Positions 1-64,000 of a stretch of 64,000 bases of DNA are shown here, one piece after another. The notes below the pieces were generated by a model. It was not told the origin of the DNA. It was given only the letters and a program-made list of their open reading frames with translations, and ran no database searches. A program made the translations under genes and the position numbers. This DNA comes from a virus. Every line of letters begins with the position of its first letter. Within the stretch, counting starts at the first letter, position 1. Location of the stretch: positions 1 through 64,000 of IMG/VR virus record IMGVR_UViG_3300037961_005428; one strand, written 5' to 3'.

Positions 1-677
1 TTGACAGGCTCTTCGCTGGTCAAAACTTCAATGAGTCGCTGCCTCAGTGTCGGGCCCATACCTTTCACTCGTTTCAGTGATTCTACATAAAGCATCTCCT
101 CTATGCTGCCACAAGTGTTGATAAGTTTGCTCACTAAATCGGGCCCGAAACCGGGTATTGAGAGAAGCAGGTCCTTGCGCACATCGTTGGTTGACACCCT
201 TGTAATGGCTCTCGCTCCATGACGGCTGGCTGGCTTGTGCAACTTTTGGTGAAGTTTGACGATGAACATAGCCGCTTCAACATGGTCCTTTGCTTTGTAG
301 ATATGACAGTCAAAGTCGGCCATGATGCGGGCAAAGGTGCCCATGAGTTCGTTTGTCACTCGTGAGTATGACACCTTGCGCCCTTGGTTCTGTGCCATTT
401 TGATGTACTTGGCAATGTCGCCGTGCACGACAAGGAACACCCGACCACAGTTAGCGTCCATGTTGTCCAGTTGCCGCCAAAGGTGACCACTGTGACTGGA
501 CTGAAAGAAATCGCTGAGGCTCTTGCACTCAATGTGCCCATCGCCGGCCTTGTAGTCACCCATGCCCTGCAAGAACTGAGACTTGACAAGCACGCCCTCC
601 TTGCGAGCCATGCGCTCCACTGCCTCAAAGAGCGGGCCACGCTCGTTGCTATCCGCAATCAATGGTGGGACACTCAT
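1..677 (-). CDS. ERCC4/XPF-family nuclease with HhH tail (partial, C-terminus outside window)
   Basis: Read directly on the minus strand; the frame is open from an ATG at 677 to the window edge, about 225 residues. The N-terminus carries the ERCC4 nuclease signature: DSNERGPL (residues 9-16) followed by GDGHIECKSL (about 45-54), matching the D...ER...GD..IE.K catalytic pattern of XPF/Mus81/Hef nucleases. A helix-hairpin-helix segment (SIPGFGPDLVSKLI, then VKGMGP) occupies residues 176-215. XPF/Hef proteins cut branched DNA, so repair or resolution of viral replication forks is likely. The start overlaps the stop of the upstream gene (ATGA), so it is the last visible gene of the replication operon. 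No helicase part is visible; the protein looks like a stand-alone nuclease. Confidence 0.8.
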   Translation of the reverse strand, partial: MSVPPLIADSNERGPLFEAVERMARKEGVLVKSQFLQGMGDYKAGDGHIECKSLSDFFQSSHSGHLWRQLDNMDANCGRVFLVVHGDIAKYIKMAQNQGRKVSYSRVTNELMGTFARIMADFDCHIYKAKDHVEAAMFIVKLHQKLHKPASRHGARAITRVSTNDVRKDLLLSIPGFGPDLVSKLINTCGSIEEMLYVESLKRVKGMGPTLRQRLIEVLTSEEPV

Positions 678-889
678 TCACTCACCTTCCCATGGGCGTT
701 ACAGTATGCGCTACCGATTTTGGACCAGTGTTGACAAGGTTTACCTTTGTGGTTCGTACCACTGCATGCATAGATGAGTGCTACCAAGTAGTCGTCATGC
801 CCATACGGACCTTTGTTGAAACAGGGGAAGCAGACGCGCTTCCCTTGCTTACTTAATTTCGCATCGCAAATCATGCATCTACGCCTCAT
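674..889 (-). CDS. Small Cys/His-rich putative zinc-binding protein
   Basis: 71 residues. A CxxC (CMIC, residues 5-8) is followed by CFPC (20-23) and then Cys-42, Cys-52, His-54, Cys-63 and His-66, which could build one or two zinc sites. Size and spacing resemble small phage zinc-finger proteins, but I do not recognise a family. It lies between the primase and the ERCC4 nuclease genes with short overlaps on both sides, so it is cotranslated with replication genes and may be a DNA-binding accessory factor (inference). Confidence 0.6.
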   Translation of the reverse strand: MRRRCMICDAKLSKQGKRVCFPCFNKGPYGHDDYLVALIYACSGTNHKGKPCQHWSKIGSAYCNAHGKVSE

Positions 890-1991
890 GTTCTTTCACC
901 TCACCGCTCCCTGTTTTGTCCCAATATCGGCACTTGCCGATGCAGAGCCCCTTGCCCCACAGCATTTTACAGGTCTGTGGGTAGTCTTTGAATACGATGG
1001 TGCTGACTTGATACCGAGTGACTCCTTCGTCTTGGTCAGCCCATTTGAGCCCCATGAGATACCGAACAATCTCATCAGCATGTTCCTGTAATTGCTCTTT
1101 TGTAAACCTCTCAATGGGCATGAAGTTGCGCTTTCGCTTGGCGAGATACTTGACCAACTGCACACGGGCGTCATGACTTGGGTTGCCGCCGATTTGGCAG
1201 GCTGCTTGGTTCAAGCAAGGGAGTATGATAACACCGTTCATGCGTACAGTTGGTAAATCCAACACCTTGTCCGACTCGTTGAAAATCTGCACTTTCTCTG
1301 TGACTGGGCGGATATTGAGTTTAACGCCTTGGGTACCATACTCCTTGTAACCGCTCTTAGCATCCATCGCTTCAAAAATAATGTGCTGGTGCCCGGCCTC
1401 CAAGTCTTCGGTGCTAACAGGGATGCTCCAAAAGCCACGCTTGGCGTTGAAAGAGTTAGGGATGCGAATTAAGCCACTCGTGTCAAACGGCACCATTGGG
1501 TCACAGCAGTACAAATCCATGTCTTTGACCCAGTCGTTGACCAGTTGGATGCCGGCCTCCTTAACAGCCGATAGGTGAGGCCCGTCACCCGGAGTCAGCG
1601 TTTCGTCCAGCGCCACCCATACATGAAAGCCGCCGCCACTGAACCAAATGCCGTGCCGGATGTCTTGCTCAAGGAGGTGTCGGTGCAAACGAAGCGTTTG
1701 TTCCAGTGGTATCTCGGGCTCCACTGTGGCACGGTTCCTGTCTCGGAAATTGATAGCGTCAAAGTCCATGACAAAGTGTCGGATGATGGGTGTGTAGAGA
1801 TTTACCCTACGATGATGAGGGGCTTCTGTAGCACGATAGCCGTATACAGTCATGTAGGCGTTGGACACGCCATTCTTACCAGCCCAGTATCGTTCAAACT
1901 GCTCTTTACTGTTGACCAGTTTCCTGTAGCCTCTTCCTTTTTCTGTGCTGAGTTCAAGAACTTCCCGTGGATAATCAAGTTTTAACTGCAT
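879..1991 (-). CDS. Fused archaeo-eukaryotic primase (PriS catalytic part plus PriL Fe-S part)
   Basis: 370 residues. The first half is an AEP primase: acidic pair DFD (76-78), nucleotide-binding SGGGFHVW (118-125), and RIPNSFNAKRG (176-186), the equivalent of the PriS R-x-P-x-S-x-H/N motif. The second half (from about 255) matches the PriL iron-sulfur domain: LPC (257-259), a TRYQV segment (325-329), then Cys-341, Cys-350 and Cys-354 in the order and approximate spacing of the four cluster cysteines. PriS and PriL are normally separate subunits; here both are in one chain much shorter than the two combined. It would lay RNA or DNA primers for the viral PolB. It starts inside the 3' end of the upstream gene after an AAGGA sequence. 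Confidence 0.85.
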   Translation of the reverse strand: MQLKLDYPREVLELSTEKGRGYRKLVNSKEQFERYWAGKNGVSNAYMTVYGYRATEAPHHRRVNLYTPIIRHFVMDFDAINFRDRNRATVEPEIPLEQTLRLHRHLLEQDIRHGIWFSGGGFHVWVALDETLTPGDGPHLSAVKEAGIQLVNDWVKDMDLYCCDPMVPFDTSGLIRIPNSFNAKRGFWSIPVSTEDLEAGHQHIIFEAMDAKSGYKEYGTQGVKLNIRPVTEKVQIFNESDKVLDLPTVRMNGVIILPCLNQAACQIGGNPSHDARVQLVKYLAKRKRNFMPIERFTKEQLQEHADEIVRYLMGLKWADQDEGVTRYQVSTIVFKDYPQTCKMLWGKGLCIGKCRYWDKTGSGEVKEHEA

Positions 1992-2274
1992 TGTCCTTCA
2001 CTCTCTTTATCATGTGGTCAAGTGACCGCATGATGTCATTCATTTGAACTTCATCATCCGGTAACATCAGTCGTGGGCTCAACACGATTTCTGCGAATAA
2101 AATAGGGTGGGACTCGGGATGCTTATCCGAATAGGCGGCGAGAGTTTTGTTAAATGACACACTGAGGCGCTTGTCTTTGCCCATGTGTTCCCATTTGATT
2201 TGGCTAATCATGTCAAACTTATCTCGCAAATGGTACTCAATGCATTGAGCCACTTTGTTCATTCCATCATTCAT
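1975..2274 (-). CDS. Hypothetical protein in replication operon
   Basis: 99 residues from an ATG that overlaps the upstream nuclease stop (ATGA), with a strong AAGGAGG about ten bases before it; a longer in-frame extension upstream was discarded for that reason. The sequence is mixed charged (FDMISQIKWEHMGKD, then MLPDDEVQMND) without cysteines or membrane segments. I do not recognise the family. Its position between the Cas4-like nuclease and the primase suggests a role in DNA metabolism. Confidence 0.6.
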   Translation of the reverse strand: MNDGMNKVAQCIEYHLRDKFDMISQIKWEHMGKDKRLSVSFNKTLAAYSDKHPESHPILFAEIVLSPRLMLPDDEVQMNDIMRSLDHMIKRVKDNAVKT

Positions 2275-3260
2275 TTCTTCGCCTCCTTCTTTTCTTCTAA
2301 TTCTTTGAGTCGTTGGGCTGCACTCTTTGGTGTCAGCGTGTTGCCCCATCCACCTTTCCAATAGATGTCGCCACCCTCAGCCCATGCAGGGCACTCGTCC
2401 ACAAAGTCGCAATGAGCGCACTTACCGGTGGACGGCTGTGGTGGGAAGTTGTCAGTGAGATATGCCTCAATCAGTTCGTTGACGGCTTTGTTGATTGTTG
2501 TGAGGTATCGCTTACTTACCTTCTCATAAGCCACATGGTTCTCGGAACCGGGAACATCCTCTCTGTGACCAGCGGGATAGAACCAGCCCCAATGCGTGAC
2601 ATCCTGTAGAGGGTGGTCAGCCTTGCGAAGCAGGTCCCAATAGAAGGCCATCTCAGTGCGCATGCTTCGGACCTTGAAATTGGTCCCAACCCACTTACCG
2701 GTCTTTAATTCCATAAGGGCTACCTTGTCCTCTTCGGTATGATAGGCCCGGTCAATGCTGCCTGCGAAGTGCACAGGTATACTTAGTTCCTCGCCGTTGA
2801 AGTTGAACGGAACATCTACGAAAGCGTGGACCTCCAACTCATTGATGATGGGGAGGAACCGGTCGGGGTCCGCTTCAAGGCGAACCAATTCCCAGTCAAT
2901 ACGCTGTTCAATGATGGGTTCTTCACCTAAGTGGTACGGCTCTTCCGGTGTGGGTAGGCAGTCCATGAGGAGAGCCTTGGCCCCATCACGGTCTTGCTTC
3001 TTGAGTAGTGCGTGCGCCTTCTTGTAAACAGGTCGGACATTGATGTAGAACTCCTCCATGGCGTCGTGGACATTTGTCCCACGAGTCATGGCGTCTGTAG
3101 TGGGGGACTTGCGACCTTCAATGCGCTTCTTCTTGTATTGGAAACGGCAGTAGCCAAAGTCGCTGGTGAGACTGGTCTTGGTCATGCGCAGGTATTTATC
3201 GTGCCCTTGCTCCCACTGGTAGGTGGATTTGGCATACGCTTCCCAATCTCTGTCACTCAT
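2271..3260 (-). CDS. Cas4/RecB-like PD-(D/E)XK nuclease with Fe-S cysteines
   Basis: 329 residues. The RecB/Cas4 fold is shown by RGTNVHDAMEEF (60-71, motif I histidine), Asp-170, and MELKTGKW (183-190, the E-x-K catalytic motif). Cys-38 plus Cys-281, Cys-284 and Cys-290 (CAHCDFVDEC) have the one-plus-three arrangement that binds a 4Fe-4S cluster in Cas4 and AddB-type nucleases. In viruses these enzymes process DNA ends for recombination, replication or packaging. No CRISPR genes are nearby, so an adaptation role is unlikely. The start overlaps the preceding small gene (ATGA). Confidence 0.85.
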   Translation of the reverse strand: MSDRDWEAYAKSTYQWEQGHDKYLRMTKTSLTSDFGYCRFQYKKKRIEGRKSPTTDAMTRGTNVHDAMEEFYINVRPVYKKAHALLKKQDRDGAKALLMDCLPTPEEPYHLGEEPIIEQRIDWELVRLEADPDRFLPIINELEVHAFVDVPFNFNGEELSIPVHFAGSIDRAYHTEEDKVALMELKTGKWVGTNFKVRSMRTEMAFYWDLLRKADHPLQDVTHWGWFYPAGHREDVPGSENHVAYEKVSKRYLTTINKAVNELIEAYLTDNFPPQPSTGKCAHCDFVDECPAWAEGGDIYWKGGWGNTLTPKSAAQRLKELEEKKEAKK

Positions 3261-3367
3261 TCTTCTTCAACTCCATATCTGCGCTGTGCTCTTTCATAGT
3301 ACCCTTCAATGATACGCTCTTCTTCTTGTGTTCTCAGTCGGCTGAATATGCGGTCCCAAAATCCCAT
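3257..3367 (-). CDS. Very small charged protein
   Basis: 36 residues, beginning MGFWDRIFSRLRTQEEE and ending YGVEEE. The stop overlaps the nuclease start (ATGA), and the gene starts 11 bases after the upstream stop, which fits the operon's coupled arrangement. The N-terminal dozen residues could form an amphipathic helix; nothing else can be said. It may exist mainly to couple translation. Confidence 0.45.
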   Translation of the reverse strand: MGFWDRIFSRLRTQEEERIIEGYYERAQRRYGVEEE

Positions 3368-3378
3368 CCTTGACCGCC

Positions 3379-3972
3379 TCACTTCTTGGGATTGTAGTAT
3401 TCGGGTGCGAGTTCGTTGAAGTAAGGGTTGAACTTGAAGTAAGAGGACTTGCTCTCCGTAAAGTCATCCAACCGTGTTTGACCTTGACGCATGGCGACCA
3501 GCAGGATAGCACAGTAGCCCATCAAGTCCTTGATGACATCCTCGTCGTTCTCAATGCCCTCGCTGCCTTGGATGAGGCGGCTGATTTTGTCGTCCATCCG
3601 AATACGGATGAGGTCAGCCGGCTGAGCGCCGCCTTTGTAGAACACCCGTAGGGGCTCAAAGACGCTGTCGCCATAGGCTTGATTCTTGGCCACGACCATC
3701 CGCTTCACCTCGTCAAAGACTTGGATAATGCGAGTAGAGGACACCAGTTTGTTTGAGTCGGCTGGCTCATTTGGCGAGTGAGGGAAGTATTTCGTCCCTT
3801 TCTTTTCACCCTCTTTACGGATGATACCTTGCTTCACCAGTTCCCGCAGGCGCAGCCCAATGTATTGGCTACTCTTGGTTTGCAGTAAGTCGGATTTCTT
3901 TACCAACTCACTGCGGCCCAAGCCGGGGTTTTCTCCAATTGTTCTTTTGATTTCTTCGTCAATGCTGCGCAT
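3379..3972 (-). CDS. Winged-helix protein fused to a DUF1599/Nmad1-like domain
   Basis: 197 residues. The first 65 look like a winged helix (SELVKKSDLLQTKSSQYIGL, then LVKQGIIRKEG). From about 85 the protein matches the phage nucleotide-modification-associated domain 1: VAKNQAYGDSVFEP, IRMDDKISRLI and DVIKDLMGYCAILL are its conserved blocks. That domain is found beside enzymes of modified-base metabolism or nucleotide turnover. The fusion to a DNA-binding domain suggests a regulator that senses a nucleotide, but that is inference. Confidence 0.6.
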   Translation of the reverse strand: MRSIDEEIKRTIGENPGLGRSELVKKSDLLQTKSSQYIGLRLRELVKQGIIRKEGEKKGTKYFPHSPNEPADSNKLVSSTRIIQVFDEVKRMVVAKNQAYGDSVFEPLRVFYKGGAQPADLIRIRMDDKISRLIQGSEGIENDEDVIKDLMGYCAILLVAMRQGQTRLDDFTESKSSYFKFNPYFNELAPEYYNPKK

Positions 3973-4005
3973 AATGTTTCACCACTTTAGTCTACTATTT
4001 CAATG

Positions 4006-6396
4006 CTACCAGTATTTCTTGGGTTTAGGCTTCCCTGTGGCGTAGTCCAGCGACCAGCCGAGTGCATTGAAAATAGGTTTAATTTTTTGGGACACCAATT
4101 TGTCCACCATTTTGTCGTAGTCAAGAGTGAAGTCTTTCAACTCCTCTTCTTCATGGTAAGCGACAATGTCAGTGGGTGGCATTCCTTGAGGCGGCTCGCT
4201 CACATAGACCCACTTGACGCTGTCCCCGTTCTTGAACTTGGGATGAACACTCTTCTCCACGAGATGGAGGTTGTAGTAGCGAGCACCCTTAACACCGGGC
4301 ACACCCACGCTTTCTGCGTATTTGTCCAGCGATTTTTGGATGCGGGTGACACCTGCTACATCAGCCATAGGGTAGTCACCTTGCATGATGCCGAGGCTGA
4401 TACCTCGCACATGGTCCACGACTTCATTCTCATTGGCTCCACTGCATACCTTGGTGAGTACATCCCGCTCAAGAGTGCGGGAAACAGGGGCGAGTGTGCT
4501 GATTTTACCCCAGCGTGCTGACTTGGCTTTACCCTTATCCTCGGGTGGCCATGAGCACACGCCGTAGTAGAGGTTCTTTCCACCTACAATCCAGTAAGGC
4601 ATGTATGCTTCAAATTCTACAAAGAGAGCATTGGCTTGGTGTTCTCGCTGAACCGTCTCTGTCAAATGGCGAGCAAGAGCAGGGGCTTCATCAAATGGGA
4701 CTTGGACAAAGGCCGAGTCGGTGTGACCGTACAGAGCGCTGTAGCCCTGTTTCTCGGATTCTTCCATGAGGAATCGGATAGCCTCACGACCACAGGCCGT
4801 GATGGCACTGGCGATGGCAGGGGCCGACCAGCCCCAGTAGGTGCTGGCGCACATGCCGTATAGTGACGCCATGACACGCTTGACTGCCAATTGCATGGTG
4901 TTCCAACCGGAGCGTTCTGTGTCGCTCTTGGATTCACGCATGCGGCGTTTGTATTCATCTCGGAGTTCAAACATTTCAGTAACGATGCGGGGTAATAGAG
5001 CCGGCTCGCCCTGTCGCCAACAGGTGCCGTCCGGCAGTTCTCTTACATCATCATCAAAGCGATACTCTCGGTCCACCTGTGACTCCCACGAAAGGTTGTG
5101 GCTGAGGATAAGTGAAGGGTACAGGCCTTTGTAGTCCACACAGGCTACACCTTCGTAGCGGCCCGGAGTAGGGGGCGGGATGTAAGCACCCTCGTATTCG
5201 GCCTTGGAATGAGGGCTGAGTGTCGGGGGCTTCCAATCAGTACGACGACTGATAAGGCCCCGTGCAAAACGAGTGACATTGTGACAGGAGGGGAAACTGA
5301 CGCCACAGACTTGTTGAAGCGACATGTAAAACTCAAGGATGTGGTTGCGTTCATCCACCATTTTGAGCAGTTCTACATCTCGCATACAGTAGTCTACGAA
5401 CTCGTCAAAGCGTTCGTACCATCCCGTGAAAACATCCATCTCCAATTTACCACCGTAGTCCAGCACATCCTCACCTGTGATATGGTCCAACTTTCGGCTG
5501 GCCAACTGAGGCTTACCGCTGTCCTTCCACACCCGCTCAAAGCCAGTGCCGCTGCTAAGTGGGGCAGCCGTATCAAAGCACAGTCGTCCACGGACGGGCT
5601 GGTCAGTGTAGTCGTAACCCTTCTCTTTGTCGGGCTTGCGCACCCGATTGAGTGGGCTGAGTTTGCGAAACAGACCCTTGCCGAGAACATCCTTGTTGTC
5701 AAGTCGTCGGATGATGTGAGGGAGGTCAGCCCACATGAGAGCGTGAGCCACCAGCACATCGGGGTCGCACTTCTCAAGGTAAGCAAGAAACTCCCTGTAA
5801 ATGGAAGCCTCGGAGTTGCACAACACCCTACGATATTTGACTGTACTTTCCACGCCCTTGCTGTTTTCCCATGACATGGAGCGAATCGTCTCAATGAACT
5901 CATCGTCGCCCAGTGATTCGGCTGATTCTTCCGACCAGCAGAAGGCGATACGCTCGTCGCTGTAGTTGTCAGCGATACCTATCACTGTTGTGAAGTCCTC
6001 TTTCGGGTCCCACTCAAGGTCAAGGTGCCACACCCTTGGTTTCCATTCGGGCATCGTATCGTAGCGGTCCATGAGGAATCGGTCGGGCAGTGTCAAGTCG
6101 CCCTCCCACGATGTCATCTCTTTTCGCATGGGGTACACATCGCCTTGGCGATACGGTATGATTTTGATAAGGTTCTCACCACCTATCCCGACAGCCTTTG
6201 CCTCCCGGTCCACTCGTGAGCCGGGATATCGGTCCACCAAATGCTTGATGAGGCGGGGGTCAGTGTCAGCCTTTACCCAAAAGTAGGGCTCAAAGTCTGT
6301 GACATTCCGCTCAATCAGCGTTCCGTCGGGCGACCGCCAGCGACAGTAGAGTACATCTCTTCCGTCGTAGTCGGGCAGGTAGTTGTCAACAATCAT
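4006..6396 (-). CDS. Family B DNA polymerase with 3'-5' exonuclease
   Basis: 796 residues, normal for archaeal and viral PolB. Exonuclease motif I is DLEWD (126-130), Exo III YCMRD (336-340); Exo II is degenerate (LVAHALMWADLPH, no Asn). Polymerase motif A is DYKGLYPSLI (421-430), motif B KRVMASLYGM (506-515), motif C YGHTDS (556-561), where His replaces the first Asp of the usual DTD while the second, metal-binding Asp remains. No intein interrupts it. It is the replicative enzyme, working with the clamp, clamp loader and primase encoded in the same operon. The start overlaps the upstream zinc-ribbon gene. Confidence 0.95.
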   Translation of the reverse strand: MIVDNYLPDYDGRDVLYCRWRSPDGTLIERNVTDFEPYFWVKADTDPRLIKHLVDRYPGSRVDREAKAVGIGGENLIKIIPYRQGDVYPMRKEMTSWEGDLTLPDRFLMDRYDTMPEWKPRVWHLDLEWDPKEDFTTVIGIADNYSDERIAFCWSEESAESLGDDEFIETIRSMSWENSKGVESTVKYRRVLCNSEASIYREFLAYLEKCDPDVLVAHALMWADLPHIIRRLDNKDVLGKGLFRKLSPLNRVRKPDKEKGYDYTDQPVRGRLCFDTAAPLSSGTGFERVWKDSGKPQLASRKLDHITGEDVLDYGGKLEMDVFTGWYERFDEFVDYCMRDVELLKMVDERNHILEFYMSLQQVCGVSFPSCHNVTRFARGLISRRTDWKPPTLSPHSKAEYEGAYIPPPTPGRYEGVACVDYKGLYPSLILSHNLSWESQVDREYRFDDDVRELPDGTCWRQGEPALLPRIVTEMFELRDEYKRRMRESKSDTERSGWNTMQLAVKRVMASLYGMCASTYWGWSAPAIASAITACGREAIRFLMEESEKQGYSALYGHTDSAFVQVPFDEAPALARHLTETVQREHQANALFVEFEAYMPYWIVGGKNLYYGVCSWPPEDKGKAKSARWGKISTLAPVSRTLERDVLTKVCSGANENEVVDHVRGISLGIMQGDYPMADVAGVTRIQKSLDKYAESVGVPGVKGARYYNLHLVEKSVHPKFKNGDSVKWVYVSEPPQGMPPTDIVAYHEEEELKDFTLDYDKMVDKLVSQKIKPIFNALGWSLDYATGKPKPKKYW

Positions 6397-6557
6397 TCTT
6401 CTTCCTCGTGAATTTGAACATAGGTCACTTCGGCTTCACAATCTAAGCAGTGAAGACTGGCGACAATACCGTCGCCCTCATAGCCGTAGTCTTCGGGAGT
6501 GAAGTCCGCTCCCCAAATAAGGCGACCGCCACAGAGCCAACAAACATCTCGCCTCAT
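6393..6557 (-). CDS. Small zinc-ribbon protein between PolB and clamp
   Basis: 54 residues read directly from the minus strand. CWLCGG (6-11) and CLDC (37-40) form a classic zinc ribbon. ATGA overlaps join it to both the clamp gene upstream and PolB downstream. It ends in four glutamates encoded by the ribosome-binding region of PolB. Function unknown; a polymerase accessory role is possible from position only. Confidence 0.65.
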   Translation of the reverse strand: MRRDVCWLCGGRLIWGADFTPEDYGYEGDGIVASLHCLDCEAEVTYVQIHEEEE

Positions 6558-7312
6558 TCGTCCACCTCTTGGTCAAACACGATGAGGAGGTATGAGCCGT
6601 CCAAATCTCTCACCACAAACGGGGCGCTTTCCCCCATGTGGAACTGCACCATTTTGTCGGGCACAGTGTTGAGAAGTTCGGGGAGCCAGTGAGCGTAGTG
6701 TGATTGGTAGGACTCTGCCGTACCGCTGATAGGCTCAGCCTCCACAGCGGCGAACATTTTCCCTTTGTTCTTCTGCTCTGCCATCAGTGCCAACTCGGTG
6801 TCTTTAGGTCGGTAGTCTACCTTACAGGTGATACCCGACCCGATGACCTTGCTCGCTTTGCTGATGCCGTAGAGGTCTGTCCCAGTGACATTGCCACAGG
6901 CGGGTAGATTGGCTTCCCCAAACGACTGCCACATGTTGTCCTCCGCTTTACCGACGACACGCTCAATGAGGGGCACATCGGTTTCGGAGGCGATGTAGGT
7001 AGACGACGGCAACTCAAGGCTGGACCGTCCGGCCTTCACCTGTATCGGTCTGCCTCGTGCAGATTGGCTGACTGTAACTTCCGCAGCCTTTGCCGCCTTC
7101 AAGAACTCGCTGAACCGCACGAGGTCCGAGATGTAGATTTTCCCGGTGTCCCCGTCGTGGCAGTCCATGCTGCGACGCAGGTAATGCGTCAACGCTCCGA
7201 CCGCTACGGTGATTTGCTCAGCCTTGACTCGGATGGCAAGGTTGTCCACGCCTTTGGAGAAGGTGTCAATGAACGACAGCAACTCCTTCCGGCTCGCTGT
7301 AAAGGCGGGCAT
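6554..7312 (-). CDS. Sliding clamp (PCNA-like)
   Basis: 252 residues, the normal PCNA length. Similarity is weak but the architecture fits: N-terminal FTASRKELLSFIDTF, a loop at about 105-130, and a C-terminal half with YQSHYAHWLPELLNTVP, HMGESAPFVVRD and YLLIVFDQ, which match the conserved last strands of PCNA. Placement between PolB and a RecA-like ATPase and near the clamp loader supports it. PCNA rings tether polymerase to DNA. The alternative is an unrelated protein of similar size. Confidence 0.7.
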   Translation of the reverse strand: MPAFTASRKELLSFIDTFSKGVDNLAIRVKAEQITVAVGALTHYLRRSMDCHDGDTGKIYISDLVRFSEFLKAAKAAEVTVSQSARGRPIQVKAGRSSLELPSSTYIASETDVPLIERVVGKAEDNMWQSFGEANLPACGNVTGTDLYGISKASKVIGSGITCKVDYRPKDTELALMAEQKNKGKMFAAVEAEPISGTAESYQSHYAHWLPELLNTVPDKMVQFHMGESAPFVVRDLDGSYLLIVFDQEVDE

Positions 7313-7321
7313 TCAACCACC

Positions 7322-8350
7322 TCACACACTACGGGAGCGGAGTTCGGCGAGGCCGAGCCATTCGGCTGGCTGTCCTTTCTTGGTGACAAAGAAGGTCCGC
7401 TCTTGACCTTGAAGGTCGGCGTTGGTCTTGCACTTGGTGAACTCAACCTTGTAGCGGGTTTCGCCAGTTGGCTTGCCATCCTCGTCTCGGACTACTTCGT
7501 CCTTGCACCACAGGATTTGAGTGAGGTCGTTGTTGGCGTCCTTCTCCCAAACGAACTTCCAACCGTCGTGGCTGTACTCGTCGTCGCCCGACTTGATGTG
7601 CGTCTCCCAAAAGACATCCACGCCAAGGAAATTCAACTGTCGGCACAGGGCAGTCAGTTGCTTGAAACGAGTCTTTCGGATGCTCCAGTTCCAACCGATT
7701 TCTTTGTTGAGTTTGGAGGCGGCTGCTTCAATGGCATCCTTGGCATCCATCTCAAGGTCGTAGATTTTCATGTTGTTGATGCACACATTGTCAAACTGGT
7801 CAACGGCGGTGATGAGCAGGGCCTTGAGAACTTGCCCGTTGAAGCCGGGCTCCTTCTGTTTCTTGGCATACTCAATCGCAAAGCGACACAAGTCCATGAC
7901 ACGCTGGTGAGTCTTGGGGTAGTCAAAGGCGGTGCGGTCGTTGGGCTGTGTGACCCACGGGTTCCAAATGCGGATGATGTCATCGGCACCGGGATAGTGG
8001 GCCTGCTTACAATCGTTGGCACCAAAGTCAAAGTCGTAACACCACATCATCTCGTTGTCCTTGCGATAGTGCATGAAGGCGTCCATAGCGATGCCGGTCT
8101 TGCCCCGACCACTGTGCCCACCAATACCCATGAAAATGGACGAGCCGTTGATGGCCACTTGCTCCTTGAACTCCTTGAGGAGTTTGGGGTAGTTGCTGTC
8201 TTGATACAAAGGCTTGGCCTCATTGACGACAGGTTCGGCTGACTCATTTAGCGGAAGGGTAGTCTGTGCTTCGTCCACGACTGGTTCTTCTGCCTCTTGG
8301 GCTTGGGCTTGCTCGGCGATGTGGTTCTTCAAAATGTCAAATGCACTCAT
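7322..8350 (-). CDS. RecA/RadA-superfamily ATPase (Sak4-like recombinase candidate)
   Basis: About 342 residues; ATG at 8350 is preferred over a GTG nine bases upstream because GAGGAG sits eight bases before it. Walker A is GGHSGRGKT (near residue 77 in this numbering), Walker B ALLITAVDQFD near 177, and a VFWETHIKSG strand follows near 230. An acidic, Glu/Pro-rich stretch occupies the first 50 residues. Phage Sak4 and RadA-like proteins pair DNA strands, usually beside a single-strand-binding protein, and the preceding gene here is a candidate for that. A helicase-type or non-recombinase P-loop ATPase is not excluded. Confidence 0.65.
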   Translation of the reverse strand: MSAFDILKNHIAEQAQAQEAEEPVVDEAQTTLPLNESAEPVVNEAKPLYQDSNYPKLLKEFKEQVAINGSSIFMGIGGHSGRGKTGIAMDAFMHYRKDNEMMWCYDFDFGANDCKQAHYPGADDIIRIWNPWVTQPNDRTAFDYPKTHQRVMDLCRFAIEYAKKQKEPGFNGQVLKALLITAVDQFDNVCINNMKIYDLEMDAKDAIEAAASKLNKEIGWNWSIRKTRFKQLTALCRQLNFLGVDVFWETHIKSGDDEYSHDGWKFVWEKDANNDLTQILWCKDEVVRDEDGKPTGETRYKVEFTKCKTNADLQGQERTFFVTKKGQPAEWLGLAELRSRSV

Positions 8351-8355
8351 GTTCT

Positions 8356-9600
8356 TCACTCCTCAAACTGCGATGTGTCCGTGTTTCCGCCACGGGCACC
8401 GGGTCGTGCCGTTCGTGGGGGAACATAGATACCCAGTGCAGTAAGGCTGGGCACCATATCATCACGGAACTTTCGGGTCTTCAACTTACCACAGATGAGC
8501 ACTTGTGTGCGCTCAGCGTATGGCACCCACTCTTCCCCGTTGAAGAACTCAAAGGGGTTCGTGTCGTCAAAGGTGCGCCCCGGAATCCATACCGTGACTT
8601 CGGACAATGATGATTCACGACCATAGGTTGACTGGAGGTCAAGGCTCGTGACACTGATGCGGAAGTTGCGCCCCGTATCATCGTACTCGTTGTTGGAGGG
8701 CTCAGTGGACATCCGACTGATGTAGCCCTTCGTAATGATGGTCGGTGGAATGTAGCCGTCGTTGTAGGAGATTTTCCTGTCGTCGTATTCCTCCAACAAG
8801 TTGGCGAGGTTGACATAGGAGTCGTGCTTGCTACTCACCCAAAAGCGTGCAGCGTCTGTGAAGTCAGCAGGCAAGTCCGCAGCGTCAGCATACTTGACCG
8901 TGTTCACAAAGCCACGGTTGGTGTAGAGGATATCCGACTCTTGGTTGGAAGAGGGGACCACTTGAATCTCACACAGTTGGCCGAGTTTGTAAGAAGCGGT
9001 CATGTCTTCACCACCCAAGGCGACACGCCACATTTTGGGATTGTTCACGAACTCGTTGGCTGTGTTGCCGAGGAACTGTAGATAGCGCACCTTGCTCTCG
9101 TGGGCCATTGGTTTGCCATAAGAGGGGGACTCTCGGTTGGTATTGAGAAGAGTGACGATGGTGTCGTCGCACTTGAAACCAAACCACGGTAGACCTTCAC
9201 CAACACGCTCGTTGGTAGGCTCGCCGTTAACATGCCACACGCCGTCTTTGATTTTGACCACGCCAATCAGCCCTTGGTTGATGGCTCGGTCCCGGTCTTG
9301 ACGGAACATCTGTACGGCCTTCTCTCGCTGTGCCTGTCGTTGGTCACGGATGCTGTCGTTCAATCCGGTGATGTGTCCCATAAAGGTAACAGTGTCTCGG
9401 CCACCGCCGCTGCGTCCCAAGTTTCGGGTTTCAATCACGAACATTTCTGCCCATTCATTGACGAAGTATTCATCCTCGCCATCAACGGAAGTAGAGAACT
9501 CGGCTTGCACCCAGTCCTTGAACTCCTTCATCGCTTCTTCTTCTGTCTTGCCCATCCGTTCGGCATAGCCTCGGATTTTGTCTTCCCATTCGTTGCTCAT
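8356..9600 (-). CDS. Possible RPA/OB-fold single-stranded DNA-binding protein
   Basis: 414 residues. The N-terminal 30 resemble a small helical domain; the rest is beta-rich with blocks such as DTVTFMGHITGLN, GKPMAHESKVRYLQFLG, LCEIQVVPSS and RTQVLICGKLKTRKF, the last reading like an OB-fold strand. It ends in an acidic tail (DTSQFEE). The gene lies between the clamp loader and the RecA-like ATPase. I call it an SSB/RPA-type protein from context and strand pattern, not from a decisive motif; no zinc cysteines are present. Confidence 0.45.
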   Translation of the reverse strand: MSNEWEDKIRGYAERMGKTEEEAMKEFKDWVQAEFSTSVDGEDEYFVNEWAEMFVIETRNLGRSGGGRDTVTFMGHITGLNDSIRDQRQAQREKAVQMFRQDRDRAINQGLIGVVKIKDGVWHVNGEPTNERVGEGLPWFGFKCDDTIVTLLNTNRESPSYGKPMAHESKVRYLQFLGNTANEFVNNPKMWRVALGGEDMTASYKLGQLCEIQVVPSSNQESDILYTNRGFVNTVKYADAADLPADFTDAARFWVSSKHDSYVNLANLLEEYDDRKISYNDGYIPPTIITKGYISRMSTEPSNNEYDDTGRNFRISVTSLDLQSTYGRESSLSEVTVWIPGRTFDDTNPFEFFNGEEWVPYAERTQVLICGKLKTRKFRDDMVPSLTALGIYVPPRTARPGARGGNTDTSQFEE

Positions 9601-9695
9601 TTTTTCTCACTCCTTGTGGTATCTCGCCGCTCGGCGGCATCATCGCCGTCGTGCTTAGAGTATATCAAACCTTTCTTTTCTAAGGTTATTTTCAT
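9597..9695 (-). CDS. Very small charged ORF between clamp loader and SSB-like gene
   Basis: 32 residues (MKITLEKKGLIYSKHDGDDA...). It overlaps the clamp-loader stop (ATGA) and the start of the next gene (ATGA), exactly like its larger neighbours, which is the only support. It may act as a translational bridge. Confidence 0.4.
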   Translation of the reverse strand: MKITLEKKGLIYSKHDGDDAAERRDTTRSEKK

Positions 9696-10633
9696 TGCAT
9701 CCTCTCCTTATTCATTGCCAGCGTGGCGACGAAGTAATCAAAGAATGATGCGTCGTCATCGGGCCACTGCGTGGCCATCATCGTAAAGTCTCCGTGAGTT
9801 TTCATAAAGGCGAACCATTCAGCGCCCTCTTCAAGCAGGCCTTTCGCTCGGAAACGCAGCCCCTTTAAAATGTAGAATCGGTTGTTGCCGGCGTTTAATT
9901 CCTTTCTTAAGTATGCACCAAGTGAAGCGTAGTCCCCAGCCGCTAAGTGAAGGGCGGCTTTGGACAGGTTCTCACTGTGCCCACGAATCCGTTGAACGAG
10001 AGCGTCCGGCGTCTTGGACAGTGATTGGAGGAGGTCTACGACGGAGCGCAGGCTACCCCCTTCTGTTTGACTGAGGTTCCTGTAATGCTCTTTCCACTCG
10101 TCGGGAAGTTGCTCCTCATGATGGATGCGAATGCAGGCTTGCTCAACTTCGTTTGGGCCGAGCGGATTGAATCGGTAAACTGCACATCTGTCTTTGATGG
10201 CATCGTGAAACCCTGTGATGTCGTTTGCAGCGAGGATGAAAATGGTGGTCTTGTAACTGTCCTCCATGATTTGGCGGAGGGCTTTCTGTGCATCACTGGT
10301 AAGGTTCTCGGCCTCGTCCAAGAATACAACACGGCGACTAACCATCAGTCCTTTGTGCCTAACGATGTGCTTCAACTCATCACGGACATAACCGATGCCT
10401 CGCTCATCACTGGCATTGGTGGCGACAAAGTTGGATGAGTCAAAGTATTCACCAAGGAAGTGGCGTGCCAATGCTCGGGCTGCTGTCGTCTTGCCAGTGC
10501 CCGGCGGGCCCACCAGCATGATGTTAGGAGGAGCCGAATCAATCGTCCAGTCGTAAGCGTCAGCCACGAAGGCTTCACAGCCGACCAGTTCCTCTATGGT
10601 AGTAGGTCGGTACTTCTCACGCCAAGCCGTCAT
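9692..10633 (-). CDS. Replication factor C small subunit (clamp loader ATPase)
   Basis: 313 residues, close to archaeal RfcS. REKYRPTTIEELVGCE opens the protein as in all RFC subunits; Walker A is GPPGTGKTT (about 42-50), Walker B VVFLDEAENL (about 100-109), sensor 1 FILAANDITG and the arginine-finger box IKDRCAVYRF (the SRC motif, here DRC). It loads the PCNA-like clamp onto primed DNA. No large subunit is seen, so it may form a homopentamer or use the host large subunit. Confidence 0.93.
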   Translation of the reverse strand: MTAWREKYRPTTIEELVGCEAFVADAYDWTIDSAPPNIMLVGPPGTGKTTAARALARHFLGEYFDSSNFVATNASDERGIGYVRDELKHIVRHKGLMVSRRVVFLDEAENLTSDAQKALRQIMEDSYKTTIFILAANDITGFHDAIKDRCAVYRFNPLGPNEVEQACIRIHHEEQLPDEWKEHYRNLSQTEGGSLRSVVDLLQSLSKTPDALVQRIRGHSENLSKAALHLAAGDYASLGAYLRKELNAGNNRFYILKGLRFRAKGLLEEGAEWFAFMKTHGDFTMMATQWPDDDASFFDYFVATLAMNKERMQ

Positions 10634-10917
10634 TCTTCCTCATCCTCCCTCAAGTCACGCCATGGGTCACGCAAAGTCTCTCCAACGAACTCATACCTTT
10701 TCACCATCGTGACCCCACATGCGGTGCAGGCCCATTCACCGTGAGCCGTCTCGCCAAACTCGTTAAAGCCCGACACCGATAATTCCTTCATGAGCCAATC
10801 ATGCTCACTGTGCTTGCACCTGTTAAGTGCCCAATGCCTGCTTTTGAAATCCTCAAGCCGACCCAGTAGTTGCTGTAGCCTCATCATTTCTGCTCGTATT
10901 GTGTCTTCAATTGTCAT
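10630..10917 (-). CDS. Helical protein with a Cys/His zinc site
   Basis: 95 residues: an N-terminal helix (RAEMMRLQQLLGRLEDF), then CKHSEHDW (34-41) and CTACG (64-68), a Cys-His-Cys-Cys set able to bind zinc. It ends REDEEE, glutamates encoded by the ribosome-binding site of the clamp-loader gene, which it overlaps by ATGA. Family unknown. Confidence 0.6.
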   Translation of the reverse strand: MTIEDTIRAEMMRLQQLLGRLEDFKSRHWALNRCKHSEHDWLMKELSVSGFNEFGETAHGEWACTACGVTMVKRYEFVGETLRDPWRDLREDEEE

Positions 10918-11204
10918 TCTTCTTCGCCTCCGTGTGTCGGGACTGGTTCAACGATGGACCTTGACGGGAACCGATAATCGGGGACTATCAACGGGTAGCG
11001 TAGGGGTGGGGCACGCCAAGCCATCCAGCCTTCTTTGGGCCGAATGTGGTTATCAAGTTCAAGCGCGGTGTACCCCACCTTGAGTTGTGGAATCCGGTTG
11101 ACCATCATGACTTTGTATGTCTCCATGCCCAAGTTGTAGGAGATACCATTTGACTCCAACAGAGCCCACTCGTCTTGTCCAACAGTGATTCTTATTCGCT
11201 TCAT
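10914..11204 (-). CDS. Hypothetical protein, tandem paralogue copy B
   Basis: 96 residues. It is clearly homologous to the gene immediately upstream (11201-11440): both start MK-R-RITVG, share VMMVNRIPQLKVG, and end in nearly the same RFPSR-IVEPVPTHGGEEE. The 3' ends of the two genes are almost identical in DNA as well. It has no recognisable domain; this copy has an insertion after IPQLKVG (LELDNHIRPKEG). Confidence 0.65.
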   Translation of the reverse strand: MKRIRITVGQDEWALLESNGISYNLGMETYKVMMVNRIPQLKVGYTALELDNHIRPKEGWMAWRAPPLRYPLIVPDYRFPSRSIVEPVPTHGGEEE

Positions 11205-11440
11205 TCTTCTTCGCCTCCATGTGTCGGGACTGGTTCAACGATGGCCCTTGACGGGAATCGGTATACGGGGGTGGGGCTGGGGGCCTCCCAAGCAACCCAT
11301 CCATTGGTCATTTTCACAACAATGCACCCCACCTTGAGTTGTGGAATGCGGTTGACCATCATGACTTGGTATTGCTCACTCCCAATCGGCTCCAGCAGGG
11401 CCCACATGTTTCGTCCAACTGTTATTCTCATTCGTTTCAT
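11201..11440 (-). CDS. Hypothetical protein, tandem paralogue copy A
   Basis: 79 residues from the ATG at 11440, chosen because it gives the same MKR-RITVG start as its neighbour copy and has GGAG eight bases upstream. It shares VMMVNRIPQLKVG and the PTHGGEEE tail with the adjacent gene, so the pair arose by duplication. Function unknown. Confidence 0.65.
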   Translation of the reverse strand: MKRMRITVGRNMWALLEPIGSEQYQVMMVNRIPQLKVGCIVVKMTNGWVAWEAPSPTPVYRFPSRAIVEPVPTHGGEEE

Positions 11441-11445
11441 TTTGT

Positions 11446-12897
11446 TCACTCCATTTCAATTATGTCGGTCAGTTGACTGATGTCGCTGAATCCAAGTTCA
11501 TCATCAGCGTACAGAATTTCTCCTGTTATGGTCATCGTGCTCAGTCGGACATCGTTGACCTTCGCCGCTACCACCACAGCCTGTTCTTCAACAGGTAACC
11601 AGTGGGGGCCGACGAGGACGCCTTGCCTCGCCAGTCGTGTGCGAATGTGCTGGGCCGTCTCCATTGACAGCCGTGCCTCCATGACTTGATACGGGTCAAT
11701 CCCGTCCAATACCCCCAGCCTTGCATGGGTTTCATACTCGGCGTCTTTCTTGAGGGACATGAGAAGCAGGTTGATGTTGTAAGCACCATCCATTACCAGC
11801 CAGCCACCTTGCTCGCCGATGTTGAACGGGCCGTCGTAAGTGAGGCGTAATCGCTCACCTTCTTCCAGTGCATTTGTAAGGTGCGTAATGGATGAGCCTG
11901 CCTCAATTCGCTGCCCTGTTCGGACAGTTCCTTTCACAGTCAGCCCACTCAGTAGAGCAAGCCGTTCACTCATCGGTCTTTGGTACACGCTCCAGTCGTC
12001 GTCCAGTGACAGTATATCAGTGATTGACTTGATGATGTTCCCCTGCACCTCCACTTCCAGCACACAGGGCTGGTTCAATGGGAGGTCAAGGTTGTGCACC
12101 TTACCCGCTGGTCGCTTGTCCCGATTGTAGAGGACACCAGCAAAGGTGCCGGTCGGGAACTCAGTAATGTGTAGATAGCGACGGGGGTGACGAATCACCT
12201 CAGCATAGATGCTGGGAGGGGCTGTCGTCTGTGTCCACGCTTTGTAGAGTGGGGCACGAAACGGCTGACCCGGCTGAATCTGTTCAAGGGGCGTGACCTC
12301 GGTGTCGGAATACTTGAGCATCCTCACCAGCAGTTCGGGCGCTGATGTCGTGTCCAACTTCTGCCGCACCGCTTTGAGGCTCAGTGCCTCGCCCTCGCCA
12401 ATGTGAGAGCAACGCTGTATGAATCGGTCAATCGGGTAGGGGGCGTTCTCGCCCAGTGCCCTTGCCCAAAACAACTCGGCTTCATCAGCACTCATCATCC
12501 GTGCCATGGTTAGCACAGTCGTCTCGCTCAGTTGGTGCATGTGGCGGAGGGCTTGCTTCACTGTCATGTTGCTCGCCATGTTGCCTTCACTCTCCTTGGC
12601 CAGCATCGGCACGAAGGGTTTGCCGGTGAACACCTCGTCCCATACAAGGGGGGAGATAGCCAACTCGGCACACACATTCTCTTTGACCCAGCCGTCTGTA
12701 ACGAAACGGGGTGGGTGTTTGGAATGCCGTGGGTAGAAAATGTCCACGATGTCTTCGTAGTCTCCGTCGCAAGCCTCCATGAGTTCCGTGATGGCTGACA
12801 GGGATTGACGGAAGTCTTCTCCACTGTCACCGGAGCCACGGCCATAGTGCAACTTACGAAGGGTGCGTGCCACTTGCGTGGCCAAGGACAAGAGCAT
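11446..12897 (-). CDS. Large unknown protein of the replication operon
   Basis: 483 residues from an ATG two bases after the upstream stop; longer in-frame upstream sequence was discarded. The N-terminal 200 residues look helical (LATQVARTLRKLHYGRG, ITELMEACDGDYEDIVDIF), and a FVPMLAKESEG segment near 125 recalls the start of ATP-dependent DNA ligases. A K-x-D-G nucleotidyl-transfer motif is not visible, so active ligase function is unsupported. The C-terminal half is beta-rich (GQRIEAGSSITHLTNALEEG, GGWLVMDGAYNINLLL). It could be a degenerate ligase-like scaffold or an unrelated family. Confidence 0.55.
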   Translation of the reverse strand: MLLSLATQVARTLRKLHYGRGSGDSGEDFRQSLSAITELMEACDGDYEDIVDIFYPRHSKHPPRFVTDGWVKENVCAELAISPLVWDEVFTGKPFVPMLAKESEGNMASNMTVKQALRHMHQLSETTVLTMARMMSADEAELFWARALGENAPYPIDRFIQRCSHIGEGEALSLKAVRQKLDTTSAPELLVRMLKYSDTEVTPLEQIQPGQPFRAPLYKAWTQTTAPPSIYAEVIRHPRRYLHITEFPTGTFAGVLYNRDKRPAGKVHNLDLPLNQPCVLEVEVQGNIIKSITDILSLDDDWSVYQRPMSERLALLSGLTVKGTVRTGQRIEAGSSITHLTNALEEGERLRLTYDGPFNIGEQGGWLVMDGAYNINLLLMSLKKDAEYETHARLGVLDGIDPYQVMEARLSMETAQHIRTRLARQGVLVGPHWLPVEEQAVVVAAKVNDVRLSTMTITGEILYADDELGFSDISQLTDIIEME

Positions 12898-12898
12898 G

Positions 12899-13150
12899 TC
12901 ACTCACTCTTGAGGCTGTCCACCATGTGGATGATTGATTGGGCCAGTTGGTAGGCGTCCTCCAGTTCCATCCGAACGCCTTCCCTCGTCCACCCAGCACC
13001 GCTGGGGTGGTCGGTCGTGCGCCTCACTCGGATGTCAATGGTGGGCTCTACATTCTCCTTCTCGGAGGTGACGACACTCATCACCACCTCCGCTTGCTTC
13101 TTCCACTTGCGCATTGTGCAAGGTGCTTTCCACTGAACTGTTTGGGTCAT
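12899..13150 (-). CDS. Small protein, possibly PC4-like DNA-binding
   Basis: 83 residues. The segment TIDIRVRRTTDHPSGAGWT followed by REGVRMELEDAYQLAQ resembles the beta-hairpin plus helix of PC4-type single-strand-binding proteins (IDIR... then T-x-x-G-V). The match is by eye and weak. It begins four bases after the upstream stop with a GAGGAA ribosome-binding sequence. Confidence 0.45.
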   Translation of the reverse strand: MTQTVQWKAPCTMRKWKKQAEVVMSVVTSEKENVEPTIDIRVRRTTDHPSGAGWTREGVRMELEDAYQLAQSIIHMVDSLKSE

Positions 13151-13153
13151 TCT

Positions 13154-13837
13154 TCATTCCTCTTCTTCGTTGTTGAATGAGACAGCCACTCTACCTCGCA
13201 GGTGAATGGGTAGTCGCTCGCCGCTCACTGGGCAAATCGTGCCGAGGATAACCAGTCCGTGGTCGGGCTGGCTGTCCACAATCTCAGTGATGGACGAGGG
13301 ATGCAACACCTCGTAGGTCCGTTGCTGTCCTCGGAAAGTCTCCAGTGCATCCGTGCCGACCACGAGTTCAAAGTCTCGGGGCGGCATGAGGATGGTGTTG
13401 GAGCAAACAGGACAGGACGCCTCAACGCCCCAATCCTCGTAGGACAACTCTTCGCCGTCTTGCTCCACCACCTTGTCGCCAAGGAATCGCCAGTGAGCGT
13501 TTTGGAAATCGTAGGCGGCGATGGGTAGGTCGCAGTCTTCACCGGGACAAACCATCTGCCCAATCTGCTGGCGCTTAAGGTCAAGCGAGAACTCCATCTG
13601 CTCATCCTGTGATTGGATAACACGGGGGGACTCGTCATTGACCATCCACCCACGCTTGAGTGCTTCGCCTTTGACCACGCCGTGCACCTTAGCAGCGTCC
13701 ATGGTGTTGAAGGTGGCAATCAGCGTCAGCATCTCACCCTCCCCCTTCATGTAGACAAGGCCCTGCCCGGTCAAGTCCCACACTTGGTGGGGTTGTAGTC
13801 TGTCAAGTATCGCTCCAATTTCTTCTTCCATCGTCAT
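13154..13837 (-). CDS. Hypothetical protein with two Cys pairs
   Basis: 227 residues from the ATG that overlaps the upstream stop (ATGA). CPGEDC (near 96) and CPVC (near 143) could form a zinc ribbon bracketing a DFQNAHWRFLGDKVVEQDG segment; a later CPVSGERLPIHLRG is a third Cys site. It ends in four glutamates. Family not recognised. Confidence 0.6.
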   Translation of the reverse strand: MTMEEEIGAILDRLQPHQVWDLTGQGLVYMKGEGEMLTLIATFNTMDAAKVHGVVKGEALKRGWMVNDESPRVIQSQDEQMEFSLDLKRQQIGQMVCPGEDCDLPIAAYDFQNAHWRFLGDKVVEQDGEELSYEDWGVEASCPVCSNTILMPPRDFELVVGTDALETFRGQQRTYEVLHPSSITEIVDSQPDHGLVILGTICPVSGERLPIHLRGRVAVSFNNEEEE

Positions 13838-14127
13838 TGTGTTCCCTCCATGTACCAAATGATTTTCTTGCAGCACCGAGTTGGCACCATGCGGTAGCGT
13901 TCCGTCATGATGACCGTGGTCGTGCGGTCCTTCTCTCCACACACCGGGCACTTCTCTATTTGAGTGTTGACCACTGCCAGCACCTCTTCGTGTTCCAACT
14001 CACCGGATGCCGAAGCATCGCCGGGGATGGGAAGGTCGGAGCCGAGTAGGCTCCAACGCTTCCCTCCGTGGTTGAAGTTGCCGTCCTCATCAATGGATTC
14101 AGCCGTCATTCGTCGTTCTTCTGACAT
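13834..14127 (-). CDS. Small zinc-finger-like protein
   Basis: 97 residues. CPVCGEKD (60-67) and RCCKK (84-88) provide four cysteines. The N-terminal half is acidic and probably flexible. It overlaps the genes on both sides by one or four bases. Confidence 0.55.
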   Translation of the reverse strand: MSEERRMTAESIDEDGNFNHGGKRWSLLGSDLPIPGDASASGELEHEEVLAVVNTQIEKCPVCGEKDRTTTVIMTERYRMVPTRCCKKIIWYMEGTQ

Positions 14128-15680
14128 CAGTAGATTACCTCCGAGAAGAGTGGCACCGAAGCGAGTTGTTCCTCAAGGACTGACTCGGACTGGTCAAGTA
14201 GTGCATCGGGGTTGCCGCCAATTGTAGCGATAACATTGTCGCTGACCTTGCGAAGCATGGTGTGCGTGTCGGTGAGTTTCTTGTCCATGGCATTGAAGCC
14301 GAGGGTCTTGCCTTCCAGTGGTTTGTTGCGGTAGTGCTCGTTGTCTTGGTAGACCGGCTTGTGGGTCACCGCCCCGGTGAGGATGTTGTAGACATGGTAC
14401 AGGGTGTGCTGGTCGTCGCCTTGAACATTGACCCATCGGTTGGAAGGAGTGGTCCATCCCTGCCCCATGACCCGCCACATGTGGCCACGGCTGAGATGAG
14501 TGATTTCTCCCTTGTCATCACGGTGGACAGTCGGTTTGGTAATGAGGCCGGCTCTCTCACTCAGCGTCATCAGTCGCTCAAAGGCTTCGTCGCTGACGGT
14601 GATGTTGCGCATGGCTTCAACCTCAATCAGTTCCTCGGCGGCCGACAGCATGACTTGCTCAAGTTTGTCAGCGAGTGAGTTGAAGTCGTAGTTCTCCATG
14701 ACACCCTTGGTGTGTCGCAACTTGAGTAGGGTCTGTGATTTGCCAACGACCATGCCGTTGGTGCACACCAGTCGCTGAGCGATAGCGGCGACCTTGAATG
14801 AGGATGAGCCGTCCAAACTGTTGTAGATGGAAAAGCCAACACGGTAATCACCCTCCTTCACAAAGCCAAGGTTCTGCCATCGGCTACCAAGTTTGTTCTG
14901 TGCGGCTGTGTTCCAGTCAACGCTGCTGGTGACATCCACATCCATGCGGGCGTTCTTGCCCTCGCCGTAAGCGAAGACCTTTGCCGGCCAGCCGTTCTTA
15001 GCACACATGTCTAAAATGGGACGGAAGCCCCGTGCATACGGCATGGCGTAGTAGGTCGGGCTGAACATCCCAAGGTGGGCACCAAGGGGTCGCTGAGGGC
15101 TGGCGTAGTTCGGGTTGAAAATGTGCTTGACAATGGGCTTGCCATCGTTGTCCACAATTTTCGCCGCCGAAGTCTGCCCGCTTCGCTCGTCTTCGTAAAG
15201 GACGAAGCCCATTTTCTCAGTGGGCTGGAAGTCCCAGTCAGCCGTCGCCTTGTTCTTTCGGTTTCCTGCGTAAAGGAAGTCGTCAAAGGGACCGGCGGCG
15301 TTCACCGACACCTGCCCATCTGCTCCAACTTCCATCACCAGTCGCTCTTCTGTGCCAAAGTTTGGCACCTCGTCGTTGTGTTCTTCATTCATGTTGTTCT
15401 CTCCGTTCGGTATTTGTTCTCCATATTCCATCGCTTCAACGATGGCAATGTCTTGTGCTGTGACAATGAGCGGGGCATTGCTGCCGTAGAGTTGGGCTTC
15501 TGTGGCACCACTCACGGTGATAGCCACTCGGCCGTCGTCTAACGATTCAAAGCGTTCAATGTCCTGCCGCTCAATGTTGAGGTTCTTCACCCCAGCATTG
15601 GACGGGTAGTCCACAAACACCCTATCTGCTCTGCTCTCTGTCACTCTTCCAATCACTGTCGTTCCGGTCTGCATGTTCAT
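14127..15680 (-). CDS. DUF932-like protein, first gene of the replication operon
   Basis: 517 residues. The core from about 170 onward matches the DUF932 phage/plasmid family: DEGDYRVGFSIYNS-type strand (here KEGDYRVGFSIYNSLDG), then IAQRLVCTNGMVVG, its most conserved block, and the helical SLADKLEQVMLSAAEELIEV. The first 140 residues are an extra beta-rich and acidic region. DUF932 proteins are abundant in phages and plasmids but of unknown biochemical role. A promoter and a hairpin lie upstream, so this gene heads the minus-strand operon; a second ATG two codons in is an alternative start. Confidence 0.7.
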   Translation of the reverse strand: MNMQTGTTVIGRVTESRADRVFVDYPSNAGVKNLNIERQDIERFESLDDGRVAITVSGATEAQLYGSNAPLIVTAQDIAIVEAMEYGEQIPNGENNMNEEHNDEVPNFGTEERLVMEVGADGQVSVNAAGPFDDFLYAGNRKNKATADWDFQPTEKMGFVLYEDERSGQTSAAKIVDNDGKPIVKHIFNPNYASPQRPLGAHLGMFSPTYYAMPYARGFRPILDMCAKNGWPAKVFAYGEGKNARMDVDVTSSVDWNTAAQNKLGSRWQNLGFVKEGDYRVGFSIYNSLDGSSSFKVAAIAQRLVCTNGMVVGKSQTLLKLRHTKGVMENYDFNSLADKLEQVMLSAAEELIEVEAMRNITVSDEAFERLMTLSERAGLITKPTVHRDDKGEITHLSRGHMWRVMGQGWTTPSNRWVNVQGDDQHTLYHVYNILTGAVTHKPVYQDNEHYRNKPLEGKTLGFNAMDKKLTDTHTMLRKVSDNVIATIGGNPDALLDQSESVLEEQLASVPLFSEVIY

Positions 15681-15709
15681 TTTGGTTCACTATCCTGTAT
15701 TTAATTTGT

Positions 15710-15736
15710 CCGGCTCATTTAGAACGGGGGAGCCGG
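15710..15736. other. Leader hairpin upstream of the replication operon
   Basis: CCGGCTC and GAGCCGG (7 bp perfect arms) flank a 13-base loop. It lies between the 15750 promoter and the DUF932 start at 15680, so it would be in the 5' leader of the minus-strand transcript. No poly-T follows on either strand, so a classic terminator is not supported; a regulatory or RNA-stabilising role is possible. Confidence 0.5.
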
Positions 15737-15749
15737 GAAACCCAGTGGA

Positions 15750-15777
15750 CTATTGTTTTGATTCTTTATAAGGAGAA
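15750..15777 (-). promoter_or_regulatory. Repeated archaeal-type promoter, copy 1
   Basis: On the minus strand the core reads TCCTTATAAAGAATCAAAAC, with TTATAAAG as TATA box. The identical 28 bp occur at 20443 and 29941. The predicted start, about 25 bases downstream, lies near 15742, leaving a roughly 60-base leader before 15680. Because CTTTATAAGG is nearly palindromic, the same box could also serve the plus-strand kinase-like gene at 15817. Confidence 0.65.
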
Positions 15778-15816
15778 ATAGGAAATAGTTATCTCGTACG
15801 AACACTTGGCTCACAC

Positions 15817-16620
15817 ATGGACCCGGTTGATGTAGCGTGGTCCATATTGAAGGCGGCCTTTCAGCCAGCCAAAGGAGTACAGATTGGGGCAGGGATGAAC
15901 CAAGTGGTGTTCGGTCAATCCGGAAACCCCGATGTGGTGAAGGTCAGTGACCTTGATAAGAACCCCTCGCAATTGGATGCGATGTATTACAATCAGTTGC
16001 TGAGCACAATGCCGATGGGAATGTTTGCAGGGCAACAGCCCATTGAGCAGAGGATGCCGCTGCCAGTAGAATTGAGGGAAATGAGTATGCCGATTTTGTC
16101 GCGACAGCCCCGTGGTAGAGCAATTGCTGGTAGTCCCCTTGGAATAAATGAAGACACGGCGAGAGGAAGAATCATCCAGCAAAGTGTGTACAACGCGCTC
16201 CCGCTTCTTGAAGCGATGAATTTGACAGACCTCAAACCACAGAACTGGATGGGGCACCATAGTGCCAGTGGTTTGATGAACGAGTATCAGTTGAGAAAGC
16301 CGGGAATAGGTCGGCCACGGGACCCCAAGCCTGTGGTCATCCATGACCCGGACTTTGGCGAGGCGGGGGTCTTCCAACCAATGCAGGGTGTTGGTCGCAG
16401 AAGACCCGGTGTAGACTTTGATGTGCCCGAGACTCCTCTGTATCTACTTCAAAAGCGGATTGACCGGACGCCATTTGATAAGTTCGTAGAACCTATTGAA
16501 GACTCGTACAGCGACTACCATGGCGGAAGGGGCTATGATGAATTACGGGACAGGTTGGCTCAAAGAGAGCGAGCCATCAACCGCATGTTCTCACACATCG
16601 GCCTCAGTGGGCAGGGGTAA
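15817..16620 (+). CDS. Small protein-kinase-like protein with N-terminal cargo tag
   Basis: 267 residues. It begins MDPVDVAWSILKA, the tag shared with late virion-region proteins. Kinase hallmarks follow in order: glycine loop IGAGMNQVVFG (23-33), VVKV with Lys-42, catalytic loop LTDLKPQNW (136-144) with the D-x-K-x-x-N triad, and HDPDFGE (176-182) as the DFG motif. The C-terminal lobe is short, so it is a minimal kinase. It stands alone on the plus strand inside the early minus-strand block. With the tag, the likeliest reading is a kinase packaged in the capsid and delivered to the host, comparable in logic to T4 Alt; an inactive pseudokinase cannot be excluded. Its last 30 bases overlap the convergent gene. 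Confidence 0.7.
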   Translation: MDPVDVAWSILKAAFQPAKGVQIGAGMNQVVFGQSGNPDVVKVSDLDKNPSQLDAMYYNQLLSTMPMGMFAGQQPIEQRMPLPVELREMSMPILSRQPRGRAIAGSPLGINEDTARGRIIQQSVYNALPLLEAMNLTDLKPQNWMGHHSASGLMNEYQLRKPGIGRPRDPKPVVIHDPDFGEAGVFQPMQGVGRRRPGVDFDVPETPLYLLQKRIDRTPFDKFVEPIEDSYSDYHGGRGYDELRDRLAQRERAINRMFSHIGLSGQG

Positions 16621-16857
16621 GCGGCGGAACTCAGCCACCAAGTGACTGATGCCCGGCTCGCCAGCGAACTTGACAAAGGTGCCGACATCTGACCAGTCCG
16701 GCTGTGTCTCGTGCGACAGGTTCGCCTGTGTCACACGCCAAATGAATTTGCCTACGACACGCTTGAGCGCTTCTTCGTCGTCGCCGTAGAGGCGAATCAA
16801 TTGGTCAAGCATTGTCAGCAGGCCCAGTAGGCTTGTACACCATTCGTCTTCAAACAT
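16591..16857 (-). CDS. Small helical hypothetical protein
   Basis: 88 residues from an ATG eight bases inside the upstream gene. The sequence is helical (SLLGLLTMLDQLIRLYGDDEE) and contains FIWRVTQANLSH. Its 3' end overlaps that of the convergent kinase-like gene by 30 bases. No family recognised. Confidence 0.5.
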   Translation of the reverse strand: MFEDEWCTSLLGLLTMLDQLIRLYGDDEEALKRVVGKFIWRVTQANLSHETQPDWSDVGTFVKFAGEPGISHLVAEFRRLPLPTEADV

Positions 16858-17041
16858 TCTTCTTTCCCTCCCACCATTCGGGCGGGTCTTTCGTACCCAC
16901 CCAGTCAAGGAGTCCGTCGTAGATGTTGCGCTGGATGCGTAGGATGGAACCGTAGTCCTCCCACACATCGCCGCCCTCTCGTCGCACGAGGAGCATGATG
17001 TGGCACTCGTCCTTCATCTCAGCGTCAAGCACTTCGGTCAC
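16850..17041 (-). CDS. Small hypothetical protein
   Basis: 63 residues (MTEVLDAEMKDECHIMLLVR..., ending WWEGKKNV). ATGA overlap with the upstream gene supports translation. Nothing recognisable. Confidence 0.5.
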   Translation of the reverse strand: MTEVLDAEMKDECHIMLLVRREGGDVWEDYGSILRIQRNIYDGLLDWVGTKDPPEWWEGKKNV

Positions 17042-17220
17042 TTCAATTGCCTCCGAATAACATTGTGAGCATTTTCAAAACTCTCTCGGAAAATTTGATA
17101 CTGGTCGGGCGTTATGATTCCCTCTTGCCACAGGCCAGCAAAATAGTACATAATGGACTCTAAATCCATCATCATTGAAAGCGTTTCATGATTTATTGCT
17201 TCTTCGTAATTCATCATCAT
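17038..17220 (-). CDS. Small acidic helical protein
   Basis: 60 residues, opening with three methionines; the first ATG overlaps the upstream stop. Helical, Met- and Glu-rich (LSMMMDLESIMYYFAGLWQ). Unknown. Confidence 0.5.
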   Translation of the reverse strand: MMMNYEEAINHETLSMMMDLESIMYYFAGLWQEGIITPDQYQIFRESFENAHNVIRRQLK

Positions 17221-17354
17221 TCATCACCTGCCCTTCGTCGTGCAAACGCCCAAGCAATCTCGCCCCGGCATTCCTTACAGCACAATTCCAAGTCGCTCTC
17301 GTCGTCAATATCCTGCCACAGTTCACACAGTAGGCATTCGCTTCCATCATTCAT
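17217..17354 (-). CDS. Small Cys-rich zinc-binding protein
   Basis: 45 residues read directly. CLLC (7-10) and CCKEC (25-29) make a zinc-ribbon-like set. Start and stop overlap both neighbours. Unknown role. Confidence 0.55.
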   Translation of the reverse strand: MNDGSECLLCELWQDIDDESDLELCCKECRGEIAWAFARRRAGDE

Positions 17355-17703
17355 TTGTCCCATGTTCATTCCTCCAATCTTCATGTTCGTTGAGTAGCGT
17401 GCGGTTGTCCGTTCCAGTGAACGGCTCCACAGTCATGTTGCCCGTGTAGGGTCTTTCCCATACATCCTCTTCACCGTAAAAGAAAAAGGAACCTTCGGGG
17501 TTGTGTGGCGAGAAGTTGAAATCGTACTCAGTGTCCACCACATTCTCAAACGGCACAGTGTCAAAGTCAAAGTCCCATTTCACCATGTAGAATTTATCGT
17601 CGTGCTTGCAGTGGAAAATCGCTTCGTACATCTCACTACCGTAGGTGTTCGCTGTCAGTTCCCAGTGCATCATTTTTACTCGTTGTTCCATATCCATGTT
17701 CAT
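17347..17703 (-). CDS. Hypothetical protein
   Basis: 118 residues (M-N-M start; the second ATG, six bases in, is better spaced from the GGAGG ribosome-binding site). Aromatic and acidic: KWDFDFDTVPFENVVD and GSFFFYGEEDVWERPY. No motif recognised. Confidence 0.55.
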   Translation of the reverse strand: MNMDMEQRVKMMHWELTANTYGSEMYEAIFHCKHDDKFYMVKWDFDFDTVPFENVVDTEYDFNFSPHNPEGSFFFYGEEDVWERPYTGNMTVEPFTGTDNRTLLNEHEDWRNEHGTNE

Positions 17704-17709
17704 TCCTCC

Positions 17710-18039
17710 TCAGCAGTATTCCTCTTCCTCATTCTCACAAACCCATGTGTTCCAAAAGGAACAGTCTCCTTGACTCTTCCAACCACAACAGTGGGGGCAT
17801 TTTCCTTGTCCTTGGTCGCTTGCGTTCCAGTAAGTTTCCTCAGTAATTGAATCCAGTGATTCAGCGAAAAGAGATTGCCAGTCGTCTGTGCTTTCCCTCG
17901 CTTCTTCCAATGATGCGAACTCATGGCGGAAGCCATACTTTGAGTCGGGGCCAGCGATGATGAAGAACTTCCCCACCCTCCGCATGTCTCCGTCTTCTTG
18001 TTTATTCAGTAATCCAGTCGGTGTTCTTTCCATGTTCAT
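17710..18039 (-). CDS. Hypothetical protein with C-terminal Cys cluster
   Basis: 109 residues from the ATG overlapping the methyltransferase stop. The middle (KFFIIAGPDSKYGFRHEFAS, then LEEARESTDDW) resembles small substrate-modulator domains in which a residue range is followed by an SLEEA helix. The end has CPHCCGW (near 80), then Cys at D-C-S, V-C-E and the final residue. Unknown. Confidence 0.55.
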   Translation of the reverse strand: MNMERTPTGLLNKQEDGDMRRVGKFFIIAGPDSKYGFRHEFASLEEARESTDDWQSLFAESLDSITEETYWNASDQGQGKCPHCCGWKSQGDCSFWNTWVCENEEEEYC

Positions 18040-18617
18040 TCCTCCTCGTCTGTTGGCCACATCTCAATCAGCGTGTTACCATCGTAGCCTCGCTTCATGT
18101 GGATGGCGGCGGCAGGAAACCCGAAGGGAAACCCGCATTTGCTCGCTCCAATGATTCGCATTGACACAATGCCTCCGTAGTCCATGACCATATTTATGCG
18201 CTTGAGACTTGATACCAACTTCGCAAGCGGTATCAGCAGGGCCACATTGTCAGCCACCTCAAAGCACTTCTCCAAGAACTGAGGGAAAATGCTGTATGGT
18301 GGGTTGGTGATAATCCAGTCCACCTTGTAGGGCCAATCAAAGAAGTCACGGCCCTCGGTGATTTCGCACCAGTCCTTTGTACAGTAATCGGGGTATTGGT
18401 CGTAGAACGCACCCGTCCCACGGCATGGGTCAAGCACAACATCATGTTTGATTTGCGAGATACCGCTAACCGTTGGCCCCCACAATCTCACCAAGTCATG
18501 CGTGTAGAAGTCAATCATCTGCTTGGCGATGTGTCGTGGGGTCATCACCATGTCGTTGGGCTTGAGGTCGGGGTTAGCATCCTTGTTGCCACTGCCGAAG
18601 TTCTCATGTAGGCTCAT
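18036..18617 (-). CDS. DNA adenine-type methyltransferase
   Basis: 193 residues from the ATG overlapping the upstream stop (ATGA). SAM-binding motif I is DPCRGTGAF (near 63-71) and the catalytic motif IV NPPYS (near 104-108), typical of N6-adenine (or N4-cytosine) methyltransferases. MTPRHIAKQMIDF before motif I is the usual entry helix. No target-recognition domain or restriction partner is visible, so it is a solitary methyltransferase, plausibly protecting viral DNA from host restriction together with ArdA further along. Confidence 0.85.
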   Translation of the reverse strand: MSLHENFGSGNKDANPDLKPNDMVMTPRHIAKQMIDFYTHDLVRLWGPTVSGISQIKHDVVLDPCRGTGAFYDQYPDYCTKDWCEITEGRDFFDWPYKVDWIITNPPYSIFPQFLEKCFEVADNVALLIPLAKLVSSLKRINMVMDYGGIVSMRIIGASKCGFPFGFPAAAIHMKRGYDGNTLIEMWPTDEEE

Positions 18618-19168
18618 GCCGTCACCTCCACGCCTCGCCACCAGTCGGGAGCAGGTGTACCCTTCTCCCACTTGGCGAACTGCTTGGAATGGTAGTAGCG
18701 ACGGTAAGCCTTGACCGCTTCTTTGTGTCCCGCATGGTACACAGTCTCGTCGCCGTACAAGTCGTCCGGGTCGGGCCGGTATTCGTCGGGCATCGCCAGT
18801 GCGAAACCAGCGGGTCGTCCCGATGGAATCATGTCCCTCAGTCTGTACATGATGTTGATAGGCTTAGCACAAGAATGGACTTTGCCAAAACGCATTATGT
18901 ACTCATGGCAAAGTGTGATACCATAACGATACAGCCAAACGAAATTCTGTCGCCTATCGCCCGCCCATACTGTGCATGGATGGTGGGCGTAGCCGCCCTT
19001 GTAGGGCGTGCCTGCTTTGGTCAGCGGCATGTCCTCATCGGTAGCACCCCATCGGCGTAGGGCTGAGGCCATCATCTGTGCGGCCTCTACGCACATTTTG
19101 GGCACATGCTTGTCGCAGTGCATCCGTGCGGCGATAGTGGGGTCAGTGTGTAGTACGAAAATGTTCAT
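18614..19168 (-). CDS. DenV-like (pyrimidine dimer glycosylase family) protein
   Basis: 184 residues. MNIFVLHTDPTIAARMHCDK, then HVPKMCVEAAQMM, HHPCTVWAG, NFVWLYRYGITLCHEY and RFGKVHSC are the conserved blocks of a marine-phage family commonly annotated as pyrimidine dimer DNA glycosylase/endonuclease V. I recall this pattern from the family rather than from a computed match. If correct it repairs UV damage, useful for a sunlit-ocean virus. Confidence 0.5.
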   Translation of the reverse strand: MNIFVLHTDPTIAARMHCDKHVPKMCVEAAQMMASALRRWGATDEDMPLTKAGTPYKGGYAHHPCTVWAGDRRQNFVWLYRYGITLCHEYIMRFGKVHSCAKPINIMYRLRDMIPSGRPAGFALAMPDEYRPDPDDLYGDETVYHAGHKEAVKAYRRYYHSKQFAKWEKGTPAPDWWRGVEVTA

Positions 19169-19172
19169 TCAA

Positions 19173-19346
19173 TCACTCTCCTTCAAACGGTAGTTCGGGT
19201 GCTTGCCCGTCCCAGTCTCCTTCGTGTGTTTCTCCGCACTTCGTACAGACGGCTCGGTATGTACCGGAAAACTCCGGCGTATCACCTGCCATGTACCAAC
19301 CAGTCATTTGTGCATCCGTCATTTCCCAATCGTGTTCACAAGTCAT
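19173..19346 (-). CDS. Small zinc protein of the MTCEH family, copy 1
   Basis: 57 residues: MTCEHDWEM at the start and CTKCGETHEG near 34, so Cys-3/His-5 plus CxxC can bind zinc. A paralogue at 21665-21862 starts MTCEHEWKI. Unknown function. Confidence 0.6.
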   Translation of the reverse strand: MTCEHDWEMTDAQMTGWYMAGDTPEFSGTYRAVCTKCGETHEGDWDGQAPELPFEGE

Positions 19347-19513
19347 TCAATCACCTTCTTCACTCTCTTTCTTTTGCACATGGAGTGGCGCACCACAAGG
19401 GTATCACCTTTCACTCCCAAGGTAGTACAATCCCTACAAGCGGCCTTCCCACACAAATCACAAGTGGTGACAATGACGATAGTGCCGCACTGAGCACACT
19501 TCTCTCCCATCAT
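19343..19513 (-). CDS. Small zinc-finger protein (three CxxC)
   Basis: 56 residues: CAQC (6-9), CDLC (18-21) and CRDC (26-29), followed by a basic tail (CKRKRVKKVIE). Three closely spaced CxxC pairs resemble a B-box or FYVE-like zinc fold in miniature. Start chosen at the ATG overlapping the upstream stop. Confidence 0.6.
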   Translation of the reverse strand: MMGEKCAQCGTIVIVTTCDLCGKAACRDCTTLGVKGDTLVVRHSMCKRKRVKKVIE

Positions 19514-20064
19514 TCAACACCTGCCACTCGCTTGACAATCTCCTCAAGTCCGGGGTATTCGGTGCGCAGTTTGTTCAACGGTCGGTCGCACACGATATCA
19601 CGGATGACACTCATGACATCATCCATGTCGGTCCCGAGGTATTCAAGCAACTGTCCCAGCGGGATGTCGGCCACCACGGGGTTCTTTGGCCATACTGCTG
19701 CCTCAATGGCATCCTTGACATGTTGCTTCTCAAGTCCTTTCACGAGTTCACCAGCGAGAATTTTCCCATCGGGAAAGACCGTGGCTTCACGATAGCCGAT
19801 GGTTGTCTTGATACCGGGTGGGCCGTAAAGCATACGGCTCCTTCCTTCACTGTCTTTCCCACGCTTCTTGCTCAGTTTCCCACTCCCCTCAGCAGAACTT
19901 GCGGTTGTCCCCAAGTCAGTCGCACTCTTTAGGGTCGTAGCCCGCTTGTCCACCAGTTGCGTCCATGCGTCCTCTGCGCTGATGTAGTCGCCGTGGGCCG
20001 TAATGATGTCCACGACAAATGCTCGCTTACCTTGTTTTTCTCCTTGCTTTGTTTTCATTTTCAT
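19510..20064 (-). CDS. Hypothetical protein
   Basis: 184 residues with a basic N-terminus (MKMKTKQGEKQGKRAF), a Ser/Gly/Lys-rich linker (SSAEGSGKLSKKRGKD) and a helical C-terminal half (LGQLLEYLGTDMDDVMSVI). Family not recognised. Confidence 0.55.
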   Translation of the reverse strand: MKMKTKQGEKQGKRAFVVDIITAHGDYISAEDAWTQLVDKRATTLKSATDLGTTASSAEGSGKLSKKRGKDSEGRSRMLYGPPGIKTTIGYREATVFPDGKILAGELVKGLEKQHVKDAIEAAVWPKNPVVADIPLGQLLEYLGTDMDDVMSVIRDIVCDRPLNKLRTEYPGLEEIVKRVAGVE

Positions 20065-20429
20065 TCCTCCAGTTCTTGCAGTTTATTTGTTAGAGCCAAC
20101 ACCCTGCTATTCAATGTGGCTATTTGTTCGGTGAGTTTGGTCGCCTTCTCGTTGACCAATCTCTCCACGAATGATTCCACCATCGTGTCAAGTTTGGTGG
20201 CGATGGTTGCCTCCACGATGGTGTCAATGTATTGAGTCGTCTCTTCCACCCGATTGATGCGGGCCTCCAGTGCCATCACTTCATTGTAGACGGCAGAGTT
20301 AGCCCGCTGTTGTAGCGCCGTTTGTCGCTGCTCGGTCCTACAAGACCGGCAGATTTTCCTGTTCATGGTAATGTCACCTTTCAGCGACTCCGCTCTGTAT
20401 TCAATTTTACACACTATGCATTCCGGCAT
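20061..20429 (-). CDS. Zinc-finger plus coiled-coil protein, first gene after promoter 2
   Basis: 122 residues. CIVC (4-7) and CRSC (27-30) form a zinc ribbon; from 45 to the end is a long heptad-like helix (VMALEARINRVEETTQ, then LNSRVLALTNKLQELEE). The ATG lies only a few bases from the predicted transcription start of the promoter at 20443-20479. Likely a dimeric regulator or adaptor. Confidence 0.6.
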   Translation of the reverse strand: MPECIVCKIEYRAESLKGDITMNRKICRSCRTEQRQTALQQRANSAVYNEVMALEARINRVEETTQYIDTIVEATIATKLDTMVESFVERLVNEKATKLTEQIATLNSRVLALTNKLQELEE

Positions 20430-20442
20430 TTAACTCAGTCTC

Positions 20443-20479
20443 CTATTGTTTTGATTCTTTATAAGGAGAAGTTGAAATC
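20443..20479 (-). promoter_or_regulatory. Repeated archaeal-type promoter, copy 2
   Basis: 37 bp identical to 29941-29977, 28 of them identical to 15750-15777. Minus-strand core TCCTTATAAAGAATCAAAAC with TTATAAAG as TATA box. The predicted start falls about six bases before the ATG at 20429, so the transcript is nearly leaderless. Confidence 0.7.
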
Positions 20480-20486
20480 GGGCCAC

Positions 20487-20672
20487 TCACGCGAACCACT
20501 CATCCTTCACATCTCTTGCCAAGTATTCCAAATCAGCGACTCTGTTGTTGAACACGGCGTACACTTCCTCGGTCAACTCACCTTCCCTCATCATCTTGTG
20601 CGCTACCGTGACGACTCCCTCAAGGTTCGCCATCAGTTCAATCCATCGTTCTTCCTTTGCTGTGTACACCAT
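20487..20672 (-). CDS. Small helical protein
   Basis: 61 residues from the ATG after a GGAGG site; longer upstream in-frame sequence overlaps the neighbour and was discarded. Helical and acidic (IELMANLEGVVTVAHKMMRE). Last gene before promoter 2. Unknown. Confidence 0.5.
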   Translation of the reverse strand: MVYTAKEERWIELMANLEGVVTVAHKMMREGELTEEVYAVFNNRVADLEYLARDVKDEWFA

Positions 20673-20673
20673 A

Positions 20674-21168
20674 TCAGTTCCTCCGGTAGATGTAATAGGT
20701 CGTGCCATTGTAAGTGACTTCATACTCCTCGTGGTCGTAGCCAGCAAGGAAGTGCCCTCGCCCATCACAATTGATTGCGTCTTCAACGAAGTAATCAAAG
20801 TCCTTTATCATCGCCATGAGTGGTTCGTTTGCACCCTCACACATCTCCTGTATTTTCTTGATTGCATCAGCGGCAACTCCTGTGTGTGCTTGTAGGAACG
20901 ATGGGGTGAACGCCCACACCATCTCTTCAATCTCTTCCTTACACCACTCGTCTGCTTGTTTGTCTGTGAGAACCAAGTAGTTCTCCATGTCAACCTCATG
21001 TTGTGCCTCTTCAAAGTCCGAGGGTGTAAATGTATCCACAAGATGATGAGGGAAGTTGCCTTTGAGGTGGATGGCGAGAGCGATACCCTCAGCCGTCACA
21101 CCCATCTCTTCTGTCACATTTATCCAAAGCGATGCTTTCAATTGTTCTTCATTCATAATGTTCCTCAT
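20674..21168 (-). CDS. Hypothetical acidic protein
   Basis: 164 residues (MRNIMNEEQLKAS...; M5 is an alternative start). Segments ASLWINVTEEMGVTAEGIA and FDYFVEDAINCDGRGHFLAG and a C-terminal YEVTYNGTTYYIYRRN, which reads like the end of an antirestriction or Acr-type small fold, but I have no family match. Confidence 0.55.
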   Translation of the reverse strand: MRNIMNEEQLKASLWINVTEEMGVTAEGIALAIHLKGNFPHHLVDTFTPSDFEEAQHEVDMENYLVLTDKQADEWCKEEIEEMVWAFTPSFLQAHTGVAADAIKKIQEMCEGANEPLMAMIKDFDYFVEDAINCDGRGHFLAGYDHEEYEVTYNGTTYYIYRRN

Positions 21169-21171
21169 TCT

Positions 21172-21237
21172 TCATGCCTCCAAGTATTCTTCGTAGATGT
21201 ACTCGTCTGTCTCTATTCGTATTTTCAGTTGTGTCAT
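21172..21237 (-). CDS. Micro-ORF (21 residues)
   Basis: MTQLKIRIETDEYIYEEYLEA; start overlaps the upstream stop (ATGA) and the stop is four bases before the next ATG. The beginning recalls the M-K-R-I-R-I-T start of the 10914/11201 pair, but the match is too short to mean much. Confidence 0.35.
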   Translation of the reverse strand: MTQLKIRIETDEYIYEEYLEA

Positions 21238-21668
21238 TCCATCACCCCGTTCTCTTTGAACTCCCATTCGTTTGCCTCAGCCGTGTAGTGCAAAGCCTCG
21301 TCGGTGTAGTGGTAGTCGTGTGCATCATGCAGTTTGTCCATCAAGCCTCGCATGTCATCGGCACGCAAGTGTTCAATCACTTCCGCATCCCAAAAGCAAC
21401 CTGTAAAGGGACAAGCATCTGCATCAAGTTCAGCCAGCAGTTCTTCATCGTAGTCCGTGAAGCGAATGAACTCACCTCGGTCGGGTACAAGAGAAACGCT
21501 GTAGTCAAGGTTGCCCCCAATGTGTTCGTGCAACTTGAAGAGAGAAGCATGGAACTGCTCACTCTCGTGGTCAGCCAAGTCGTGCAGGTTGTACCGCATC
21601 CACTCGTAGCACTTCTCCTTGTCGGGGTGTTCGTCAATCGTGTACACTGTGTAAGTTATATTTCTCAT
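21234..21668 (-). CDS. Hypothetical protein
   Basis: 144 residues, starting MRNITYTVYTIDEHPDKEKC. Acidic with many aromatic residues; ACPFTGCFW near 86 is a possible metal site. Coupled by ATGA overlaps on both sides. Unknown. Confidence 0.55.
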   Translation of the reverse strand: MRNITYTVYTIDEHPDKEKCYEWMRYNLHDLADHESEQFHASLFKLHEHIGGNLDYSVSLVPDRGEFIRFTDYDEELLAELDADACPFTGCFWDAEVIEHLRADDMRGLMDKLHDAHDYHYTDEALHYTAEANEWEFKENGVME

Positions 21669-21862
21669 TCTTCATCCCACCCATCGTCACAAAATGACAA
21701 GTCAATGTTGCGGATGTGAGCACTGTAGTCCCACGAGAAATCAGTTCTCGCCGCCGCACCACACTTGGCGCAAATCAAACTCACCTGCACATGAGCAATC
21801 TCTGTACCCATGTCGTCCCAGTCGTCTACTTCATAAATTTTCCATTCGTGTTCACAAGTCAT
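21665..21862 (-). CDS. Small zinc protein of the MTCEH family, copy 2
   Basis: 65 residues: MTCEHEWKI at the start and LICAKCGAAA near 30. Same Cys-His...CxxC plan as 19173-19346, so the two are paralogues. Confidence 0.6.
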   Translation of the reverse strand: MTCEHEWKIYEVDDWDDMGTEIAHVQVSLICAKCGAAARTDFSWDYSAHIRNIDLSFCDDGWDEE

Positions 21863-22110
21863 TCTTCATCCTCTCCCGATATGTCCAGCATGTCTTCTTC
21901 CTGCGTCCACAGTTCCTTGAAACGGTTCTGTGTTTTGTGCAGCGACTTAGCACTTGCATTGGCAAGGAAGGTCGTGCCACTCCGTAAGAAGAAAATAATC
22001 ATGAAGGGATAAGCGTCGTCGTCCCCGGCGTTGTCCCTTGGCTTCCAACTGATGGCTTCAACATGTTCCAAGTTCACCAGTCCGTTCACTGTGCGGATGT
22101 AGGTCTTCAT
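21859..22110 (-). CDS. Hypothetical protein
   Basis: 83 residues. The beta-hairpin pattern MKTYIRTVNGLVNLEHVEAI followed by YPFMIIFFLRSGTTFLANA resembles small phage proteins of the type 'I-R-x-x-N-G-x-x-V-N', of unknown function. Acidic tail ISGEDEE. Confidence 0.55.
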   Translation of the reverse strand: MKTYIRTVNGLVNLEHVEAISWKPRDNAGDDDAYPFMIIFFLRSGTTFLANASAKSLHKTQNRFKELWTQEEDMLDISGEDEE

Positions 22111-22241
22111 TCAATCACTCCCTGCATGGACTCCCATGTTCTCATGTCTTCCCACACTTCATCGGGTATGCTGTCTACAATCAAGCGTAGCCGCTTGACT
22201 TCTTTCTGTGCTTTGCGTAGTGCAATCATTGTTCCTTTCAT
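22107..22241 (-). CDS. Small helical protein with EVKRLR segment
   Basis: 44 residues read directly. LRKAQKEVKRLRLIVDSI shares the EVKRLR helix and its coding sequence (CCGCTTGACTTCT on the plus strand) with the gene family at 25394-27283, so it is probably a relic or relative of that family. Confidence 0.5.
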   Translation of the reverse strand: MKGTMIALRKAQKEVKRLRLIVDSIPDEVWEDMRTWESMQGVIE

Positions 22242-22247
22242 GTTTCA

Positions 22248-22517
22248 TCACCACTTCACTGCGCTGTACAGGCGAGCGTACAGGTTTTTGATTTGGCTAA
22301 GCATTTTTCCAAGAGCGACCGGGTCGCCCTCAATGGTAGAACAGTAACCTTCATGGCTCGTATGTTGAAGCCTTGGGTCATCGTAGTCAATCACTTCTTT
22401 CAGTGTAGGAAGCAAGTCTTCTAACTCACCAATCATGTAGTGGATTGTGTCAACCACCACACCTTGTTCATCTGTCAGTTCGCTGTATGTCGTTCCTTTT
22501 TCAATCGTCACTTTCAT
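22248..22517 (-). CDS. Hypothetical protein
   Basis: 89 residues (MKVTIEKGTTYSELTDEQG...). An N-terminal beta segment then helices (IHYMIGELEDLLPTLKEVI). Unknown. Confidence 0.5.
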   Translation of the reverse strand: MKVTIEKGTTYSELTDEQGVVVDTIHYMIGELEDLLPTLKEVIDYDDPRLQHTSHEGYCSTIEGDPVALGKMLSQIKNLYARLYSAVKW

Positions 22518-22520
22518 GTT

Positions 22521-22775
22521 TCATTCCTCCTTCATGTCTTGTGGTTCCCAGTACACATCATCACTCACGAGTTCATTCCATTTGTTGTGGATGTACTTCG
22601 CCACATACTTGATGGTGTGAGGCTTTTCACGAATCCACTTATCCGCAAAACGCTTATTCTCATTACCCCACACATCACCTTCGCATTGGTGGTCGGTACA
22701 CATCTCATGTTCTTCCTTCAAGCCTTCATCTGCACAAGTGCAAAGCATAATCATGTAACTTACTCCCATGTTCAT
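22521..22775 (-). CDS. Hypothetical Cys-containing protein
   Basis: 84 residues from the ATG overlapping the upstream stop. Met-rich start (MNMGVSYMIMLCTCADEG), Cys at CTC, MC and QC, and a Trp-rich C-terminus. A metal site is possible. Unknown. Confidence 0.5.
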   Translation of the reverse strand: MNMGVSYMIMLCTCADEGLKEEHEMCTDHQCEGDVWGNENKRFADKWIREKPHTIKYVAKYIHNKWNELVSDDVYWEPQDMKEE

Positions 22776-23032
22776 TCCTCCTTGTTCTCTCCGTAGTAGA
22801 GCATGTGGCACAGTTCAATTCGTGCATCGGGGTCGTTCATCACAGCGTTGATAGCCGCCATGTTTTCAAGGTCAAGCACGCCAAGCGGCCCGCTTTTCCC
22901 AATCCCCGGTTTGTAGCCGAGGCTACACTTGAGCATGGCCGTGAAGAGTTCTTTCACGGCTCGTACCGAACCCGAAGGGTACGGGTCGTTCAGCAGTTCT
23001 GCAATCTGTTCTTTCGCTTGTTCAATCTGCAT
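22772..23032 (-). CDS. Hypothetical helical protein
   Basis: 86 residues (MQIEQAKEQIAELLNDPYPS...). Helical with a central GYKPGIGKSGPLGVLDLE loop. Ends ENKEE, coded by the next gene's ribosome-binding site. Unknown. Confidence 0.5.
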   Translation of the reverse strand: MQIEQAKEQIAELLNDPYPSGSVRAVKELFTAMLKCSLGYKPGIGKSGPLGVLDLENMAAINAVMNDPDARIELCHMLYYGENKEE

Positions 23033-23035
23033 GTG

Positions 23036-23398
23036 TCATTCCTCCTCGTTGTAGCGGTAGCGTTCACTGGCTGGCCAAAGGCGCAGGCCATCCTCGGTGT
23101 CCATGAACCGATAGAACTCCTTGCGGTGTGGCTCATAGTCGTCGGCATTGTCCAAGTCGTGCGTCTCGTCAACGAGCAACTTGAGCAGGCCCAGTGCTGC
23201 ACGCTCCGGTGTTTGAGAGCCGCCGCCGCTGAGAACGGCAGTCGTGCTTCCATTGCACCACTTTTGCCAACTGCTTACAAGGCCATCATCATCCACTTCT
23301 GCTTGCGCACCCATGGACTGGCCGAATGCAGTGAAGTTAAACTCCTCACCGCTTGCCATCAGTTCTGCTACTTGGTTTATCATCGTCATTGGTTTCAT
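23036..23398 (-). CDS. Hypothetical protein
   Basis: 120 residues. A glycine/serine loop TTAVLSGGGSQTPERAALG sits between helices; LLKLLVDETHDLDNADDYEP follows. It is encoded just after the SNF2 helicase and ends RYNEEE. Unknown. Confidence 0.5.
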   Translation of the reverse strand: MKPMTMINQVAELMASGEEFNFTAFGQSMGAQAEVDDDGLVSSWQKWCNGSTTAVLSGGGSQTPERAALGLLKLLVDETHDLDNADDYEPHRKEFYRFMDTEDGLRLWPASERYRYNEEE

Positions 23399-23401
23399 TC
23401 T

Positions 23402-25393
23402 TCATTCCTCCAGTGCCCAGCCTCTTTCTTGACGGAGTCGCTGGACCAACTCCTTGACGAGCGTCTTGCGCTCTTCTACATCACCGCCGTCAAGAACGGC
23501 TTTGACAACTTGACGCTTGCCTTCTACGACACGGTCAAAGTGTTCGTCAATGGTGTTTGATACGGATAGGTAGACGGCGTGAACCGACTGGCTCTCTTGG
23601 CCGATGCGGTACACCCGGTCTTCTGCTTGCTCCTCGTCAGTGGGAACCCACTCCCGTTCAACGAAGAGGACTGTGTCAGCAGCGGTGAGGGTGATGCCCT
23701 CCTTCGCAGCCATGGTGTTGCACAGCATCACATCCAGCCTCCCGGCTTGGAAGTCCTCAACCAATTGCTGTCGGTTCTGTGCCTTGACGCTGCCATCAAT
23801 CCGACCGACTCTCAACCGTTTATAGTCCTTTGATGCTGCGAGGTGTTCAAGGATGCCGTTTAGCACATCCTTGTGGTGACAGAACACGACGATTGGTCCG
23901 CCCGTGTTGTCGTTGTGAGTGCCAATCCAATCGGATGCCGCCGCCACTTTGAGCCGACCACATGTGTGGCGCAGGTCTTGAATCATCTGCAAGGCAAAGC
24001 CTTGCGGTAAGGACTCACCCATGGCTGCATGGTGGTCCATCGTGTGCCAGTATTCCTCCTGCTTGTAATCGTACTCCGACCTGTCAGCCTTGGACAGTTC
24101 AATCGGAATGAACTGGCGGACCTTGTCGGGAAGTTCAGTGAGCACTTCCTTCTTGAGTCGGCGGATGCACATGTCTCGTGTCCGCTCGTTGAGTTCCTGT
24201 GTGTTGCTGGCCCCGGAGAAGTCCCAGCCGAAGCCGTTGTGCCACGGGTCGCAGTAGCGATTCTTGTAGTCCCACTCGCTGGTGAACTGAGACGGAGCCA
24301 ACAGGTTCAGTGAGTTGAAGAACTCAGCCGGACGGCTGGCAATCGCTGTGCCGGACAAGCCAAGCACTTTCGGACTGAGCCGTCCGACTGAGATGGAAGA
24401 AGAGGTGCGCTTCGCCTTGCTGTTCTTGAGGTAGTGAATCTCGTCAAAGACTGTAATCTGTGGAGCCAACCGGTTGAGTCGGTCAGCCTGTTTATTCATG
24501 AGGTCGTAGTTGATGATGATAACATCGGCGTCCTTGACAGCATCAGCCTTGCCCGAGTTGACCACATGGATGGATTCGTCGGGGAGCCAAATGCCAACCT
24601 CCTTCTTCCAGTTGTACTTGACATTCGCCGGACACACCACAAGCAGCGGTCGCTCAGTGGGGTAGAGTGAGGCGTAGGCCAGTGCTTGAATGGTTTTGCC
24701 CACACCCATGTCGTCGCCGATGAGGCAGCGCCCGTGGGAGGCCTCAGCAAATGCCACGCCCACCTTTTGAAATGGGTACAATTCAAAGCCGTCGGGAAGA
24801 GACTGAGCCAGCCGACTGTCAAGTTCAGCGGCGTCCACCGATTTGAGTTCGGCAGCGGAACTCATCTCCACACGAGCGATGCTTTGGTTGATGTCCTCAT
24901 TGACTTGACGGCACTCCATGATGGCTGTAGCCAACGGTGGGTAGACTGTCTCCAGCAGACCGTAGAGTGTGCGTGCTTGCATCACAGGGATGGACCACTG
25001 CTTGATGTCGTTATGCCATTTGTAGTTGCTGATAGCCTTGACTGTGAGGCGCACCTTGTCACGCTGTCCTTCATCTCGGATGAAAGGCCAGTGGAGATGG
25101 AGGCGCTGACCCTTGACCTCCACCCAGCAAGAGTTTGGGTCACGCACCTCCACCCCCTTGATGAGTTCGTACATGTCAGCACAGTCAATGCCATGCGATG
25201 TGAGAATGTCAGCCGCCTTCTTGATGATGTTCGGCTCGTCCTTGATGGACCATGCCCGGAACTCCGGAACCCATATCGTCTGTGGGAAGGGGAGTTCTGC
25301 TTTGAGTTGGTCTTTGGCTTCCATGATGTAAGGGAAGTCAATGGCCAGTCGCTGCCCATATTGGTTGCTGTGTTTGTGTACTGTTGCTTTCAT
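23402..25393 (-). CDS. SNF2/SMARCAL1-like DNA translocase
   Basis: 663 residues, SF2 helicase of the SNF2 class. Walker A region CLIGDDMGVGKTIQ (223-236), DEIH box (317-320), motif III LGLSGTAIASRPAEF, and a C-terminal RecA lobe ending with ITLTAADTVLFVEREW and QAEDRVYRIGQ (motifs V-VI). The N-terminal 150 residues (FPQTIWVPEFRAWSI and KWHNDIKQWSIPV) look like two HARP-type repeats, as in SMARCAL1 annealing helicases. It probably remodels forks or anneals complementary strands during replication. It is the only large enzyme in this stretch of tiny genes. Confidence 0.9.
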   Translation of the reverse strand: MKATVHKHSNQYGQRLAIDFPYIMEAKDQLKAELPFPQTIWVPEFRAWSIKDEPNIIKKAADILTSHGIDCADMYELIKGVEVRDPNSCWVEVKGQRLHLHWPFIRDEGQRDKVRLTVKAISNYKWHNDIKQWSIPVMQARTLYGLLETVYPPLATAIMECRQVNEDINQSIARVEMSSAAELKSVDAAELDSRLAQSLPDGFELYPFQKVGVAFAEASHGRCLIGDDMGVGKTIQALAYASLYPTERPLLVVCPANVKYNWKKEVGIWLPDESIHVVNSGKADAVKDADVIIINYDLMNKQADRLNRLAPQITVFDEIHYLKNSKAKRTSSSISVGRLSPKVLGLSGTAIASRPAEFFNSLNLLAPSQFTSEWDYKNRYCDPWHNGFGWDFSGASNTQELNERTRDMCIRRLKKEVLTELPDKVRQFIPIELSKADRSEYDYKQEEYWHTMDHHAAMGESLPQGFALQMIQDLRHTCGRLKVAAASDWIGTHNDNTGGPIVVFCHHKDVLNGILEHLAASKDYKRLRVGRIDGSVKAQNRQQLVEDFQAGRLDVMLCNTMAAKEGITLTAADTVLFVEREWVPTDEEQAEDRVYRIGQESQSVHAVYLSVSNTIDEHFDRVVEGKRQVVKAVLDGGDVEERKTLVKELVQRLRQERGWALEE

Positions 25394-25702
25394 TCAATCA
25401 TCTCCGCATACATATTCAGTGTAATCCATCATCGCTGAGTCATTTCCATTGACCGCATTCTCAGCCCAATCGTATGCTCTAATGAGTCGTTCACGCAACC
25501 GCTTGACTTCGGCAAAAAGAAATGGAGCGTCTGCTATGAGTTGTGCGTTTGCGAGCCATTCATCACTTGTTTGTGGTTCCTCTTCGTCATAGACGAGTAG
25601 TGCCATCACCCTCCCCTTGTTGTCAAGTAAGCCTTCCCCTCCGAAATCGGGAGGAAACCATGGTGCAGGTGTGTGTCCTTCGTATTTGTCTGTGTCAATC
25701 AT
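25394..25702 (-). CDS. MIDTDK-family protein 1 (Ead/Ea22-like helix)
   Basis: 102 residues. Starts MIDTDKYEGHTPAPW and carries NAQLIADAPFLFAEVKRLRE, a segment typical of phage Ead/Ea22-like proteins. Both modules recur in neighbouring genes at 26410 and 26670. Unknown function. Confidence 0.6.
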   Translation of the reverse strand: MIDTDKYEGHTPAPWFPPDFGGEGLLDNKGRVMALLVYDEEEPQTSDEWLANAQLIADAPFLFAEVKRLRERLIRAYDWAENAVNGNDSAMMDYTEYVCGDD

Positions 25703-25884
25703 TCAATCTCACCTTGATGTTTCAATTCATCATAACATGGTTTACAGAACGGGCCTTCTTTGCCTTCACTGCACCACCATTCATCACGATAGTCACGGAT
25801 ATACACATCGCAAACATCGCAACGGCACTTTTTCCCGTTGTTCACTTTACCTGTTCGTATGCCCCGTTTGTCTGTGTCAATCAT
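25699..25884 (-). CDS. MIDTDK-tagged zinc-finger protein
   Basis: 61 residues from the ATG that gives MIDTDK, as in the neighbours; a GTG three codons earlier is the alternative. Cysteines at CRCDVC (near 20), CSEG and FCKPC form a zinc finger. It has the shared first six residues but not the EVKRLR helix, so the family seems to mix modules. Confidence 0.55.
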   Translation of the reverse strand: MIDTDKRGIRTGKVNNGKKCRCDVCDVYIRDYRDEWWCSEGKEGPFCKPCYDELKHQGEIE

Positions 25885-25889
25885 TCGTC

Positions 25890-26126
25890 TCACTCCAATG
25901 GGTGGTCAATGTCCTTATCCCCAAGCACCCAACGAAGAGCCTTGACCACGCCCTCCAATGCTTTGTAGTTCCTCATGTGATACATGCGCTTGTTCTTTGA
26001 ACAGGTCTGCATGGCTGTGAGATGTTGATTCTGTTTGCGCTCAGCCCTGTCCAGCATGGTTTCAATGTCATGCCAAGTCTTGTCGTAAGCAAAGTGTTCG
26101 CTGTCTTGATGGTCGCTCATTGTCAT
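25890..26126 (-). CDS. Small helical protein
   Basis: 78 residues. Basic helix in the middle (CSKNKRMYHMRNYKALEGVV, then KALRWVLGDKD). Part of the same cluster but without the MIDTDK start. Unknown. Confidence 0.5.
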   Translation of the reverse strand: MTMSDHQDSEHFAYDKTWHDIETMLDRAERKQNQHLTAMQTCSKNKRMYHMRNYKALEGVVKALRWVLGDKDIDHPLE

Positions 26127-26413
26127 TCGCTCGCCTCCCTTAGTTGCTTCACGGTATCAAGTATCTCTTGGTCGTCTTCCTCGGATGTAGCGTCATTCAT
26201 GCTCATCCATTCGTAGTGCTTCATCAAAACCTCACGGGCTTTGAGAGAGGCTTCTTGCCATCGCTTCTCTTTGTCAAGCATGTACATGAACAATTCCTCC
26301 AGTTCTTCGGGGGTTATTCGCCCCCCTCCAATGTGGTCACAGTGTGCGCCGTGAGGGCACAACACACCTACTTCGCAAGTCTGCATACATTCGTTGTCGT
26401 CTGTGTCAATCAT
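26123..26413 (-). CDS. MIDTD-tagged protein with Cys motif and helical tail
   Basis: 96 residues. MIDTDDNECMQTCEVGVLC leads into CPHGAHCDH, so four or more Cys/His residues crowd the first 30 positions; the rest is helical (LMKHYEW, EILDTVKQLREASE). Unknown. Confidence 0.5.
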   Translation of the reverse strand: MIDTDDNECMQTCEVGVLCPHGAHCDHIGGGRITPEELEELFMYMLDKEKRWQEASLKAREVLMKHYEWMSMNDATSEEDDQEILDTVKQLREASE

Positions 26414-26673
26414 TCCTCTTCATCTCCCAGTGCCTTTCTCATGTCAGTCATGATGTGGTCAAACGCATTACCACCTACATATCGCCTAAGACCGTGGACG
26501 AAATCCTCAACGATTCCAAGTCTTTCACGCAACCGCTTGACTTCTGCGAGGAGAAGTGGTGCGTCTGCACACAGTTCTTCATCAGCCGTGTTCCACGGTA
26601 TGCTTCCGTCACGGATTGATTCCACCGACCATTGGCCGAGTGTGCGTCCTTTGTATTTGTCTGTGTCAATCAT
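26410..26673 (-). CDS. MIDTDK-family protein 2
   Basis: 87 residues. MIDTDKYKGRTLGQW start and ADAPLLLAEVKRLRERL helix. A 42 bp stretch (26527-26568) coding for the helix is identical to 26793-26834 in the next gene upstream, showing recent duplication or recombination. Confidence 0.6.
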   Translation of the reverse strand: MIDTDKYKGRTLGQWSVESIRDGSIPWNTADEELCADAPLLLAEVKRLRERLGIVEDFVHGLRRYVGGNAFDHIMTDMRKALGDEEE

Positions 26674-27086
26674 TCAATCACCTCGCTGAACATGGGTAGT
26701 ACCCTATGGCATTCACTGAGGATGTCGCTCAAAATAGGACTCACCTCTTCGTGGTTGTCGGGAATCATGGATTCAATGTCCTCAAGAACACGACGCAACC
26801 GCTTGACTTCTGCGAGGAGAAGTGGTGCGTCTGCGATGAGTTGCTGGTTAGCATTGAACATTTCACGAGCCGTTGCTCCTGTAGTGGAATGTTGCATGTG
26901 TAAGTCAAGTCCGTTACCATCCATCTGCCACCTGTTGTCACAGACGGCAACCGTGAGGGGCGACGGGAGCGGCGATGCAATCAAAACCACTCCTTCAACG
27001 GGCGGCTCATCATCCCACTCACCTGTGTGCTTGACTACTCGCCACGGCCCTTCTGTGTGTCCTTCGTATTTGTCTGTGTCAATCAT
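26670..27086 (-). CDS. MIDTDK-family protein 3
   Basis: 138 residues. MIDTDKYEGHTEGPWRVVKH start, a variable middle (VVLIASPLPSPLTVAVCDN), then FNANQQLIADAPLLLAEVKR. The longest member; its layout is that of the common phage 'TPGPW...ANAxLIAxAPxLLAE' proteins of unknown role. Confidence 0.6.
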   Translation of the reverse strand: MIDTDKYEGHTEGPWRVVKHTGEWDDEPPVEGVVLIASPLPSPLTVAVCDNRWQMDGNGLDLHMQHSTTGATAREMFNANQQLIADAPLLLAEVKRLRRVLEDIESMIPDNHEEVSPILSDILSECHRVLPMFSEVIE

Positions 27087-27283
27087 TCAATCACTCCCAT
27101 GTCTCTCATGTTCCGACAGAACTCTAACGAGTCTATTTTCTCATCCAAGAAATCTTGAACGCTCATTTCAACAAGAAGCAACCGCTTGACTTCTGCGATG
27201 AGTGCTCTCATCAACTCGTTCACACCTACACTGCCGAGCAGTTTGTCATTCCACATCTCAATATATTCGTCTATGTCAATCAT
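27083..27283 (-). CDS. MIDIDEY-family protein 4
   Basis: 66 residues. MIDIDEYIEMWNDKLLG start and LIAEVKRLLLVEMSVQDF helix; a shortened, diverged member of the same family. Confidence 0.55.
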   Translation of the reverse strand: MIDIDEYIEMWNDKLLGSVGVNELMRALIAEVKRLLLVEMSVQDFLDEKIDSLEFCRNMRDMGVIE

Positions 27284-27900
27284 TCGCTCTCCTCCTTCTT
27301 CTCAAGTGCCCAGCGTAGTTGAGTGACGGCTCCGGAGAACGCATCCTCAAGCAAGGTCAGTGCCTCAACGACGGCGTTGACCTTGGCCGTGTTCTCGCTC
27401 ACCAAGTGGTTCATGGTGTCAGTGATGGTGTTGGCCACATGGTCTTGAATGTGCTCGCCCAATGCCAACACGAAGTCGTCGTTGCGAACCAGTGCGCTGA
27501 TGAGTTCGTCCTCGTCAGCCACCCAGTTCGCAAGGTCTTGCAGTTCAATGTGGCTGGCAACATCCTGTGCGTCCACTTCAATCTCGGAAGCGATGTCGTC
27601 TGTATCAATGCAGTCAACGAGGTCGCTTTTGTCAATGTAGTCAGCGAGGTCATACAGTTCAATGTGGTCAGCGAGGTTGCGCATGTCCACATAGTCTGCG
27701 ACTCGGTCGTAGTCCAGTGCGTCATCCAGTGCGTCGTCAAGGTCAATGTGGTCAACCAAGTCCGACGCCTCAATGTGTTCGGCCACCGCAGAGGGGTCAA
27801 CCTCCACATGTTCTGCAATCGCTTCTTCGTCCACCTCCAAGGTGGCAAGGTATTCGTTCACTCGTGCTTCAATTTTCTTTTCAATCCACTTTCGTATCAT
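27280..27900 (-). CDS. Highly acidic repeat protein
   Basis: 206 residues. From about 23 to 125 the chain repeats an 8-11 residue unit of the type D-L-A-D-H-I-E-x-x-D (examples DLVDHIDLDDA, NLADHIELYDL, DLADYIDKSDL, DLVDCIDTDDI), with hardly any positive charge. Flanking helices are normal (MIRKWIEKKIEARVNEYL; LVSENTAKVNAVVEALTLL). A regular negatively charged surface could mimic DNA or bind cations; both are inference. The internal DNA repeats are visible too (repeated tcaatgtggtcagcga-like units). Confidence 0.6.
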   Translation of the reverse strand: MIRKWIEKKIEARVNEYLATLEVDEEAIAEHVEVDPSAVAEHIEASDLVDHIDLDDALDDALDYDRVADYVDMRNLADHIELYDLADYIDKSDLVDCIDTDDIASEIEVDAQDVASHIELQDLANWVADEDELISALVRNDDFVLALGEHIQDHVANTITDTMNHLVSENTAKVNAVVEALTLLEDAFSGAVTQLRWALEKKEESE

Positions 27901-27923
27901 GTTTCATTCCTCCAGTTGTGTGT

Positions 27924-28253
27924 TCATTCTTCTTCTCCGTACATCTCTTTCAAGTATTCCTCTGCCAGTTCTTCGCTATCGTGGAGCGTCCCTTCCGTCC
28001 GGTCAAGGTAACCGGGCATGGTCATGTACGCATACCATCCATGCACAATGTCAATTTGATAGATGGAATCAACTCCCGCTTCAACAAATGGCTCAAGGTG
28101 TGGCTTCAACTTACCCTCCCTGTGCATGATGCCCAGTTCAGTATGCTTGAGCCCAGTGCTGTCGCTGATGTAGTGCAGTGGCACATACTCAGTGCCCATG
28201 TCTGTCCACACTTCAAAGCAAGTCGTTTCGTAAATCACAGGTTCCATTTTCAT
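27924..28253 (-). CDS. Hypothetical protein
   Basis: 109 residues (MKMEPVIYETTCFEVWTDMG...). Beta-rich first part and acidic helical end (DSEELAEEYLKEMYGEEE). Unknown. Confidence 0.55.
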   Translation of the reverse strand: MKMEPVIYETTCFEVWTDMGTEYVPLHYISDSTGLKHTELGIMHREGKLKPHLEPFVEAGVDSIYQIDIVHGWYAYMTMPGYLDRTEGTLHDSEELAEEYLKEMYGEEE

Positions 28254-29518
28254 TCCTCCTCTTCGTTGTAATCAGCGAACCATTTGTTTTCTTCAATCGC
28301 CTTCAAAGCGATGGCGGCAAGTTCACGACCTGCTGAGCCACGGCCAAGTGAAACGACCTTGCTTGTGTCGCCACCTACCTCGGCAGCCAAGGTGCTGATG
28401 ACATTGCTGTTGCCGATGCCATCAACCCATGGCTGCATGAAGTTGTTGCTCCACAGCACATCGGTGTAGCCCATCGGGTTGAGGTTTTCAAGAGTCCAGC
28501 CAAGTGGAGTCTTCTCGTGGTCGTAATTATAGCGAGTCTTGTCCTCGTTGAGTTGGATGTAATTGTCAATGTCGGGAATCTCCTCACGCATGCTGTCAAC
28601 GGCCCGGCCATAGGATGCCTTCTCTTCTTCGTCAGCCGCAAGCAACTCCTTGGCGATGTCCTCGGCGGGCCGGTCCTCACCGTCCTCTTGCCAATCAATG
28701 TCGTTATAGCCACCGCCGAATAGGCAGAGCAGTCTGCTGGGGCCGGGACTCTCTTCTCGCCGTGCCTTGACAAAGGCGACCTTGTCCTCAAGGGAGTCAA
28801 GTTCTTCCTCGGACTTCATCAAGAAGTAAGCGTAGCGTGAGATGTCCACGAACTTGGTGCGCCTTGTGCCGTCGTACTTGATGTAGTAAGGGTTGCTTTT
28901 AACCTCGTACTCTTGATACTTATCACGGTAGCCATCCATGCTTGGGCGAACAGGAGTGCGGAACTCCATCACCACGCCGGGGTATTCAAAGCCCCAGTCC
29001 TCACAGTTGTGCTTCGTCATCATTTCGTGATGCCAATACTCGGAGTCGGGGTGAACATTATGCTGCTTCATGATTTGCTTGTGCAGTTCGGTCATGCACT
29101 CAATGTCATACTCGTCTTGGTCGCTGTCGTTCCACGCAGCGTAGTCGGACAGGGATGTCCACACCTTCTTGGTGCGGCTTTGTGTCCAAGTACGGTAGTT
29201 GTTGTCAAGGTAGCCACGCTCTTGGTCTTGTGGCTTAAGCAGAAACACCCATCGCTCACTGTCCTCGTGCCAGCCAATCGGCTGGTCGTTGATGGTGTCG
29301 TTGGCTAACTTCGTGATACCCTTGGGGACTTGAACAAAGTTGGACCACCGTCGGTTGACCATCGGCTCAAGCCACGCTCGTGGAAAGCCGGCCTCAACGA
29401 AGCCGTCAATGCCAGTCACGCTGTGACCATGGCTACCCGTTTCCTTTTCGTTTAGCCAGTCCACAAGGGTGGCTCGCTCTTCTTCATTCATGTTCTTCAA
29501 TACAGTCTTCATGTTCAT
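28250..29518 (-). CDS. Large unknown protein
   Basis: 422 residues, no recognised domain. Helical N-terminus (NMNEEERATLVDWLNEKETG), many Trp/Tyr residues in the centre (WFEYPG-type, EYEVKSNPYYIKYDG), a LLCLFGGGYNDIDWQ segment, and a C-terminal STLAAEVGGDTSKVVSLGRG patch, which is glycine-rich but not a P-loop. It follows promoter 3 as the second gene, so it is presumably abundant early. Confidence 0.55.
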   Translation of the reverse strand: MNMKTVLKNMNEEERATLVDWLNEKETGSHGHSVTGIDGFVEAGFPRAWLEPMVNRRWSNFVQVPKGITKLANDTINDQPIGWHEDSERWVFLLKPQDQERGYLDNNYRTWTQSRTKKVWTSLSDYAAWNDSDQDEYDIECMTELHKQIMKQHNVHPDSEYWHHEMMTKHNCEDWGFEYPGVVMEFRTPVRPSMDGYRDKYQEYEVKSNPYYIKYDGTRRTKFVDISRYAYFLMKSEEELDSLEDKVAFVKARREESPGPSRLLCLFGGGYNDIDWQEDGEDRPAEDIAKELLAADEEEKASYGRAVDSMREEIPDIDNYIQLNEDKTRYNYDHEKTPLGWTLENLNPMGYTDVLWSNNFMQPWVDGIGNSNVISTLAAEVGGDTSKVVSLGRGSAGRELAAIALKAIEENKWFADYNEEEE

Positions 29519-29916
29519 TCGTATTCCTCCTCAAGTTCGTGGGGCTCAAGGTTCTCGGTGCCGTAGCCTTCGCACATCAGTGCGACGATGACCATGGTTT
29601 CCATCTCACCCTTCTTCATTGCTTCACGGCACTGGGTGTAGTCGTCATCGCCGTCGGCACGGACGACAACCTCGCCTACCTCAATGCCAAAGTTGCACAT
29701 ACCATTCCACCCTACATCTCGTCGGATGGCGATGGGCTGGCTGGGTGGGTAGGCTGACAGTAGGCTGATGAGTTCACCCACATTCATGCCCCAATGTTTG
29801 TCCCAGTTCTTGCCTTGACTGTAGTGGTCGGTGTCTCCTTTCTTGGCGTTCTCCAATTGTCTCAGTGTGTACTCGTGGTAAAACGGCTGTTGCTTCGTGT
29901 CTTCTTCTGTCTGCAT
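29515..29916 (-). CDS. Hypothetical protein, first gene after promoter 3
   Basis: 133 residues. MNVGELISLLSAYPPSQPIA near 43 is a helix-turn pattern common in small phage proteins (ELI..L...PPD..V), followed by beta strands (FGIEVGEVVVRADGDDDY). GGAGG lies eight bases before the ATG, and the transcript would start about 17 bases upstream. Unknown role. Confidence 0.55.
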   Translation of the reverse strand: MQTEEDTKQQPFYHEYTLRQLENAKKGDTDHYSQGKNWDKHWGMNVGELISLLSAYPPSQPIAIRRDVGWNGMCNFGIEVGEVVVRADGDDDYTQCREAMKKGEMETMVIVALMCEGYGTENLEPHELEEEYE

Positions 29917-29940
29917 ATTTTTTTCCTCCAGTTTGGTTTC

Positions 29941-29977
29941 CTATTGTTTTGATTCTTTATAAGGAGAAGTTGAAATC
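29941..29977 (-). promoter_or_regulatory. Repeated archaeal-type promoter, copy 3
   Basis: 37 bp identical to 20443-20479. TTATAAAG on the minus strand is the TATA box; predicted start near 29933, about 17 bases before the ATG at 29916. Confidence 0.7.
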
Positions 29978-30131
29978 ATTCCTTTCGTGACATCGTTTTG
30001 TCGTTCGGGTGTGCGAGGCGATGTCGTTGGTGTCGCTTTCGCAGGGTCATTCGTTCTTCGGCTTCCCGCATGGGTCGGCCTTGGTATCTCATGCTTACAG
30101 TTCTCATTGTCCATTTCTTTGCCATGTTCAT
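29976..30131 (-). CDS. Small basic protein
   Basis: 51 residues, strongly basic (TLRKRHQRHRLAHPNDKT), from an ATG overlapping the upstream stop; the second ATG two codons on is better spaced from GGAGG. It ends where promoter 3 begins. A nucleic-acid-binding role is suggested only by charge. Confidence 0.45.
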   Translation of the reverse strand: MNMAKKWTMRTVSMRYQGRPMREAEERMTLRKRHQRHRLAHPNDKTMSRKE

Positions 30132-30370
30132 TCCTCCTCGTACACTCCATGATACTTGAGGTAGCAGTCCGTGCATACCTCCATGTGCTCGTTGTCTTTT
30201 CCGACATGGATGATGTACCGCTCACCTGCAAGGTGGCATTGTTCCGACTCGTTCATGTGACAGTGGCTCTTACTGAATACAATGGGTTCACTGTTTTCCC
30301 CCATGTCTTTTTCAAATGGTACAGGGTTGTACCATGTTACGCAAGTGTCGCATCCATCCCATCTACTCAT
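30128..30370 (-). CDS. Cys/His-rich zinc protein
   Basis: 80 residues: CDTC (7-10), SHCHMNESEQCH in the middle and CTDC (66-69). Enough ligands for two zinc ions. Unknown. Confidence 0.55.
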   Translation of the reverse strand: MSRWDGCDTCVTWYNPVPFEKDMGENSEPIVFSKSHCHMNESEQCHLAGERYIIHVGKDNEHMEVCTDCYLKYHGVYEEE

Positions 30371-30465
30371 TCAATCAACTCCAGTATGAATACCATCTGT
30401 CCGTCGCTATCAGTCGTAAGACCGATAGGGTATGCTGTTCCGTGTCGTGTTTCAATTGGTTTCAT
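30367..30465 (-). CDS. Very small ORF
   Basis: 32 residues (MKPIETRHGTAYPIGLTTDS...). ATGA overlaps with both neighbours. Nothing recognisable. Confidence 0.4.
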   Translation of the reverse strand: MKPIETRHGTAYPIGLTTDSDGQMVFILELIE

Positions 30466-30677
30466 TCTACCACTTCCTTTCTGTCAGCGTACTCGCCGCC
30501 GTTGTCCATCATGTCAGCGAAGCACCAGTTCTTGAAAGCCAAAATGCTGTCGTGCATGGATAGAATCTCCCAGTCGTAGCAGTAGATGTACCGCATACCT
30601 TTGTGCTTCACAGCGTATTCTTTCATAGGTTCGTGCTTTGTTTGTAAGTATATCTCGTATGCTGTCGGTCCAATCAT
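30462..30677 (-). CDS. Hypothetical protein
   Basis: 71 residues (MIGPTAYEIYLQTKHEPMKE...). Aromatic-rich centre (GMRYIYCYDWEILSMHD). Unknown. Confidence 0.5.
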   Translation of the reverse strand: MIGPTAYEIYLQTKHEPMKEYAVKHKGMRYIYCYDWEILSMHDSILAFKNWCFADMMDNGGEYADRKEVVE

Positions 30678-31534
30678 TCTTCTTCATCTCCTATCAGTTC
30701 AGTCCAAACAGCACACCAACTTCGGGCGGCTGTCTCAGCGAGTCGGATGGCAGCGACGGTGTCTTCCCAGCAGTCCTCAACCACATTCGGAATGGCCGCA
30801 GCGATGGCTTCACCAGTGAATCCATCACGCTTGAGAGTGCTGACACTCATGGCGCTCCGCATGTAGTCAAGAATGTCAGCGTCAAACATGACAGGGTTCG
30901 GTTTGAGGATGGGTATACTGTTCTCCCAACGGCTGACCTCCTTGCGCTGTAAGAACATCGTGTAGTCAACCCAGTTCCAGTGCAACCCGTTGCTGTTGCC
31001 TTGACTGATGGTGACAAGGTGTTGCTTCACATGGTCACGAATGTACTCCTCAGTCACCCTTTCCTCGGTGAATCGTCGTAAGTTACGCAATGTGTTCTTT
31101 TCGTAGTTGAGTTTGAGGCGGCGGACACATTCGTTTACCTGTTGTCGGAACACGGTGTCTTCGCCACGCTCGGCTCGTTCTTTGAGGTAGCACTTGAGGC
31201 CCTCAGTTGACCCGTAGTATGACAACTTGCCACCGTCAATGTAGTTCACGATGTTGAATTGATTGCGTTTGTATGTAGCGTACACACCACGAAGGTTGCC
31301 CACCAGTTTTACGCCGGGCTCGGTGGCCATCATCAGTGTTCCCTTGCGTTTGCTGGACCAATGGACAGTCGTCCTTGTGAACCAATAGTCTCGGTACTCT
31401 TCGCACAAAGCGAGAGCCGCCTGCAATTCGGCGAGGTCTTTCTTGTCCCAATCGTGATAGGCCAAGAGGGTTTCAATCGCCTCTCTTAGTTGCCCGTCTT
31501 CAATTTTCGTGTATCTCATGTTTGCTTTTGCCAT
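30674..31534 (-). CDS. Hypothetical protein
   Basis: 286 residues. Helical N-terminus, then GVKLVGNLRGVYATYKRNQF and a basic middle (RRLKLNYEKNTLRNLRRF) that could contact nucleic acid; the end TVAAIRLAETAARSW is helical. No motif recognised. Confidence 0.5.
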   Translation of the reverse strand: MAKANMRYTKIEDGQLREAIETLLAYHDWDKKDLAELQAALALCEEYRDYWFTRTTVHWSSKRKGTLMMATEPGVKLVGNLRGVYATYKRNQFNIVNYIDGGKLSYYGSTEGLKCYLKERAERGEDTVFRQQVNECVRRLKLNYEKNTLRNLRRFTEERVTEEYIRDHVKQHLVTISQGNSNGLHWNWVDYTMFLQRKEVSRWENSIPILKPNPVMFDADILDYMRSAMSVSTLKRDGFTGEAIAAAIPNVVEDCWEDTVAAIRLAETAARSWCAVWTELIGDEEE

Positions 31535-31547
31535 GTTTCATTCCTCC

Positions 31548-32117
31548 TCAATAATCAGTTGACCATACATGTCCGTTGCTGAATGTGAAGTAGTGGCGCA
31601 GGTCTGCGTACCAATATCGGTTCCAGTCAATGTAGCGGAGCAGTGGGTTGTCGTCGTCCGTGTACTCGCATATGTAAGCCCAGTCCTCAGCGAAAGCCTT
31701 GCGTGATTCATACTCACCTTGATAGCAATCTTGCCACACTTCTTCGGGGTCGTCGTATTGGTTGCCGCAGTGATTGTACCACTCACGGAAGCCATCGCCG
31801 TGTTCCTCAATGAGTCGCATGGCTACGATGAGTTCGGGGATGTCGGGGTGCTCGCTGCAATTAATGTATTCGCTGTCGTGGATAGCCCATTCGTCGTGGT
31901 GTTCTTTCTTGCATGCTGTCATGGGATAGAACCCGCTTGTGAAGCATCGCCCTTCTCGTTCCCACTCGGCCTCCAGTTCGTCAGCGTCCATCCACTTGCC
32001 GTGGTATCGTCCTTCGTTGTAGCATGCAAGGCAGGCCACATAGACCCGTGGGATGTCGTCGTTCTTCTTACCCAGTGATGGGTGCAGTTGTTCAATGTCT
32101 GTGTCAGTCATGTTCAT
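31548..32117 (-). CDS. ardA: ArdA-like antirestriction protein
   Basis: 189 residues, close to the usual ArdA size. RVYVACLACYNEGRYHGKWM near 24-43 is the ArdA opening motif (I-Y-V-A-x-L-x-x-Y-N-x-G-x-x-H-G-x-W). Later WQDCYQGEYESRKAFAEDW and YIDWNRYWYADLRH match its C-terminal blocks. ArdA is an acidic DNA mimic that inhibits type I restriction enzymes; this protein is likewise very acidic. It implies that the host carries type I restriction, and pairs with the solitary methyltransferase at 18036. The first methionines (MNM) give two possible starts. Confidence 0.85.
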   Translation of the reverse strand: MNMTDTDIEQLHPSLGKKNDDIPRVYVACLACYNEGRYHGKWMDADELEAEWEREGRCFTSGFYPMTACKKEHHDEWAIHDSEYINCSEHPDIPELIVAMRLIEEHGDGFREWYNHCGNQYDDPEEVWQDCYQGEYESRKAFAEDWAYICEYTDDDNPLLRYIDWNRYWYADLRHYFTFSNGHVWSTDY

Positions 32118-32797
32118 TCCTCCTCTTCCAGTTTAGTTGTGAATACAATCTCGTAACCATCCTCGCTGACCTCGTAGCACAGTTCATTGGCGTGCTCGTC
32201 CCAAGCAACGGCTCGGCCGTACAGATTGAAGTGTTCAACGAGGTCAACAACAGCATCATGTAAGTATTCACGGACTTCGTTAGCGTCGCCTTGAGGCATG
32301 TCGCACAAGGAGTATGACTTTGCTACCTCAATTCGCTGCAAGGCTGAGAGCACACGGTCCCTGCTTACCTGTTCACGCTCAGCCATGCCTTGGAAGTTGC
32401 GACGCAGTTGCCAGCCAAGGTGAACACGCTCGTCGCCGATGGCTCGCTGTGCATTCTCAACCATGGTGTCAGCCATGACCTCAAGGAACTCTTGGTCAGT
32501 CCTGCTGCCGCAGTTGGTAGACCAGTCTGCGTCAGCCATCCGTTGCACGAAGTTGATGTCCGTGACATACGGCTTGAGTTCATTCCAAGTGTCGTCCACA
32601 TGACAGGCCATACAGAAGCGAGCGTGGGCTTTCTCCACCGTCATCACTTCGTCTGTTCGCCAACTGACACGGCGACCGAAGTCGCTCACACCAGTCACCA
32701 TGCTGAGAATCCCCATCCCGAATGAGTTGGTGATACCTAACTCCTCTTTTGTGAATCCCTTTTCCGTTCCGTTCTTTATTCCTACTGTCATTGGCAT
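32114..32797 (-). CDS. Hypothetical protein
   Basis: 227 residues with FCMACHVDDTW (near 61) and a helical region (SRDRVLSALQRIEVAKSYSL). It resembles in length and position the other mid-sized unknowns of this arm. Ends KLEEEE. Unknown; possibly DUF932-like in the ITNSFGMGILSMV region, but too weak to call. Confidence 0.5.
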   Translation of the reverse strand: MPMTVGIKNGTEKGFTKEELGITNSFGMGILSMVTGVSDFGRRVSWRTDEVMTVEKAHARFCMACHVDDTWNELKPYVTDINFVQRMADADWSTNCGSRTDQEFLEVMADTMVENAQRAIGDERVHLGWQLRRNFQGMAEREQVSRDRVLSALQRIEVAKSYSLCDMPQGDANEVREYLHDAVVDLVEHFNLYGRAVAWDEHANELCYEVSEDGYEIVFTTKLEEEE

Positions 32798-32800
32798 GTT

Positions 32801-32869
32801 TCATTCCTCCTCTTCTTGTTGTTCTTTCATTTGCTTGCGCATGATATCGTAATGGTCGTCTTCGCTCAT
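32801..32869 (-). CDS. Micro-ORF (22 residues)
   Basis: MSEDDHYDIMRKQMKEQQEE plus EE. It overlaps the upstream stop (ATGA) and its glutamate tail is the ribosome-binding site of the next gene. Possibly only a coupling peptide. Confidence 0.35.
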   Translation of the reverse strand: MSEDDHYDIMRKQMKEQQEEEE

Positions 32870-33027
32870 TCTAATTCCTCCGAGTGTGATTCGTTCATTC
32901 GCTTGACCTCGTCCAGCAACGCAAAGGCCACCGAGATGGCTGCATTGGTACTGGGTTGATTGAATGGGTTGATACCGTCAACCAATATGGCCTGCATTTT
33001 CTTCAATTCTTCCGTCGTGTATCTCAT
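32866..33027 (-). CDS. Small helical protein with duplicated tail
   Basis: 53 residues (MRYTTEELKKMQAILVDGIN..., LLDEVKRMNESHSEELE). The last eleven residues are identical to the end of the next gene upstream because a 34 bp direct repeat (32865-32898 and 33023-33056) spans the stop, ribosome-binding site and following start codon. Confidence 0.5.
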   Translation of the reverse strand: MRYTTEELKKMQAILVDGINPFNQPSTNAAISVAFALLDEVKRMNESHSEELE

Positions 33028-33227
33028 TCTAATTCCTCCGAGTGTGATTCGTTCATGCGAATAACTGTCGCTCTGCGCTGTTTGAAATCCATTCGCAGTT
33101 CAATGTAGATTTCTTCACCGCATACGGTGCACTCGTACCACAGTTGGGTAAGTCGCTCGTCTCCGGCTGCGTCGTTCAAATCCATATGGCTTCTCGCATT
33201 GTTTTCGTGTTTGCATTCTTCTGTCAT
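33024..33227 (-). CDS. Small zinc-finger protein
   Basis: 67 residues from ATG 33227, three bases after the upstream stop. ECKHENN near the start and CTVCGEE (33-39) supply Cys-His...CxxC, as in the MTCEH proteins. Ends in the repeated RMNESHSEELE tail. Confidence 0.55.
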   Translation of the reverse strand: MTEECKHENNARSHMDLNDAAGDERLTQLWYECTVCGEEIYIELRMDFKQRRATVIRMNESHSEELE

Positions 33228-33229
33228 GT

Positions 33230-34111
33230 TCAGTCCCTCCACATGGTGATGGTTCCGTTTTCGCTACGCTCGTAGGATGTGTAGCCACCCTCTCGCATCG
33301 TGTTCCACAAGTCAGCCTCGGCTCGGCGTCGTGCCTTCTCCTCGGCCTTGCCTTCGGGCGTTTGTAGGTAAGCGAGGTGAGCCTTCCACTCAGCGTCGTC
33401 CTTGGCTCGCTGGAAATCCTTGAAGGTGATGTTGTGTCCGTTGAACATCGCTGTGTTGAAGTATTCTGCATCGGACAACCCTGTGAACAGGAAGTGCTGG
33501 GCGATGGTGGTGCGCCCTTGGTAGTCGTAGATTTTCCAGTGCCGCACGGCTGACCGCCAAGACATGTGCTTGGGGCGTGCGCCGTTGCGAAGGTAGTCGC
33601 ACATGGCGAACAACATCTTGGCGGCTTTCCTCGCACGCTCTTGGTTGTACTCATTGACCTCGTCGTCGTCGGGGTCGGTGAACTCGTGCAGGAAAGTGGA
33701 AGGGTATTTCTTCATCGCCTGTTGTTCAACCGCAATCTCTTCCGGTTCCGTAGCGATGGAGAGGTACACCTTGTCGGTCATATCGTCCCGTGGTCTGTGG
33801 GGGTAGCCGTACATGTTCTTGATGTCCTGTACGAACTCGCTGTGCAGAAGTTCGGACATCATCGCACCCTCTGCATACTGGTCCTCAATGCGCCACTCGT
33901 AGCCCATGTTGTTCCATTCCTCAACCTCGTCCCTGTCCCAGTGGATAGAGCCATCAGTACAAAGGTAGGCAGGTATTGTGCCCTCCAACACATCAGCAAT
34001 CTGTGCATTGATGCTGTCCCAATCGCTGTGAAGAATCTCCACCATCTCAAAGTGGCCGTCTTCGTAGTCGTCGTCGTGCGTCTCGCTTCGTCTGTATATC
34101 ATTGTCGCCAT
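33230..34111 (-). CDS. Hypothetical protein
   Basis: 293 residues. Acidic N-terminal third (HDDDYEDGHFEMVEILHSDW), central helices (ERARKAAKMLFAMCDYLRNG) and a basic C-terminal coiled-coil (GKAEEKARRRAEADLWNTM). Unknown. Confidence 0.5.
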   Translation of the reverse strand: MATMIYRRSETHDDDYEDGHFEMVEILHSDWDSINAQIADVLEGTIPAYLCTDGSIHWDRDEVEEWNNMGYEWRIEDQYAEGAMMSELLHSEFVQDIKNMYGYPHRPRDDMTDKVYLSIATEPEEIAVEQQAMKKYPSTFLHEFTDPDDDEVNEYNQERARKAAKMLFAMCDYLRNGARPKHMSWRSAVRHWKIYDYQGRTTIAQHFLFTGLSDAEYFNTAMFNGHNITFKDFQRAKDDAEWKAHLAYLQTPEGKAEEKARRRAEADLWNTMREGGYTSYERSENGTITMWRD

Positions 34112-34124
34112 GTTTCATTCCTCC

Positions 34125-34979
34125 TCAGTAGTATTCTTCTCCCCAACCATGGTCAAGGCGCATGTTCAATTTGCCAAACATGGTGAGGAATAAATCGTCT
34201 GCGTCAAACGACTCCTTGATGTCGGTGTCGTCGCCGTACCCCATCCATACTTCTTGCTGGCACAGCACTACCATCTCACCGGGTGAGTCGTGGGAACCGT
34301 GCGTCTTCGTGATGGTGAATAGGATGGGGCTGTTATAGCCGCCGATGCCGTCGTCGCCGCCTCGCCAGTTGTAGACCTTGAGTGTGTAGTCAATGTTGCC
34401 GGGCTTGGTGAACTGCACTGCCCATCGTGGATGGATTGAAGACCAGTCCGTGCGACGGCGGTGGGTGAAGTGAGTGGCAAACCAGTTCATGAACTTCTCA
34501 GCACCCACGGCTGGGAGAATGTCGTTGAGGTACCACTGTGGCTGCACTGGTGGAGCAGGCTTACCGTTCTCGTCCATGAAGGGGAAGAACCAGCCCTCGT
34601 GATGGGACTGGGTCGGTGGTCGCAGGTCAAAGAGTGAGTAAGTGTTTACATAGTCGGCGTCGTCCGCTTTGTCCAGCCAGTGTTGCATTCGGTCTACCAA
34701 GGCTGAACGGGTGTCGCCAGTCCACTCATGGCTTGAGCGAGTAGCGGTGATTTCACCCGTGTAGATGTCTCGGTGTGCGACGCCGTAGACTCGTGATGCC
34801 AGCCAATGCTTGCCGCCCTCGGTGCATTCACCACAGCACCAGTTGTAGCGTGGTCCGTAGCCCATGTCCAGCATGGCCATGGTCGTTGTGTCCATCATGA
34901 ACGCACGCTTGGGTGGCTCATCGTAGGCTCGGTCGCAGTTGCAGCAGATGTGTTCTGTTTGTTGTTCGTTCATGTTCAT
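34125..34979 (-). CDS. Hypothetical protein with N-terminal zinc motif
   Basis: 284 residues. ICCNCDRAYDE (11-21) and CCGEC (48-52) form a zinc ribbon; the remainder is Trp-rich (PQWYLNDILPAVG, WAVQFTKPGNIDYTLKVYNW). Unknown. Confidence 0.5.
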   Translation of the reverse strand: MNMNEQQTEHICCNCDRAYDEPPKRAFMMDTTTMAMLDMGYGPRYNWCCGECTEGGKHWLASRVYGVAHRDIYTGEITATRSSHEWTGDTRSALVDRMQHWLDKADDADYVNTYSLFDLRPPTQSHHEGWFFPFMDENGKPAPPVQPQWYLNDILPAVGAEKFMNWFATHFTHRRRTDWSSIHPRWAVQFTKPGNIDYTLKVYNWRGGDDGIGGYNSPILFTITKTHGSHDSPGEMVVLCQQEVWMGYGDDTDIKESFDADDLFLTMFGKLNMRLDHGWGEEYY

Positions 34980-35122
34980 TCCTCCTCTTCTAATCCAAGG
35001 GCTTCACGCAGGACAAAGACCTTCGCTTGCAGTTCCCCGTTCTCTTTTACCAGTGCTATCTGTTGTTGAAGCAGGTTGCTGTGTTTCTTTAGTAGTTCAA
35101 TGTAGGCCTTTGCGTACATCAT
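34976..35122 (-). CDS. Small coiled-coil protein
   Basis: 48 residues read directly. IELLKKHSNLLQQQIALVKE with leucines at heptad spacing, then LREALGLEEEE; a short leucine-zipper-like helix suited to dimerisation. Confidence 0.5.
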   Translation of the reverse strand: MMYAKAYIELLKKHSNLLQQQIALVKENGELQAKVFVLREALGLEEEE

Positions 35123-35125
35123 GTT

Positions 35126-35296
35126 TCATTCCTCCTCGTGAATTGGAAAGCCGTGTATTGCCATCAATCTGTACGCATCAATTGCGTACATAGCCCGGCG
35201 CAGTCTCGCCATCGCAGACCGGTGTTCATTTGCCAATGCAGTGTATGCGTCAAGCAGGTCTTGGTATGCTTGGTCTTGTCCGTCGTATTCTGTCAT
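35126..35296 (-). CDS. Small helical protein
   Basis: 56 residues (MTEYDGQDQAYQDLLDAYTA, then LANEHRSAMARLRRAMYAID). TTTATAAGGAG lies about ten bases before the ATG, giving an AGGAG ribosome-binding site; the same bases could be a TATA-like box but are too close to be its promoter. Confidence 0.5.
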   Translation of the reverse strand: MTEYDGQDQAYQDLLDAYTALANEHRSAMARLRRAMYAIDAYRLMAIHGFPIHEEE

Positions 35297-35550
35297 GTTT
35301 ATGTCTCCTTATAAAGTGTGTAAATTAGATGGCTCGCAGTATCAATTTTGCAGGTTCATGCGGAGTATGCAATGCACGATGCAATATTGGAATCGTTTGT
35401 ACTATTGTTCACTATTCTTCCTAATATATATTATAACAATCTCTTAGGGTATAGTGAACAATGAGGATAATACCACGGTGAAATGTTTCTACTTCATGCA
35501 ATGCATACTCTGCACAGACCGCAAAAAGGGACACTGCGAGGCTGTGAGGA
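35297..35550. other. Non-coding AT-rich intergenic region
   Basis: About 250 bases with no convincing gene on either strand, unusual in this dense arm. It holds nested inverted repeats (listed separately) around an AT-only core, and probably the promoter for 35296 and downstream genes. Confidence 0.55.
35363..35510. repeat. Nested inverted repeats around an AT-rich core (origin or operator candidate)
   Basis: Inner arms ATTGTTCACTAT (35404-35415) and ATAGTGAACAAT (35451-35462) are perfect 12-mers. Outer arms GAGTATGCAATGCA (35363-35376) and TGCAATGCATACTC (35497-35510) pair with one mismatch. Both are centred near 35435, on CTAATATATATTATAACAAT (35421-35440), which should melt easily. Such symmetry fits an origin or a dimeric regulator site. 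Confidence 0.5.
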
Positions 35551-35769
35551 CTACTTCGTCCAGTAGTCAAAGCCGTCATCAAGGTAGCCTGCTTCGGCAA
35601 GGTAGTCCTCAGCGAACTCCTTCGTCGTGAAGTATTTGCTGTACTTGTCAGCGCCGGGCTTGTTGAATTGGTTGCACACCTCTTGCAGCGAGAGGTTGAT
35701 GCGAGACACAGTCCCTCCACCGAAGCCGTCAAGTTCTGCAATCCATAGCGTTATTCTGTTCGTGTTCAT
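35551..35769 (-). CDS. Small hypothetical protein
   Basis: 72 residues (MNTNRITLWIAELDGFGGGT...). Glycine-rich turn, then SLQEVCNQFNKPGADK and a helical FTTKEFAEDYLAEAG. Unknown. Confidence 0.5.
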   Translation of the reverse strand: MNTNRITLWIAELDGFGGGTVSRINLSLQEVCNQFNKPGADKYSKYFTTKEFAEDYLAEAGYLDDGFDYWTK

Positions 35770-35772
35770 CGG

Positions 35773-35907
35773 TCATTCCTCCAGTTCTCGCATTTCTTCA
35801 ATTGTCCATGTTGCCTCGCAGGGCGGGAACATGCAATGCCAGTCGGGCATGATTGGTGAGTCTATGAGCGGGCTTCCGCAGTTCGGGCAGGTCTTTACTT
35901 TCGTCAT
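35773..35907 (-). CDS. Small zinc-ribbon protein
   Basis: 44 residues: CPNCG (7-11) and, after MPDWH, C and PPC residues near 25-29. Typical Zn-ribbon of phage proteins. Read directly from the sequence. Confidence 0.55.
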   Translation of the reverse strand: MTKVKTCPNCGSPLIDSPIMPDWHCMFPPCEATWTIEEMRELEE

Positions 35908-36065
35908 TCATTCACCACCCACGAGTCGCAGGTCCAGTATGTTGTTTCGTAGTAAGCCATGTGCCATGGGCGAGGTCGTCCTGCCATCACCCATTCTTCC
36001 ATCTGCTTTGACCATTGCTTCATGTGTGCTTTCCATTCTTCGGGGCTTAGGTTTGTTCTTGTCAT
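35904..36065 (-). CDS. Small Trp/Met-rich protein
   Basis: 53 residues (LSPEEWKAHMKQWSKQMEEW, then RPRPWHMAYYETTYW). ATG 36065 is seven bases after GGAGG; an ATG six bases upstream overlaps the previous stop. Unknown. Confidence 0.5.
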   Translation of the reverse strand: MTRTNLSPEEWKAHMKQWSKQMEEWVMAGRPRPWHMAYYETTYWTCDSWVVNE

Positions 36066-36067
36066 GT

Positions 36068-36400
36068 TCATTCCTCCGTGTCGTAGAGTTGCCGAGCCAA
36101 GTCCAAAGTGGCCTCGTCAAATCTCTCCTCCATGTCCGGTCCCTCCTTGAAGAACTCAATGTAATAGTCACGATGTTCTTGGAGCCACTTGAGGAAGTGA
36201 AGCGAATGAAAGTTCCACATTCCTACAAGTGATTGAGGGAAGTCTCTATGATAATCGTCCATGACCTTGTTTGTCCTTGACACCATCCAATCGTATAGGT
36301 TGAGTGGTGATTCACGGGGTTCGCCCGTTATCTCTTCTAAGAGTCGGTCAATTTCTTTACCTGCTGCTTCGTTGTATTCTGTGTCTTTGTCTTCTGTCAT
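36068..36400 (-). CDS. Hypothetical helical protein
   Basis: 110 residues. Acidic helical N-terminus (AAGKEIDRLLEEITGEP) and an aromatic centre (DFPQSLVGMWNFHSLHFL). MazG-like or other all-helical folds are possible, without evidence. Unknown. Confidence 0.5.
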   Translation of the reverse strand: MTEDKDTEYNEAAGKEIDRLLEEITGEPRESPLNLYDWMVSRTNKVMDDYHRDFPQSLVGMWNFHSLHFLKWLQEHRDYYIEFFKEGPDMEERFDEATLDLARQLYDTEE

Positions 36401-36732
36401 GTTTGCATCTCCCTATAGTATGCGTAGCCTTGACTGGCTGTGTGAATCGGATGGCCCCTCGGAGGGGGTGAGGATGGTCGGGGTGTGGGTGGCGCTGCGG
36501 CAATCCCCGCAGTAGGGCTGCGAGTTTGGTGTCCTAAACACACCCCAGTTGGGTCAGCCACCTGCCCCATCCCTCCGGTATCACTCCGGTCGGGCGGGGC
36601 AGGCGACTGCCTGTCCTGTTCTTGGTGTTCGCCAAGTCGCTTTGGCATCTCAGCCGGTTGGTTCCGTGGTATGCACCCCACGGGGTGGCGGGTACGGGCC
36701 CCCACTGGCCACACATGTTTGAGTGTCTGTGC
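36401..36732. ncRNA. GC-rich intergenic region with several hairpins (possible structured RNA)
   Basis: 332 bases without a credible gene; the minus-strand frame across it is Pro-rich and unlike its neighbours. It contains at least three local hairpins: CCCCTCGGAGGGG near 36456, CAGGCGACTGCCTG near 36603, and CACCCCACGGGGTG near 36674. It lies downstream of 36733 and upstream of 36400, so it could be a structured untranslated RNA or a processed element. No tRNA could be folded by eye. Confidence 0.3.
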
Positions 36733-37296
36733 TCACTGGGTTCGGACGAAGCGGAGGGCGGCTTCCTCGGTGTAGCCAAGGGCCACGAGGTCGTCCACCT
36801 TCTTGCGGATGTCATCGGGCAGGGCTGCGGTGTCGTGAACCACAGGCTTGCCGTCGGCGGTCAAGAAGCCAGCAGCGACTGCCTCCTTGATGCTCATGCC
36901 GTCGGGGATGTGGCCACCGTTGCGAACCTTCATGGCTCGGAACTCGTCTTTGCTGAGAAGGCGACCCTTGCCGCCCGGTGTCCATGGGTTCTCAGCCTTG
37001 TGGATGGCGTGGAGAAGCCATGCCATGTGGCTGCTGGTGCTCTTGGGGCCGTTGCCGAAGCCCGCTGAGCGAGGCTCGGTGATGGTGGCGGCCAATTGCT
37101 TAGCGTCGCCCACGACCAGTGCCACGGCGATGGCCTTGGCTGATGGGTGGCTGATGCCCAGTTCGTTCGCACGAACGAGCACGGCTTTCACCTGCTCGGT
37201 CGCTTCGTCTCGCTTAGCAGCGCTGCGACCTCGGAGGGCCTTGGCGGTCTGCTCAACGGTTGGCTCGGTTGCGTCTCGGTATTCTTGTGCGCTCAT
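36733..37296 (-). CDS. Hypothetical alanine-rich protein
   Basis: 187 residues. Ala/Lys-rich helices (EQTAKALRGRSAAKRDEATE; AKAIAVALVVGDAKQLAAT) and a C-terminal UBA-like helix (VDDLVALGYTEEAALRFV). Second gene of the short leftward unit starting near 37.9 kb. Unknown. Confidence 0.55.
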   Translation of the reverse strand: MSAQEYRDATEPTVEQTAKALRGRSAAKRDEATEQVKAVLVRANELGISHPSAKAIAVALVVGDAKQLAATITEPRSAGFGNGPKSTSSHMAWLLHAIHKAENPWTPGGKGRLLSKDEFRAMKVRNGGHIPDGMSIKEAVAAGFLTADGKPVVHDTAALPDDIRKKVDDLVALGYTEEAALRFVRTQ

Positions 37297-37793
37297 TGTT
37301 TCACTTCCTTCATGTTGGTTGGTGCTGGTGTGCTCGCCACGACTGCGGTCATGACGGATTGGAATGCTGCCTCTGCGGTCGTCATCATTGGCACGCCGTT
37401 CACGGTGGCATGGCTGTTGATGGCGATGGCTCGGTCAACAGCACGGCGACTCGGTCGGCTCAAATGCGTCGGTGGTTTGACCTTGAGGCCGGGTATGACG
37501 CTGTCCGTGGGGAACTTGGGTGCGGGCGTGCTGTCGGCAACATGCACGAACTTGCGTGCGTTGGCTGCTTTGGCCTGCTCGTTCCAGTAGTCCCGCTTGT
37601 CGTATCGCTCGTTGCGGTTGGCCTTGGCGGTCATGGCTTCTTCGGTCGTGTGCTCGTGGCCGCAGTCTTGGCAGACATACACCGTGCCGTCGGTCGTGCC
37701 CTTGGGGTTGAGGTCCCCACGGCACAGACCGCCTCGGCGGTGTGTCTGCTCGCATGCGTCACGGATAGGCTTCAATTCATACTTGGTCTTCAT
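37293..37793 (-). CDS. Zinc-ribbon protein, first leftward gene from the divergence point
   Basis: 166 residues from ATG 37793 preceded by AGGAG. Cys at IRDACEQTH and GGLCRGDL plus VCQDCGHEH (near 40) give a zinc ribbon; then a basic linker and helices (RRAVDRAIAINSHATV). Its leader contains a 40-base hairpin. Being next to the repeat region, it could encode an origin-binding or regulatory protein (position-based inference). Confidence 0.55.
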   Translation of the reverse strand: MKTKYELKPIRDACEQTHRRGGLCRGDLNPKGTTDGTVYVCQDCGHEHTTEEAMTAKANRNERYDKRDYWNEQAKAANARKFVHVADSTPAPKFPTDSVIPGLKVKPPTHLSRPSRRAVDRAIAINSHATVNGVPMMTTAEAAFQSVMTAVVASTPAPTNMKEVKQ

Positions 37794-37811
37794 CTTATCA
37801 CTCCTGTGTAT

Positions 37812-37851
37812 GTGTGCCCATCCCCACACCTTCGGGCTGGGGCGGGCACAC
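37812..37851. promoter_or_regulatory. Strong hairpin in the leader of the 37793 gene
   Basis: GTGTGCCC (37812-37819) pairs with GGGCACAC (37844-37851); after one mismatch CCCCA pairs with TGGGG, and CC/GG closes a TTC loop. About 15 of 18 positions pair. It lies 20-60 bases upstream of the ATG on the minus-strand transcript, so it may control expression; no T-run supports termination. Confidence 0.5.
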
Positions 37852-37920
37852 CCACACCCCAGCGCAGGGCGGGGGGATGGGTGCACCGGCCTCCAAGCGG
37901 AGGGGGAAGGACATTGAGGG

Positions 37921-37948
37921 ATTGTTTCAATCCTTTATAAAGAGAAGT
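37921..37948 (-). promoter_or_regulatory. Diverged copy of the repeated promoter
   Basis: On the minus strand ACTTCTCTTTATAAAGGATT matches the core of the other three copies (TTCTCCTTATAAAGAATC) with a few changes, and the ATTGTTT flank is kept. It would start the leftward transcript of 37793-36733, leaving a leader of about 110 bases. Confidence 0.6.
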
Positions 37949-37949
37949 C

Positions 37950-38470
37950 CAAAAAGGCCGACTCACAAAACAGAGCAGAGAGCCTTTACCCACACAGCAC
38001 AGCAGGGCTTTACGGGACATTGAGAAGCGGAACGCACACCCATATCGGTGGGGCTTGTCCCCCCAAACAAGCGACGGCGACTCGCACGGGGCAGGGTAAA
38101 GCCCTCACATCACAGGGGGCCAACTCACACACCACGAACCACAGCGGGGCGACTCACACGGGAGAGCCGTCCCCCTGTGCCAACACAGAGAGCCGACTCA
38201 CACGGGGCGGCGGCGAGGGCGCACGAGAGATTCTATAGACCGCTACCCTGCGAGGCTGTTAGCCCACCCCATGCGAGGCGGCTGGCCTTACGCACGAGGC
38301 GGCTGGCTGTGCCGTGTGAGCCGGCTGACTCGCACGACGCACCCCGTTCTATAGACCGTGCGACTGAGGGGCTTTACCCAAAACGGGCGAGGGCTTTACC
38401 CCGCCGCCGCAGGGGGCTTTACCTTAGCCGGAGGAATGGCTTTACCCGCCGGCTTTACCCTCCTTTAACC
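37950..38470. repeat. Iteron-like repeat region at the transcription divergence point (origin or packaging candidate)
   Basis: Several short motifs recur. GGGCTTTACC-type: 37982, 38005, 38369, 38391, 38414, 38438, 38451, and inverted at 38095. CGACTCACACGGG-type: 37958 (partial), 38078, 38119 (partial), 38150, 38194. TTCTATAGACCG: 38231 and 38347. CGAGGCGGCTGGC: 38274 and 38295, with a degenerate GAGGCTGTTAGC at 38252. No frame across it looks coding. It separates the leftward and rightward arms. Confidence 0.65.
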
Positions 38471-38505
38471 ACACACGGCGCTCCACCAAAATTTTGCTCA
38501 CAGGC

Positions 38506-38545
38506 TTAGGGCCCTAAAAATTTCACAATTTTTTTTAAGTCAGCC
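38506..38545 (+). promoter_or_regulatory. Probable promoter of the rightward (virion) operon
   Basis: A perfect palindrome TTAGGGCCCTAA (38507-38518) runs into an AT-rich stretch (CTAAAAATTTCACAATTTTT). CTAAAAATTT is the likeliest TATA element, giving a start near 38545 and a short leader before the ATG at 38560. The call rests on position and base composition. Confidence 0.4.
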
Positions 38546-38559
38546 CGCCTCCGATAGTC

Positions 38560-38823
38560 ATGGCTCAGCCGATGGACATCGCTTGGATGGTGTTGAAGCA
38601 AGAAGGCTATGAGGACTATGTGGACCCTACATTAGACCAATCCTCAAGTTATTATCCCCCAATCCAACCTTCGGCACCAAGTCCGGAGCCACAGGAGTAT
38701 TTTTCTTTACCTCAAAGCCCGCAGGCCCGCCTTATGAGACTGTATTCAAAGGCACAGTCTGTTGGCTACGCTAATTTGACAGATGCAGAACGGGACGAAA
38801 TAAGAGCACTGGGTGGTATGTAA
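38560..38823 (+). CDS. Cargo-tag protein 1 (small)
   Basis: 87 residues. Starts MAQPMDIAWMVLKQEG, the shared tag. A Pro/Ser/Tyr-rich linker follows, then a helical end (AQSVGYANLTDAERDEIRAL). First gene of the rightward arm. Apart from the tag nothing is recognised. Confidence 0.65.
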   Translation: MAQPMDIAWMVLKQEGYEDYVDPTLDQSSSYYPPIQPSAPSPEPQEYFSLPQSPQARLMRLYSKAQSVGYANLTDAERDEIRALGGM

Positions 38824-38825
38824 GC

Positions 38826-39293
38826 ATGCATTCGCTTGAACAGGCTTGGTCTGTCCTCAAGCAGTATGACCCTCAGCGGTCCCTGCATGGGCGCTCGGTC
38901 ATGTTTCCACAGATGCGCTCACCTACTGTAATAGTTGAGAACCGACAAGTAGGTCGGGATGGACTCCCTTTGCATACTTTGGGTAGAAACCGCGCTTCCG
39001 GCGGCTATTCACAGATGGACCCCAAGTACAAGGGCCTCTTTACACCTTATCACGAACAAGACCTACCGGGCCCGCTTCATGAAGTGAGGTTCCAGCATCA
39101 GCGTAAAGGCCGGAACCTTACACCCGATGAGCGGCTTGTCCGAGTAACGGCTGACCGCAACCAAGCGATTGACCGGGCCAACCAGTTCCACCAAGACCGC
39201 ATTGATGCCATGCAGAATTTGCCCGAGCCCGGCAGTTTTTCACGGCCTCCCAACCCGGACTTCAATCCCTTCACGATGTCCGGTGGTCAATGA
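38826..39293 (+). CDS. Cargo-tag protein 2
   Basis: 155 residues. Starts MHSLEQAWSVLKQYD. The remainder is polar and probably extended (QVGRDGLPLHTLGRNRASGG), with a helical end (RVTADRNQAIDRANQFHQDR). Overlaps the next gene by ATGA. Unknown. Confidence 0.6.
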   Translation: MHSLEQAWSVLKQYDPQRSLHGRSVMFPQMRSPTVIVENRQVGRDGLPLHTLGRNRASGGYSQMDPKYKGLFTPYHEQDLPGPLHEVRFQHQRKGRNLTPDERLVRVTADRNQAIDRANQFHQDRIDAMQNLPEPGSFSRPPNPDFNPFTMSGGQ

Positions 39294-40261
39294 TGTCCCC
39301 CCTTGAAACGGCTTGGTCTATCCTCAAAGCACAAACTGAACTGGGTCAACATCACCCCGACTTCCCTTCTTCACAGGGCCCGGTGCTTGGGTACCACGGT
39401 CGCAATTTCTCAACCAAGTTCAATAACCCCTTTGGCAATTTTTACGACGCCAAGCGTGAGGTGTTTGATGACGACTTTGAGGCTATGCAAGAAGCCGTCG
39501 CCAACATCAAGGCAGCGCAACTTCTTCAAACGGGCCTTGTGCCAACTGACACGGCTGAATCGCAAGTCGGTAGTGGGCGCTTCAATCAATATGACGACAA
39601 GGGCGTACACAATTACGGAGTGGACACGAAGTTCAATCCCGACATCCCTGCCTCTATTTCGGTGGCAGTTGAGCCCCACACGGCGATTGGCTATGCAGAA
39701 GGTGCGAGAGGCTACAAGGACTCAAGCGGTCTGCCCGGCTTCTACGGGATAAGGGCTGGAGCCATGCAAAACGCTTTGCCCTTGGACGAGCCTTTGCGCC
39801 GCTACAAAATAGGTGATACGGACGATTTCATCTACAACAATCAGCGATACCGCTACATCCCGCACGGCATCGCTCCCAACCAAATGGTCCGCTTCGCTGA
39901 TGCTCAATCCATGGAAGAGTTTGATGAAGGCGTCACAAGTCCGTGGTACGGGCGTGAAAGAAAGCGTGCGCCTTCGCGCTTTATTGGAGTCGGCCCCGGT
40001 CAGTTTAGGGGTAGGGACCTTCAACTCTTGGAAGAGGGCAAAATGAATGTGGATGAGTTTAGAAGTCCCGAGCGGGACACTCAAAGGGTGATGGAGTCCG
40101 AACAATTCATTCGTGACCAAATTGCTCAGTATCAGCAACAGCAACTCGCCCAGCAGCAAGCGATGGCCCAACGGCAGGCTGACCAGCAAGCCGAGCAAGC
40201 GTTTAGGCAGCAACAAATGGCAGCGGCACCTCAACAACAACTTCCAATCGGGGTGCGGTGA
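39290..40261 (+). CDS. Cargo-tag protein 3, possible ADP-ribosyltransferase fold
   Basis: 323 residues. Starts MMSPLETAWSILKAQ. VLGYHGRNFSTKF (near 31-43), ISVAVEPHTAIGYAEGARG (near 121-139), GFYGIRAGAMQNALPLDE and YRYIPHGIAPNQMVRF are in the order expected of ADP-ribosyltransferase-like enzymes (Y-x-G start, a strand with A-x-x-Y-A, then G-x-Y-x-V). The catalytic Glu is not certain. The C-terminal 60 residues are Gln/Ala-rich. If real, it would parallel T4 Alt, a packaged ADP-ribosyltransferase; treat as tentative. Confidence 0.5.
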   Translation: MMSPLETAWSILKAQTELGQHHPDFPSSQGPVLGYHGRNFSTKFNNPFGNFYDAKREVFDDDFEAMQEAVANIKAAQLLQTGLVPTDTAESQVGSGRFNQYDDKGVHNYGVDTKFNPDIPASISVAVEPHTAIGYAEGARGYKDSSGLPGFYGIRAGAMQNALPLDEPLRRYKIGDTDDFIYNNQRYRYIPHGIAPNQMVRFADAQSMEEFDEGVTSPWYGRERKRAPSRFIGVGPGQFRGRDLQLLEEGKMNVDEFRSPERDTQRVMESEQFIRDQIAQYQQQQLAQQQAMAQRQADQQAEQAFRQQQMAAAPQQQLPIGVR

Positions 40262-40296
40262 AGAAACTTTATCTCTTCGCCCTCACTGCGACACAC

Positions 40297-41499
40297 ATGG
40301 TCGCAGCCTTGGACGCCGCTTGGTCGCTCCTCAAGGCTTTGGATGAGCAGCAGTTGTACACACAAGCCAATCCCGGCCCTGCGGCACCAATGGGCTTCGG
40401 CGATGTCCCATATCCGCAATATGAGCAAATGCGACTCGGCACTGCCCATCCGGCGATATCGGGTTTACTTGAGCGTGTAGAGCACATGAGGGCCAACCCC
40501 TACTCCGGAACTCAAAAAGACCATCCCCAAGATGTTTACGACCCCGAAAAGCGGTTTGAAAGGTTTGGTAGACTTGGTGGAGGTTATGGGAGCCTCATTC
40601 ATAGTTTTGGCAACCAGCCTTCTCTCCGTGTAGACTCGGGGCAACTGGCTAATATGATACAGGACAGTGGTATGCGCCATCACTTCGCTACTCAAACAGA
40701 CGAGGAAGCACTTAGGGAAATGCAAGACAACCGGCCAAGGCATGATTACACCCCTCTTCCGTATATACCACGAATGACGGGTAGGGCTGACCCCACAACG
40801 GTAGAGGGTGTACCCGGTGTCAAATTCGGCCCTCCACCTATCGTTTATGACAACTTCCAAACACGGGATAGCGAGGGAAACTTGGTAACGAGATTTGGTA
40901 GCCAGCAAAAACACCCAAGGTATGATGCCCATTATGATGAGCGACAAAACCCATTAACGGGCGTCATAGATGATTTTGAATTTGGGCCAATTCAATTTCC
41001 TCAAGCGCCAATTCCGGGCGTACCGGGCGGCGCTCACCATCCCAGTCTTGACACACCTCCCGAGGTCGGTATGGTTGGACAAATAAGACCACAACACCCT
41101 TCCGCGAAAGCCTTTGGCGCACCAATCAATATCCTAAGTACATCTCGTGGTAGAAGTGGTGTTGCACAAAGTGGATTTTATCCCCCCTATAGCCAACACC
41201 TTAGAGACATGCGAGGCCGTGGTGAAGACGATGACATCACTTCGTGGCACCTTTCCCGACAACCTTCTACGGATATTTACCAAGGACATGGTGGTGACAA
41301 AGTTGCCAACTTGCGGGGAGGTGCTGACCCCTTCCCGATGAAACAGTTGGGCCAAGAACTGGCTCAAGGCGCTCGTTCTCCCAATCGCCTAAGTAGGGCT
41401 CTAAGTAGCATTTTTAATCGCTTCCGCCGCCCTCAAGTTAATGAGCCTCAGTTTGATTTCGCCTTTGACGAACCACAGTATGATTTGAGGGGGCTGTGA
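40297..41499 (+). CDS. Cargo-tag protein 4
   Basis: 400 residues from ATG 40297, which places MVAALDAAWSLLKALDE at the extreme N-terminus as in its neighbours; a GTG at 40258 overlapping the previous stop would add 13 residues and has a better ribosome-binding site, so the start is open. Proline-, glycine- and histidine-rich with few helices (QFPQAPIPGVPGGAHH), ending in a basic helical part (LSRALSSIFNRFRRPQ). Unknown. Confidence 0.6.
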   Translation: MVAALDAAWSLLKALDEQQLYTQANPGPAAPMGFGDVPYPQYEQMRLGTAHPAISGLLERVEHMRANPYSGTQKDHPQDVYDPEKRFERFGRLGGGYGSLIHSFGNQPSLRVDSGQLANMIQDSGMRHHFATQTDEEALREMQDNRPRHDYTPLPYIPRMTGRADPTTVEGVPGVKFGPPPIVYDNFQTRDSEGNLVTRFGSQQKHPRYDAHYDERQNPLTGVIDDFEFGPIQFPQAPIPGVPGGAHHPSLDTPPEVGMVGQIRPQHPSAKAFGAPINILSTSRGRSGVAQSGFYPPYSQHLRDMRGRGEDDDITSWHLSRQPSTDIYQGHGGDKVANLRGGADPFPMKQLGQELAQGARSPNRLSRALSSIFNRFRRPQVNEPQFDFAFDEPQYDLRGL

Positions 41500-41503
41500 T
41501 AAC

Positions 41504-42133
41504 ATGAACCCAATAGACGCAGCATGGTCAATCCTCAAGGCTGACCCCAATCTCCGTATGGTGCACGGCGGCGTCTACCCCAACGCCCGTTTCGGTGGAC
41601 GGAGTCAAACCATGCACCCTGCTATCGCTGGGATGATGCAAGGTATCGGTGAGGGAAGAAGTCCCATACCGATGGAAGACATTGAGGGCGTTGATACTGG
41701 TTTTTTTGACACACACACTCCCGCTCGCTACCGAACTTGGCCCCAACCGTATAGTGAAGCACACGGCAATTTAGACAGTGGAGACCATCTGTACTCTATG
41801 GGAAGCCTCCGGTCCATGGTCCCGGTTAGATACCAAGGCGCTCCCAAAACTCCCGACCGACTTCTTTACGAGATGTCAAAGGTTTCTCCTTACAGAATGT
41901 ACGATACTGCAAACCTGCAACAAATTGATGACCCTTCTCAAAATGAAGAGTTTATGCAGGCTTTCAATGCCTATCCCGAGAAGTTGCGTCAATTCTATGA
42001 GCAACAAGGAGACATGGATGTGCACCCGCACACTGTTGCCCGAATAGCCGGTCGCCAAGATTACGGTCGTATAGGTCGCACGGGCAACCCCGACAACATT
42101 CAAATGATACCCGACATGATGGGAGCGATGTGA
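41504..42133 (+). CDS. Cargo-tag protein 5
   Basis: 209 residues. Starts MNPIDAAWSILKADP. The junction GTGATAACATGA before and inside its start is repeated at the next gene (42138), and the tag-coding DNA is similar, so 5' ends seem to have been copied. Rest of the protein unrecognised. Confidence 0.6.
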   Translation: MNPIDAAWSILKADPNLRMVHGGVYPNARFGGRSQTMHPAIAGMMQGIGEGRSPIPMEDIEGVDTGFFDTHTPARYRTWPQPYSEAHGNLDSGDHLYSMGSLRSMVPVRYQGAPKTPDRLLYEMSKVSPYRMYDTANLQQIDDPSQNEEFMQAFNAYPEKLRQFYEQQGDMDVHPHTVARIAGRQDYGRIGRTGNPDNIQMIPDMMGAM

Positions 42134-42137
42134 TAAC

Positions 42138-42506
42138 ATGAGCCCAATGGATGCCGCTTGGGCGATACTCAAGGCTGACTTTTATAGCGATAAGCAACGA
42201 GCCCTTGAACAAGCCCTTGGTCCTGTGTACGGTCATGTAAGAATGGCTCGGGGCAAAGCACAAGAAGAAGCCGAGAGGATGCCGTACTCAACAGACCCCA
42301 AGGTTAGGGCAACACAAGGTCCGCTTGACTATCTGTTTGCGGGAATGGACATTGAGCCGGAGTTGATGAGGCCACCATCACCTTGGCCTAACCCTCCTAC
42401 TTACGCCGCTCCTCCGCCGGCTGACCCCGAGTTCATGGCTCGCATCAAGGCTGACGAAGAAGAGTCGCAACAGCGCAAAACCGAGCGTGAAGAACGGAAG
42501 CGTTAA
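42138..42506 (+). CDS. Cargo-tag protein 6
   Basis: 122 residues. Starts MSPMDAAWAILKADF. Pro-rich middle (PPSPWPNPPTYAAPPPADPE) and charged helical tail (KADEEESQQRKTEREERKR). Unknown. Confidence 0.6.
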   Translation: MSPMDAAWAILKADFYSDKQRALEQALGPVYGHVRMARGKAQEEAERMPYSTDPKVRATQGPLDYLFAGMDIEPELMRPPSPWPNPPTYAAPPPADPEFMARIKADEEESQQRKTEREERKR

Positions 42507-42632
42507 GTAGGGGATGCCCAACATAGGGCACTAAGGGAGAGGCGGTACCCTCCAGTCGTGTGTTCTTTTGGGCTCTGAATCACTTCTCGCATTTCTTCAT
42601 TCCGCCGCCTCTCCCCCCTTTCGGTGAAAAGT
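42507..42632. other. Intergenic region with long inverted repeat
   Basis: GGGAGAGGCGG (42535-42545) and CCGCCTCTCCC (42605-42615) are perfect complements 60 bases apart, and TGCCCAACATAGGGCA (42515-42530) is a small hairpin before them. The segment could end one transcript or shape the leader of the next gene; no gene is visible inside. Confidence 0.45.
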
Positions 42633-42767
42633 ATGCCACGGCGCAAAAGTCCTGCTTGCCCTTATTGTCAGCAACAACCTACTCAGCGACTGTACTCCAA
42701 AGCCGGCGGTACTTTGCACGGCGTGGCTTGGCACTGCCCCGTGTGCGAGTGCATGTGGAAACTTTGA
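42633..42767 (+). CDS. Small zinc-ribbon protein
   Basis: 44 residues: CPYC (9-12) and CPVC plus C (35-40), with GGTGA six bases before the ATG. Basic start (MPRRKSPA). Read directly from the sequence. Possibly nucleic-acid binding. Confidence 0.6.
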   Translation: MPRRKSPACPYCQQQPTQRLYSKAGGTLHGVAWHCPVCECMWKL

Positions 42768-42778
42768 TGTAGCCACCC

Positions 42779-43186
42779 ATGCTGTCACGCCACATGGCGG
42801 ATGCTATAGAGTGGTTGACCGACGAGGAAATCATCGGAAAGACCGACTGGTCCGATGTGGCGTTTTGCGATTGTTGCTCGCCACTTGAGATTTCTATGGC
42901 CGTTGTCAAGGCGAAGCGAAAGTCCAAGCCTTTTCACGGCTACAATCCAAACAAGCACGCCAAGACCGGTGGGCTGAACGCCAAGGGTCGGGCGGCTGCG
43001 AAGCGCAAGACTGGGGCCAATCTCAAGCGCCCCGTCACCAAGAAGCCCAGCAAACTCAAGCGAGGTAGCAAAGCCTCCAAGCGACGCAAGTCATTTTGTG
43101 CCCGCATGTCGGGTGTCAAAGGTCCGACCAGCAAGAAAGGTAAACTCACTCCCAAGGGAGCCGCTTTGAAGAGGTGGAACTGTTGA
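42779..43186 (+). CDS. Basic DUF6321-like protein with tag-like segment
   Basis: 135 residues. SPLEISMAVVKAKRK (34-48) aligns with the cargo tag, preceded by FCDCC. The rest is very basic with GGLNAKGRAAAKRKTGANLK and KSFCARMSGVKGPTSKKGK then RWNC, the conserved blocks of a small domain frequent in marine phages and MGII-type viruses (DUF6321 as I recall it). Probably binds DNA. A GTG at 42857 is a credible later start that would bring the tag near the N-terminus. Confidence 0.65.
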   Translation: MLSRHMADAIEWLTDEEIIGKTDWSDVAFCDCCSPLEISMAVVKAKRKSKPFHGYNPNKHAKTGGLNAKGRAAAKRKTGANLKRPVTKKPSKLKRGSKASKRRKSFCARMSGVKGPTSKKGKLTPKGAALKRWNC

Positions 43187-43377
43187 ACTGTGACTGTGAG
43201 CATTGCTTTGGTATGCAGACGGCTTGGGACCTTCTTGAGAAGAAATTGTGCCCGGCTGGTAAAGCGGCGGCGAAGCGGAAGTTCAAGGTGTACCCATCGG
43301 CTTACGCTAACGGATGGGCCGTACAATACTGCAAGGGCAAGTTCCGTGGCAAAAAGAAAGGGGGCAAAAAGAAATGA
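43183..43377 (+). CDS. Small basic protein with tag-like segment
   Basis: 64 residues from a TTG that overlaps the previous stop and has GAGGTG upstream; ATG 43213 is the alternative. NCDCEHC leads into MQTAWDLLEKKLCP, a variant of the cargo tag. Then AAAKRKFKVYPSAYANGWAV and a Lys-rich tail, a block seen in small virion-associated proteins of marine phages. Probably packaged and DNA-binding (inference). Confidence 0.6.
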   Translation: MNCDCEHCFGMQTAWDLLEKKLCPAGKAAAKRKFKVYPSAYANGWAVQYCKGKFRGKKKGGKKK

Positions 43378-43922
43378 ATCCAATGGACGCAGCGTGGAAT
43401 GTGCTAAAGGCACTACCAAGTCGTGAAGTGGTGCAGAACAGATACCGTTTTACTGGACAAGGGCACCCATTTTTGGATGAAAAAGGTAATCCCACCCCCG
43501 AAACCAAAAGAGATTTGGTTGAGCAAATGGGGATTGGAACAAGGCACCCTGCTTTGAATCCAGCGCATGTCATTGAAAGCGTGAGTGGCAGACCCACCAA
43601 TATCACAGAAGGTTCACACCTTAGCCCAATAGAGCCCACTGACATTTTGCGCTATCCTACGGGCGACAGCATAACCGGTGCTGAAACTGGCAGAGCGGAG
43701 TTGGAAAACACGCGTCAACGACGAATTAACGAAAGAAGTCAACGCCGTTTGACGGGAAATACATCCCCTCCAAGGCTCATTGACCATCATCGTTACACAC
43801 ATTTGCCCCCCGGCAACTACTATGGTGGCAACCTTCCAAAAAATAGCGCACTCAGCGACGAAGAAATGGAAAACTTGCGTCAACAAGCGCAACAGATGCC
43901 CTTTTCGTATGAAGGTCAATGA
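43374..43922 (+). CDS. Cargo-tag protein 7
   Basis: 182 residues from the ATG overlapping the previous stop (ATGA). Starts MNPMDAAWNVLKALPSREV. The remainder is polar (DSITGAETGRAELENTRQRR) with no recognised domain. Confidence 0.6.
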   Translation: MNPMDAAWNVLKALPSREVVQNRYRFTGQGHPFLDEKGNPTPETKRDLVEQMGIGTRHPALNPAHVIESVSGRPTNITEGSHLSPIEPTDILRYPTGDSITGAETGRAELENTRQRRINERSQRRLTGNTSPPRLIDHHRYTHLPPGNYYGGNLPKNSALSDEEMENLRQQAQQMPFSYEGQ

Positions 43923-43931
43923 GGGATAAAA

Positions 43932-44138
43932 ATGCACGCTCTTGAACATGCTTGGCGCATCATCAAGGGCAAAGAGGATGCTCCAAATTATCGCAAAGCC
44001 ACGGGGCCAAAGAAGTGCGGCAACTGCAAGGCTTGGGATTCTTCAAAAACTGACGACCCTATGACGGGGTATTGTGAGTGGTACGATTTTACTTGTCGTG
44101 CCGACCATGTGTGTGATGCTTGGGCGGGGAAGAAATGA
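43932..44138 (+). CDS. Cargo-tagged Cys-rich (HiPIP-like) protein
   Basis: 68 residues. Starts MHALEHAWRIIKGKE. Then KKCGNCKAWDSSKTDD, YCEWYDFTC and HVCDAW: Cys-29, 32, 47, 53 and 59 with Trp/Tyr around them, the pattern of small high-potential iron-sulfur-like proteins found in phages. Metal type is not determinable here. Confidence 0.6.
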   Translation: MHALEHAWRIIKGKEDAPNYRKATGPKKCGNCKAWDSSKTDDPMTGYCEWYDFTCRADHVCDAWAGKK

Positions 44139-44719
44139 GTGAACAGTGCCCTTGTTGCAGCGTGATGGTTGTCAAAGACCTTAACCGCTGGTTCAAGGAG
44201 AAGTGGGTGGATGTGTCTCGCAAAGACAAGGACGGCAAGCACCCACCTTGCGGGCGCAAGAAGGCCAAGAAGGGGAGCAAAGGTTACCCTAAGTGCCGGC
44301 CGTCAGTCAAGGTGTCAAGCAAGACGCCGAAGACCTCCGGTTCTATGACTGAGGGGCAGAAGCGTGCGGCGACCAAGCGTAAGCGGTCCAAGAAGCAAGG
44401 AGTTGGCGGAAAACCGACGATTGTCAAATCACTGGTGCTCAAGCGACCTGTCAGTCCCGAGGCCAAGCGTCACAAGTTGGAATACGACACCAAGTACGAG
44501 TCTACGCCCGAGCGTGTCAAGTATCGGGAAGAACTTAAGCGTGAACGCCGACATAGAGGTATTGACGGTAAAGGGGGTCCGGACATGAGTCACACGAAAG
44601 ACCACACCCTTGTCGCCGAAGACCCTCACACCAACAGAGCCCGCCACTTCAAAGAGCGAGGCACACTCAAGGGCGACCCTATGGACATCGCTTGGCTCCT
44701 TGTCAAAGGTGAGTGGTGA
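44135..44719 (+). CDS. DUF5872-like basic protein with C-terminal cargo tag
   Basis: 194 residues from the ATG overlapping the previous stop. CPCC (5-8), WVDVSRKDKDGKHPPCGR, KGYPKCRPS and QKRAATKRKRSKKQGVGGKP are the blocks of the DUF5872 domain of marine viruses. It ends DPMDIAWLLVKGEW, the cargo tag at the extreme C-terminus instead of the N-terminus. Strongly basic overall, so DNA binding is likely. Confidence 0.7.
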   Translation: MSEQCPCCSVMVVKDLNRWFKEKWVDVSRKDKDGKHPPCGRKKAKKGSKGYPKCRPSVKVSSKTPKTSGSMTEGQKRAATKRKRSKKQGVGGKPTIVKSLVLKRPVSPEAKRHKLEYDTKYESTPERVKYREELKRERRHRGIDGKGGPDMSHTKDHTLVAEDPHTNRARHFKERGTLKGDPMDIAWLLVKGEW

Positions 44720-44964
44720 TGACCGAATACCCCTTTGACAGTTGGGGCTTTCAGTTCGTGCTCACGCTGGACGACCACCTGCAAATCATGCAGGACTTAC
44801 TTGACCACTACGCTGACATCATTGACATGCTGGAGGACGCCTGCGACAACAACGATGCGTTGCTCGCCGACCTCGTGGACGCTCAAGAGCAATACATGAT
44901 TTTGCGACAGGCTTATGAAAAAATGAAACATGGGGGTAATTGGTTGCATGCTGAGTCCAACTGA
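44719..44964 (+). CDS. Small acidic helical protein
   Basis: 81 residues; ATG overlaps the previous stop. Long acidic helix (LDHYADIIDMLEDACDNNDA, then LVDAQEQYMILRQAYEKM), a probable coiled coil. Its end overlaps the start of the next gene by 17 bases. Scaffold or chaperone for the neighbouring tagged protein is possible. Confidence 0.55.
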   Translation: MTEYPFDSWGFQFVLTLDDHLQIMQDLLDHYADIIDMLEDACDNNDALLADLVDAQEQYMILRQAYEKMKHGGNWLHAESN

Positions 44965-46072
44965 CGCCGCTTGGTCTGTCCTTGAAGAAGGGCACCGTGT
45001 GGACAAGGCCCTTCCGTTCCTCATTCCGGCGGCGATGTTAGCCTATGGCGGCTATCAAGGTGCGAAAAATGTCAAGGAAAATCGTATCACTGACCCCTTT
45101 TTAGGGGTGGTCGGTACCGAAGGCAATGATTCACTCGGTAGTAACCTTGCCGAGTTTGGGACAGGTTTTGCACAGGGCGTTGTCCCCGTCAAGGGTGGAG
45201 GCTTTTTGGCCCGGAAGTTTGGTGGCCGCCGTGCAGCAAAGCGTGCAGCAGCACGAGAAGCCGCAGAAAAGGAGGCGGCTGAGGCTGCGGCCCGCCATCA
45301 AGCGTTGTCTGCTCAACAGCGAAGGGGTGTGCTACAGCGGGAGAATCCCGAAGTTGGCTATGTGTTTGGTGAAGTAGCCCCTTATGTTTCTCCTTCCCAA
45401 CTTGGTGCTGTTCGCCAAACGATGAACGCTGCCCAAGCACGGGCTGCCCGGCTGGCTCCGAGAGCACAAGCACCAGTCGCTCCGTTGACACTGGGTCAGC
45501 GTGCAAAGTTGGTTGCAGCCACAGGCGCTGGTGCAGCCACTGCTTATGCTCCCGAAATTATGATGGCACTTGGGCTCGCTGGGAGTCCGCCCACCAGTAC
45601 AGAATTTGGAGGATTTGGTGCAACAGGCACAGGCGGTTTCGGCGCAGGGCAGGGTGGTCAACAGGGCTTCCAACTCGCAGGTCAACAGTCCGGCGGCGTT
45701 GGTGGTGTGCAAAATGTCGGTGTGAGCGGTATGGCTGACCACGACATTTTCCAAGGCAAGCAATTCCAGTCGGCTCCGACATCATCAAATATGCAAGCCC
45801 CTTCCATCAAACAGAAGGGGACCCCTATGTCGCTCGGAAACAATCTCATCAACTCCACCTTGAGTGTAATGGAACGCAACATTATGAAAGCCAGTGTGTG
45901 TGAACGCTGTGGCAAGAAAGGCTGCGTCAACAAAATGCACTGCATGGCGAAAGCCGATGATGGCAAAAAGAAAAAGCCAGCCCACGGCATGGTCATTGTC
46001 ATTGGCTCCAAAGCCGGCCCGGGCCCGTCAACGAACGGCAAGCGGGACGACAAAAAGGACGACAAAGAGTGA
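44948..46072 (+). CDS. Cargo-tag protein 8, glycine/alanine-rich
   Basis: 374 residues from ATG 44948. Starts MLSPTDAAWSVLEEGHR. Then a hydrophobic stretch (LPFLIPAAMLAYGGYQGA), an Ala/Arg/Glu helix (AKRAAAREAAEKEAAEAAA), a Gly/Gln-rich region (GGFGATGTGGFGAGQGG) and a Cys-rich basic end (CERCGKKGCVNKMHC). The mosaic suggests a virion component that contacts membrane and nucleic acid. Unknown family. Confidence 0.6.
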   Translation: MLSPTDAAWSVLEEGHRVDKALPFLIPAAMLAYGGYQGAKNVKENRITDPFLGVVGTEGNDSLGSNLAEFGTGFAQGVVPVKGGGFLARKFGGRRAAKRAAAREAAEKEAAEAAARHQALSAQQRRGVLQRENPEVGYVFGEVAPYVSPSQLGAVRQTMNAAQARAARLAPRAQAPVAPLTLGQRAKLVAATGAGAATAYAPEIMMALGLAGSPPTSTEFGGFGATGTGGFGAGQGGQQGFQLAGQQSGGVGGVQNVGVSGMADHDIFQGKQFQSAPTSSNMQAPSIKQKGTPMSLGNNLINSTLSVMERNIMKASVCERCGKKGCVNKMHCMAKADDGKKKKPAHGMVIVIGSKAGPGPSTNGKRDDKKDDKE

Positions 46073-46119
46073 TACTCAAGGGCTGTTTCGCTCCCTCTCA
46101 GCGTCCAGCCCACCTTAGA

Positions 46120-46164
46120 AGGTTTTATTTGGTCGTGTATTTTGGGGTTATATGAGAGGATTGT
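46120..46164 (+). promoter_or_regulatory. Possible late promoter
   Basis: GGTTTTATTTGG (near 46126) and GTTATAT (46147) in a 92-base gap before the ATG at 46165; AGAGGA precedes the ATG. A TATA element at TTTATTTGG would start transcription about seven bases before the gene. Weak, position-based call. Confidence 0.35.
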
Positions 46165-46701
46165 ATGTCAAGCGGTAGCCAAAGCGTTGACCAAAGTGAA
46201 ATTCGGCTCATGGGGCTTATCCTCATGCAGTCGCTAAATGTAGGACTTGCCATCGGTGTATTCAACGCCGGCATTTGGATTGATTTAGAGAGCACGATGC
46301 TGAATGCATTTACTTATGCGATGGGTGCGTTTTTCGTCCAAGGCATAGCGTATTACTTCTTCAAAATGTTCTTCCAACAGGGCATGGACGACAAGGCTCG
46401 CCAGTCCGAGATGGAGCGAGAGCGGCGCAACCGCTACCGGGCTATGGAGATGACTTTTGAGCGCCGCCGTCAAGACATGGAACTTCGCATGCAAGAGGCA
46501 CAACTTGAACAAGAGTTGCGCTGGATGGAAAACAACCCCGGAAAAATGCCACCGATGAGCCTTTCTGACCCTATTTCGCTTGACACTGGCAACTTTAATC
46601 CCGAAAAGGGCGATAAGACCCTTTCATTGGGTGTCTCCTTTGACGAGGAGAAGCCACTCACCAATCGTGGGGCTGATGGCAAGTTCAAGAAGAAGGAGTG
46701 A
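46165..46701 (+). CDS. Membrane protein with coiled-coil tail
   Basis: 178 residues. Two hydrophobic segments (LMGLILMQSLNVGLAIGVF, 15-33; MLNAFTYAMGAFFVQGIAYY, 45-64), then a long charged coiled coil (SEMERERRNRYRAMEMTFER) and a polar tail. It heads a short set with two more membrane proteins and a GTPase. Probably virion or cell-membrane anchored. Confidence 0.65.
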   Translation: MSSGSQSVDQSEIRLMGLILMQSLNVGLAIGVFNAGIWIDLESTMLNAFTYAMGAFFVQGIAYYFFKMFFQQGMDDKARQSEMERERRNRYRAMEMTFERRRQDMELRMQEAQLEQELRWMENNPGKMPPMSLSDPISLDTGNFNPEKGDKTLSLGVSFDEEKPLTNRGADGKFKKKE

Positions 46702-46943
46702 GGCCTGTGGGCTGGCTGTTCAAAACGCCAAGTGATGATGCAACGGAGTCAACGCTTCGTGCTATTCACATGGCGAACACTTTGGACACCGCTTATGAGC
46801 GCACATGGGGCTGGGTTAAAACGGTCATTTTCTCGTTTATCAGCGCCCTGTCTATCAGTGCCTTTGAGTATCACAACGATTGGAGTTTTTGGGAGCATAC
46901 TGTTAACTGGCTTGCCAACGAGGTTATGGGTTGGTTTGAATGA
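46698..46943 (+). CDS. Small membrane protein
   Basis: 81 residues from GTG 46698 overlapping the previous stop; GTG 46707 is equally possible. One hydrophobic segment (TVIFSFISALSISAFEYH, 42-59) followed by Trp-rich NDWSFWEHTVNWLANEV. Stop overlaps the GTPase start. Confidence 0.6.
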   Translation: MRPVGWLFKTPSDDATESTLRAIHMANTLDTAYERTWGWVKTVIFSFISALSISAFEYHNDWSFWEHTVNWLANEVMGWFE

Positions 46944-47656
46944 GTGCAGCAGCGGGCTCTGCCATGGTGGGTGGCGTTATTTTTGCCAAGGAACTTTACC
47001 ATTATTGGGTTCCCCGCAGGGTCGGTGTGTATGGTCCACCGCTGGCTGGAAAGACAACGCTGGACAAATACTTGACCACGCCCGGTGAAATGGAAGACAT
47101 TCCTCTTGACAAGCGCACAACTCACACAAAGGTGCTTGGAAAATTCCTTCTTCCCCGTGCCAGTCGTAAGCGTGTGAAGTACAAGGGTGAAACTCGTGTG
47201 ATTCATTCCGCAGATATGGGCGGCGAACAGCGGTTTTGGAACCTGTGGGTGGACGATATGGTCAATCGGGGCGTAGAAGCAGTGGTGTTCATGTTTGATG
47301 ACCGTGCAAATGCAGGTGGAGATACCACCGTTGACGCTGTTGGCGGCTTCAAATTCTTGGTGGACGCTCTCATTTACCGTCAATATCGCTATAGAAACCT
47401 ACGAAGTTGGTTGAAAGGCAAGAAGTACACGCCCAAAGTCATTCTTTTGGTTGCTAACAAAGCCGATAAGTGGTGGGATGAGCAGGCAAATACGCTGTGG
47501 CAGCAGCAGCGTCTTGGAGAACATCGCATTTTTGACCCGTTTCGGGAAGACCTTATTCGTCTACAAAAGGCCGGTATACCTACACGAAGGGGTATGATGG
47601 CCACCCGAATTGGCTGGAATGTGGAAAATACGATGGTGGATTTGCTGTCAACATGA
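46940..47656 (+). CDS. Ras/Arf-like small GTPase
   Basis: 238 residues. P-loop GPPLAGKTT (32-40), switch I threonines KRTTHTK (58-64), switch II DMGGEQRFW (92-100, the D-x-x-G box), and NKADKWW (173-179, the N-K-x-D guanine motif). A small hydrophobic N-terminus (AMVGGVIFAKELY) precedes the G domain. It is surrounded by small membrane proteins within the virion arm, ATGA-coupled to one. Small GTPases of this type switch partners on and off at membranes; which process it controls in a virus is unknown. Confidence 0.8.
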   Translation: MSAAAGSAMVGGVIFAKELYHYWVPRRVGVYGPPLAGKTTLDKYLTTPGEMEDIPLDKRTTHTKVLGKFLLPRASRKRVKYKGETRVIHSADMGGEQRFWNLWVDDMVNRGVEAVVFMFDDRANAGGDTTVDAVGGFKFLVDALIYRQYRYRNLRSWLKGKKYTPKVILLVANKADKWWDEQANTLWQQQRLGEHRIFDPFREDLIRLQKAGIPTRRGMMATRIGWNVENTMVDLLST

Positions 47657-47667
47657 GGTGAACGAAC

Positions 47668-48651
47668 ATGAATGGATTACGACGCTACGGGCAGGTCCCG
47701 CAACAGGGAAATGGCAACTTATACGCTCTTGACGCTAATCAAATGGCGGCTTTGTCGCAACAAGGGAGCCTTTCGCACGAACAATTGATTGAAATGCAAG
47801 GTGCGCAGCAAGGAATGCGAGAAGCGGCTGCAAAAAGCAACATTGAGGTGCCAAAAGTCAATTTTTACCCCAGTCGGCACCCCGATTCACGAAAAGCACG
47901 CAAAAAAGACATCAAACAGGCCCGAAAACTGCTCAAACCGAGCAAAAGAAGCATTTTCAACCCCTTACGGTGGGTTGGAATGAAGTATCGGTACAACAAA
48001 TTGCATGAAAGGTGCGTTGTGGACGGCTGTGACTGCGTTGAACTCATCAAATACGACAATTTGTATGCTAAAATCTGTGATGAGGACACTGGAGAGAGCC
48101 TTTGGGACCTTTATTGGACAAATCCGGTCACAGGAGAGGTTCAAGCCTTCGTAGCGGCTGAAAATGTCACTGATGGGCGCAAAATGAGGGGTACATACTG
48201 CCCCGAACACCTTCATTTGTACCATTTATTGTGTAAATGGGAGGATGAGAACGACAAAGTGCGCCTTAACAGCAAATCCGGTATGCGAGAAATGGTCAAA
48301 AAGGGCGTTTCTACGGTCGCTGTACCCATTTCAATGGTCAAAAAGAAGGACAATACACCCCAATTTTTGGCCAAATATGAGCCTTTTTTCAAGCAATTAG
48401 AGCAGGATTCACGCCAAACAAGCGGTATTTCCATCCTTCATTACCAAAATCCGGTATCAAAAATGAATGATGTGACCATGATTGTGTTTGATTTGCGCAT
48501 TTTTCAGCAGGAATTAGGTCAAATTGACCAACAAAACCCGCCCAGCATCCTTGATGCAGTGGGTAAAATGGGTATTACCCTCCCCGATTCCCCACCTCTC
48601 CAACAGGTTGAAGAAGAGAATGGCCCTCAGTTTGGCCAAGGGCAGGCTTGA
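47668..48651 (+). CDS. Hypothetical protein of the GTPase cluster
   Basis: 327 residues; GGTGA seven bases before the ATG. Gln-rich start, basic middle (SRKARKKDIKQARKLLKPSK), Cys residues at RCVVDGCDC, then YCPEHLHLYHLLCKW, together a possible zinc site. The C-terminal part contains YQNPVSKMNDVTMIVFDLRI. Family not recognised; encoded directly after the GTPase and probably a partner. Confidence 0.55.
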   Translation: MNGLRRYGQVPQQGNGNLYALDANQMAALSQQGSLSHEQLIEMQGAQQGMREAAAKSNIEVPKVNFYPSRHPDSRKARKKDIKQARKLLKPSKRSIFNPLRWVGMKYRYNKLHERCVVDGCDCVELIKYDNLYAKICDEDTGESLWDLYWTNPVTGEVQAFVAAENVTDGRKMRGTYCPEHLHLYHLLCKWEDENDKVRLNSKSGMREMVKKGVSTVAVPISMVKKKDNTPQFLAKYEPFFKQLEQDSRQTSGISILHYQNPVSKMNDVTMIVFDLRIFQQELGQIDQQNPPSILDAVGKMGITLPDSPPLQQVEEENGPQFGQGQA

Positions 48652-48665
48652 AAGCAGGTGAAAAC

Positions 48666-49295
48666 ATGTTATTCGGAAACAATCAACAGCAAAGCGGTGC
48701 ACTGAACCTTGGTGCGCCAGCCAATACTCCACAACAGCCCTTCCAATTCGGTCAGCAGCCGCCCAGTGCCATGCAAAACTTTGGCCAAAGTGCGTTTGGT
48801 GGCAGTATGATGCAGGGTATGGGTATGAATCCGGGCATGATGCAGCAACCCGTGGCCCCGCCCAGTGAAACTGAAATTCAATTGGCACTCATGCGCTCTG
48901 TCGCACCTATGGACAGATTCGTGGCATCAGCCCAAATGGCCACGCTTGTGCAGATGCTGAACGACCTTGTTAGTTTCTCAGTGCTGGAAGTGATGAAAAA
49001 CGCCACTTTTGTCATCAACGAGGACGATGGTACCATGAAATTGGATGTTACTTCACTGCCTTCCAACCTTCAAACCATGAGTGCGGAGAATGTCACCAAT
49101 CAATTTAACCAACTTCAAAGCACCAGTCAGCAAAACATCCAGCAAATGGAGATGCAGCAGCAACAAATCCTTGCTATGGCTCAGCAATCGCTGATGGGTG
49201 GGGCACTTGCAGCGGCTATGGCTGACGAAGGTATGATGCAAAAGGTGGGTGGCGGAGTTGGCTCCTTCGCTCGTAGTATGTTGGGAGGACGATGA
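48666..49295 (+). CDS. Gln/Met-rich helical protein
   Basis: 209 residues from ATG 48666 with GGTGA just upstream; an upstream TTG was rejected. Gln/Asn/Gly/Met-rich first 70 residues (MMQGMGMNPGMMQQPVAP), a central helical domain (MDRFVASAQMATLVQMLNDL), and a Gln/Met-rich helix (NIQQMEMQQQQILAMAQQ). Low-complexity termini suggest a structural or scaffold-like protein. Confidence 0.55.
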   Translation: MLFGNNQQQSGALNLGAPANTPQQPFQFGQQPPSAMQNFGQSAFGGSMMQGMGMNPGMMQQPVAPPSETEIQLALMRSVAPMDRFVASAQMATLVQMLNDLVSFSVLEVMKNATFVINEDDGTMKLDVTSLPSNLQTMSAENVTNQFNQLQSTSQQNIQQMEMQQQQILAMAQQSLMGGALAAAMADEGMMQKVGGGVGSFARSMLGGR

Positions 49296-49296
49296 T

Positions 49297-49548
49297 ATGG
49301 TAGATAGTGGTATACCGGGATTTTACTATGGCTTTGCCATGTCAACACGCGACATTTTTGCCCCAAAGAAGAGCGTCATTGTAGATATGGTGATGGTACA
49401 GGTTTTGACCATCATCGTCACCCTTTCACTGGTGTTGTTGACGGGCTCGGGTAAGTTGTCTTCGGACACAATGGCTTACATGATGGGAGCCATGATGGGT
49501 GCGATTTTGCTTGCTACGGGGATTTACACCCGTATTTCACAACAATAG
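49297..49548 (+). CDS. Small two-segment membrane protein
   Basis: 83 residues from ATG 49297. Hydrophobic segments VDMVMVQVLTIIVTLSLVLL (about 29-48) and AYMMGAMMGAILLATGIY (about 60-77). The third membrane protein of this group. Confidence 0.6.
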   Translation: MVDSGIPGFYYGFAMSTRDIFAPKKSVIVDMVMVQVLTIIVTLSLVLLTGSGKLSSDTMAYMMGAMMGAILLATGIYTRISQQ

Positions 49549-49800
49549 TCACCACTTGTCTTGTGGACAGGTGGATGATTTGAGCGAGGCTTTTGCTCGC
49601 ATGAAGCATCCACAGTCTTTGCACCGTGTACCTGTCCAACTTGGGCACTCTTGACAGATAGCGAGTCTGCGACTCCGCTCTTCGGGACTTACTTTTCGTC
49701 GCAAAGCCACATCTCTTGCGGCCTTTGATAGCGAAACAGCCGTCTCCTTTGTCATCGGGATTCCGGCGACTTTGACATCCATTTTGGGCAGTCTTGGCAC
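49549..49800 (-). CDS. Small zinc protein of DUF6171 type, opposite strand
   Basis: 83 residues. SRRLAICQECPSWTGTRCKD followed by CGCFMRAKASLKSSTCPQ and DKW matches the phage pattern R-x-x-x-C-x-x-C-P-x-W...C-x-x-C-G-C-F-M-x-x-K-x...C-P-x-x-K-W (DUF6171 as recalled). It is the only minus-strand gene in the rightward arm and abuts the convergent membrane-protein gene without a gap, so it has its own promoter, probably in 49801-49858. Confidence 0.65.
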   Translation of the reverse strand: MPRLPKMDVKVAGIPMTKETAVSLSKAARDVALRRKVSPEERSRRLAICQECPSWTGTRCKDCGCFMRAKASLKSSTCPQDKW

Positions 49801-49858
49801 AGTGTTTCCTCGCTGTTCTTTCCTAAAGGCTTATCGTTGGGCGTAGCATGGACCACGC

Positions 49859-50569
49859 ATGGGAGGTCGGCAGACCAAGCGTTCTTGCCCTTTTTGCCAA
49901 GACCCCGACCGTGACAAACTTGAGATGAGCATTGCTCAAGGCATCGCTGATGTTCGCACCATGGACCGCGATAAAGGCTGGCGGGCCAACACGGCAGAAC
50001 GCCACATGAGAAACCACGCTGGTGAAAATTTAGAAGGTTCCAACTATCGCTGCGTGATATGCACGGACGACCACCGAAGCATGTACGAAGTCGCTTATTT
50101 TGACGAGGGCATGACCACCGAAGAGATTGCCCAAGAGTTGAATTGCAGTGAGGCTACAGTCTACAAGCACATGAAAGAGCACTTCCAGCCCATCGTCAAG
50201 CAAAGTGCATCGGCTATTGTGTCCATTAAGGTGGGTCAAGAGGCTGATATCCTGCGACACAACACTGAGCGCCTCAATGAAAAGTTGTCTCGCTACATGG
50301 ACGAGGTCAGCATCCACGATGACGGGGCTGTTTCGGACATGGTTAAGTTGAGCAAAGAGATTCGTGAGTCCATCAAGGACTTGACTTCGTTCCAAAAGGC
50401 GTGGGTTGAACCCGAGGAGAAAATGGTCGCAAACACCATCAACATCCTCAAAGTTGAAATGGCGAAAGAAAGTCCCGATACTTGGAAGCGTGTCAAAGAA
50501 GCCTTGCTCACACAGGAAGGCGACGAAATTGACATCAGCGGCATGTTAGAGCAGGAGGATAGCGCATGA
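49859..50569 (+). CDS. HTH protein, terminase small subunit candidate
   Basis: 236 residues. N-terminal CPFCQDPDRD and a later CVICTDDH give two CxxC pairs; MTTEEIAQELNCSEATVYKH (about 84-103) is a clear helix-turn-helix; the C-terminal half is helical (GAVSDMVKLSKEIRESIKDL). An HTH protein encoded a few genes before TerL and the portal is usually the small terminase that recognises packaging sites. A transcription regulator is the alternative. Confidence 0.55.
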   Translation: MGGRQTKRSCPFCQDPDRDKLEMSIAQGIADVRTMDRDKGWRANTAERHMRNHAGENLEGSNYRCVICTDDHRSMYEVAYFDEGMTTEEIAQELNCSEATVYKHMKEHFQPIVKQSASAIVSIKVGQEADILRHNTERLNEKLSRYMDEVSIHDDGAVSDMVKLSKEIRESIKDLTSFQKAWVEPEEKMVANTINILKVEMAKESPDTWKRVKEALLTQEGDEIDISGMLEQEDSA

Positions 50570-51618
50570 CCAGTAGCATGGGTACCGGCACTGACACCCG
50601 CATGTACTCCCCTCGGTCCGAATCGGACCACCTGTACTCGGACGGTGAAGACTACCGACACGGTAAGGGCTCGCCCGAACACGAGGACGAGATGAAAGAC
50701 AAGAAAATGAAGGAGAAGGAGGAGCGTGTCAAGACCCGTGAACTCCCCCATCTCAAGTTCAACATTGAATCGGCCGAGCAGGACATGGGTATGCCTGCTC
50801 CTATGCCGATGGACGAGCCACAAGAGGACATGATGGAAGAAACGCCCATGGCTCAGCAGGGTGAACTTAGCGCTCTTACCGGTTCTCCGGGCACCGGCTC
50901 ACCCGAAGCCAGCATTAGTTTTGGTGCACAGGCGCTCAGCCCGTATGGTCAGCAGACCATCATGGCCAGCGAGCCGATGGACATCGCTTTCCAACTGCTC
51001 AAGCGAGATGGCGACTTCTCCACTCAGCCGTTCAAGGCTCCCCCCGGTGGCCGCTCTCGTCAAAAACAAGCAACATCCATGCGTGCTAAGCGACAGGCTC
51101 GCACACTCAGCCCTCGCACGGAAAAGGGTGGCATGGTTAATGCTGATAAAGCCGTTGAGATGTCTCACCTTGGCATTGATACCAAGCAACCCCTGCGTTT
51201 GTTCCCCGACAAATACCGTCAAAGCCTTGGTACTCGGGCCATGCAGGCCAATCGTGGTAACATTGCGCTCCCCTATCAAGGGCACAACATTGAGCGCCGC
51301 ACTCCTTTCAAGCCCATGACCATGAAGTCCGAACTTCAAGAAGTGCAAATGCTTCTCAAGTCGGCTTCGGGCTACCTTCACCTCAGTCAATTGCGCAACA
51401 TTCTGCGAGACTTGAAGCGAGCCATCGCTCGCAAGGAGTCAGCCAAGAAAGCGCCGCCGTCCGGCAAAGGCACTTCCAAAGAAGGCGAGGCTGGGCACCG
51501 TGATGGTGAAACCACTCAGCCCCAAGGGCGCACTGACAATGTAGAGGCTGATGAGTTCCGTTCTGCCGGTGCCTCCGGTCACCAGTTTGTGAGCAGGGGT
51601 AGCGGGAGGACGGCTTGA
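50566..51618 (+). CDS. Virion-region protein with internal cargo tag
   Basis: 350 residues; start overlaps the previous stop. Acidic/charged N-terminus (EDEMKDKKMKEKEERVKTRE), a Met/Pro-rich linker, then MASEPMDIAFQLLKRDGDF near 132-150, the tag in the middle of the chain. After it a basic Pro/Gly/Ser-rich region and a helical segment (SGYLHLSQLRNILRDLKRAI). If the tag is cut or bound here, the N-terminal 130 residues may be a removable part. Confidence 0.6.
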   Translation: MTSSMGTGTDTRMYSPRSESDHLYSDGEDYRHGKGSPEHEDEMKDKKMKEKEERVKTRELPHLKFNIESAEQDMGMPAPMPMDEPQEDMMEETPMAQQGELSALTGSPGTGSPEASISFGAQALSPYGQQTIMASEPMDIAFQLLKRDGDFSTQPFKAPPGGRSRQKQATSMRAKRQARTLSPRTEKGGMVNADKAVEMSHLGIDTKQPLRLFPDKYRQSLGTRAMQANRGNIALPYQGHNIERRTPFKPMTMKSELQEVQMLLKSASGYLHLSQLRNILRDLKRAIARKESAKKAPPSGKGTSKEGEAGHRDGETTQPQGRTDNVEADEFRSAGASGHQFVSRGSGRTA

Positions 51619-53807
51619 TGTTCCGTGTTCACTACTCGTCGGACTCACTGGCCAAGAGCCGTGGCGGGTTTGACATTGTGGACACGCTTCACCGCACATG
51701 GAACCTCATGAAGCAGCAGATGGTGCTTCGCAAGTCCTACGGCCTGTACCACATTGGCGAGGATGAGACGCACCCGATTCGCCACTGGGCACCCGAAGAA
51801 GCATTCAATCCACCCGAAGACATTGGTTGGTACGACCAGTTTGAGGGGCCCGAAGGCATGCGGGCGCACCACCCGCCGTTTGGCCACGATTTCAAAACCG
51901 GCCGCCTCCTTCATCGCACTCGCAACGGGCAAACTGTTCCCGAAAGCGCCCACCCGCTTGACTACATGATGGGGCACATGCATCACAAAGTGCGAGAACA
52001 TTTCATTAAAAACGGTGTTAATCCGGACGCTACGGTTGAAAGTGGTGAGCCTATTTGGTCAATGGACCATGTCAAACACATGTTCAATCACGCTATCAAC
52101 ATACACAACAAGACTGGAGATAACCTCCCTAATGTAAACAGTGTGCTATGGCGATTGAACACCACGAGCGGGTTTGACGGGGACAGTGTCGGCAGTGAAC
52201 GACAGGCCACAACGGATGATGGCCGACCAATTAACTACTCCACGAACATGGGGAACATGCACGATTTAGAGGGCGCTGACAAAGGAATGTGGATTGATGG
52301 TGGTGTCCATCCCATGTATAAGGACACGGCCCGAGTAGCGCAATTCACTTTTGACATGTACGAAAAACTGCTCGGCATCCCTATGCCGAAGGTTGATGAC
52401 TTTGCTTACCTCACCAGTTCCAAAGTCCCTCTTCAGAGCATGACTTTTGGACGAGTTCGTCCGTTGAGGCGGGAAGAGGCTGAGGAGCATTTTGGCGAAG
52501 GTGGAAGCGGTATGATTCCCGGTCACAAGTCGGGGAAAGTTGTTGAAAATTATCACCCGCTGGATGTAGCGCACTTTGCTCCCAAGGCGTTGTTTGCTAC
52601 TCCGACACGAAACTTGGGGGCTAAGCAACGAGCCCAAGGTGAAGATTCGGCTGAAATCGCATCTCGTGCTAACGAAATTATCCGAGAACTTGGCGAAATC
52701 GGCATTAACATCACTCCCGAAGAAGCCATGCAATACGCAGCCATGCCCATTTCACAATTCTTGATTGGTGGGACGGGACACCAAGTGAAGGCCGGCTCAC
52801 GAGCACCAGCCATTTTGAGAGGAGTGGCAGCATCACTTGGCGTGGATATGGAGTCGGGTATGTATAAACGGGTTCGGGATTCAATTGGAACTCGCAGAGG
52901 CGCTTCAAAGAACAGAGGACTTTCTCGCTCTCGTGATTTGTACGCTATCCCTTGGGTGCACTCACTTAACCTCCTTGCATCGGGTCAAGCCGAGAATCAA
53001 CAGGATGCTTGGATGCAGGCACTTGACAACTTTCGCAACGCAGACTACGACCACAAAGACCATGCTTATGACGAGGCAAACCACGACGCATACCTCCAAT
53101 TCGTCAATGCGTTCCGTAATACCGACGGACATAGAGGACAAGTGTCTCAAATCACTGGTAAACTCCCCGAGGCTCACAAAGACCATCCTCATCACGACAT
53201 TCACTCGTCTGTACCTCCACATTGGGAGGGGCATGTACACGCTCTGCCAGCAGGAATTTCGCCAACGGCTGACCGGGTACAGGAAGTCACTGCCAACATG
53301 CTGGCGCAAAATAGAAGAGAGGAGCCACCCCGTAAACGAGCCATGGAGGATGCCGCCGCTGCTCCTGTCAGTATGGAAGAACTTCAAGCGGCTCGCTCTC
53401 AATTGAACAACCCTTCGCAGCGCGTAAGGGAGGCTTCTGCGGTCTTACCCCAGCCGACTTATGACCTTGAAGGCAATCAAGGGGTATCTCGCCAACAACG
53501 ATTGGACGACGGTAGCATCATCACTTCTTCTGAAGAGCGCACGGTTAGCGACCTGCTCAAGACCATGGAGCGCATTCAATTCAAAGAAGCAAGTCAAGAC
53601 GCTGTGGTCAAATCACTGGCCCAGTATCGGTCCCGAATCACCAAGGCTGACGATGTCAGTGCCGTAGCCAAATCGCTCGGCATCAGCGTGATGGATGTTC
53701 ACGGCATCTACCACTCACACGGCGATTGGCACCGTGTGGCAAGCGACTGGAATGTCGGTCCCGAAATCGTCAAGGCGGTCAAGGTCACCTTTGGGGGTGG
53801 CGCTTGA
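51618..53807 (+). CDS. Large virion-region protein with near-N-terminal tag-like segment
   Basis: 729 residues from ATG 51618, overlapping the previous stop, with GGGAGGA upstream. IVDTLHRTWNLMKQQ (about 20-34) resembles the cargo tag. No known domain; His-rich regions (HHPPFGHDF, HKDHPHHDIHSSV) and a helical end (ITKADDVSAVAKSLGISVMD). Located two genes before TerL; could be a minor capsid or internal head protein. Confidence 0.6.
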   Translation: MFRVHYSSDSLAKSRGGFDIVDTLHRTWNLMKQQMVLRKSYGLYHIGEDETHPIRHWAPEEAFNPPEDIGWYDQFEGPEGMRAHHPPFGHDFKTGRLLHRTRNGQTVPESAHPLDYMMGHMHHKVREHFIKNGVNPDATVESGEPIWSMDHVKHMFNHAINIHNKTGDNLPNVNSVLWRLNTTSGFDGDSVGSERQATTDDGRPINYSTNMGNMHDLEGADKGMWIDGGVHPMYKDTARVAQFTFDMYEKLLGIPMPKVDDFAYLTSSKVPLQSMTFGRVRPLRREEAEEHFGEGGSGMIPGHKSGKVVENYHPLDVAHFAPKALFATPTRNLGAKQRAQGEDSAEIASRANEIIRELGEIGINITPEEAMQYAAMPISQFLIGGTGHQVKAGSRAPAILRGVAASLGVDMESGMYKRVRDSIGTRRGASKNRGLSRSRDLYAIPWVHSLNLLASGQAENQQDAWMQALDNFRNADYDHKDHAYDEANHDAYLQFVNAFRNTDGHRGQVSQITGKLPEAHKDHPHHDIHSSVPPHWEGHVHALPAGISPTADRVQEVTANMLAQNRREEPPRKRAMEDAAAAPVSMEELQAARSQLNNPSQRVREASAVLPQPTYDLEGNQGVSRQQRLDDGSIITSSEERTVSDLLKTMERIQFKEASQDAVVKSLAQYRSRITKADDVSAVAKSLGISVMDVHGIYHSHGDWHRVASDWNVGPEIVKAVKVTFGGGA

Positions 53808-54748
53808 TGGAAGGTGAAGTGTTGGTCAAAGCCCGCCCTCGTCTTCAATACAACATGAGTGGTCAGCCCAGCATGTATTTTGAACGAGACGGCCGTGGCG
53901 AAAGTGCTACCCCAACAAAGCGTGAGCGTTTAGCCGGACTTGCTGGCGGATTAGTTGGCGTAATGGGCGGGCTTACAGGTAAGCATCGTAGCCTTGGCAG
54001 TTTGTTGGGTAGCATGTACGCTGGCAAAGTCCAAGGTGAAGGCATTGGTCGTGGTCTTGCTGGTAAAACTGTTTCCCGAGCACGGCGTGCAGAATTGAAG
54101 GAGCAGGAGGACCGACTTGCAGCAGAGGCTCAAAAAGAAGGTCAGCGGAGATTTAGAGAAAGGCGACCAATTGGCATCCGTGCTCGCAACGCTCGCATGC
54201 TCGCTGCCGAAGATGAGGCGTTAGCACGAGCGGGTTCGGCGGAAGAAGAATTGCGAGCCTCGCAAGCGGCTTCTAAACGAATGGGTAAAATTGGTAGAGA
54301 CTTCCGAGTAGCGCAGAATAAAGCGGAGCGTAGAGCGGTTAGCCGAGAAGACATGTCAAGGGCTCGTGCACTACGGGGTATGAGTCCGGCGCAAATAGAG
54401 CGGTTTAAAGAACTGGACTCAGCGGGTCTTGAAAGGTTACAAGCGATTGCTGGCATATTGGATGAAACGGTAAATCCGTACGCTCAAATCAACCCAACTG
54501 TAGGAGAAATGAATCAGCAGCAAGTTCCTCAAGGAACAGTTCAACCGCTGCAATTCGGCCCGGGCGCTCAAATGACTTTGCAGGCAGGTGAAGAGATTAC
54601 ACCGGAGCATGCTGACCACAATAATGAAGGCTTGACAACTCAACTCGGACTGGATATTGCTGACGAGCAAGAAAAGGAGTCGGAACAAACCATGGGGTTG
54701 GGACAGTCTGAGTTTGGTAACCTTTTGGGCAGGATGGGGCCACAATGA
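53807..54748 (+). CDS. Helical, Gly-rich virion-region protein
   Basis: 313 residues from the ATG that overlaps the previous stop. A glycine-rich hydrophobic segment (LAGLAGGLVGVMGGLTGK, about 43-60) recalls glycine-zipper membrane-inserting helices; a long Ala/Arg/Glu coiled coil follows (AELKEQEDRLAAEAQKEGQ). The end is acidic. Could be an ejection or membrane-penetrating protein. Overlaps the TerL start. Confidence 0.55.
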   Translation: MEGEVLVKARPRLQYNMSGQPSMYFERDGRGESATPTKRERLAGLAGGLVGVMGGLTGKHRSLGSLLGSMYAGKVQGEGIGRGLAGKTVSRARRAELKEQEDRLAAEAQKEGQRRFRERRPIGIRARNARMLAAEDEALARAGSAEEELRASQAASKRMGKIGRDFRVAQNKAERRAVSREDMSRARALRGMSPAQIERFKELDSAGLERLQAIAGILDETVNPYAQINPTVGEMNQQQVPQGTVQPLQFGPGAQMTLQAGEEITPEHADHNNEGLTTQLGLDIADEQEKESEQTMGLGQSEFGNLLGRMGPQ

Positions 54749-56247
54749 GTGATAATCCTGCCATCAAAGACCTCGTCCATCAAGTGGACACTGAGATGTG
54801 CAAGAAGAGTTTCAAGTATTTTTTTCACGACATTTTGGGGTTTGACTACTCCTATCACCACGGTTGCTGGGAGAAAGGGCTGAATGAAAACCGCTACTAC
54901 TGCGTGAAGGCGTCCCGTGACCACGGTAAATCCGTGTTCTTCATGTCCTACGCTCTGTGGTTGGGAGCGTTCCAGCCCAACACGCACATCATGGTGTTCA
55001 GTCACAGTCTTGAGCAGACCCTTGAGCACATGCGTTTCATTCGCAGCAACATTGAGGGCACGGACTTGCTCAAGCATCTCAAGCCTTCGGGCAAGCCGTG
55101 GGCCAAGTCCTACTTTGAGTTCACCAATGGCAGTCGTATTATGGCCAAGTCGGTCGGTGGTGCTACTCGTGGGTTCCACCCCGATGTCGTGGTCTGCGAC
55201 GACATCCTGTGGGGAACGACCACGGGTGAGTTGCAGCGTGCGGCTGACTGGTTTTACACCGTCCTTCTCCCTGTGTTGCACCACACGGGTCGCATGATGA
55301 TGGTCGGCACGCCGTTTTCTTACGACGACCTGTACGCTGAGTTGGAGGAAAAAGACACCTTCACGGTAGAGACATATCCTGCTATCAACGACAAAGGCGA
55401 AGCCTTGTGGCCGGAGCGATGGGACTTGGATGCTCTCAAAATGCGTGAGTCGTCCATGCCTGCTATCCGGTTTGCTCGTGAGTATTTGTGCGAGCCAATC
55501 CACGACACCTCCAGCATGTTCCCGCACAGCCTGCTTGAAGCAGCCCGTGACCCGAACCTCAAGGTCATGGACTACGCCGAGCACGAATACGACGAAAATG
55601 GTGAGAAGGCCGGACTGTTTGGACAGCATTTCATCGGCTGGGACCCGGCAATTGCGTCGGATAAGAACGCTGACTACACCGCCATGGTGGTGATTCGCAC
55701 TGTGCCGGGCGACGGCACCAAGCAAATCGTCCATGTCGTCAACGAAAAGGGACTTGGTGGCATGGCGCAAAAGAAGCGCATGCTCATCCTCAACAATCGG
55801 TTCCAGCCCGACCTCATTGAGTTGGAAGGTAACAACTTCCAGCGCATGTTTGAGGCTGAACTGCGGGACATGCGTGATGACATTCCCATCAAGACCTTCA
55901 TGACCACTCGTCAGCGAAAGGAGTCCATGTTCATGAGTTTGCTTTTGGCCTTTGAGCAGGGCCAACTCAAAACGCCGTGGGGCGATGAGAAGAGCAAGGA
56001 GTACACGAGGATTTTGGAGACGCAACTGAGTCGTTTCGGTATGAAGCGCAACGGCCGACTTGAGTCGGTGGGCAGCCACGACGACTTGGCTATGGCTGTG
56101 GCTCTTGCCAACTGGGGCACCAAGGAGTTCAAGGGCAGCATTATGCTGCTGGACGACGACGACTTACCCGGCTTTGACAAATGGTTCTTGGGCGCACCGA
56201 GCATGCCCAACCCCCGTTTCGGAGGAGATGATATTTTTGTGGCTTAG
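54745..56247 (+). CDS. Terminase large subunit
   Basis: 500 residues. ATPase: Walker A-like KASRDHGKS (55-63), Walker B DVVVCDDILWG (147-157). Nuclease: GWDPAIASDKNADYT (near 296), IELEGNNFQRM and SHDDLAMAVALA near the C-terminus give the acidic RNase H-fold set. It drives DNA into the capsid through the portal encoded two genes on. ATGA overlap with the gene before it. Confidence 0.93.
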   Translation: MSDNPAIKDLVHQVDTEMCKKSFKYFFHDILGFDYSYHHGCWEKGLNENRYYCVKASRDHGKSVFFMSYALWLGAFQPNTHIMVFSHSLEQTLEHMRFIRSNIEGTDLLKHLKPSGKPWAKSYFEFTNGSRIMAKSVGGATRGFHPDVVVCDDILWGTTTGELQRAADWFYTVLLPVLHHTGRMMMVGTPFSYDDLYAELEEKDTFTVETYPAINDKGEALWPERWDLDALKMRESSMPAIRFAREYLCEPIHDTSSMFPHSLLEAARDPNLKVMDYAEHEYDENGEKAGLFGQHFIGWDPAIASDKNADYTAMVVIRTVPGDGTKQIVHVVNEKGLGGMAQKKRMLILNNRFQPDLIELEGNNFQRMFEAELRDMRDDIPIKTFMTTRQRKESMFMSLLLAFEQGQLKTPWGDEKSKEYTRILETQLSRFGMKRNGRLESVGSHDDLAMAVALANWGTKEFKGSIMLLDDDDLPGFDKWFLGAPSMPNPRFGGDDIFVA

Positions 56248-56301
56248 GGACCTAAACTCTCATAAGGAGATGGCCCCGCTCAACTACGAGGAGGGTGCGC
56301 T

Positions 56302-57618
56302 GTGTGGTCATCGTTGAAGGTCGGCGTTGGTGAAAACTTCGTTGATTTGGGGGATGAATTGGGCAACATGGTCGCCTCCACACTTTCTCACCACCCACTG
56401 GTCAAGCAAGACCCGTCCACGGCTGTCATTATTGCCAAGGAGGCCTTGCCCCGTGCAGAAGAGCCCGACATTTTCGTAGAGATGCATGAGTTCCCTGTCA
56501 ACGGAGACTCGTGGTTTGTCAGCCATTTTGGTAAGGACGCCGATGATGTCGTCAAAAACTTCAAGCGTGCTCGTCGGCACATGAAAGACATGCGTGACGA
56601 GATTGACAAGGCCATAGAAAGCGTGCGCACCATGAAGGCAGAAGAGGTGCAGAAGACTTTGGAGTCCATTCCTTGGGCAAAGGAGCATCACAGCGCTATA
56701 CGCAACTTGGGGCTCAGTGATAGGAACTTGAAATCACTTCGCTTGTTTTCCAAGTCTCGTGAAAGCACACTTCGTCGGGCGTGCATTATGTGGGAAGTCG
56801 CTGATGAAACCCTCAAAATGCTGGACGAGTTTGAGGATGTTTGGGGAGACGAAGAACGATTTGCTTGGGTTAATGCCATGCAACAGCGGCAGGATGCCAA
56901 GAAAATGTGGCGCAATGGCCTTCATCAAATTGATAGTTTGACCAAGCAGCAGCAGGGTATTCTACAAATGGCAAAGGAAGAACTGGTGGAAAAGGGGCAC
57001 ATGAGTGCACGGTCCATCGCCTCTAACCTTATTGCCAAAGGGGGCGGTCGTGTTGAGGCTGTCAGCGTTTCGCAATTGCTCAAAATGTACGGTGAAGAAA
57101 TTGACATCATCAAGGCCCCAAGGCGTGGTGAATATGCTGTGCTGACTTCACACGGTATTATTGTCAAAGACCCGTGGGCCTACGCCGCTGGTTTCTTTGA
57201 CGCAGACGGCTCAATCTACATCACCAAGCGTGGAGAAGTGCGAGCCTCCGCTATCGCCACAGGCGACCGTGGTAAAATTCACTGCGAGCGTTTGCAGAAA
57301 ACACTGGGTTGCGGCATCCTCAGCCTCAATGAAAGCATTGGTAAAAACAGCAACCGCAGCGTGCACCGTGTCAATTTCCAATCCAAGTCCGATGTCAAAA
57401 AAGTGCTTGAAGGCATCCTTCCTCACCTGCAACTCAAGTCCATGCAGGCTAAGGCCGCTCTCCGATGCCTACAAGAAGAGGACCCCCTTCTCAAAGAACA
57501 ACTCCGGTTGTTTGTTCAGCATGAAAACTGGAAAGACGACCCCGACGCACTGGCAAAGAAAATGGGAGAATGGACGGTTGACAAAGACACGGTAATGGGT
57601 TGGAAAGAGGTGTTGTAA
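56302..57618 (+). CDS. Protein with winged-helix-like and LAGLIDADG domains
   Basis: 438 residues from GTG 56302, eight bases after GGAGGG. The first 220 residues are helical (RHMKDMRDEIDKAIESVRTM), then a winged-helix-like stretch (MSARSIASNLIAKGGGRVEA). From 290, YAAGFFDADGSIYI is a LAGLIDADG motif, with LQKTLGCGILSL and a long helix completing a single-motif homing-nuclease domain. It interrupts no gene, and no intein or intron is evident. Lying between TerL and portal, it may have been recruited for packaging, as HNH nucleases are in some phages. Confidence 0.7.
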   Translation: MWSSLKVGVGENFVDLGDELGNMVASTLSHHPLVKQDPSTAVIIAKEALPRAEEPDIFVEMHEFPVNGDSWFVSHFGKDADDVVKNFKRARRHMKDMRDEIDKAIESVRTMKAEEVQKTLESIPWAKEHHSAIRNLGLSDRNLKSLRLFSKSRESTLRRACIMWEVADETLKMLDEFEDVWGDEERFAWVNAMQQRQDAKKMWRNGLHQIDSLTKQQQGILQMAKEELVEKGHMSARSIASNLIAKGGGRVEAVSVSQLLKMYGEEIDIIKAPRRGEYAVLTSHGIIVKDPWAYAAGFFDADGSIYITKRGEVRASAIATGDRGKIHCERLQKTLGCGILSLNESIGKNSNRSVHRVNFQSKSDVKKVLEGILPHLQLKSMQAKAALRCLQEEDPLLKEQLRLFVQHENWKDDPDALAKKMGEWTVDKDTVMGWKEVL

Positions 57619-59348
57619 TGGCAGAAGAAAAAGGTAGAGTTTCAAGAGCCCTTAGCGGGCTGGCCGACCGTTTCCGTCGCCGACGCACCCCCGAACCACA
57701 GATGCCTTTGTGGACCACGGGTATTCAAGAGCCCGTCATTATGCAGGGTATTACCATCCCTGCTCTCTATTCCGTGGCTCACGAGAATGTCATTTTGAGA
57801 ACCGTTATCACTACGCTCCAGCAGGAGATTTTCCGACGAGGCTACTACTGGGAGAAGGCGTATCACCGAAAGTGCATGGTCTGCGATAAAGAGTACCAGC
57901 ATGATGTGGAGATATGCACGCAGTGCGATTCTACTGAACTGGAAAAGCCCGACCCCGACAATCTCGTCTACCCCAAGTGGCTGATTGAACAGCGCAACAG
58001 CATGGAGCAGCGCTTCATTGATGTGCTGCGTGAGATTGAATTTGATTTGAATATTGTGGATGATGCGTTCATGATTTTGGTCAAGGAGTATTATGTGGAC
58101 CCGGAGTCCAATGAGATTCAATTCTACCGTATCAAAGAGATTTTGCGAGGCGACCCGATTTTCATGCGCATTGTTGCTGACAAGCGTGGCGTGCGTGGTG
58201 GTCGCTACAAAGTCTGCCCCATCCATCGTGACCAAGTTCGTGGCTACACGCAGAAGGAAAACAACTGTGAAGTCTGTGGGCACGAATTGGAGGATGTTCA
58301 CCATGTCAACACGGCAGGTGCAGGAAAGTCCCAATACTACATTGAGGGTGAAGTTATTCATGTCAGCAAGTATCATCCGTCTAAACTCTACGGTCGCTCG
58401 CCCGTGGCCACCATTTGGCGACAAGCCATGACGCTCACGGCCATGGACAATTATATGTACACAGCCTACTCAAAGCGTCGTGTCCCTCGTGGTTTGATTT
58501 CAATCACGACGGACAATGTAGAGTCCATGAAGTCTTTTTGGAAAGGCGTGGACGAAAAGTTGGAGCGTGACCCTCACTACATTCCTAAAATCGCTGTTGA
58601 AAGTCAGCAGGGTCGTGGCGGTGTGAATTGGGTCAAGTTCATGGACACGCTGGAAGAGATGCAATATATTTCAGTCCGTGATGAAATGCGAACCCGCATC
58701 GCTGCATTCTATGGTGTCTCCAATGTGTTCATGATGGACACAGGTAAGTCCGGTGGCCTCAACAACGAAGGTCTGCAAATCCTCGTAACCAATCGTGCCG
58801 TGGAAGCGGGGCACAAAGTCTACACTGAGAATCTGTTCCCTCGTTTGATGGAAGAGATGGATGTCCGTGACTGGAAACTTACGCTGTACCCCAACGAAGA
58901 AGAGGACGAAGTCACTCGCCTGCGACGAGACGAGATGGAGGTCAACATCGCCCAGCGCATGGCTCAACTTGGCTATCAAGCCGAACTGGTTGAAGAAGGC
59001 GGACGAGACATTCGCTTCATCTACAAGAAACAGGACATGCCTCCGGGCCAGCCCGGTATGCCCGGTATGCCCGGTATGCCCGGCGGCCCTCAGCCCATGG
59101 CGCAACCGGGTGGTTTGCCGACTCGCAACATTCCTCCGCAATTGGCGGGTAGTCTTGCGGGCGCTGCCAGTGCAGGTATGGCGGCTATGAACCCCGGTGG
59201 CGAAGGTAGAGGCTTGCGAAACCGTGGTCCTGCGGCACCTCAGCGATTCCAAACAGCCGGCTCCGGCTCACCAATTGGCAGTGTTCAGCAGCGCGGTCCC
59301 CCAGCGGGGCCAGTAGAACAAGCACGCCGGAATACGGGCGGTTTTTGA
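57618..59348 (+). CDS. Portal protein with two inserted zinc knuckles
   Basis: 576 residues from the ATG overlapping the previous stop; the upstream TTG extension was dropped. Portal signatures: SKYHPSKLYGRSPVATIWRQ near 255, KRRVPRGLISITTDN, and MDTGKSGGLNNEGLQILVTN near 375. Two Cys sites are unusual: CMVC...CTQC (86-103) and C-P-I-H...CEVC (200-220). The C-terminus is Pro/Gly/Met-rich with PGMPGMPGMPGG. The portal forms the packaging ring that TerL docks on. Confidence 0.88.
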   Translation: MAEEKGRVSRALSGLADRFRRRRTPEPQMPLWTTGIQEPVIMQGITIPALYSVAHENVILRTVITTLQQEIFRRGYYWEKAYHRKCMVCDKEYQHDVEICTQCDSTELEKPDPDNLVYPKWLIEQRNSMEQRFIDVLREIEFDLNIVDDAFMILVKEYYVDPESNEIQFYRIKEILRGDPIFMRIVADKRGVRGGRYKVCPIHRDQVRGYTQKENNCEVCGHELEDVHHVNTAGAGKSQYYIEGEVIHVSKYHPSKLYGRSPVATIWRQAMTLTAMDNYMYTAYSKRRVPRGLISITTDNVESMKSFWKGVDEKLERDPHYIPKIAVESQQGRGGVNWVKFMDTLEEMQYISVRDEMRTRIAAFYGVSNVFMMDTGKSGGLNNEGLQILVTNRAVEAGHKVYTENLFPRLMEEMDVRDWKLTLYPNEEEDEVTRLRRDEMEVNIAQRMAQLGYQAELVEEGGRDIRFIYKKQDMPPGQPGMPGMPGMPGGPQPMAQPGGLPTRNIPPQLAGSLAGAASAGMAAMNPGGEGRGLRNRGPAAPQRFQTAGSGSPIGSVQQRGPPAGPVEQARRNTGGF

Positions 59349-59378
59349 AGCAAACTTAAAGACAAAGGTGGTAGTGGG

Positions 59379-59726
59379 ATGAACATGGACCTCTTGAAAC
59401 TGGACCCTATGGCACGCAAAATGCGCAGTCATGTTGATGCTTTTTACAAGGCATTGGAAAACAACGACCAAAACAGCGCGATTGACCACATCAATGAGGT
59501 TCGCAAGTTCGCCGAATATCTCTCCGAGGATGTTTCTTCGGCCATCACGAAGTCGGCTACGCCTTCTTCGGTTGGCGTCAACGACATCTACGCAGGTGGC
59601 GTGCCTGTGCGCAAGTTCAATGAAATGCAAAGTGTACATGCAACCACTGACCGTGTGTTGCCCGGCACCATCCGCACTTCACGCCGTGGCCCAATCATGA
59701 GCCAGCGTAACAACCGAACACTTTGA
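59379..59726 (+). CDS. Small helical head-region protein
   Basis: 115 residues (MNMDLLKLDPMARKMRSHVD...). Helical first half (ALENNDQNSAIDHINEVRKF), then a polar tail ending RRGPIMSQRNNRTL. Position after the portal suggests a head assembly or connector role; no family recognised. Confidence 0.55.
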   Translation: MNMDLLKLDPMARKMRSHVDAFYKALENNDQNSAIDHINEVRKFAEYLSEDVSSAITKSATPSSVGVNDIYAGGVPVRKFNEMQSVHATTDRVLPGTIRTSRRGPIMSQRNNRTL

Positions 59727-59736
59727 GGTGAACAAC

Positions 59737-60111
59737 TTGACTGACGACAATGAGGGGACCGTCGCAGAACAGTTGATGAACGCCTTGATTTCCAAAATGG
59801 AAGTTATGGATAGCAACCTGCAAGTGCTAAAAGCCGAGAATGAAGTTCTCAAAGGACTGGTCGGCGACCCAGCAGCCTTGCTAAAGAAAGCCGGCTTCGT
59901 GTCCCGCAAGACGGTGGCACCTGTGGATGTCATGCCCGACATTTTCCGTGGCGATTCTCACTTTGATATTTTGAAGAACGACAACGGTAGTGGAATTGAA
60001 ATCCCCACCTCCAACCAAGAGTTCCATGAAATGGACTGGGACGATATTCACCAACTTGCCGCCGAGGCCAAGAGTGCAGGAGCCCTCGGCAACCAAACAG
60101 GAATTGAGTGA
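59737..60111 (+). CDS. Coiled-coil head-region protein (TTG start)
   Basis: 124 residues. TTG is chosen because GGTGA lies five bases before it, the spacing used by neighbours; GTG 59728 would remove that site. Leucine-rich coiled coil (ISKMEVMDSNLQVLKAENEV, then LKGLVGDPAALLKKAGF). Possibly scaffold-like; unknown. Confidence 0.55.
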   Translation: MTDDNEGTVAEQLMNALISKMEVMDSNLQVLKAENEVLKGLVGDPAALLKKAGFVSRKTVAPVDVMPDIFRGDSHFDILKNDNGSGIEIPTSNQEFHEMDWDDIHQLAAEAKSAGALGNQTGIE

Positions 60112-60115
60112 TACC

Positions 60116-60538
60116 ATGAAGCCACGATTTGAACCACGGGACCCGGAGTTTGACCAACTGTTGAAGGAAGCCATTGAGTTGGAACAGCGTTTGCTCAAGG
60201 AGCAGGGTGTTGAGTTCACTCAAAAAGAAGGCACCGACCTCGGTGATGTTCAGTTCCATGTGCAAGTCGGTGGCGAAACCGGTGTGCAGAACCAATACTA
60301 CAGCACTAACCAGCGCACCATCAGCGTAGAGGACATTGCCAACAAAGGAGCCATCTCCGAGAAGTCAAATGTTCTTGACAAAAACCCCCACTACCCTACG
60401 GCTCTTTCCACTTTGGACGCTCACTTCCTTGACGGCGGCTCGCAAAAAGTGCAGAAGAGCCTCGTCGGCGCTGATGAGCACAAGTTTGCTGTGAGCGAAC
60501 TTCGCAAAGCGGTGCAGAAACTCCGAAGCCGCCTTTGA
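60116..60538 (+). CDS. Hypothetical head-region protein
   Basis: 140 residues from ATG 60116. Charged helix (FDQLLKEAIELEQRLLKEQG) at the start, beta-like middle (VQFHVQVGGETGVQNQYYST) and helical end (VSELRKAVQKLRSRL). Unknown. Confidence 0.5.
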   Translation: MKPRFEPRDPEFDQLLKEAIELEQRLLKEQGVEFTQKEGTDLGDVQFHVQVGGETGVQNQYYSTNQRTISVEDIANKGAISEKSNVLDKNPHYPTALSTLDAHFLDGGSQKVQKSLVGADEHKFAVSELRKAVQKLRSRL

Positions 60539-60551
60539 AGGCGGTGATGGT

Positions 60552-63500
60552 GTGTCGGACGACATCCTTCTCAAAGACGAGTTTGATGTGGCTGACCAAG
60601 TCACGAGTGCTCAAACTCCTTCCCCCAACTTAGAACCTGTAGTCACCGGGCGAGAAGGTGAATACCCTGCACCGGATTTTGAAATCAGTGCAGGGACGCA
60701 AATACCCGAAACACTGGCCCCCGCGCACCCTCATGCTGAACGCATGACCGGGATTATGGACTTCTCCGAAATACCGGGTCGCTGGACATATGAAGGAGCC
60801 AACGAGCCATCCTTTGCACAACAGTATTCCGATGCTGGTCATTTTCCCGACACTTCTGCTCTCCATCCCGAGTTCAACCCACTGTGGTCCGGCCACCACC
60901 CCGAATTGGAAATTGCTCCTTTGTTTATCCGCAAGGTCCGTTCGTTTTACGAATCCGGGCAGTCGGCAATTGATGCACAAAAAGAAATGAATTGGGTTCT
61001 GCATCACATGACCTCCGGCAGTGGTGGCCAGCGCAATCCGATTCTCAACGCTACTGCTATGGGTGCTTTGGGCAGTGAGCATACCTCTCATGCACTATAC
61101 GAGAACAATTACAATGATTGGTTGGACACCCCTATCTATGCAGACGGTGGTACCGAGCGAGATGAAATGCAATACTACCTTGATAATGGCGCTTCACAAG
61201 AGGTAGTTGATGCGGTGTTTAGAAAGAAACACCTCGTGGAGTACGAGAAAAAATGGCAACACGACCCCGAGTGGAAGTTGGGTGAGAAGGACTACTACCA
61301 CGGCATGGAGTGGCTGAATCATGCCGAGCGAGAAGAAGCCTACAAGCACATGTACACCAAAGGTACAGACTCAATTTCTCATCAAAGCATACCTTCTCTT
61401 GACCAAAAATTTTCTGTACCTCGTGCTAAATACAGCAGGGCTCAGCGTGAATCTCCTGTGCACAAGCACTTCACAAGAGAGCCCATGAATACAGGTGAGC
61501 CCATTCAATCACCTATACTCAAAGACCCCTCGGTCACCGACAGTCGCCGCTTTATCTTTGAGCGCCTTTCCGGTAAGCGGGGTGAAGGATTTTATCAAGG
61601 GCTCATGAACCACCACACTTATCACACTGCAATTGAGCGTCAGCGGCGTAGCGAGTACAAAACGGCAAAGGAACCAAAGTACGGCTATCAGTTGAATATC
61701 AATCGGGACACAAGAGAAGTTTCAATGAAGCCGATTTCATCAAAGCACTTTGAGCCCAATAAAGAGGGCAAACTTACACCTCGGGGTTTGGGTCGGAAAG
61801 AATTGATGCTTATGGCGGGTGTAGAGTACGACAAAGAAAGAGACGAGTACAAATTTTACCCGGAAGGTCAACATCCATTTTACAGCAGTTGGAACCCCAA
61901 GGCCAGCAATGTCACTTGGACAGAAGGCCAAATCAAAGACTTCTTTACCGTCATGGATGAGGAGCGCAACGCTTTCAAAATGCAGAATGATGTAGCAAAT
62001 GCTCTCCAATTTCATGTCAACCATGCGGTTGCTACAGAAGGTACTGGTGCTCATCCCGAGATGTACACAGGCGGTGACCATAGTACACTCTCGTCGTGGT
62101 GGAGTTTGCACGGTATTGGTGGTCACGGTTCAACTTACAGCAAAAAGCGTGATATGACCCATAGTGCGTTTGAGTTCCCTAATGGTACAACCATTCACAC
62201 ACAGGGTCCTGTACCTTTGAACCCCGAGTTCATTGAAGCCGAGGAAGAATCCTTTGAAGAAAAAATTGCCCGCAAGAAAAGGGAAGCGAAGGAAGCGGTA
62301 AAGGAAGGCCCGAGAGGCACCCCCACCACTGTTCTACCCCTTGAGTTTCAATCATCCGACAATGTTGAAGAGCAAAGAGAGGCAGTTAACCTTTCACAAA
62401 GAGGCGAAGGCGGGGCAGTCGTTGCACGAGAAGGAGCCGAGGGACTGGCTGCGCCGTTCGGTGAGCCCCAAGTCAACGCTATGCTGTCAGACGGCACCTA
62501 CATCGTAGCCGACCCGACCAACATCAAAGTCGGTATGCTTCCTCATTCTGTTGCACCAAGGCGACGATTTGGCGGTAACGCTCACGCTGCCCGTAACAGC
62601 AACACTTGGGCATCCTCTTATCACAATAAGCAGTTCTTAATTCAACATGACATGCTCGCTACTGACGCCACCGAACAAGGGCAAGCAGCGGCACGAAAGC
62701 ACAAGGCGAAGCATTTGTTTGGGGAACACAACTCGCTGGTCAACTTAAACAACAAATTTCGTCGCCAAAACAACACAGATACTGACCGCTATGCAGCGAA
62801 GTATCATCATCTCATTCCAAGCATCATGGGCTTCGTTGCTCCCTCGGCCAATCCTCAGTCGGGCATCCATCATGCTCGTAATATGCCCGAAAACGCTCAC
62901 TACACAACGGCAACTGCTGCTGACTTTCAACGGATTTTAGTTTCCCCCACAGCGCAAGAAAAGGTCTTGCGAGAAGAGGGAGGTAATTTGCCTATACGAG
63001 CGGGCATGCCAGTTCCAAAAGAAGTGAGGGAAGTTGAAGAAAGACTTGAAGAGGCCCAAAACAAGTTTAGGCGATTGCATGAACTTTACGACCAATCTGC
63101 GAAAAGTTCCAAAGTGTCGGAAGAAGAGAAAGAGAGAATGATGGCGAGCATCAAATCCGAGATGCTAACACAAGAGGCACTGATAGACCAATTGAAAGAC
63201 GAGCGAGATGAAGTTGCTGAGGAAAAGTTCCCGCAGGACAACTATCATCGCCAGCAAATCAACCTGTTAGAGCAAGAGTTAGACCATGCTCACGCTGACT
63301 ACCTTGATGCAAAGGAAGAATTGGATGAACTGCTTGAATACAAAGAAGAGCGTAATGACAACAGTGCACACCTCCAAGAAAAAATTGATGCCAGCGCAGA
63401 AAAGGTTTCACAACACTACGGACTTATCAAAGAGTTGGAAGAACAGTTGGACCAACACTTCGTGAGTCCAAAAACAGAGGCGGCACGCAATAAAGAATTT

Positions 63501-64000
63501 GATAATTTGAAGCGCGTTCTCGCAAACCACTCAAATGTTATCGCTCAATACGGTGCTACGGCTATTGCTCAAGCGGCTGCTGAACAAGGATTTGACCTTG
63601 TTGCTGAGATGGGTCCCGATGTAGCAGCCGCTTTCAAAATGCGTCACGGCAACACTTACCTCAACACCGTACCTCACAGTGTCCACGGTGCGAAAGCACT
63701 CCACCCTGCCGAAGTAGAGGTGGTAGAAAATACGGGTGAAGTTGGCTTGGACCTTGCTCGGCTTGGACTCAATATCCGGCACCTTGCCCCACAGTTGCAC
63801 GGAAAACCACTTTCGTTAGAAAGTCCACCCGAAGAGTGGCTTGAGGCTTTGGGCATGCAGGCTTCCGAATATGACCTTGAAGGTAACAAGACAGCCGGTA
63901 AGACCAACATTGCGAGGGACGAAGCAGTTGCCAAATTGCGAGCAGTTCATAAAGAACTCCAAGGACGATTTCCCGACATTGATGCCTTTCATGTTTTGCC
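60552..64000 (+). CDS. Very large virion-region protein (partial, runs off window)
   Basis: Open frame of at least 1149 codons from GTG 60552, preceded by GGTG, to the window end without a stop. Recognisable stretches only by composition: polar N-terminal 550 residues; a DGTYIVADPTNIKVGM strand pair near 650; a long coiled coil about 820-980 (REVEERLEEAQNKFRRLHEL; LLEQELDHAHADYLDAKEEL); then a helical Ala-rich part (IAQYGATAIAQAAAEQGF). No catalytic motif seen. Position just after the portal genes and size suggest a structural or ejected protein. The start codon is uncertain. Confidence 0.65.
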   Translation, partial: MSDDILLKDEFDVADQVTSAQTPSPNLEPVVTGREGEYPAPDFEISAGTQIPETLAPAHPHAERMTGIMDFSEIPGRWTYEGANEPSFAQQYSDAGHFPDTSALHPEFNPLWSGHHPELEIAPLFIRKVRSFYESGQSAIDAQKEMNWVLHHMTSGSGGQRNPILNATAMGALGSEHTSHALYENNYNDWLDTPIYADGGTERDEMQYYLDNGASQEVVDAVFRKKHLVEYEKKWQHDPEWKLGEKDYYHGMEWLNHAEREEAYKHMYTKGTDSISHQSIPSLDQKFSVPRAKYSRAQRESPVHKHFTREPMNTGEPIQSPILKDPSVTDSRRFIFERLSGKRGEGFYQGLMNHHTYHTAIERQRRSEYKTAKEPKYGYQLNINRDTREVSMKPISSKHFEPNKEGKLTPRGLGRKELMLMAGVEYDKERDEYKFYPEGQHPFYSSWNPKASNVTWTEGQIKDFFTVMDEERNAFKMQNDVANALQFHVNHAVATEGTGAHPEMYTGGDHSTLSSWWSLHGIGGHGSTYSKKRDMTHSAFEFPNGTTIHTQGPVPLNPEFIEAEEESFEEKIARKKREAKEAVKEGPRGTPTTVLPLEFQSSDNVEEQREAVNLSQRGEGGAVVAREGAEGLAAPFGEPQVNAMLSDGTYIVADPTNIKVGMLPHSVAPRRRFGGNAHAARNSNTWASSYHNKQFLIQHDMLATDATEQGQAAARKHKAKHLFGEHNSLVNLNNKFRRQNNTDTDRYAAKYHHLIPSIMGFVAPSANPQSGIHHARNMPENAHYTTATAADFQRILVSPTAQEKVLREEGGNLPIRAGMPVPKEVREVEERLEEAQNKFRRLHELYDQSAKSSKVSEEEKERMMASIKSEMLTQEALIDQLKDERDEVAEEKFPQDNYHRQQINLLEQELDHAHADYLDAKEELDELLEYKEERNDNSAHLQEKIDASAEKVSQHYGLIKELEEQLDQHFVSPKTEAARNKEFDNLKRVLANHSNVIAQYGATAIAQAAAEQGFDLVAEMGPDVAAAFKMRHGNTYLNTVPHSVHGAKALHPAEVEVVENTGEVGLDLARLGLNIRHLAPQLHGKPLSLESPPEEWLEALGMQASEYDLEGNKTAGKTNIARDEAVAKLRAVHKELQGRFPDIDAFHVL

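Follow-up and report, generated by a model that had tools for sequence, protein, structure and literature searches.

A predicted kinase of a new family behind a putative capsid-cargo tag in an uncultured marine archaeal tailed virus

The protein kinase of phage T7, gp0.7, is made after infection and has no virion tag. As we propose for the protein described here, it is a viral kinase that modifies host proteins (cited in PMC5512222). Phage T4 packages its internal proteins and the ADP-ribosyltransferase Alt with the help of short propeptides at their N-termini, and in IPIII the initial 10 residues are sufficient (PMC9026906); for phage P1 the N-terminal 30 residues of DarB are enough to carry a reporter into the capsid (PMC9024508). 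Closer in enzymatic type are the kinases of polyvalent proteins (Kinase-PolyVal, PF18762; Iyer et al., 2017), for which delivery together with the phage DNA has been proposed; of the four classes of protein-modifying enzyme listed for polyvalent proteins thought to be delivered in this way, three are ADP-ribosyltransferases (ARTs), kinases and GNATs (PMC5512222). Because these kinases (PMC5512222) and the T4 and P1 signals (PMC9026906, PMC9024508) precede it, the idea of a kinase carried in the virion is not unheard of. For archaeal tailed viruses, the initial annotation of the gene studied here knew of no such kinase, and we have found none reported in the open-access literature either. Nor did we find there any description of a tag or kinase for the magroviruses, the group discussed below, and subscription papers could contain one.

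The window (the whole stretch of DNA that was analysed, 64,000 nt) is part of the 96,499-base IMG/VR record IMGVR_UViG_3300037961_005428. The record encodes a family-B DNA polymerase (PolB), an RFC-like clamp loader and an SNF2 helicase, as well as a terminase (large subunit at 54745..56247, +, which serves here as the marker of the late strand), a portal, an S78 prohead protease and an SU10-type capsid protein (MCP), the last two at record positions 66411-67790 and 67812-68981 (L091:2411-4981). A related capsid protein occurs in 11 phage records, every one of them from an archaeal virus, and the virus itself represents a type of marine archaeal tailed virus that is abundant and uncultured. 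Compared by published description, its gene set and size appear to fit the magroviruses, tailed viruses of Poseidoniales (PMC10160649), which have in common with it a genome of ca. 100 kb, PolB, terminase, portal, a prohead protease of the S78 type and an MCP of the archaeal tailed-virus type. None of the records that the MCP matched in the phage collection is a named magrovirus, and the text of the magrovirus paper contains neither “kinase” nor DUF932 anywhere (PMC10160649). Elsewhere in the record, a frame of ca. 1,940 aa extends between portal and protease (60552-64000, +, and on to record position 66380); at this place HVTV-1 has a long “zeta toxin” protein, and the frame is a possible polyvalent protein. 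Two neighbouring small genes at 10914-11449 (-) resemble tandem copies (MKRIRITVGQDEWALLE / MKRMRITVGRNMWALLE).

The gene at 15817..16620 (+) has an ATG start and encodes a tagged, kinase-like protein of 267 aa with the N-terminus MDPVDVAWSILKA. It is a real, selected protein-coding gene. Against a relative with 87% identity, dN/dS was 0.08/0.63 (NG86) or 0.086/0.447 (YN00), that is, a ratio of ca. 0.13-0.19, and 75 of the 121 differences fall at third codon positions. An antisense ORF (15811-16377, -) was considered as a competing gene and rejected, its frame being lost in relatives. The gene is solitary on the + strand and flanked on both sides by genes of the early (-) strand, a placement that had been pointed out in the initial annotation and that recurs in most of 13 relatives. 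Its neighbours are a DUF932 gene (14127..15680, -), which is the divergently oriented neighbour in most relatives too, and, on the other side, a small conserved early-strand gene (16591..16968, -). Ten of the 13 relatives have the first of these genes, and 11 the second, in the corresponding position, and the kinase gene of a fourteenth relative also adjoins a DUF932-type gene. A TATA box, TTTATAAG, is located at 15765..15772 (+), 52 nt upstream of the kinase start, and a TTTATAA box is present at -52 to -83 in 12 of the 14 kinase genes. Kinase and terminase genes occur together in eight records, and in all eight they share a strand. From this orientation we infer late expression of the kinase, and the gene would fit a separate transcription unit of the late type.

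The N-terminal tag of the kinase occupies 15817..15855 (+), with M1, A7, W8, L11 and K12 invariant in 14 proteins, and AlphaFold2 models it, at low confidence, as a helix (residues 3-12) apart from the kinase core. A relaxed pattern, [P/A]-[F/M/L/I]-[D/E]-x-A-W-x-[LVI]-L-K, has 12 matches in the 96.5-kb record vs. a mean of 0.17 after codon shuffling; the pattern was set after the tag had been seen, and the excess over the shuffled controls is nonetheless large. On this evidence the tag that had been read on the kinase-like protein is real. Eleven of these 12 tags cluster where the late region begins, between 38.5 and 46 kb, and in eight records all 48 tag matches are on the terminase strand. 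The exact back-translated pattern was found in 94 stretches of IMG/VR, and 257 Gb of sequence from 85,000 cellular genomes yielded 2. The consensus is M-x-[PA]-[FMLI]-[DE]-x-A-W-x-[LVI]-L-K, in which the search pattern itself had fixed the W and the residue class of the final position, with no strong conservation beyond the tag. Besides the N-terminal copies there are some internal ones and one at a C-terminus. Codons differ between the copies and the constraint therefore acts on the peptide; a nucleotide-level leader was rejected both for this variation and for the existence of internal and C-terminal copies.

Once the tag is removed, the 213 closed tagged ORFs of at least 60 aa (viral contigs, all loci) fall into 100 clusters. 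Of 50 contigs for which the tag was the sole search criterion, 34 have an MCP of the record's family, with 72-90% identity. We found no tag in HVTV-1, a cultured relative by MCP, and no credible match in the Methanofastidiosa virus vir519.

Within the window, the tagged proteins other than the kinase are all encoded on the + strand. The first two, at 38560..38823 (PMDIAWMVLK) and 38826..39293 (SLEQAWSVLK), are followed by one at 39293..40261 that is ART-like by motif only (YHG...GIR...IAPNQMV); the fold model was too poor (pLDDT 59) to support an ART fold for it, and no relatives were found with the whole protein as query. Then come 40297..41499 (ALDAAWSLLK), 41504..42133 (PIDAAWSILK) and 42138..42506 (PMDAAWAILK), a basic DUF6321 protein with a degenerate internal tag (42779..43186, PLEISMAVVK) and a tag-like stretch, CFGMQTAWDLLE, within a short basic ORF (43204..43239). 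The remaining ones are found at 43374..43922 (PMDAAWNVLK), 43932..44138 (a small Cys-containing protein, ALEHAWRIIK, with a weak, sub-threshold DUF7140 match), 44120..44719 (a DUF5872 protein with a C-terminal tag, KGDPMDIAWLLVKGEW-stop) and 44948..46072 (PTDAAWSVLE). The homologue of the DUF5872 protein (44120-44719) in the closest relative has the tag inside a longer frame (L127; L232), and in record G047 the tag is present twice within one 701-aa frame.

Taken over all the viruses, tagged proteins match DUF6321, DUF5872, HD, GNAT, PARP, D12 methylase and a phage zinc finger, and also ART-PolyVal, some of the ART calls being below the Pfam cut-off. Tagged HD-domain proteins (L229:1640-2056, L150:1847-2260 and L198:776-1189) resemble small alarmone hydrolases by their HD_4 match, and might serve to clear a nucleotide signal from the host cell. 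A D12-class adenine methylase that bears the tag (L152:7619-8527, E 2.7e-17) would place a DNA methylase among the cargo. In many of the ART-like tagged proteins the tag runs on into a common segment, K-RQTTLGEFHPDLPSPYGPV, and the downstream domains differ (tagged ORFs of L190, L192, L198, L215, L220 and L237), as if N-terminal modules had been swapped. A string that resembles the L-K-A end of the tag is found close to the N-terminus of two further gene products, as [ILV][ILV]K[A/S/G] in 13 of 13 prohead protease homologues and as [IL]LKAD in 13 of 13 capsid-protein homologues. The string shared by tag, protease and MCP could be a common protease cleavage site; the one in the protease may be a mere beta-strand.

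A tag that is common to so many unrelated viral proteins suggests an enzyme that is loaded into the particle and released with the DNA. The capsid-targeting sequence (CTS) of T4 is, in the same manner, a short N-terminal peptide found on unrelated proteins that include a protein-modifying enzyme (PMC9026906), but it has another sequence, while here we find ca. 100 cargo clusters, internal and C-terminal copies and a kinase instead of, or beside, an ART, and packaging is predicted. P1 also has an N-terminal capsid-targeting stretch, on a large effector protein, DarB, but it is a bacterial phage, and in the passages of PMC9024508 consulted we found no tag common to many proteins. By analogy with these systems, we think that the kinase is probably packaged in the virion, to which the late-strand orientation and the link to one MCP family also point indirectly. 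Some points count against this explanation, namely the internal and C-terminal copies, which are unlike the N-terminal CTS of T4, the absence of the tag from HVTV-1, the ART calls below the Pfam cut-off and the poor model of the window's own ART candidate. Besides, shared MCP and shared tag could both reflect common descent alone.

Two other ways of reading the tag have to be weighed. One would be that the kinase is packaged and that its substrates are viral, either the co-packaged basic proteins of the DUF6321/DUF5872 type or capsid proteins, with a role in DNA packaging or uncoating. Basic Lys-rich proteins do bear the same tag and sit in the tagged cluster, and therefore enzyme and substrate would occupy one compartment, but there are several large records with tagged proteins in which the kinase was not detected, which indicates that some of these viruses can be assembled without it; we consider this alternative unlikely. 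The other is that the tag is a recruitment motif for some other site or partner (the late transcription or replication machinery, or the membrane) and that the kinase acts in the infected cell. The variety of placements, N-terminal, internal and C-terminal, would suit a general binding motif, but the late-strand bias of the tags (48/48), their co-occurrence with one MCP family and the effector-like cargo fit a capsid destination better, and to this reading we give a similarly low probability.

Turning to the enzyme itself, relatives of the kinase-like protein were found at 13 IMG/VR loci and a fourteenth was added by profile search, giving 15 proteins in all, of which 14 were aligned. The aligned relatives are 24-87% identical to the window's protein, and all 14 relatives come from other marine viruses. 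The residues invariant in the 14 aligned proteins are M1, A7, W8, L11, K12, G26, P38, K42, Q97, D138, N143, D177, F180, R195 and P226, five of them in the tag and four corresponding to the kinase catalytic set (K, D, N, D); the fifteenth protein likewise has K42, Q97, D138, N143 and D177. In the window's protein G24-A-G26, V-V-K42, D138-L-K-P-Q-N143 and D177-P-D179-F-G follow one another in this order. The glycine-rich loop region (residues 24-33, 15886..15915, +; strands 21-25 and 29-33) contains the invariant G26. The strand-3 lysine K42 (15940..15942, +), Q97 in strand 92-98 (16105..16107, +), D138 and N143 of the catalytic loop (16228..16245, +) and D177 of D177-P-D-F180 (16345..16356, +) are all invariant in the 15 proteins. 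The initial annotation had listed a glycine loop, K42, the catalytic loop and a DFG, in the correct order, and had proposed K42, D138, N143 and D179 for a conservation check. The first three elements stand, and K42, D138 and N143 are conserved throughout; the “DFG” does not, as the alignment rejects D179 as its Asp (Met, Ser, Ala or Gln in relatives) and the G is variable too, the 14 relatives reading H-D-P-M-F-Y and similar there. Its place is taken by D177, which, in a D-[PAG]-x-F context, is likely to be the DFG-equivalent, metal-binding Asp.

The AlphaFold2 model (14 sequences; pLDDT 82.9, pTM 0.84) has strands 21-25, 29-33, 39-45, 74-76 and 92-98 and a helix, 51-63, that follow the kinase order, and the helix ahead of the catalytic loop and the strands that flank this loop are in kinase order as well. 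The best Foldseek matches in PDB and BFVD were nearly all kinases. Apart from two aminoglycoside kinases, every PDB match listed is a protein kinase, AceK, SIK3 and the mini-kinase OspG among them, with E from 1e-4 to 1e-2; on the viral side (BFVD), most matches are to small kinases of phages or to kinases of giant viruses. The TM-scores are modest, at most ca. 0.5, and the protein is therefore a divergent member of the superfamily. The small phage kinases (from Xylella phages Cota and Paz and Aquamicrobium phage P14) share the kinase fold, in 180-200 aa, but have 12-15% identity to the window's protein over the match. This structure check agrees with the kinase-like nature first proposed for the gene, and going by the model the 267-aa protein almost certainly has a protein-kinase fold.

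Kinase-PolyVal shares with the window's family the diagnostic conserved Gln in the last strand of the N-lobe (here Q97). It differs in the Glu before strand 2, where the window's family has N, F or W at residue 28, and in a His-Asp insert, whereas the window's family has neither a conserved His nor such an insert. Loss of the C-terminal subdomain is another trait of Kinase-PolyVal; in the model of the window's protein, helices 205-260 follow D177. Kinase-PolyVal belongs mostly to elements of the Verrucomicrobia-Chlamydia group and Bacteroidetes, while here we have a stand-alone protein of 267 aa with its own tag in an archaeal virus. The PF18762 HMM gave no match to the window's kinase family, and membership was rejected on this result and on the Glu and the insert. 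Pfam, PHROG and PDB sequence searches with the window's kinase-like protein gave zero matches, curated kinase HMMs gave zero family matches at E ≤10 for any of the 14 members, and no credible relatives of the kinase were found in cellular genomes or phage records. We therefore regard it as representing a new kinase family, joined to a putative capsid-cargo tag that is likewise new.

It is also conceivable, if improbable, that the protein is a pseudokinase, in other words an ATP-binding or scaffold protein on the kinase fold that carries out no phosphotransfer. There is no HRD His or Arg, the positions preceding D138 being variable in the 14-protein alignment, three relatives have Gly in place of the catalytic-loop lysine, K140, and helix 51-63, where the helix-C Glu was sought, contains no Glu that is invariant across the 14 aligned proteins. 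The HRD His/Arg is also missing from several atypical kinases. Against a pseudokinase, all 15 proteins, divergent as they are, keep K42, D138, N143 and D177, the four residues on which ATP and metal binding and phosphotransfer most depend, and we predict with good confidence that the protein is an active phosphotransferase. That a small protein of some other kind resembles a kinase in its motifs by coincidence, for which the zero Pfam, PHROG and PDB sequence matches might speak, is hardly credible in the face of a confident predicted kinase fold, structural matches to kinases and invariant catalytic residues.

The explanation that we favour, and hold to be more likely than not as a whole, is that of a divergent compact kinase that is made late, loaded into the capsid by its tag and released into the host, where it acts on host proteins. 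The kinase would be made late in infection, and the N-terminal tag helix would be the capsid-targeting signal that loads it into the prohead. Upon the next infection it would be ejected into the archaeal host along with the genome, and would phosphorylate host proteins before viral transcription has been set up, much as T4 Alt acts by ADP-ribosylation. For the release into the host, taken by itself, we put the chances slightly above even, and that the substrate is a host protein is a more tentative suggestion. The initial annotation had likewise inferred a minimal kinase carried in the virion, and supposed that its early delivery reprogrammes the host; our results support this interpretation in part.

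A tag-borne arsenal of this kind appears to be undescribed in the open-access literature, and it may be the tag that determines which proteins make up the cargo of these viruses. The wider reading, to which we give an even chance, is that a group of marine archaeal viruses that ranks among the most abundant carries a modular set of interchangeable effectors, all marked by one tag for delivery in the virion; this would be the first capsid-delivery system with a readable address in archaeal viruses. The domain matches suggest that these effectors would comprise kinases, ADP-ribosyltransferases, acetyltransferases, methylases, alarmone-type HD hydrolases and basic DNA binders. If this is true, there would be a new capsid cargo signal to set beside those of T4, P1 and the encapsulins, and the injected proteins of an uncultured virus could be read from its sequence by a 12-residue address. 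This would yield candidate host-takeover enzymes for viruses that infect abundant ocean archaea without cultured members.

Follow-up and report, generated by a model that had tools for sequence, protein, structure and literature searches.

Proteins of 224 cargo clusters, mostly unrelated to one another, are preceded in a group of archaeal tailed viruses by the same 12-residue tag, which has the consensus M-x-[PA]-[FMIL]-[DEN]-x-A-W-x-[LVI]-L-K (in its short form M-x-P-F-D-x-A-W-x-L-L-K). The tag was studied in related genomes and in a window of 64,000 nucleotides, positions 1 to 64,000 of the 96.5-kb IMG/VR record IMGVR_UViG_3300037961_005428. It is genuine and above chance, and from sequence evidence it is rather probable that it acts as an amphipathic-helix docking signal by which cargo is loaded into the prohead and injected with the genome, the tag possibly being cut after its K. 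In the open-access literature searched, a comparable signal has not been described for any archaeal virus. As the tag is lineage-wide, sits on dozens of unrelated proteins and likely serves head loading, injected proteins would become readable from sequence. If this is true, the proteins injected by a major group of uncultured archaeal viruses, comprising hundreds of mostly unknown families, could be listed from sequence alone. Host take-over in marine archaea would thereby become open to testing and, moreover, a portable signal would be available to bring foreign proteins into the head of an archaeal virus.

Tag profile, controls and sites in the window

The tag profile was built from other contigs only, with the window excluded from training. 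It matched the window 12 times at a score of at least 14 and 11 times at a score of at least 20, and 40 shuffles of the window ORFs gave no match at either threshold. A scan of relatives with such a profile, as proposed in the earlier note, was carried out and led to 145 matches in 13 related genomes, while the reversed ORFs of 13 genomes contained none at a score of at least 14. Likewise, the motif was counted 293 times in 48 tag-bearing records (3 for the reversed-pattern control), and a start from the capsid protein instead resulted in 27 records with 50 motif matches against 5 for the control. Single genomes feature about 5-16 sites. Information is nearly nil past the K, and the residue after the LLK-type end is A, S, G, E, M or Q. 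When 80 tagged proteins, each representing a different cargo cluster, are aligned, the K of the tag is the sole invariant column and M, A and W are nearly invariant, which bears out the previous statement that nothing is shared downstream of the tag. Different codons are used for A, L, D and K, and thus selection acts on the peptide and not on the DNA. An origin by chance, from a DNA-level repeat or from a shared ancestral domain is refuted in each case and has a practically negligible probability, considering the empty shuffled and reversed controls, the codon variation, and the 80 aligned cargos with nothing common past K together with the C-terminal and internal use of the tag.

All tag sites of the window are located on the plus strand, and the nine N-terminal tags between 38560 and 44948, the remote tag at 15817 and the C-terminal tag of the 44135 protein, which had been recognized before, are present in the sequence. 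The distant tag, MDPVDVAWSILK (15817-15852, profile score 28.4), starts an isolated 267-aa gene (15817-16620) and is retained in homologues of G015 and G021. The N-terminal tags of the cluster comprise MAQPMDIAWMVLK (38560-38598, score 27.8; gene 38560-38823), MHSLEQAWSVLK (38826-38861, 29.2; gene 38826-39293), MMSPLETAWSILK (39290-39328, 36.0) of an ADP-ribosyltransferase-like protein (gene 39290-40261), MVAALDAAWSLLK (40297-40335, 27.1; gene end 41499), MNPIDAAWSILK (41504-41539, 40.1; gene 41504-42133), MSPMDAAWAILK (42138-42173, 39.1; gene 42138-42506), MNPMDAAWNVLK (43374-43409, 38.3; gene end 43922) and MHALEHAWRIIK (43932-43967, 25.8) of a DUF7140-like Cys protein (gene 43932-44138). 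The DUF5872/phrog_6437 protein at 44120-44719 (44135; DUF5872, 4.9e-10) ends in the C-terminal tag GDPMDIAWLLVK (44672-44707, 21.4), followed by GEW and the stop. An internal tag, SEPMDIAFQLLK (50968-51003, 20.5), belongs to a conserved late protein (50566-51618) encoded beside the terminase. The gene of the terminase large subunit (54745-56247; phrog_38, 4.6e-61; Terminase_6C) follows the tagged cluster and has the same orientation. The portal protein is encoded at 57600-59348 (phrog_18178, 2.8e-70). One match at 37408 (score 14.3) is in an antisense frame and probably due to chance.

Some copies are atypical. In the gene 42779-43186, CSPLEISMAVVK (42875-42910) scores 5.5 and precedes a DUF6321 module (4.6e-15), with homologues bearing full tags (SPSELAWAVIK; full-tag example SPSELAWAVIKAKKKSKPFHG). 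In the gene at 43183, MQTAWDLLEKK (43213-43245) precedes a DUF5872-like module (KKLCPAGKAAAKRKF), and its homologues bear the full tags MKPFEIAWDSLEKKLCPEGK and MGGAMDTAFQILKGD. Because of these homologues, both variants can be accepted as degenerate true tags despite their own low scores. The internal motif of the 50566 protein (EPMDIAFQLLK) is real, as at least eight homologues feature a GEPM[ED]xAWSxLLK-like stretch in a similar position. The N-terminal tag at 44948, MLSPTDAAWSVLE (44948-44986, 11.2; gene end 46072), is present as described but deviates at the otherwise near-invariant K, which is replaced by E (SPTDAAWSVLEE); relatives have K or Q, and homologues carry SPIDRAWSVVK. A variant at 51618, TLHRTWNLMKQQ, has a score of 5, is common to the closest relative only and is missing in other homologues; thus, this protein was dropped from the tagged ones.

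Cargo, virus lineage and genomic position

The tag is mostly N-terminal, but internal and C-terminal sites occur as well, so that the use at either terminus claimed before was confirmed. Going beyond the earlier note, multi-domain proteins feature one tag ahead of each module, the same modules being found elsewhere as single N-tagged proteins, and the junction of single- and multi-module versions is the tag. Phage modules without a tag begin where the tag stops in the tagged versions, e.g., M-AKKDPRL in the untagged module of a marine bacteriophage compared to MAGDMFESAWQLLK followed by TKKPDPRL in the fused one. Such sites at either end of a protein as well as between its modules argue for a portable docking peptide and not for a domain. 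Tagged proteins reach up to about 950 aa. Most of the cargo has no function assigned by family matches, and no convincing match to a replication or transcription family was obtained for 80 representative cargo proteins. The types recognized, i.e., ADP-ribosyltransferase-like proteins, HD phosphohydrolases and basic DUF6321/DUF5872 proteins, fit injected effectors. A cluster-mate of the 39290 protein matches Pfam PARP (6.4e-5), and the top matches of the 39290 fold search (Foldseek) were mainly ADP-ribosyltransferases, none of them significant (E of at least 0.18). The 43932 protein belongs to a cargo cluster of 17 members, with its DUF7140 match (0.0072) being below the cut-off. For L068, a protein with two modules, the AlphaFold model reached a mean pLDDT of 36.

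The record features an HVTV-1-like major capsid protein, a Peptidase_S78 prohead protease, PolB and an RFC-like clamp loader. The same capsid protein (62-90% identity) is found in 38 of the 48 tag-bearing records; nine of the ten records without that capsid match share PolB, one of these also the portal, and the last one has 21 ORFs in common with the group. Judged by this gene content, all 48 records examined can be assigned to a single lineage of archaeal tailed viruses with an HVTV-1-like capsid. The MCP clade of HVTV-1 takes in magroviruses (PMC8651126), and together with the capsid kinship this suggests that the lineage probably represents the magroviruses of Poseidoniales (MGII). A PDB search with the capsid protein revealed no close solved relative. 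Outside viruses, a 257-Gb prokaryote genome collection contained only 14 pattern matches, none of them archaeal, and no convincing tagged protein emerged from the pattern search of 84,980 prokaryote genomes. A host-derived motif is thus ruled out, and an equal frequency in host cytosolic proteins, named in the earlier note as evidence against a loading signal, was not observed in prokaryote genomes. Within 11 virus genomes, 116 of 117 tags lie on the capsid strand, which is regarded as the late one.

Proposed prohead loading and alternative explanations

According to the proposed mechanism, the amphipathic helix of the tag would dock cargo on the prohead core or scaffold. In this way, the prohead would receive numerous effector and DNA-associated proteins from a repertoire with rapid exchange, and the loaded proteins would be injected into the next cell along with the genome. 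In addition, the S78 prohead protease may cut the tag after K, which would free mature cargo and split multi-module proteins. In the protease itself, a variable leader is followed by an invariant [ILV][LVI]K and then by the catalytic domain, immediately behind which there is an invariant ILK; the capsid protein features an invariant [ST]xxLLKAD or SGDILKAD. The tag tail, x-[LVI]-L-K, is similar to these sites, and the tag is possibly a cut site as well. In HK97, cleavage takes place at K103/S104 (PMC10275583). The K sites of protease and capsid protein could also be conserved for other reasons, and a cut after K would not usefully remove C-terminal tags. N-terminal sequence data for the capsid protein of HVTV-1 were not found in the literature searched. 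A further model, which we regard as tentative, combines zip code and protease site: effector polyproteins tagged per module would be head-loaded and cut after LLK, mixed enzymes would be injected, and modules would be swapped by recombination at the tag.

Short, position-independent helices are typical of docking motifs in general, and the tag might recruit late proteins to a hub outside the virion, e.g., a host complex, membrane site, virus factory or assembly chaperone, for unpackaged action in the same infection. Such a hub would be in line with the mostly unassigned cargo function. Nevertheless, it appears unlikely, as nearly all tags are on late-strand genes, the tag tail resembles protease and capsid protein sites, the conserved late protein beside the terminase has an internal tag, and the tag is limited to one capsid lineage. 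Multi-module proteins with several tags, an invariant K and information ending at K would also suit a pure processing site, where the prohead or another protease cuts after LLK and thereby activates or separates proteins without any loading. This is clearly improbable, since the constrained P-F-D and A-W up to nine residues before K exceed the needs of a protease site, and C-terminal tags would release few residues. N-terminal signals of contractile injection systems load unrelated payloads, and the tag might similarly have the tail tube or the baseplate as its destination; yet tags at C-termini and between modules, the length of the largest tagged proteins and the likeness to head-maturation sites instead of tail proteins make this highly improbable.

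The window tag with E for K counts against the proposed mechanism, as does HVTV-1, which has the same capsid type and no tag in the 100 kb read of its 102-kb genome. The earlier proposal of an independent loading tag of the T4 type is partly supported: it stood with regard to lineage confinement, late strand, absence of convincing cellular copies, fusions with phage modules and the lack of confident replication-family matches among 80 representative tagged proteins, whereas we infer the virion location, the binding of the tag to a receptor and its cleavage.

Comparison with known systems

The haloarchaeal HVTV-1 (Druskaviridae) shares a related capsid protein (33% identity) and a prohead protease with the tag-bearing viruses. 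Cargo-loading peptides of encapsulins are short, terminal and portable, and load unrelated enzymes into an HK97-fold shell. They differ from the tag in serving a bacterial compartment with few cargos, in being usually C-terminal and in having the shell protein as receptor. In the giant phages phiKZ and SPN3US, propeptides are cut after acidic residues, and these phages have cut sites other than those predicted for the tag and no known common 12-residue helix of its type. Still, they are similar in that the prohead protease removes leaders from several of their head and ejection proteins (PMC7411985). For DarB of phage P1, N-terminal residues are enough for a foreign protein to be packaged in the head (PMC9024508). 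DarB is a single protein, however, without a tag common to many unrelated cargos.

The capsid-targeting sequence (CTS) of T4 is exclusively N-terminal and present on few proteins, whereas the archaeal tag also occurs internally and C-terminally, at many sites per genome, and its predicted cut lies after K and not at an acidic site. The T4 internal proteins are diverse defence proteins with the conserved CTS alone in common (PMC3012670). Like the tag, the CTS of IPI-IPIII and Alt is one peptide on unrelated proteins, many of which are small and basic or of the ADP-ribosyltransferase type. As with the CTS (PMC3012670), the archaeal tag is predicted to bring its cargo into the prohead core and perhaps to be removed by the prohead protease. 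Since only archaeal viruses with an HVTV-1-like capsid carry the tag, common descent with the T4 CTS looks unlikely. The likeness comprises one short peptide on unrelated proteins, the late strand and the absence from host proteins.

Tag profile and the viruses that carry it

All tags listed in the earlier note were located in the window, which covers bases 1-64000 of a record of 96,499 bases. A 15-column profile, trained on 247 tag instances from other IMG/VR contigs among those listed by a DNA pattern scan (the window being excluded), matched the window 11 times at a score of >=20 and 12 times at >=14, with no match at either cut-off in 40 shuffles of the window ORFs. Likewise, the profile scan of related viral genomes that had been proposed as a check gave 145 matches at >=14 in 13 genomes, compared to none in the reversed ORFs of the same genomes. 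The resulting consensus is M-x-[PA]-[FMIL]-[DEN]-x-A-W-x-[LVI]-L-K, beyond whose K the profile information falls immediately and leaves only a mild preference for A. Codon usage at the A, D, L and K positions is mixed, and the conservation therefore acts on the peptide and not on the DNA. As a helix, the tag is amphipathic (mean hydrophobic moment 0.53 vs. 0.33 for shuffled residues).

At individual sites, the variants of genes 42779 and 43183 are real tags, yet degenerate, and that of 44948 is present but has lost the K. The internal motif of 50566 turned out to be a family feature kept by homologues, at least eight of which have a GEPM[ED]xAWSxLLK-like stretch at roughly the same place. The stretch TLHRTWNLMKQQ of gene 51618, formerly taken for a tag, was ruled out by comparison with homologues.

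In 48 records that bear the tag and exceed 40 kb each, the core motif was found 293 times vs. three times for a reversed-pattern control (summed). The major capsid protein of the window virus occurs in 38 of these (62-90% identity) and its PolB in nine of the ten remaining (38-62%), one of the nine also featuring the portal, while the last record has 21 ORFs in common with the group; thus, a single virus lineage carries the tag. That capsid protein shares 31-33% identity with its counterpart in the Haloarcula viruses HVTV-1, HCTV-5, and HCTV-1, in whose capsid clade magroviruses are placed along with further archaeal viruses from the sea (PMC8651126). Based on this capsid kinship and clade, we infer that the tag-bearing viruses are probably magroviruses of Poseidoniales. 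No tag was found in the 100 kb read of the 102-kb HVTV-1 genome. With the capsid protein, and not the tag, as the starting point, the motif was present in 18 of the 27 records (many of which are fragments), with 50 matches vs. five in the control (summed). The earlier note had considered that the motif might be equally frequent in host cytosolic proteins. When the pattern was searched in its start-codon form across 257 Gb of prokaryote genomes, 14 occurrences turned up, about equal to the roughly 15 estimated by chance; none was archaeal and none marked a convincing tagged gene. Open frames beyond these matches reached at most 93 residues and some were broken within the motif, which argues against such a host distribution.

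Apart from the tag, the window has no copy of CCWGG (CCTGG/CCAGG) and 98 copies of CCSGG; in the set of 13 genomes CCWGG is depleted 7-8 fold and CCSGG is not. This pattern suggests that a host restriction system recognising CCWGG is being avoided, or else that DNA is modified.

Cargo proteins and modular use of the tag

Clustering of the segments beyond 461 tags gave 224 clusters, of which 149 have a single member. When 80 tagged proteins were aligned, each from a different cluster, the tag K was the sole invariant column and M, A, and W were nearly invariant, in agreement with the former statement that nothing is shared downstream. Pfam and PHROGs scans of these representatives gave no confident replication or transcription family; Pfam matches comprised DUF6321, HD domain, DnaJ zinc domain, and a weak LIM, and PHROGs matches were mainly to unknown families, with two weak ones to an antitermination-like and a ParB-like family (E about 7e-4). 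Further cargo modules are DUF5872 and DUF7140-like. An ADP-ribosyltransferase-like cluster has 32 members, one of which matches Pfam PARP at 6.4e-5; a fold search with the window member returned mainly ADP-ribosyltransferases as top matches, which were not significant. When 39290-40261 and its relatives from this cluster were aligned, a second motif, RQTTLGEFHPDFPSPxGxV..YHGT, appeared directly behind the tag and was more strongly conserved than the enzyme core.

Two cargo families, the phrog_7595 and HD modules, also occur untagged in bacteriophages. In Roseobacter and Synechococcus phages, the untagged phrog_7595 module begins with M-AKKDPRL at the place where its tagged counterpart reads MAGDMFESAWQLLK-TKKPDPRL, and the HD module starts just behind the tag. 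In multi-module proteins a tag precedes each module, often as [TS]GEPMDLAWRLLK, with five tags in a protein of about 830 aa from the related genome G021. Their modules are also found singly and N-tagged, the match beginning at the tag: the tagged protein L068 (tag, ParB-like module, tag, APVYTDDNPPP module) and L036 (tag, APVYTDDNPPP module) are 92% identical from the tag onward. Use beyond the N-terminus, as proposed before, was confirmed at module junctions and extreme C-termini. Kept at every junction and present at these C-termini, the tag behaves the way a portable docking peptide would.

Of 117 tags in 11 genomes, 116 share the strand of the capsid gene. The gene at 15817-16620 is a lone tagged gene among minus-strand genes; the N-terminal part of its product appears kinase-fold-like by eye (GAGMNQVVFGQSGNPDVVKV), with no Pfam or PHROG match.

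The late-cluster protein at 46940-47656 looks P-loop GTPase-like (GPPLAGKTT) by eye and recalls the small Ras/Arf-type GTPases, with no Pfam or PHROG match. The protein at 56302-57618, between terminase and portal, has an HNH-endonuclease PHROG match in its C-terminal part, and the related genome G001 apparently has a tagged coiled-coil-like protein at about this place. Between portal and prohead protease lies a 1943-aa protein (L006:552-6383; genome 60552-66383), of which one stretch is ATP-dependent-DNA-ligase-like by eye and the part within the window has no Pfam or PHROGs match; in HVTV-1 the corresponding area holds a large 'zeta toxin' gene.

Possible link to head maturation and comparison with known systems

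The prohead protease belongs to Peptidase_S78. Its relatives (the best 60 of 96 aligned, and divergent genomes as well) share two invariant K sites. The first, [ILV][LVI]K, closes a leader that is itself variable; A, S or G comes next, and then a linker of differing length that runs up to the catalytic core. The second, ILK[EQM], stands directly behind the domain, ahead of an indel-rich stretch. In the capsid protein, LLKAD or ILKAD is invariant, and in HK97, which serves as the model for such head maturation, cleavage falls at K103/S104 (PMC10275583). The tag tail x-[LVI]-L-K-[A/G/E/M/Q/S] resembles these K sites of protease borders and capsid protein, a correlation between sequences; something other than cleavage could explain why these sites are conserved.

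In the course of events proposed, tagged proteins would be made late in infection together with head proteins. The helix, which has F/M, A/W, and L on one face, would then bind part of the core or scaffold; candidate partners are the 50566 family, the capsid protein, and the region C-terminal in the protease. The cargo would be enclosed in the head, the protease may cut after the tag K, and the cargo would then be injected along with the DNA. Such a head-loading function is well supported by context, though unproven.

The tag is real, widespread, and apparently undescribed, with no description found in the open-access literature searched. In its proposed way of working, it resembles the capsid-targeting sequence (CTS) of T4, the bearers of which are likewise a diverse set sharing the tag alone (PMC3012670). 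Nevertheless, it departs from the N-terminal-only rule of the T4 CTS and common descent looks unlikely, and for these reasons it is not classed as a member. In its proposed way of working, the tag is also similar to the DarB leader of P1 (PMC9024508).
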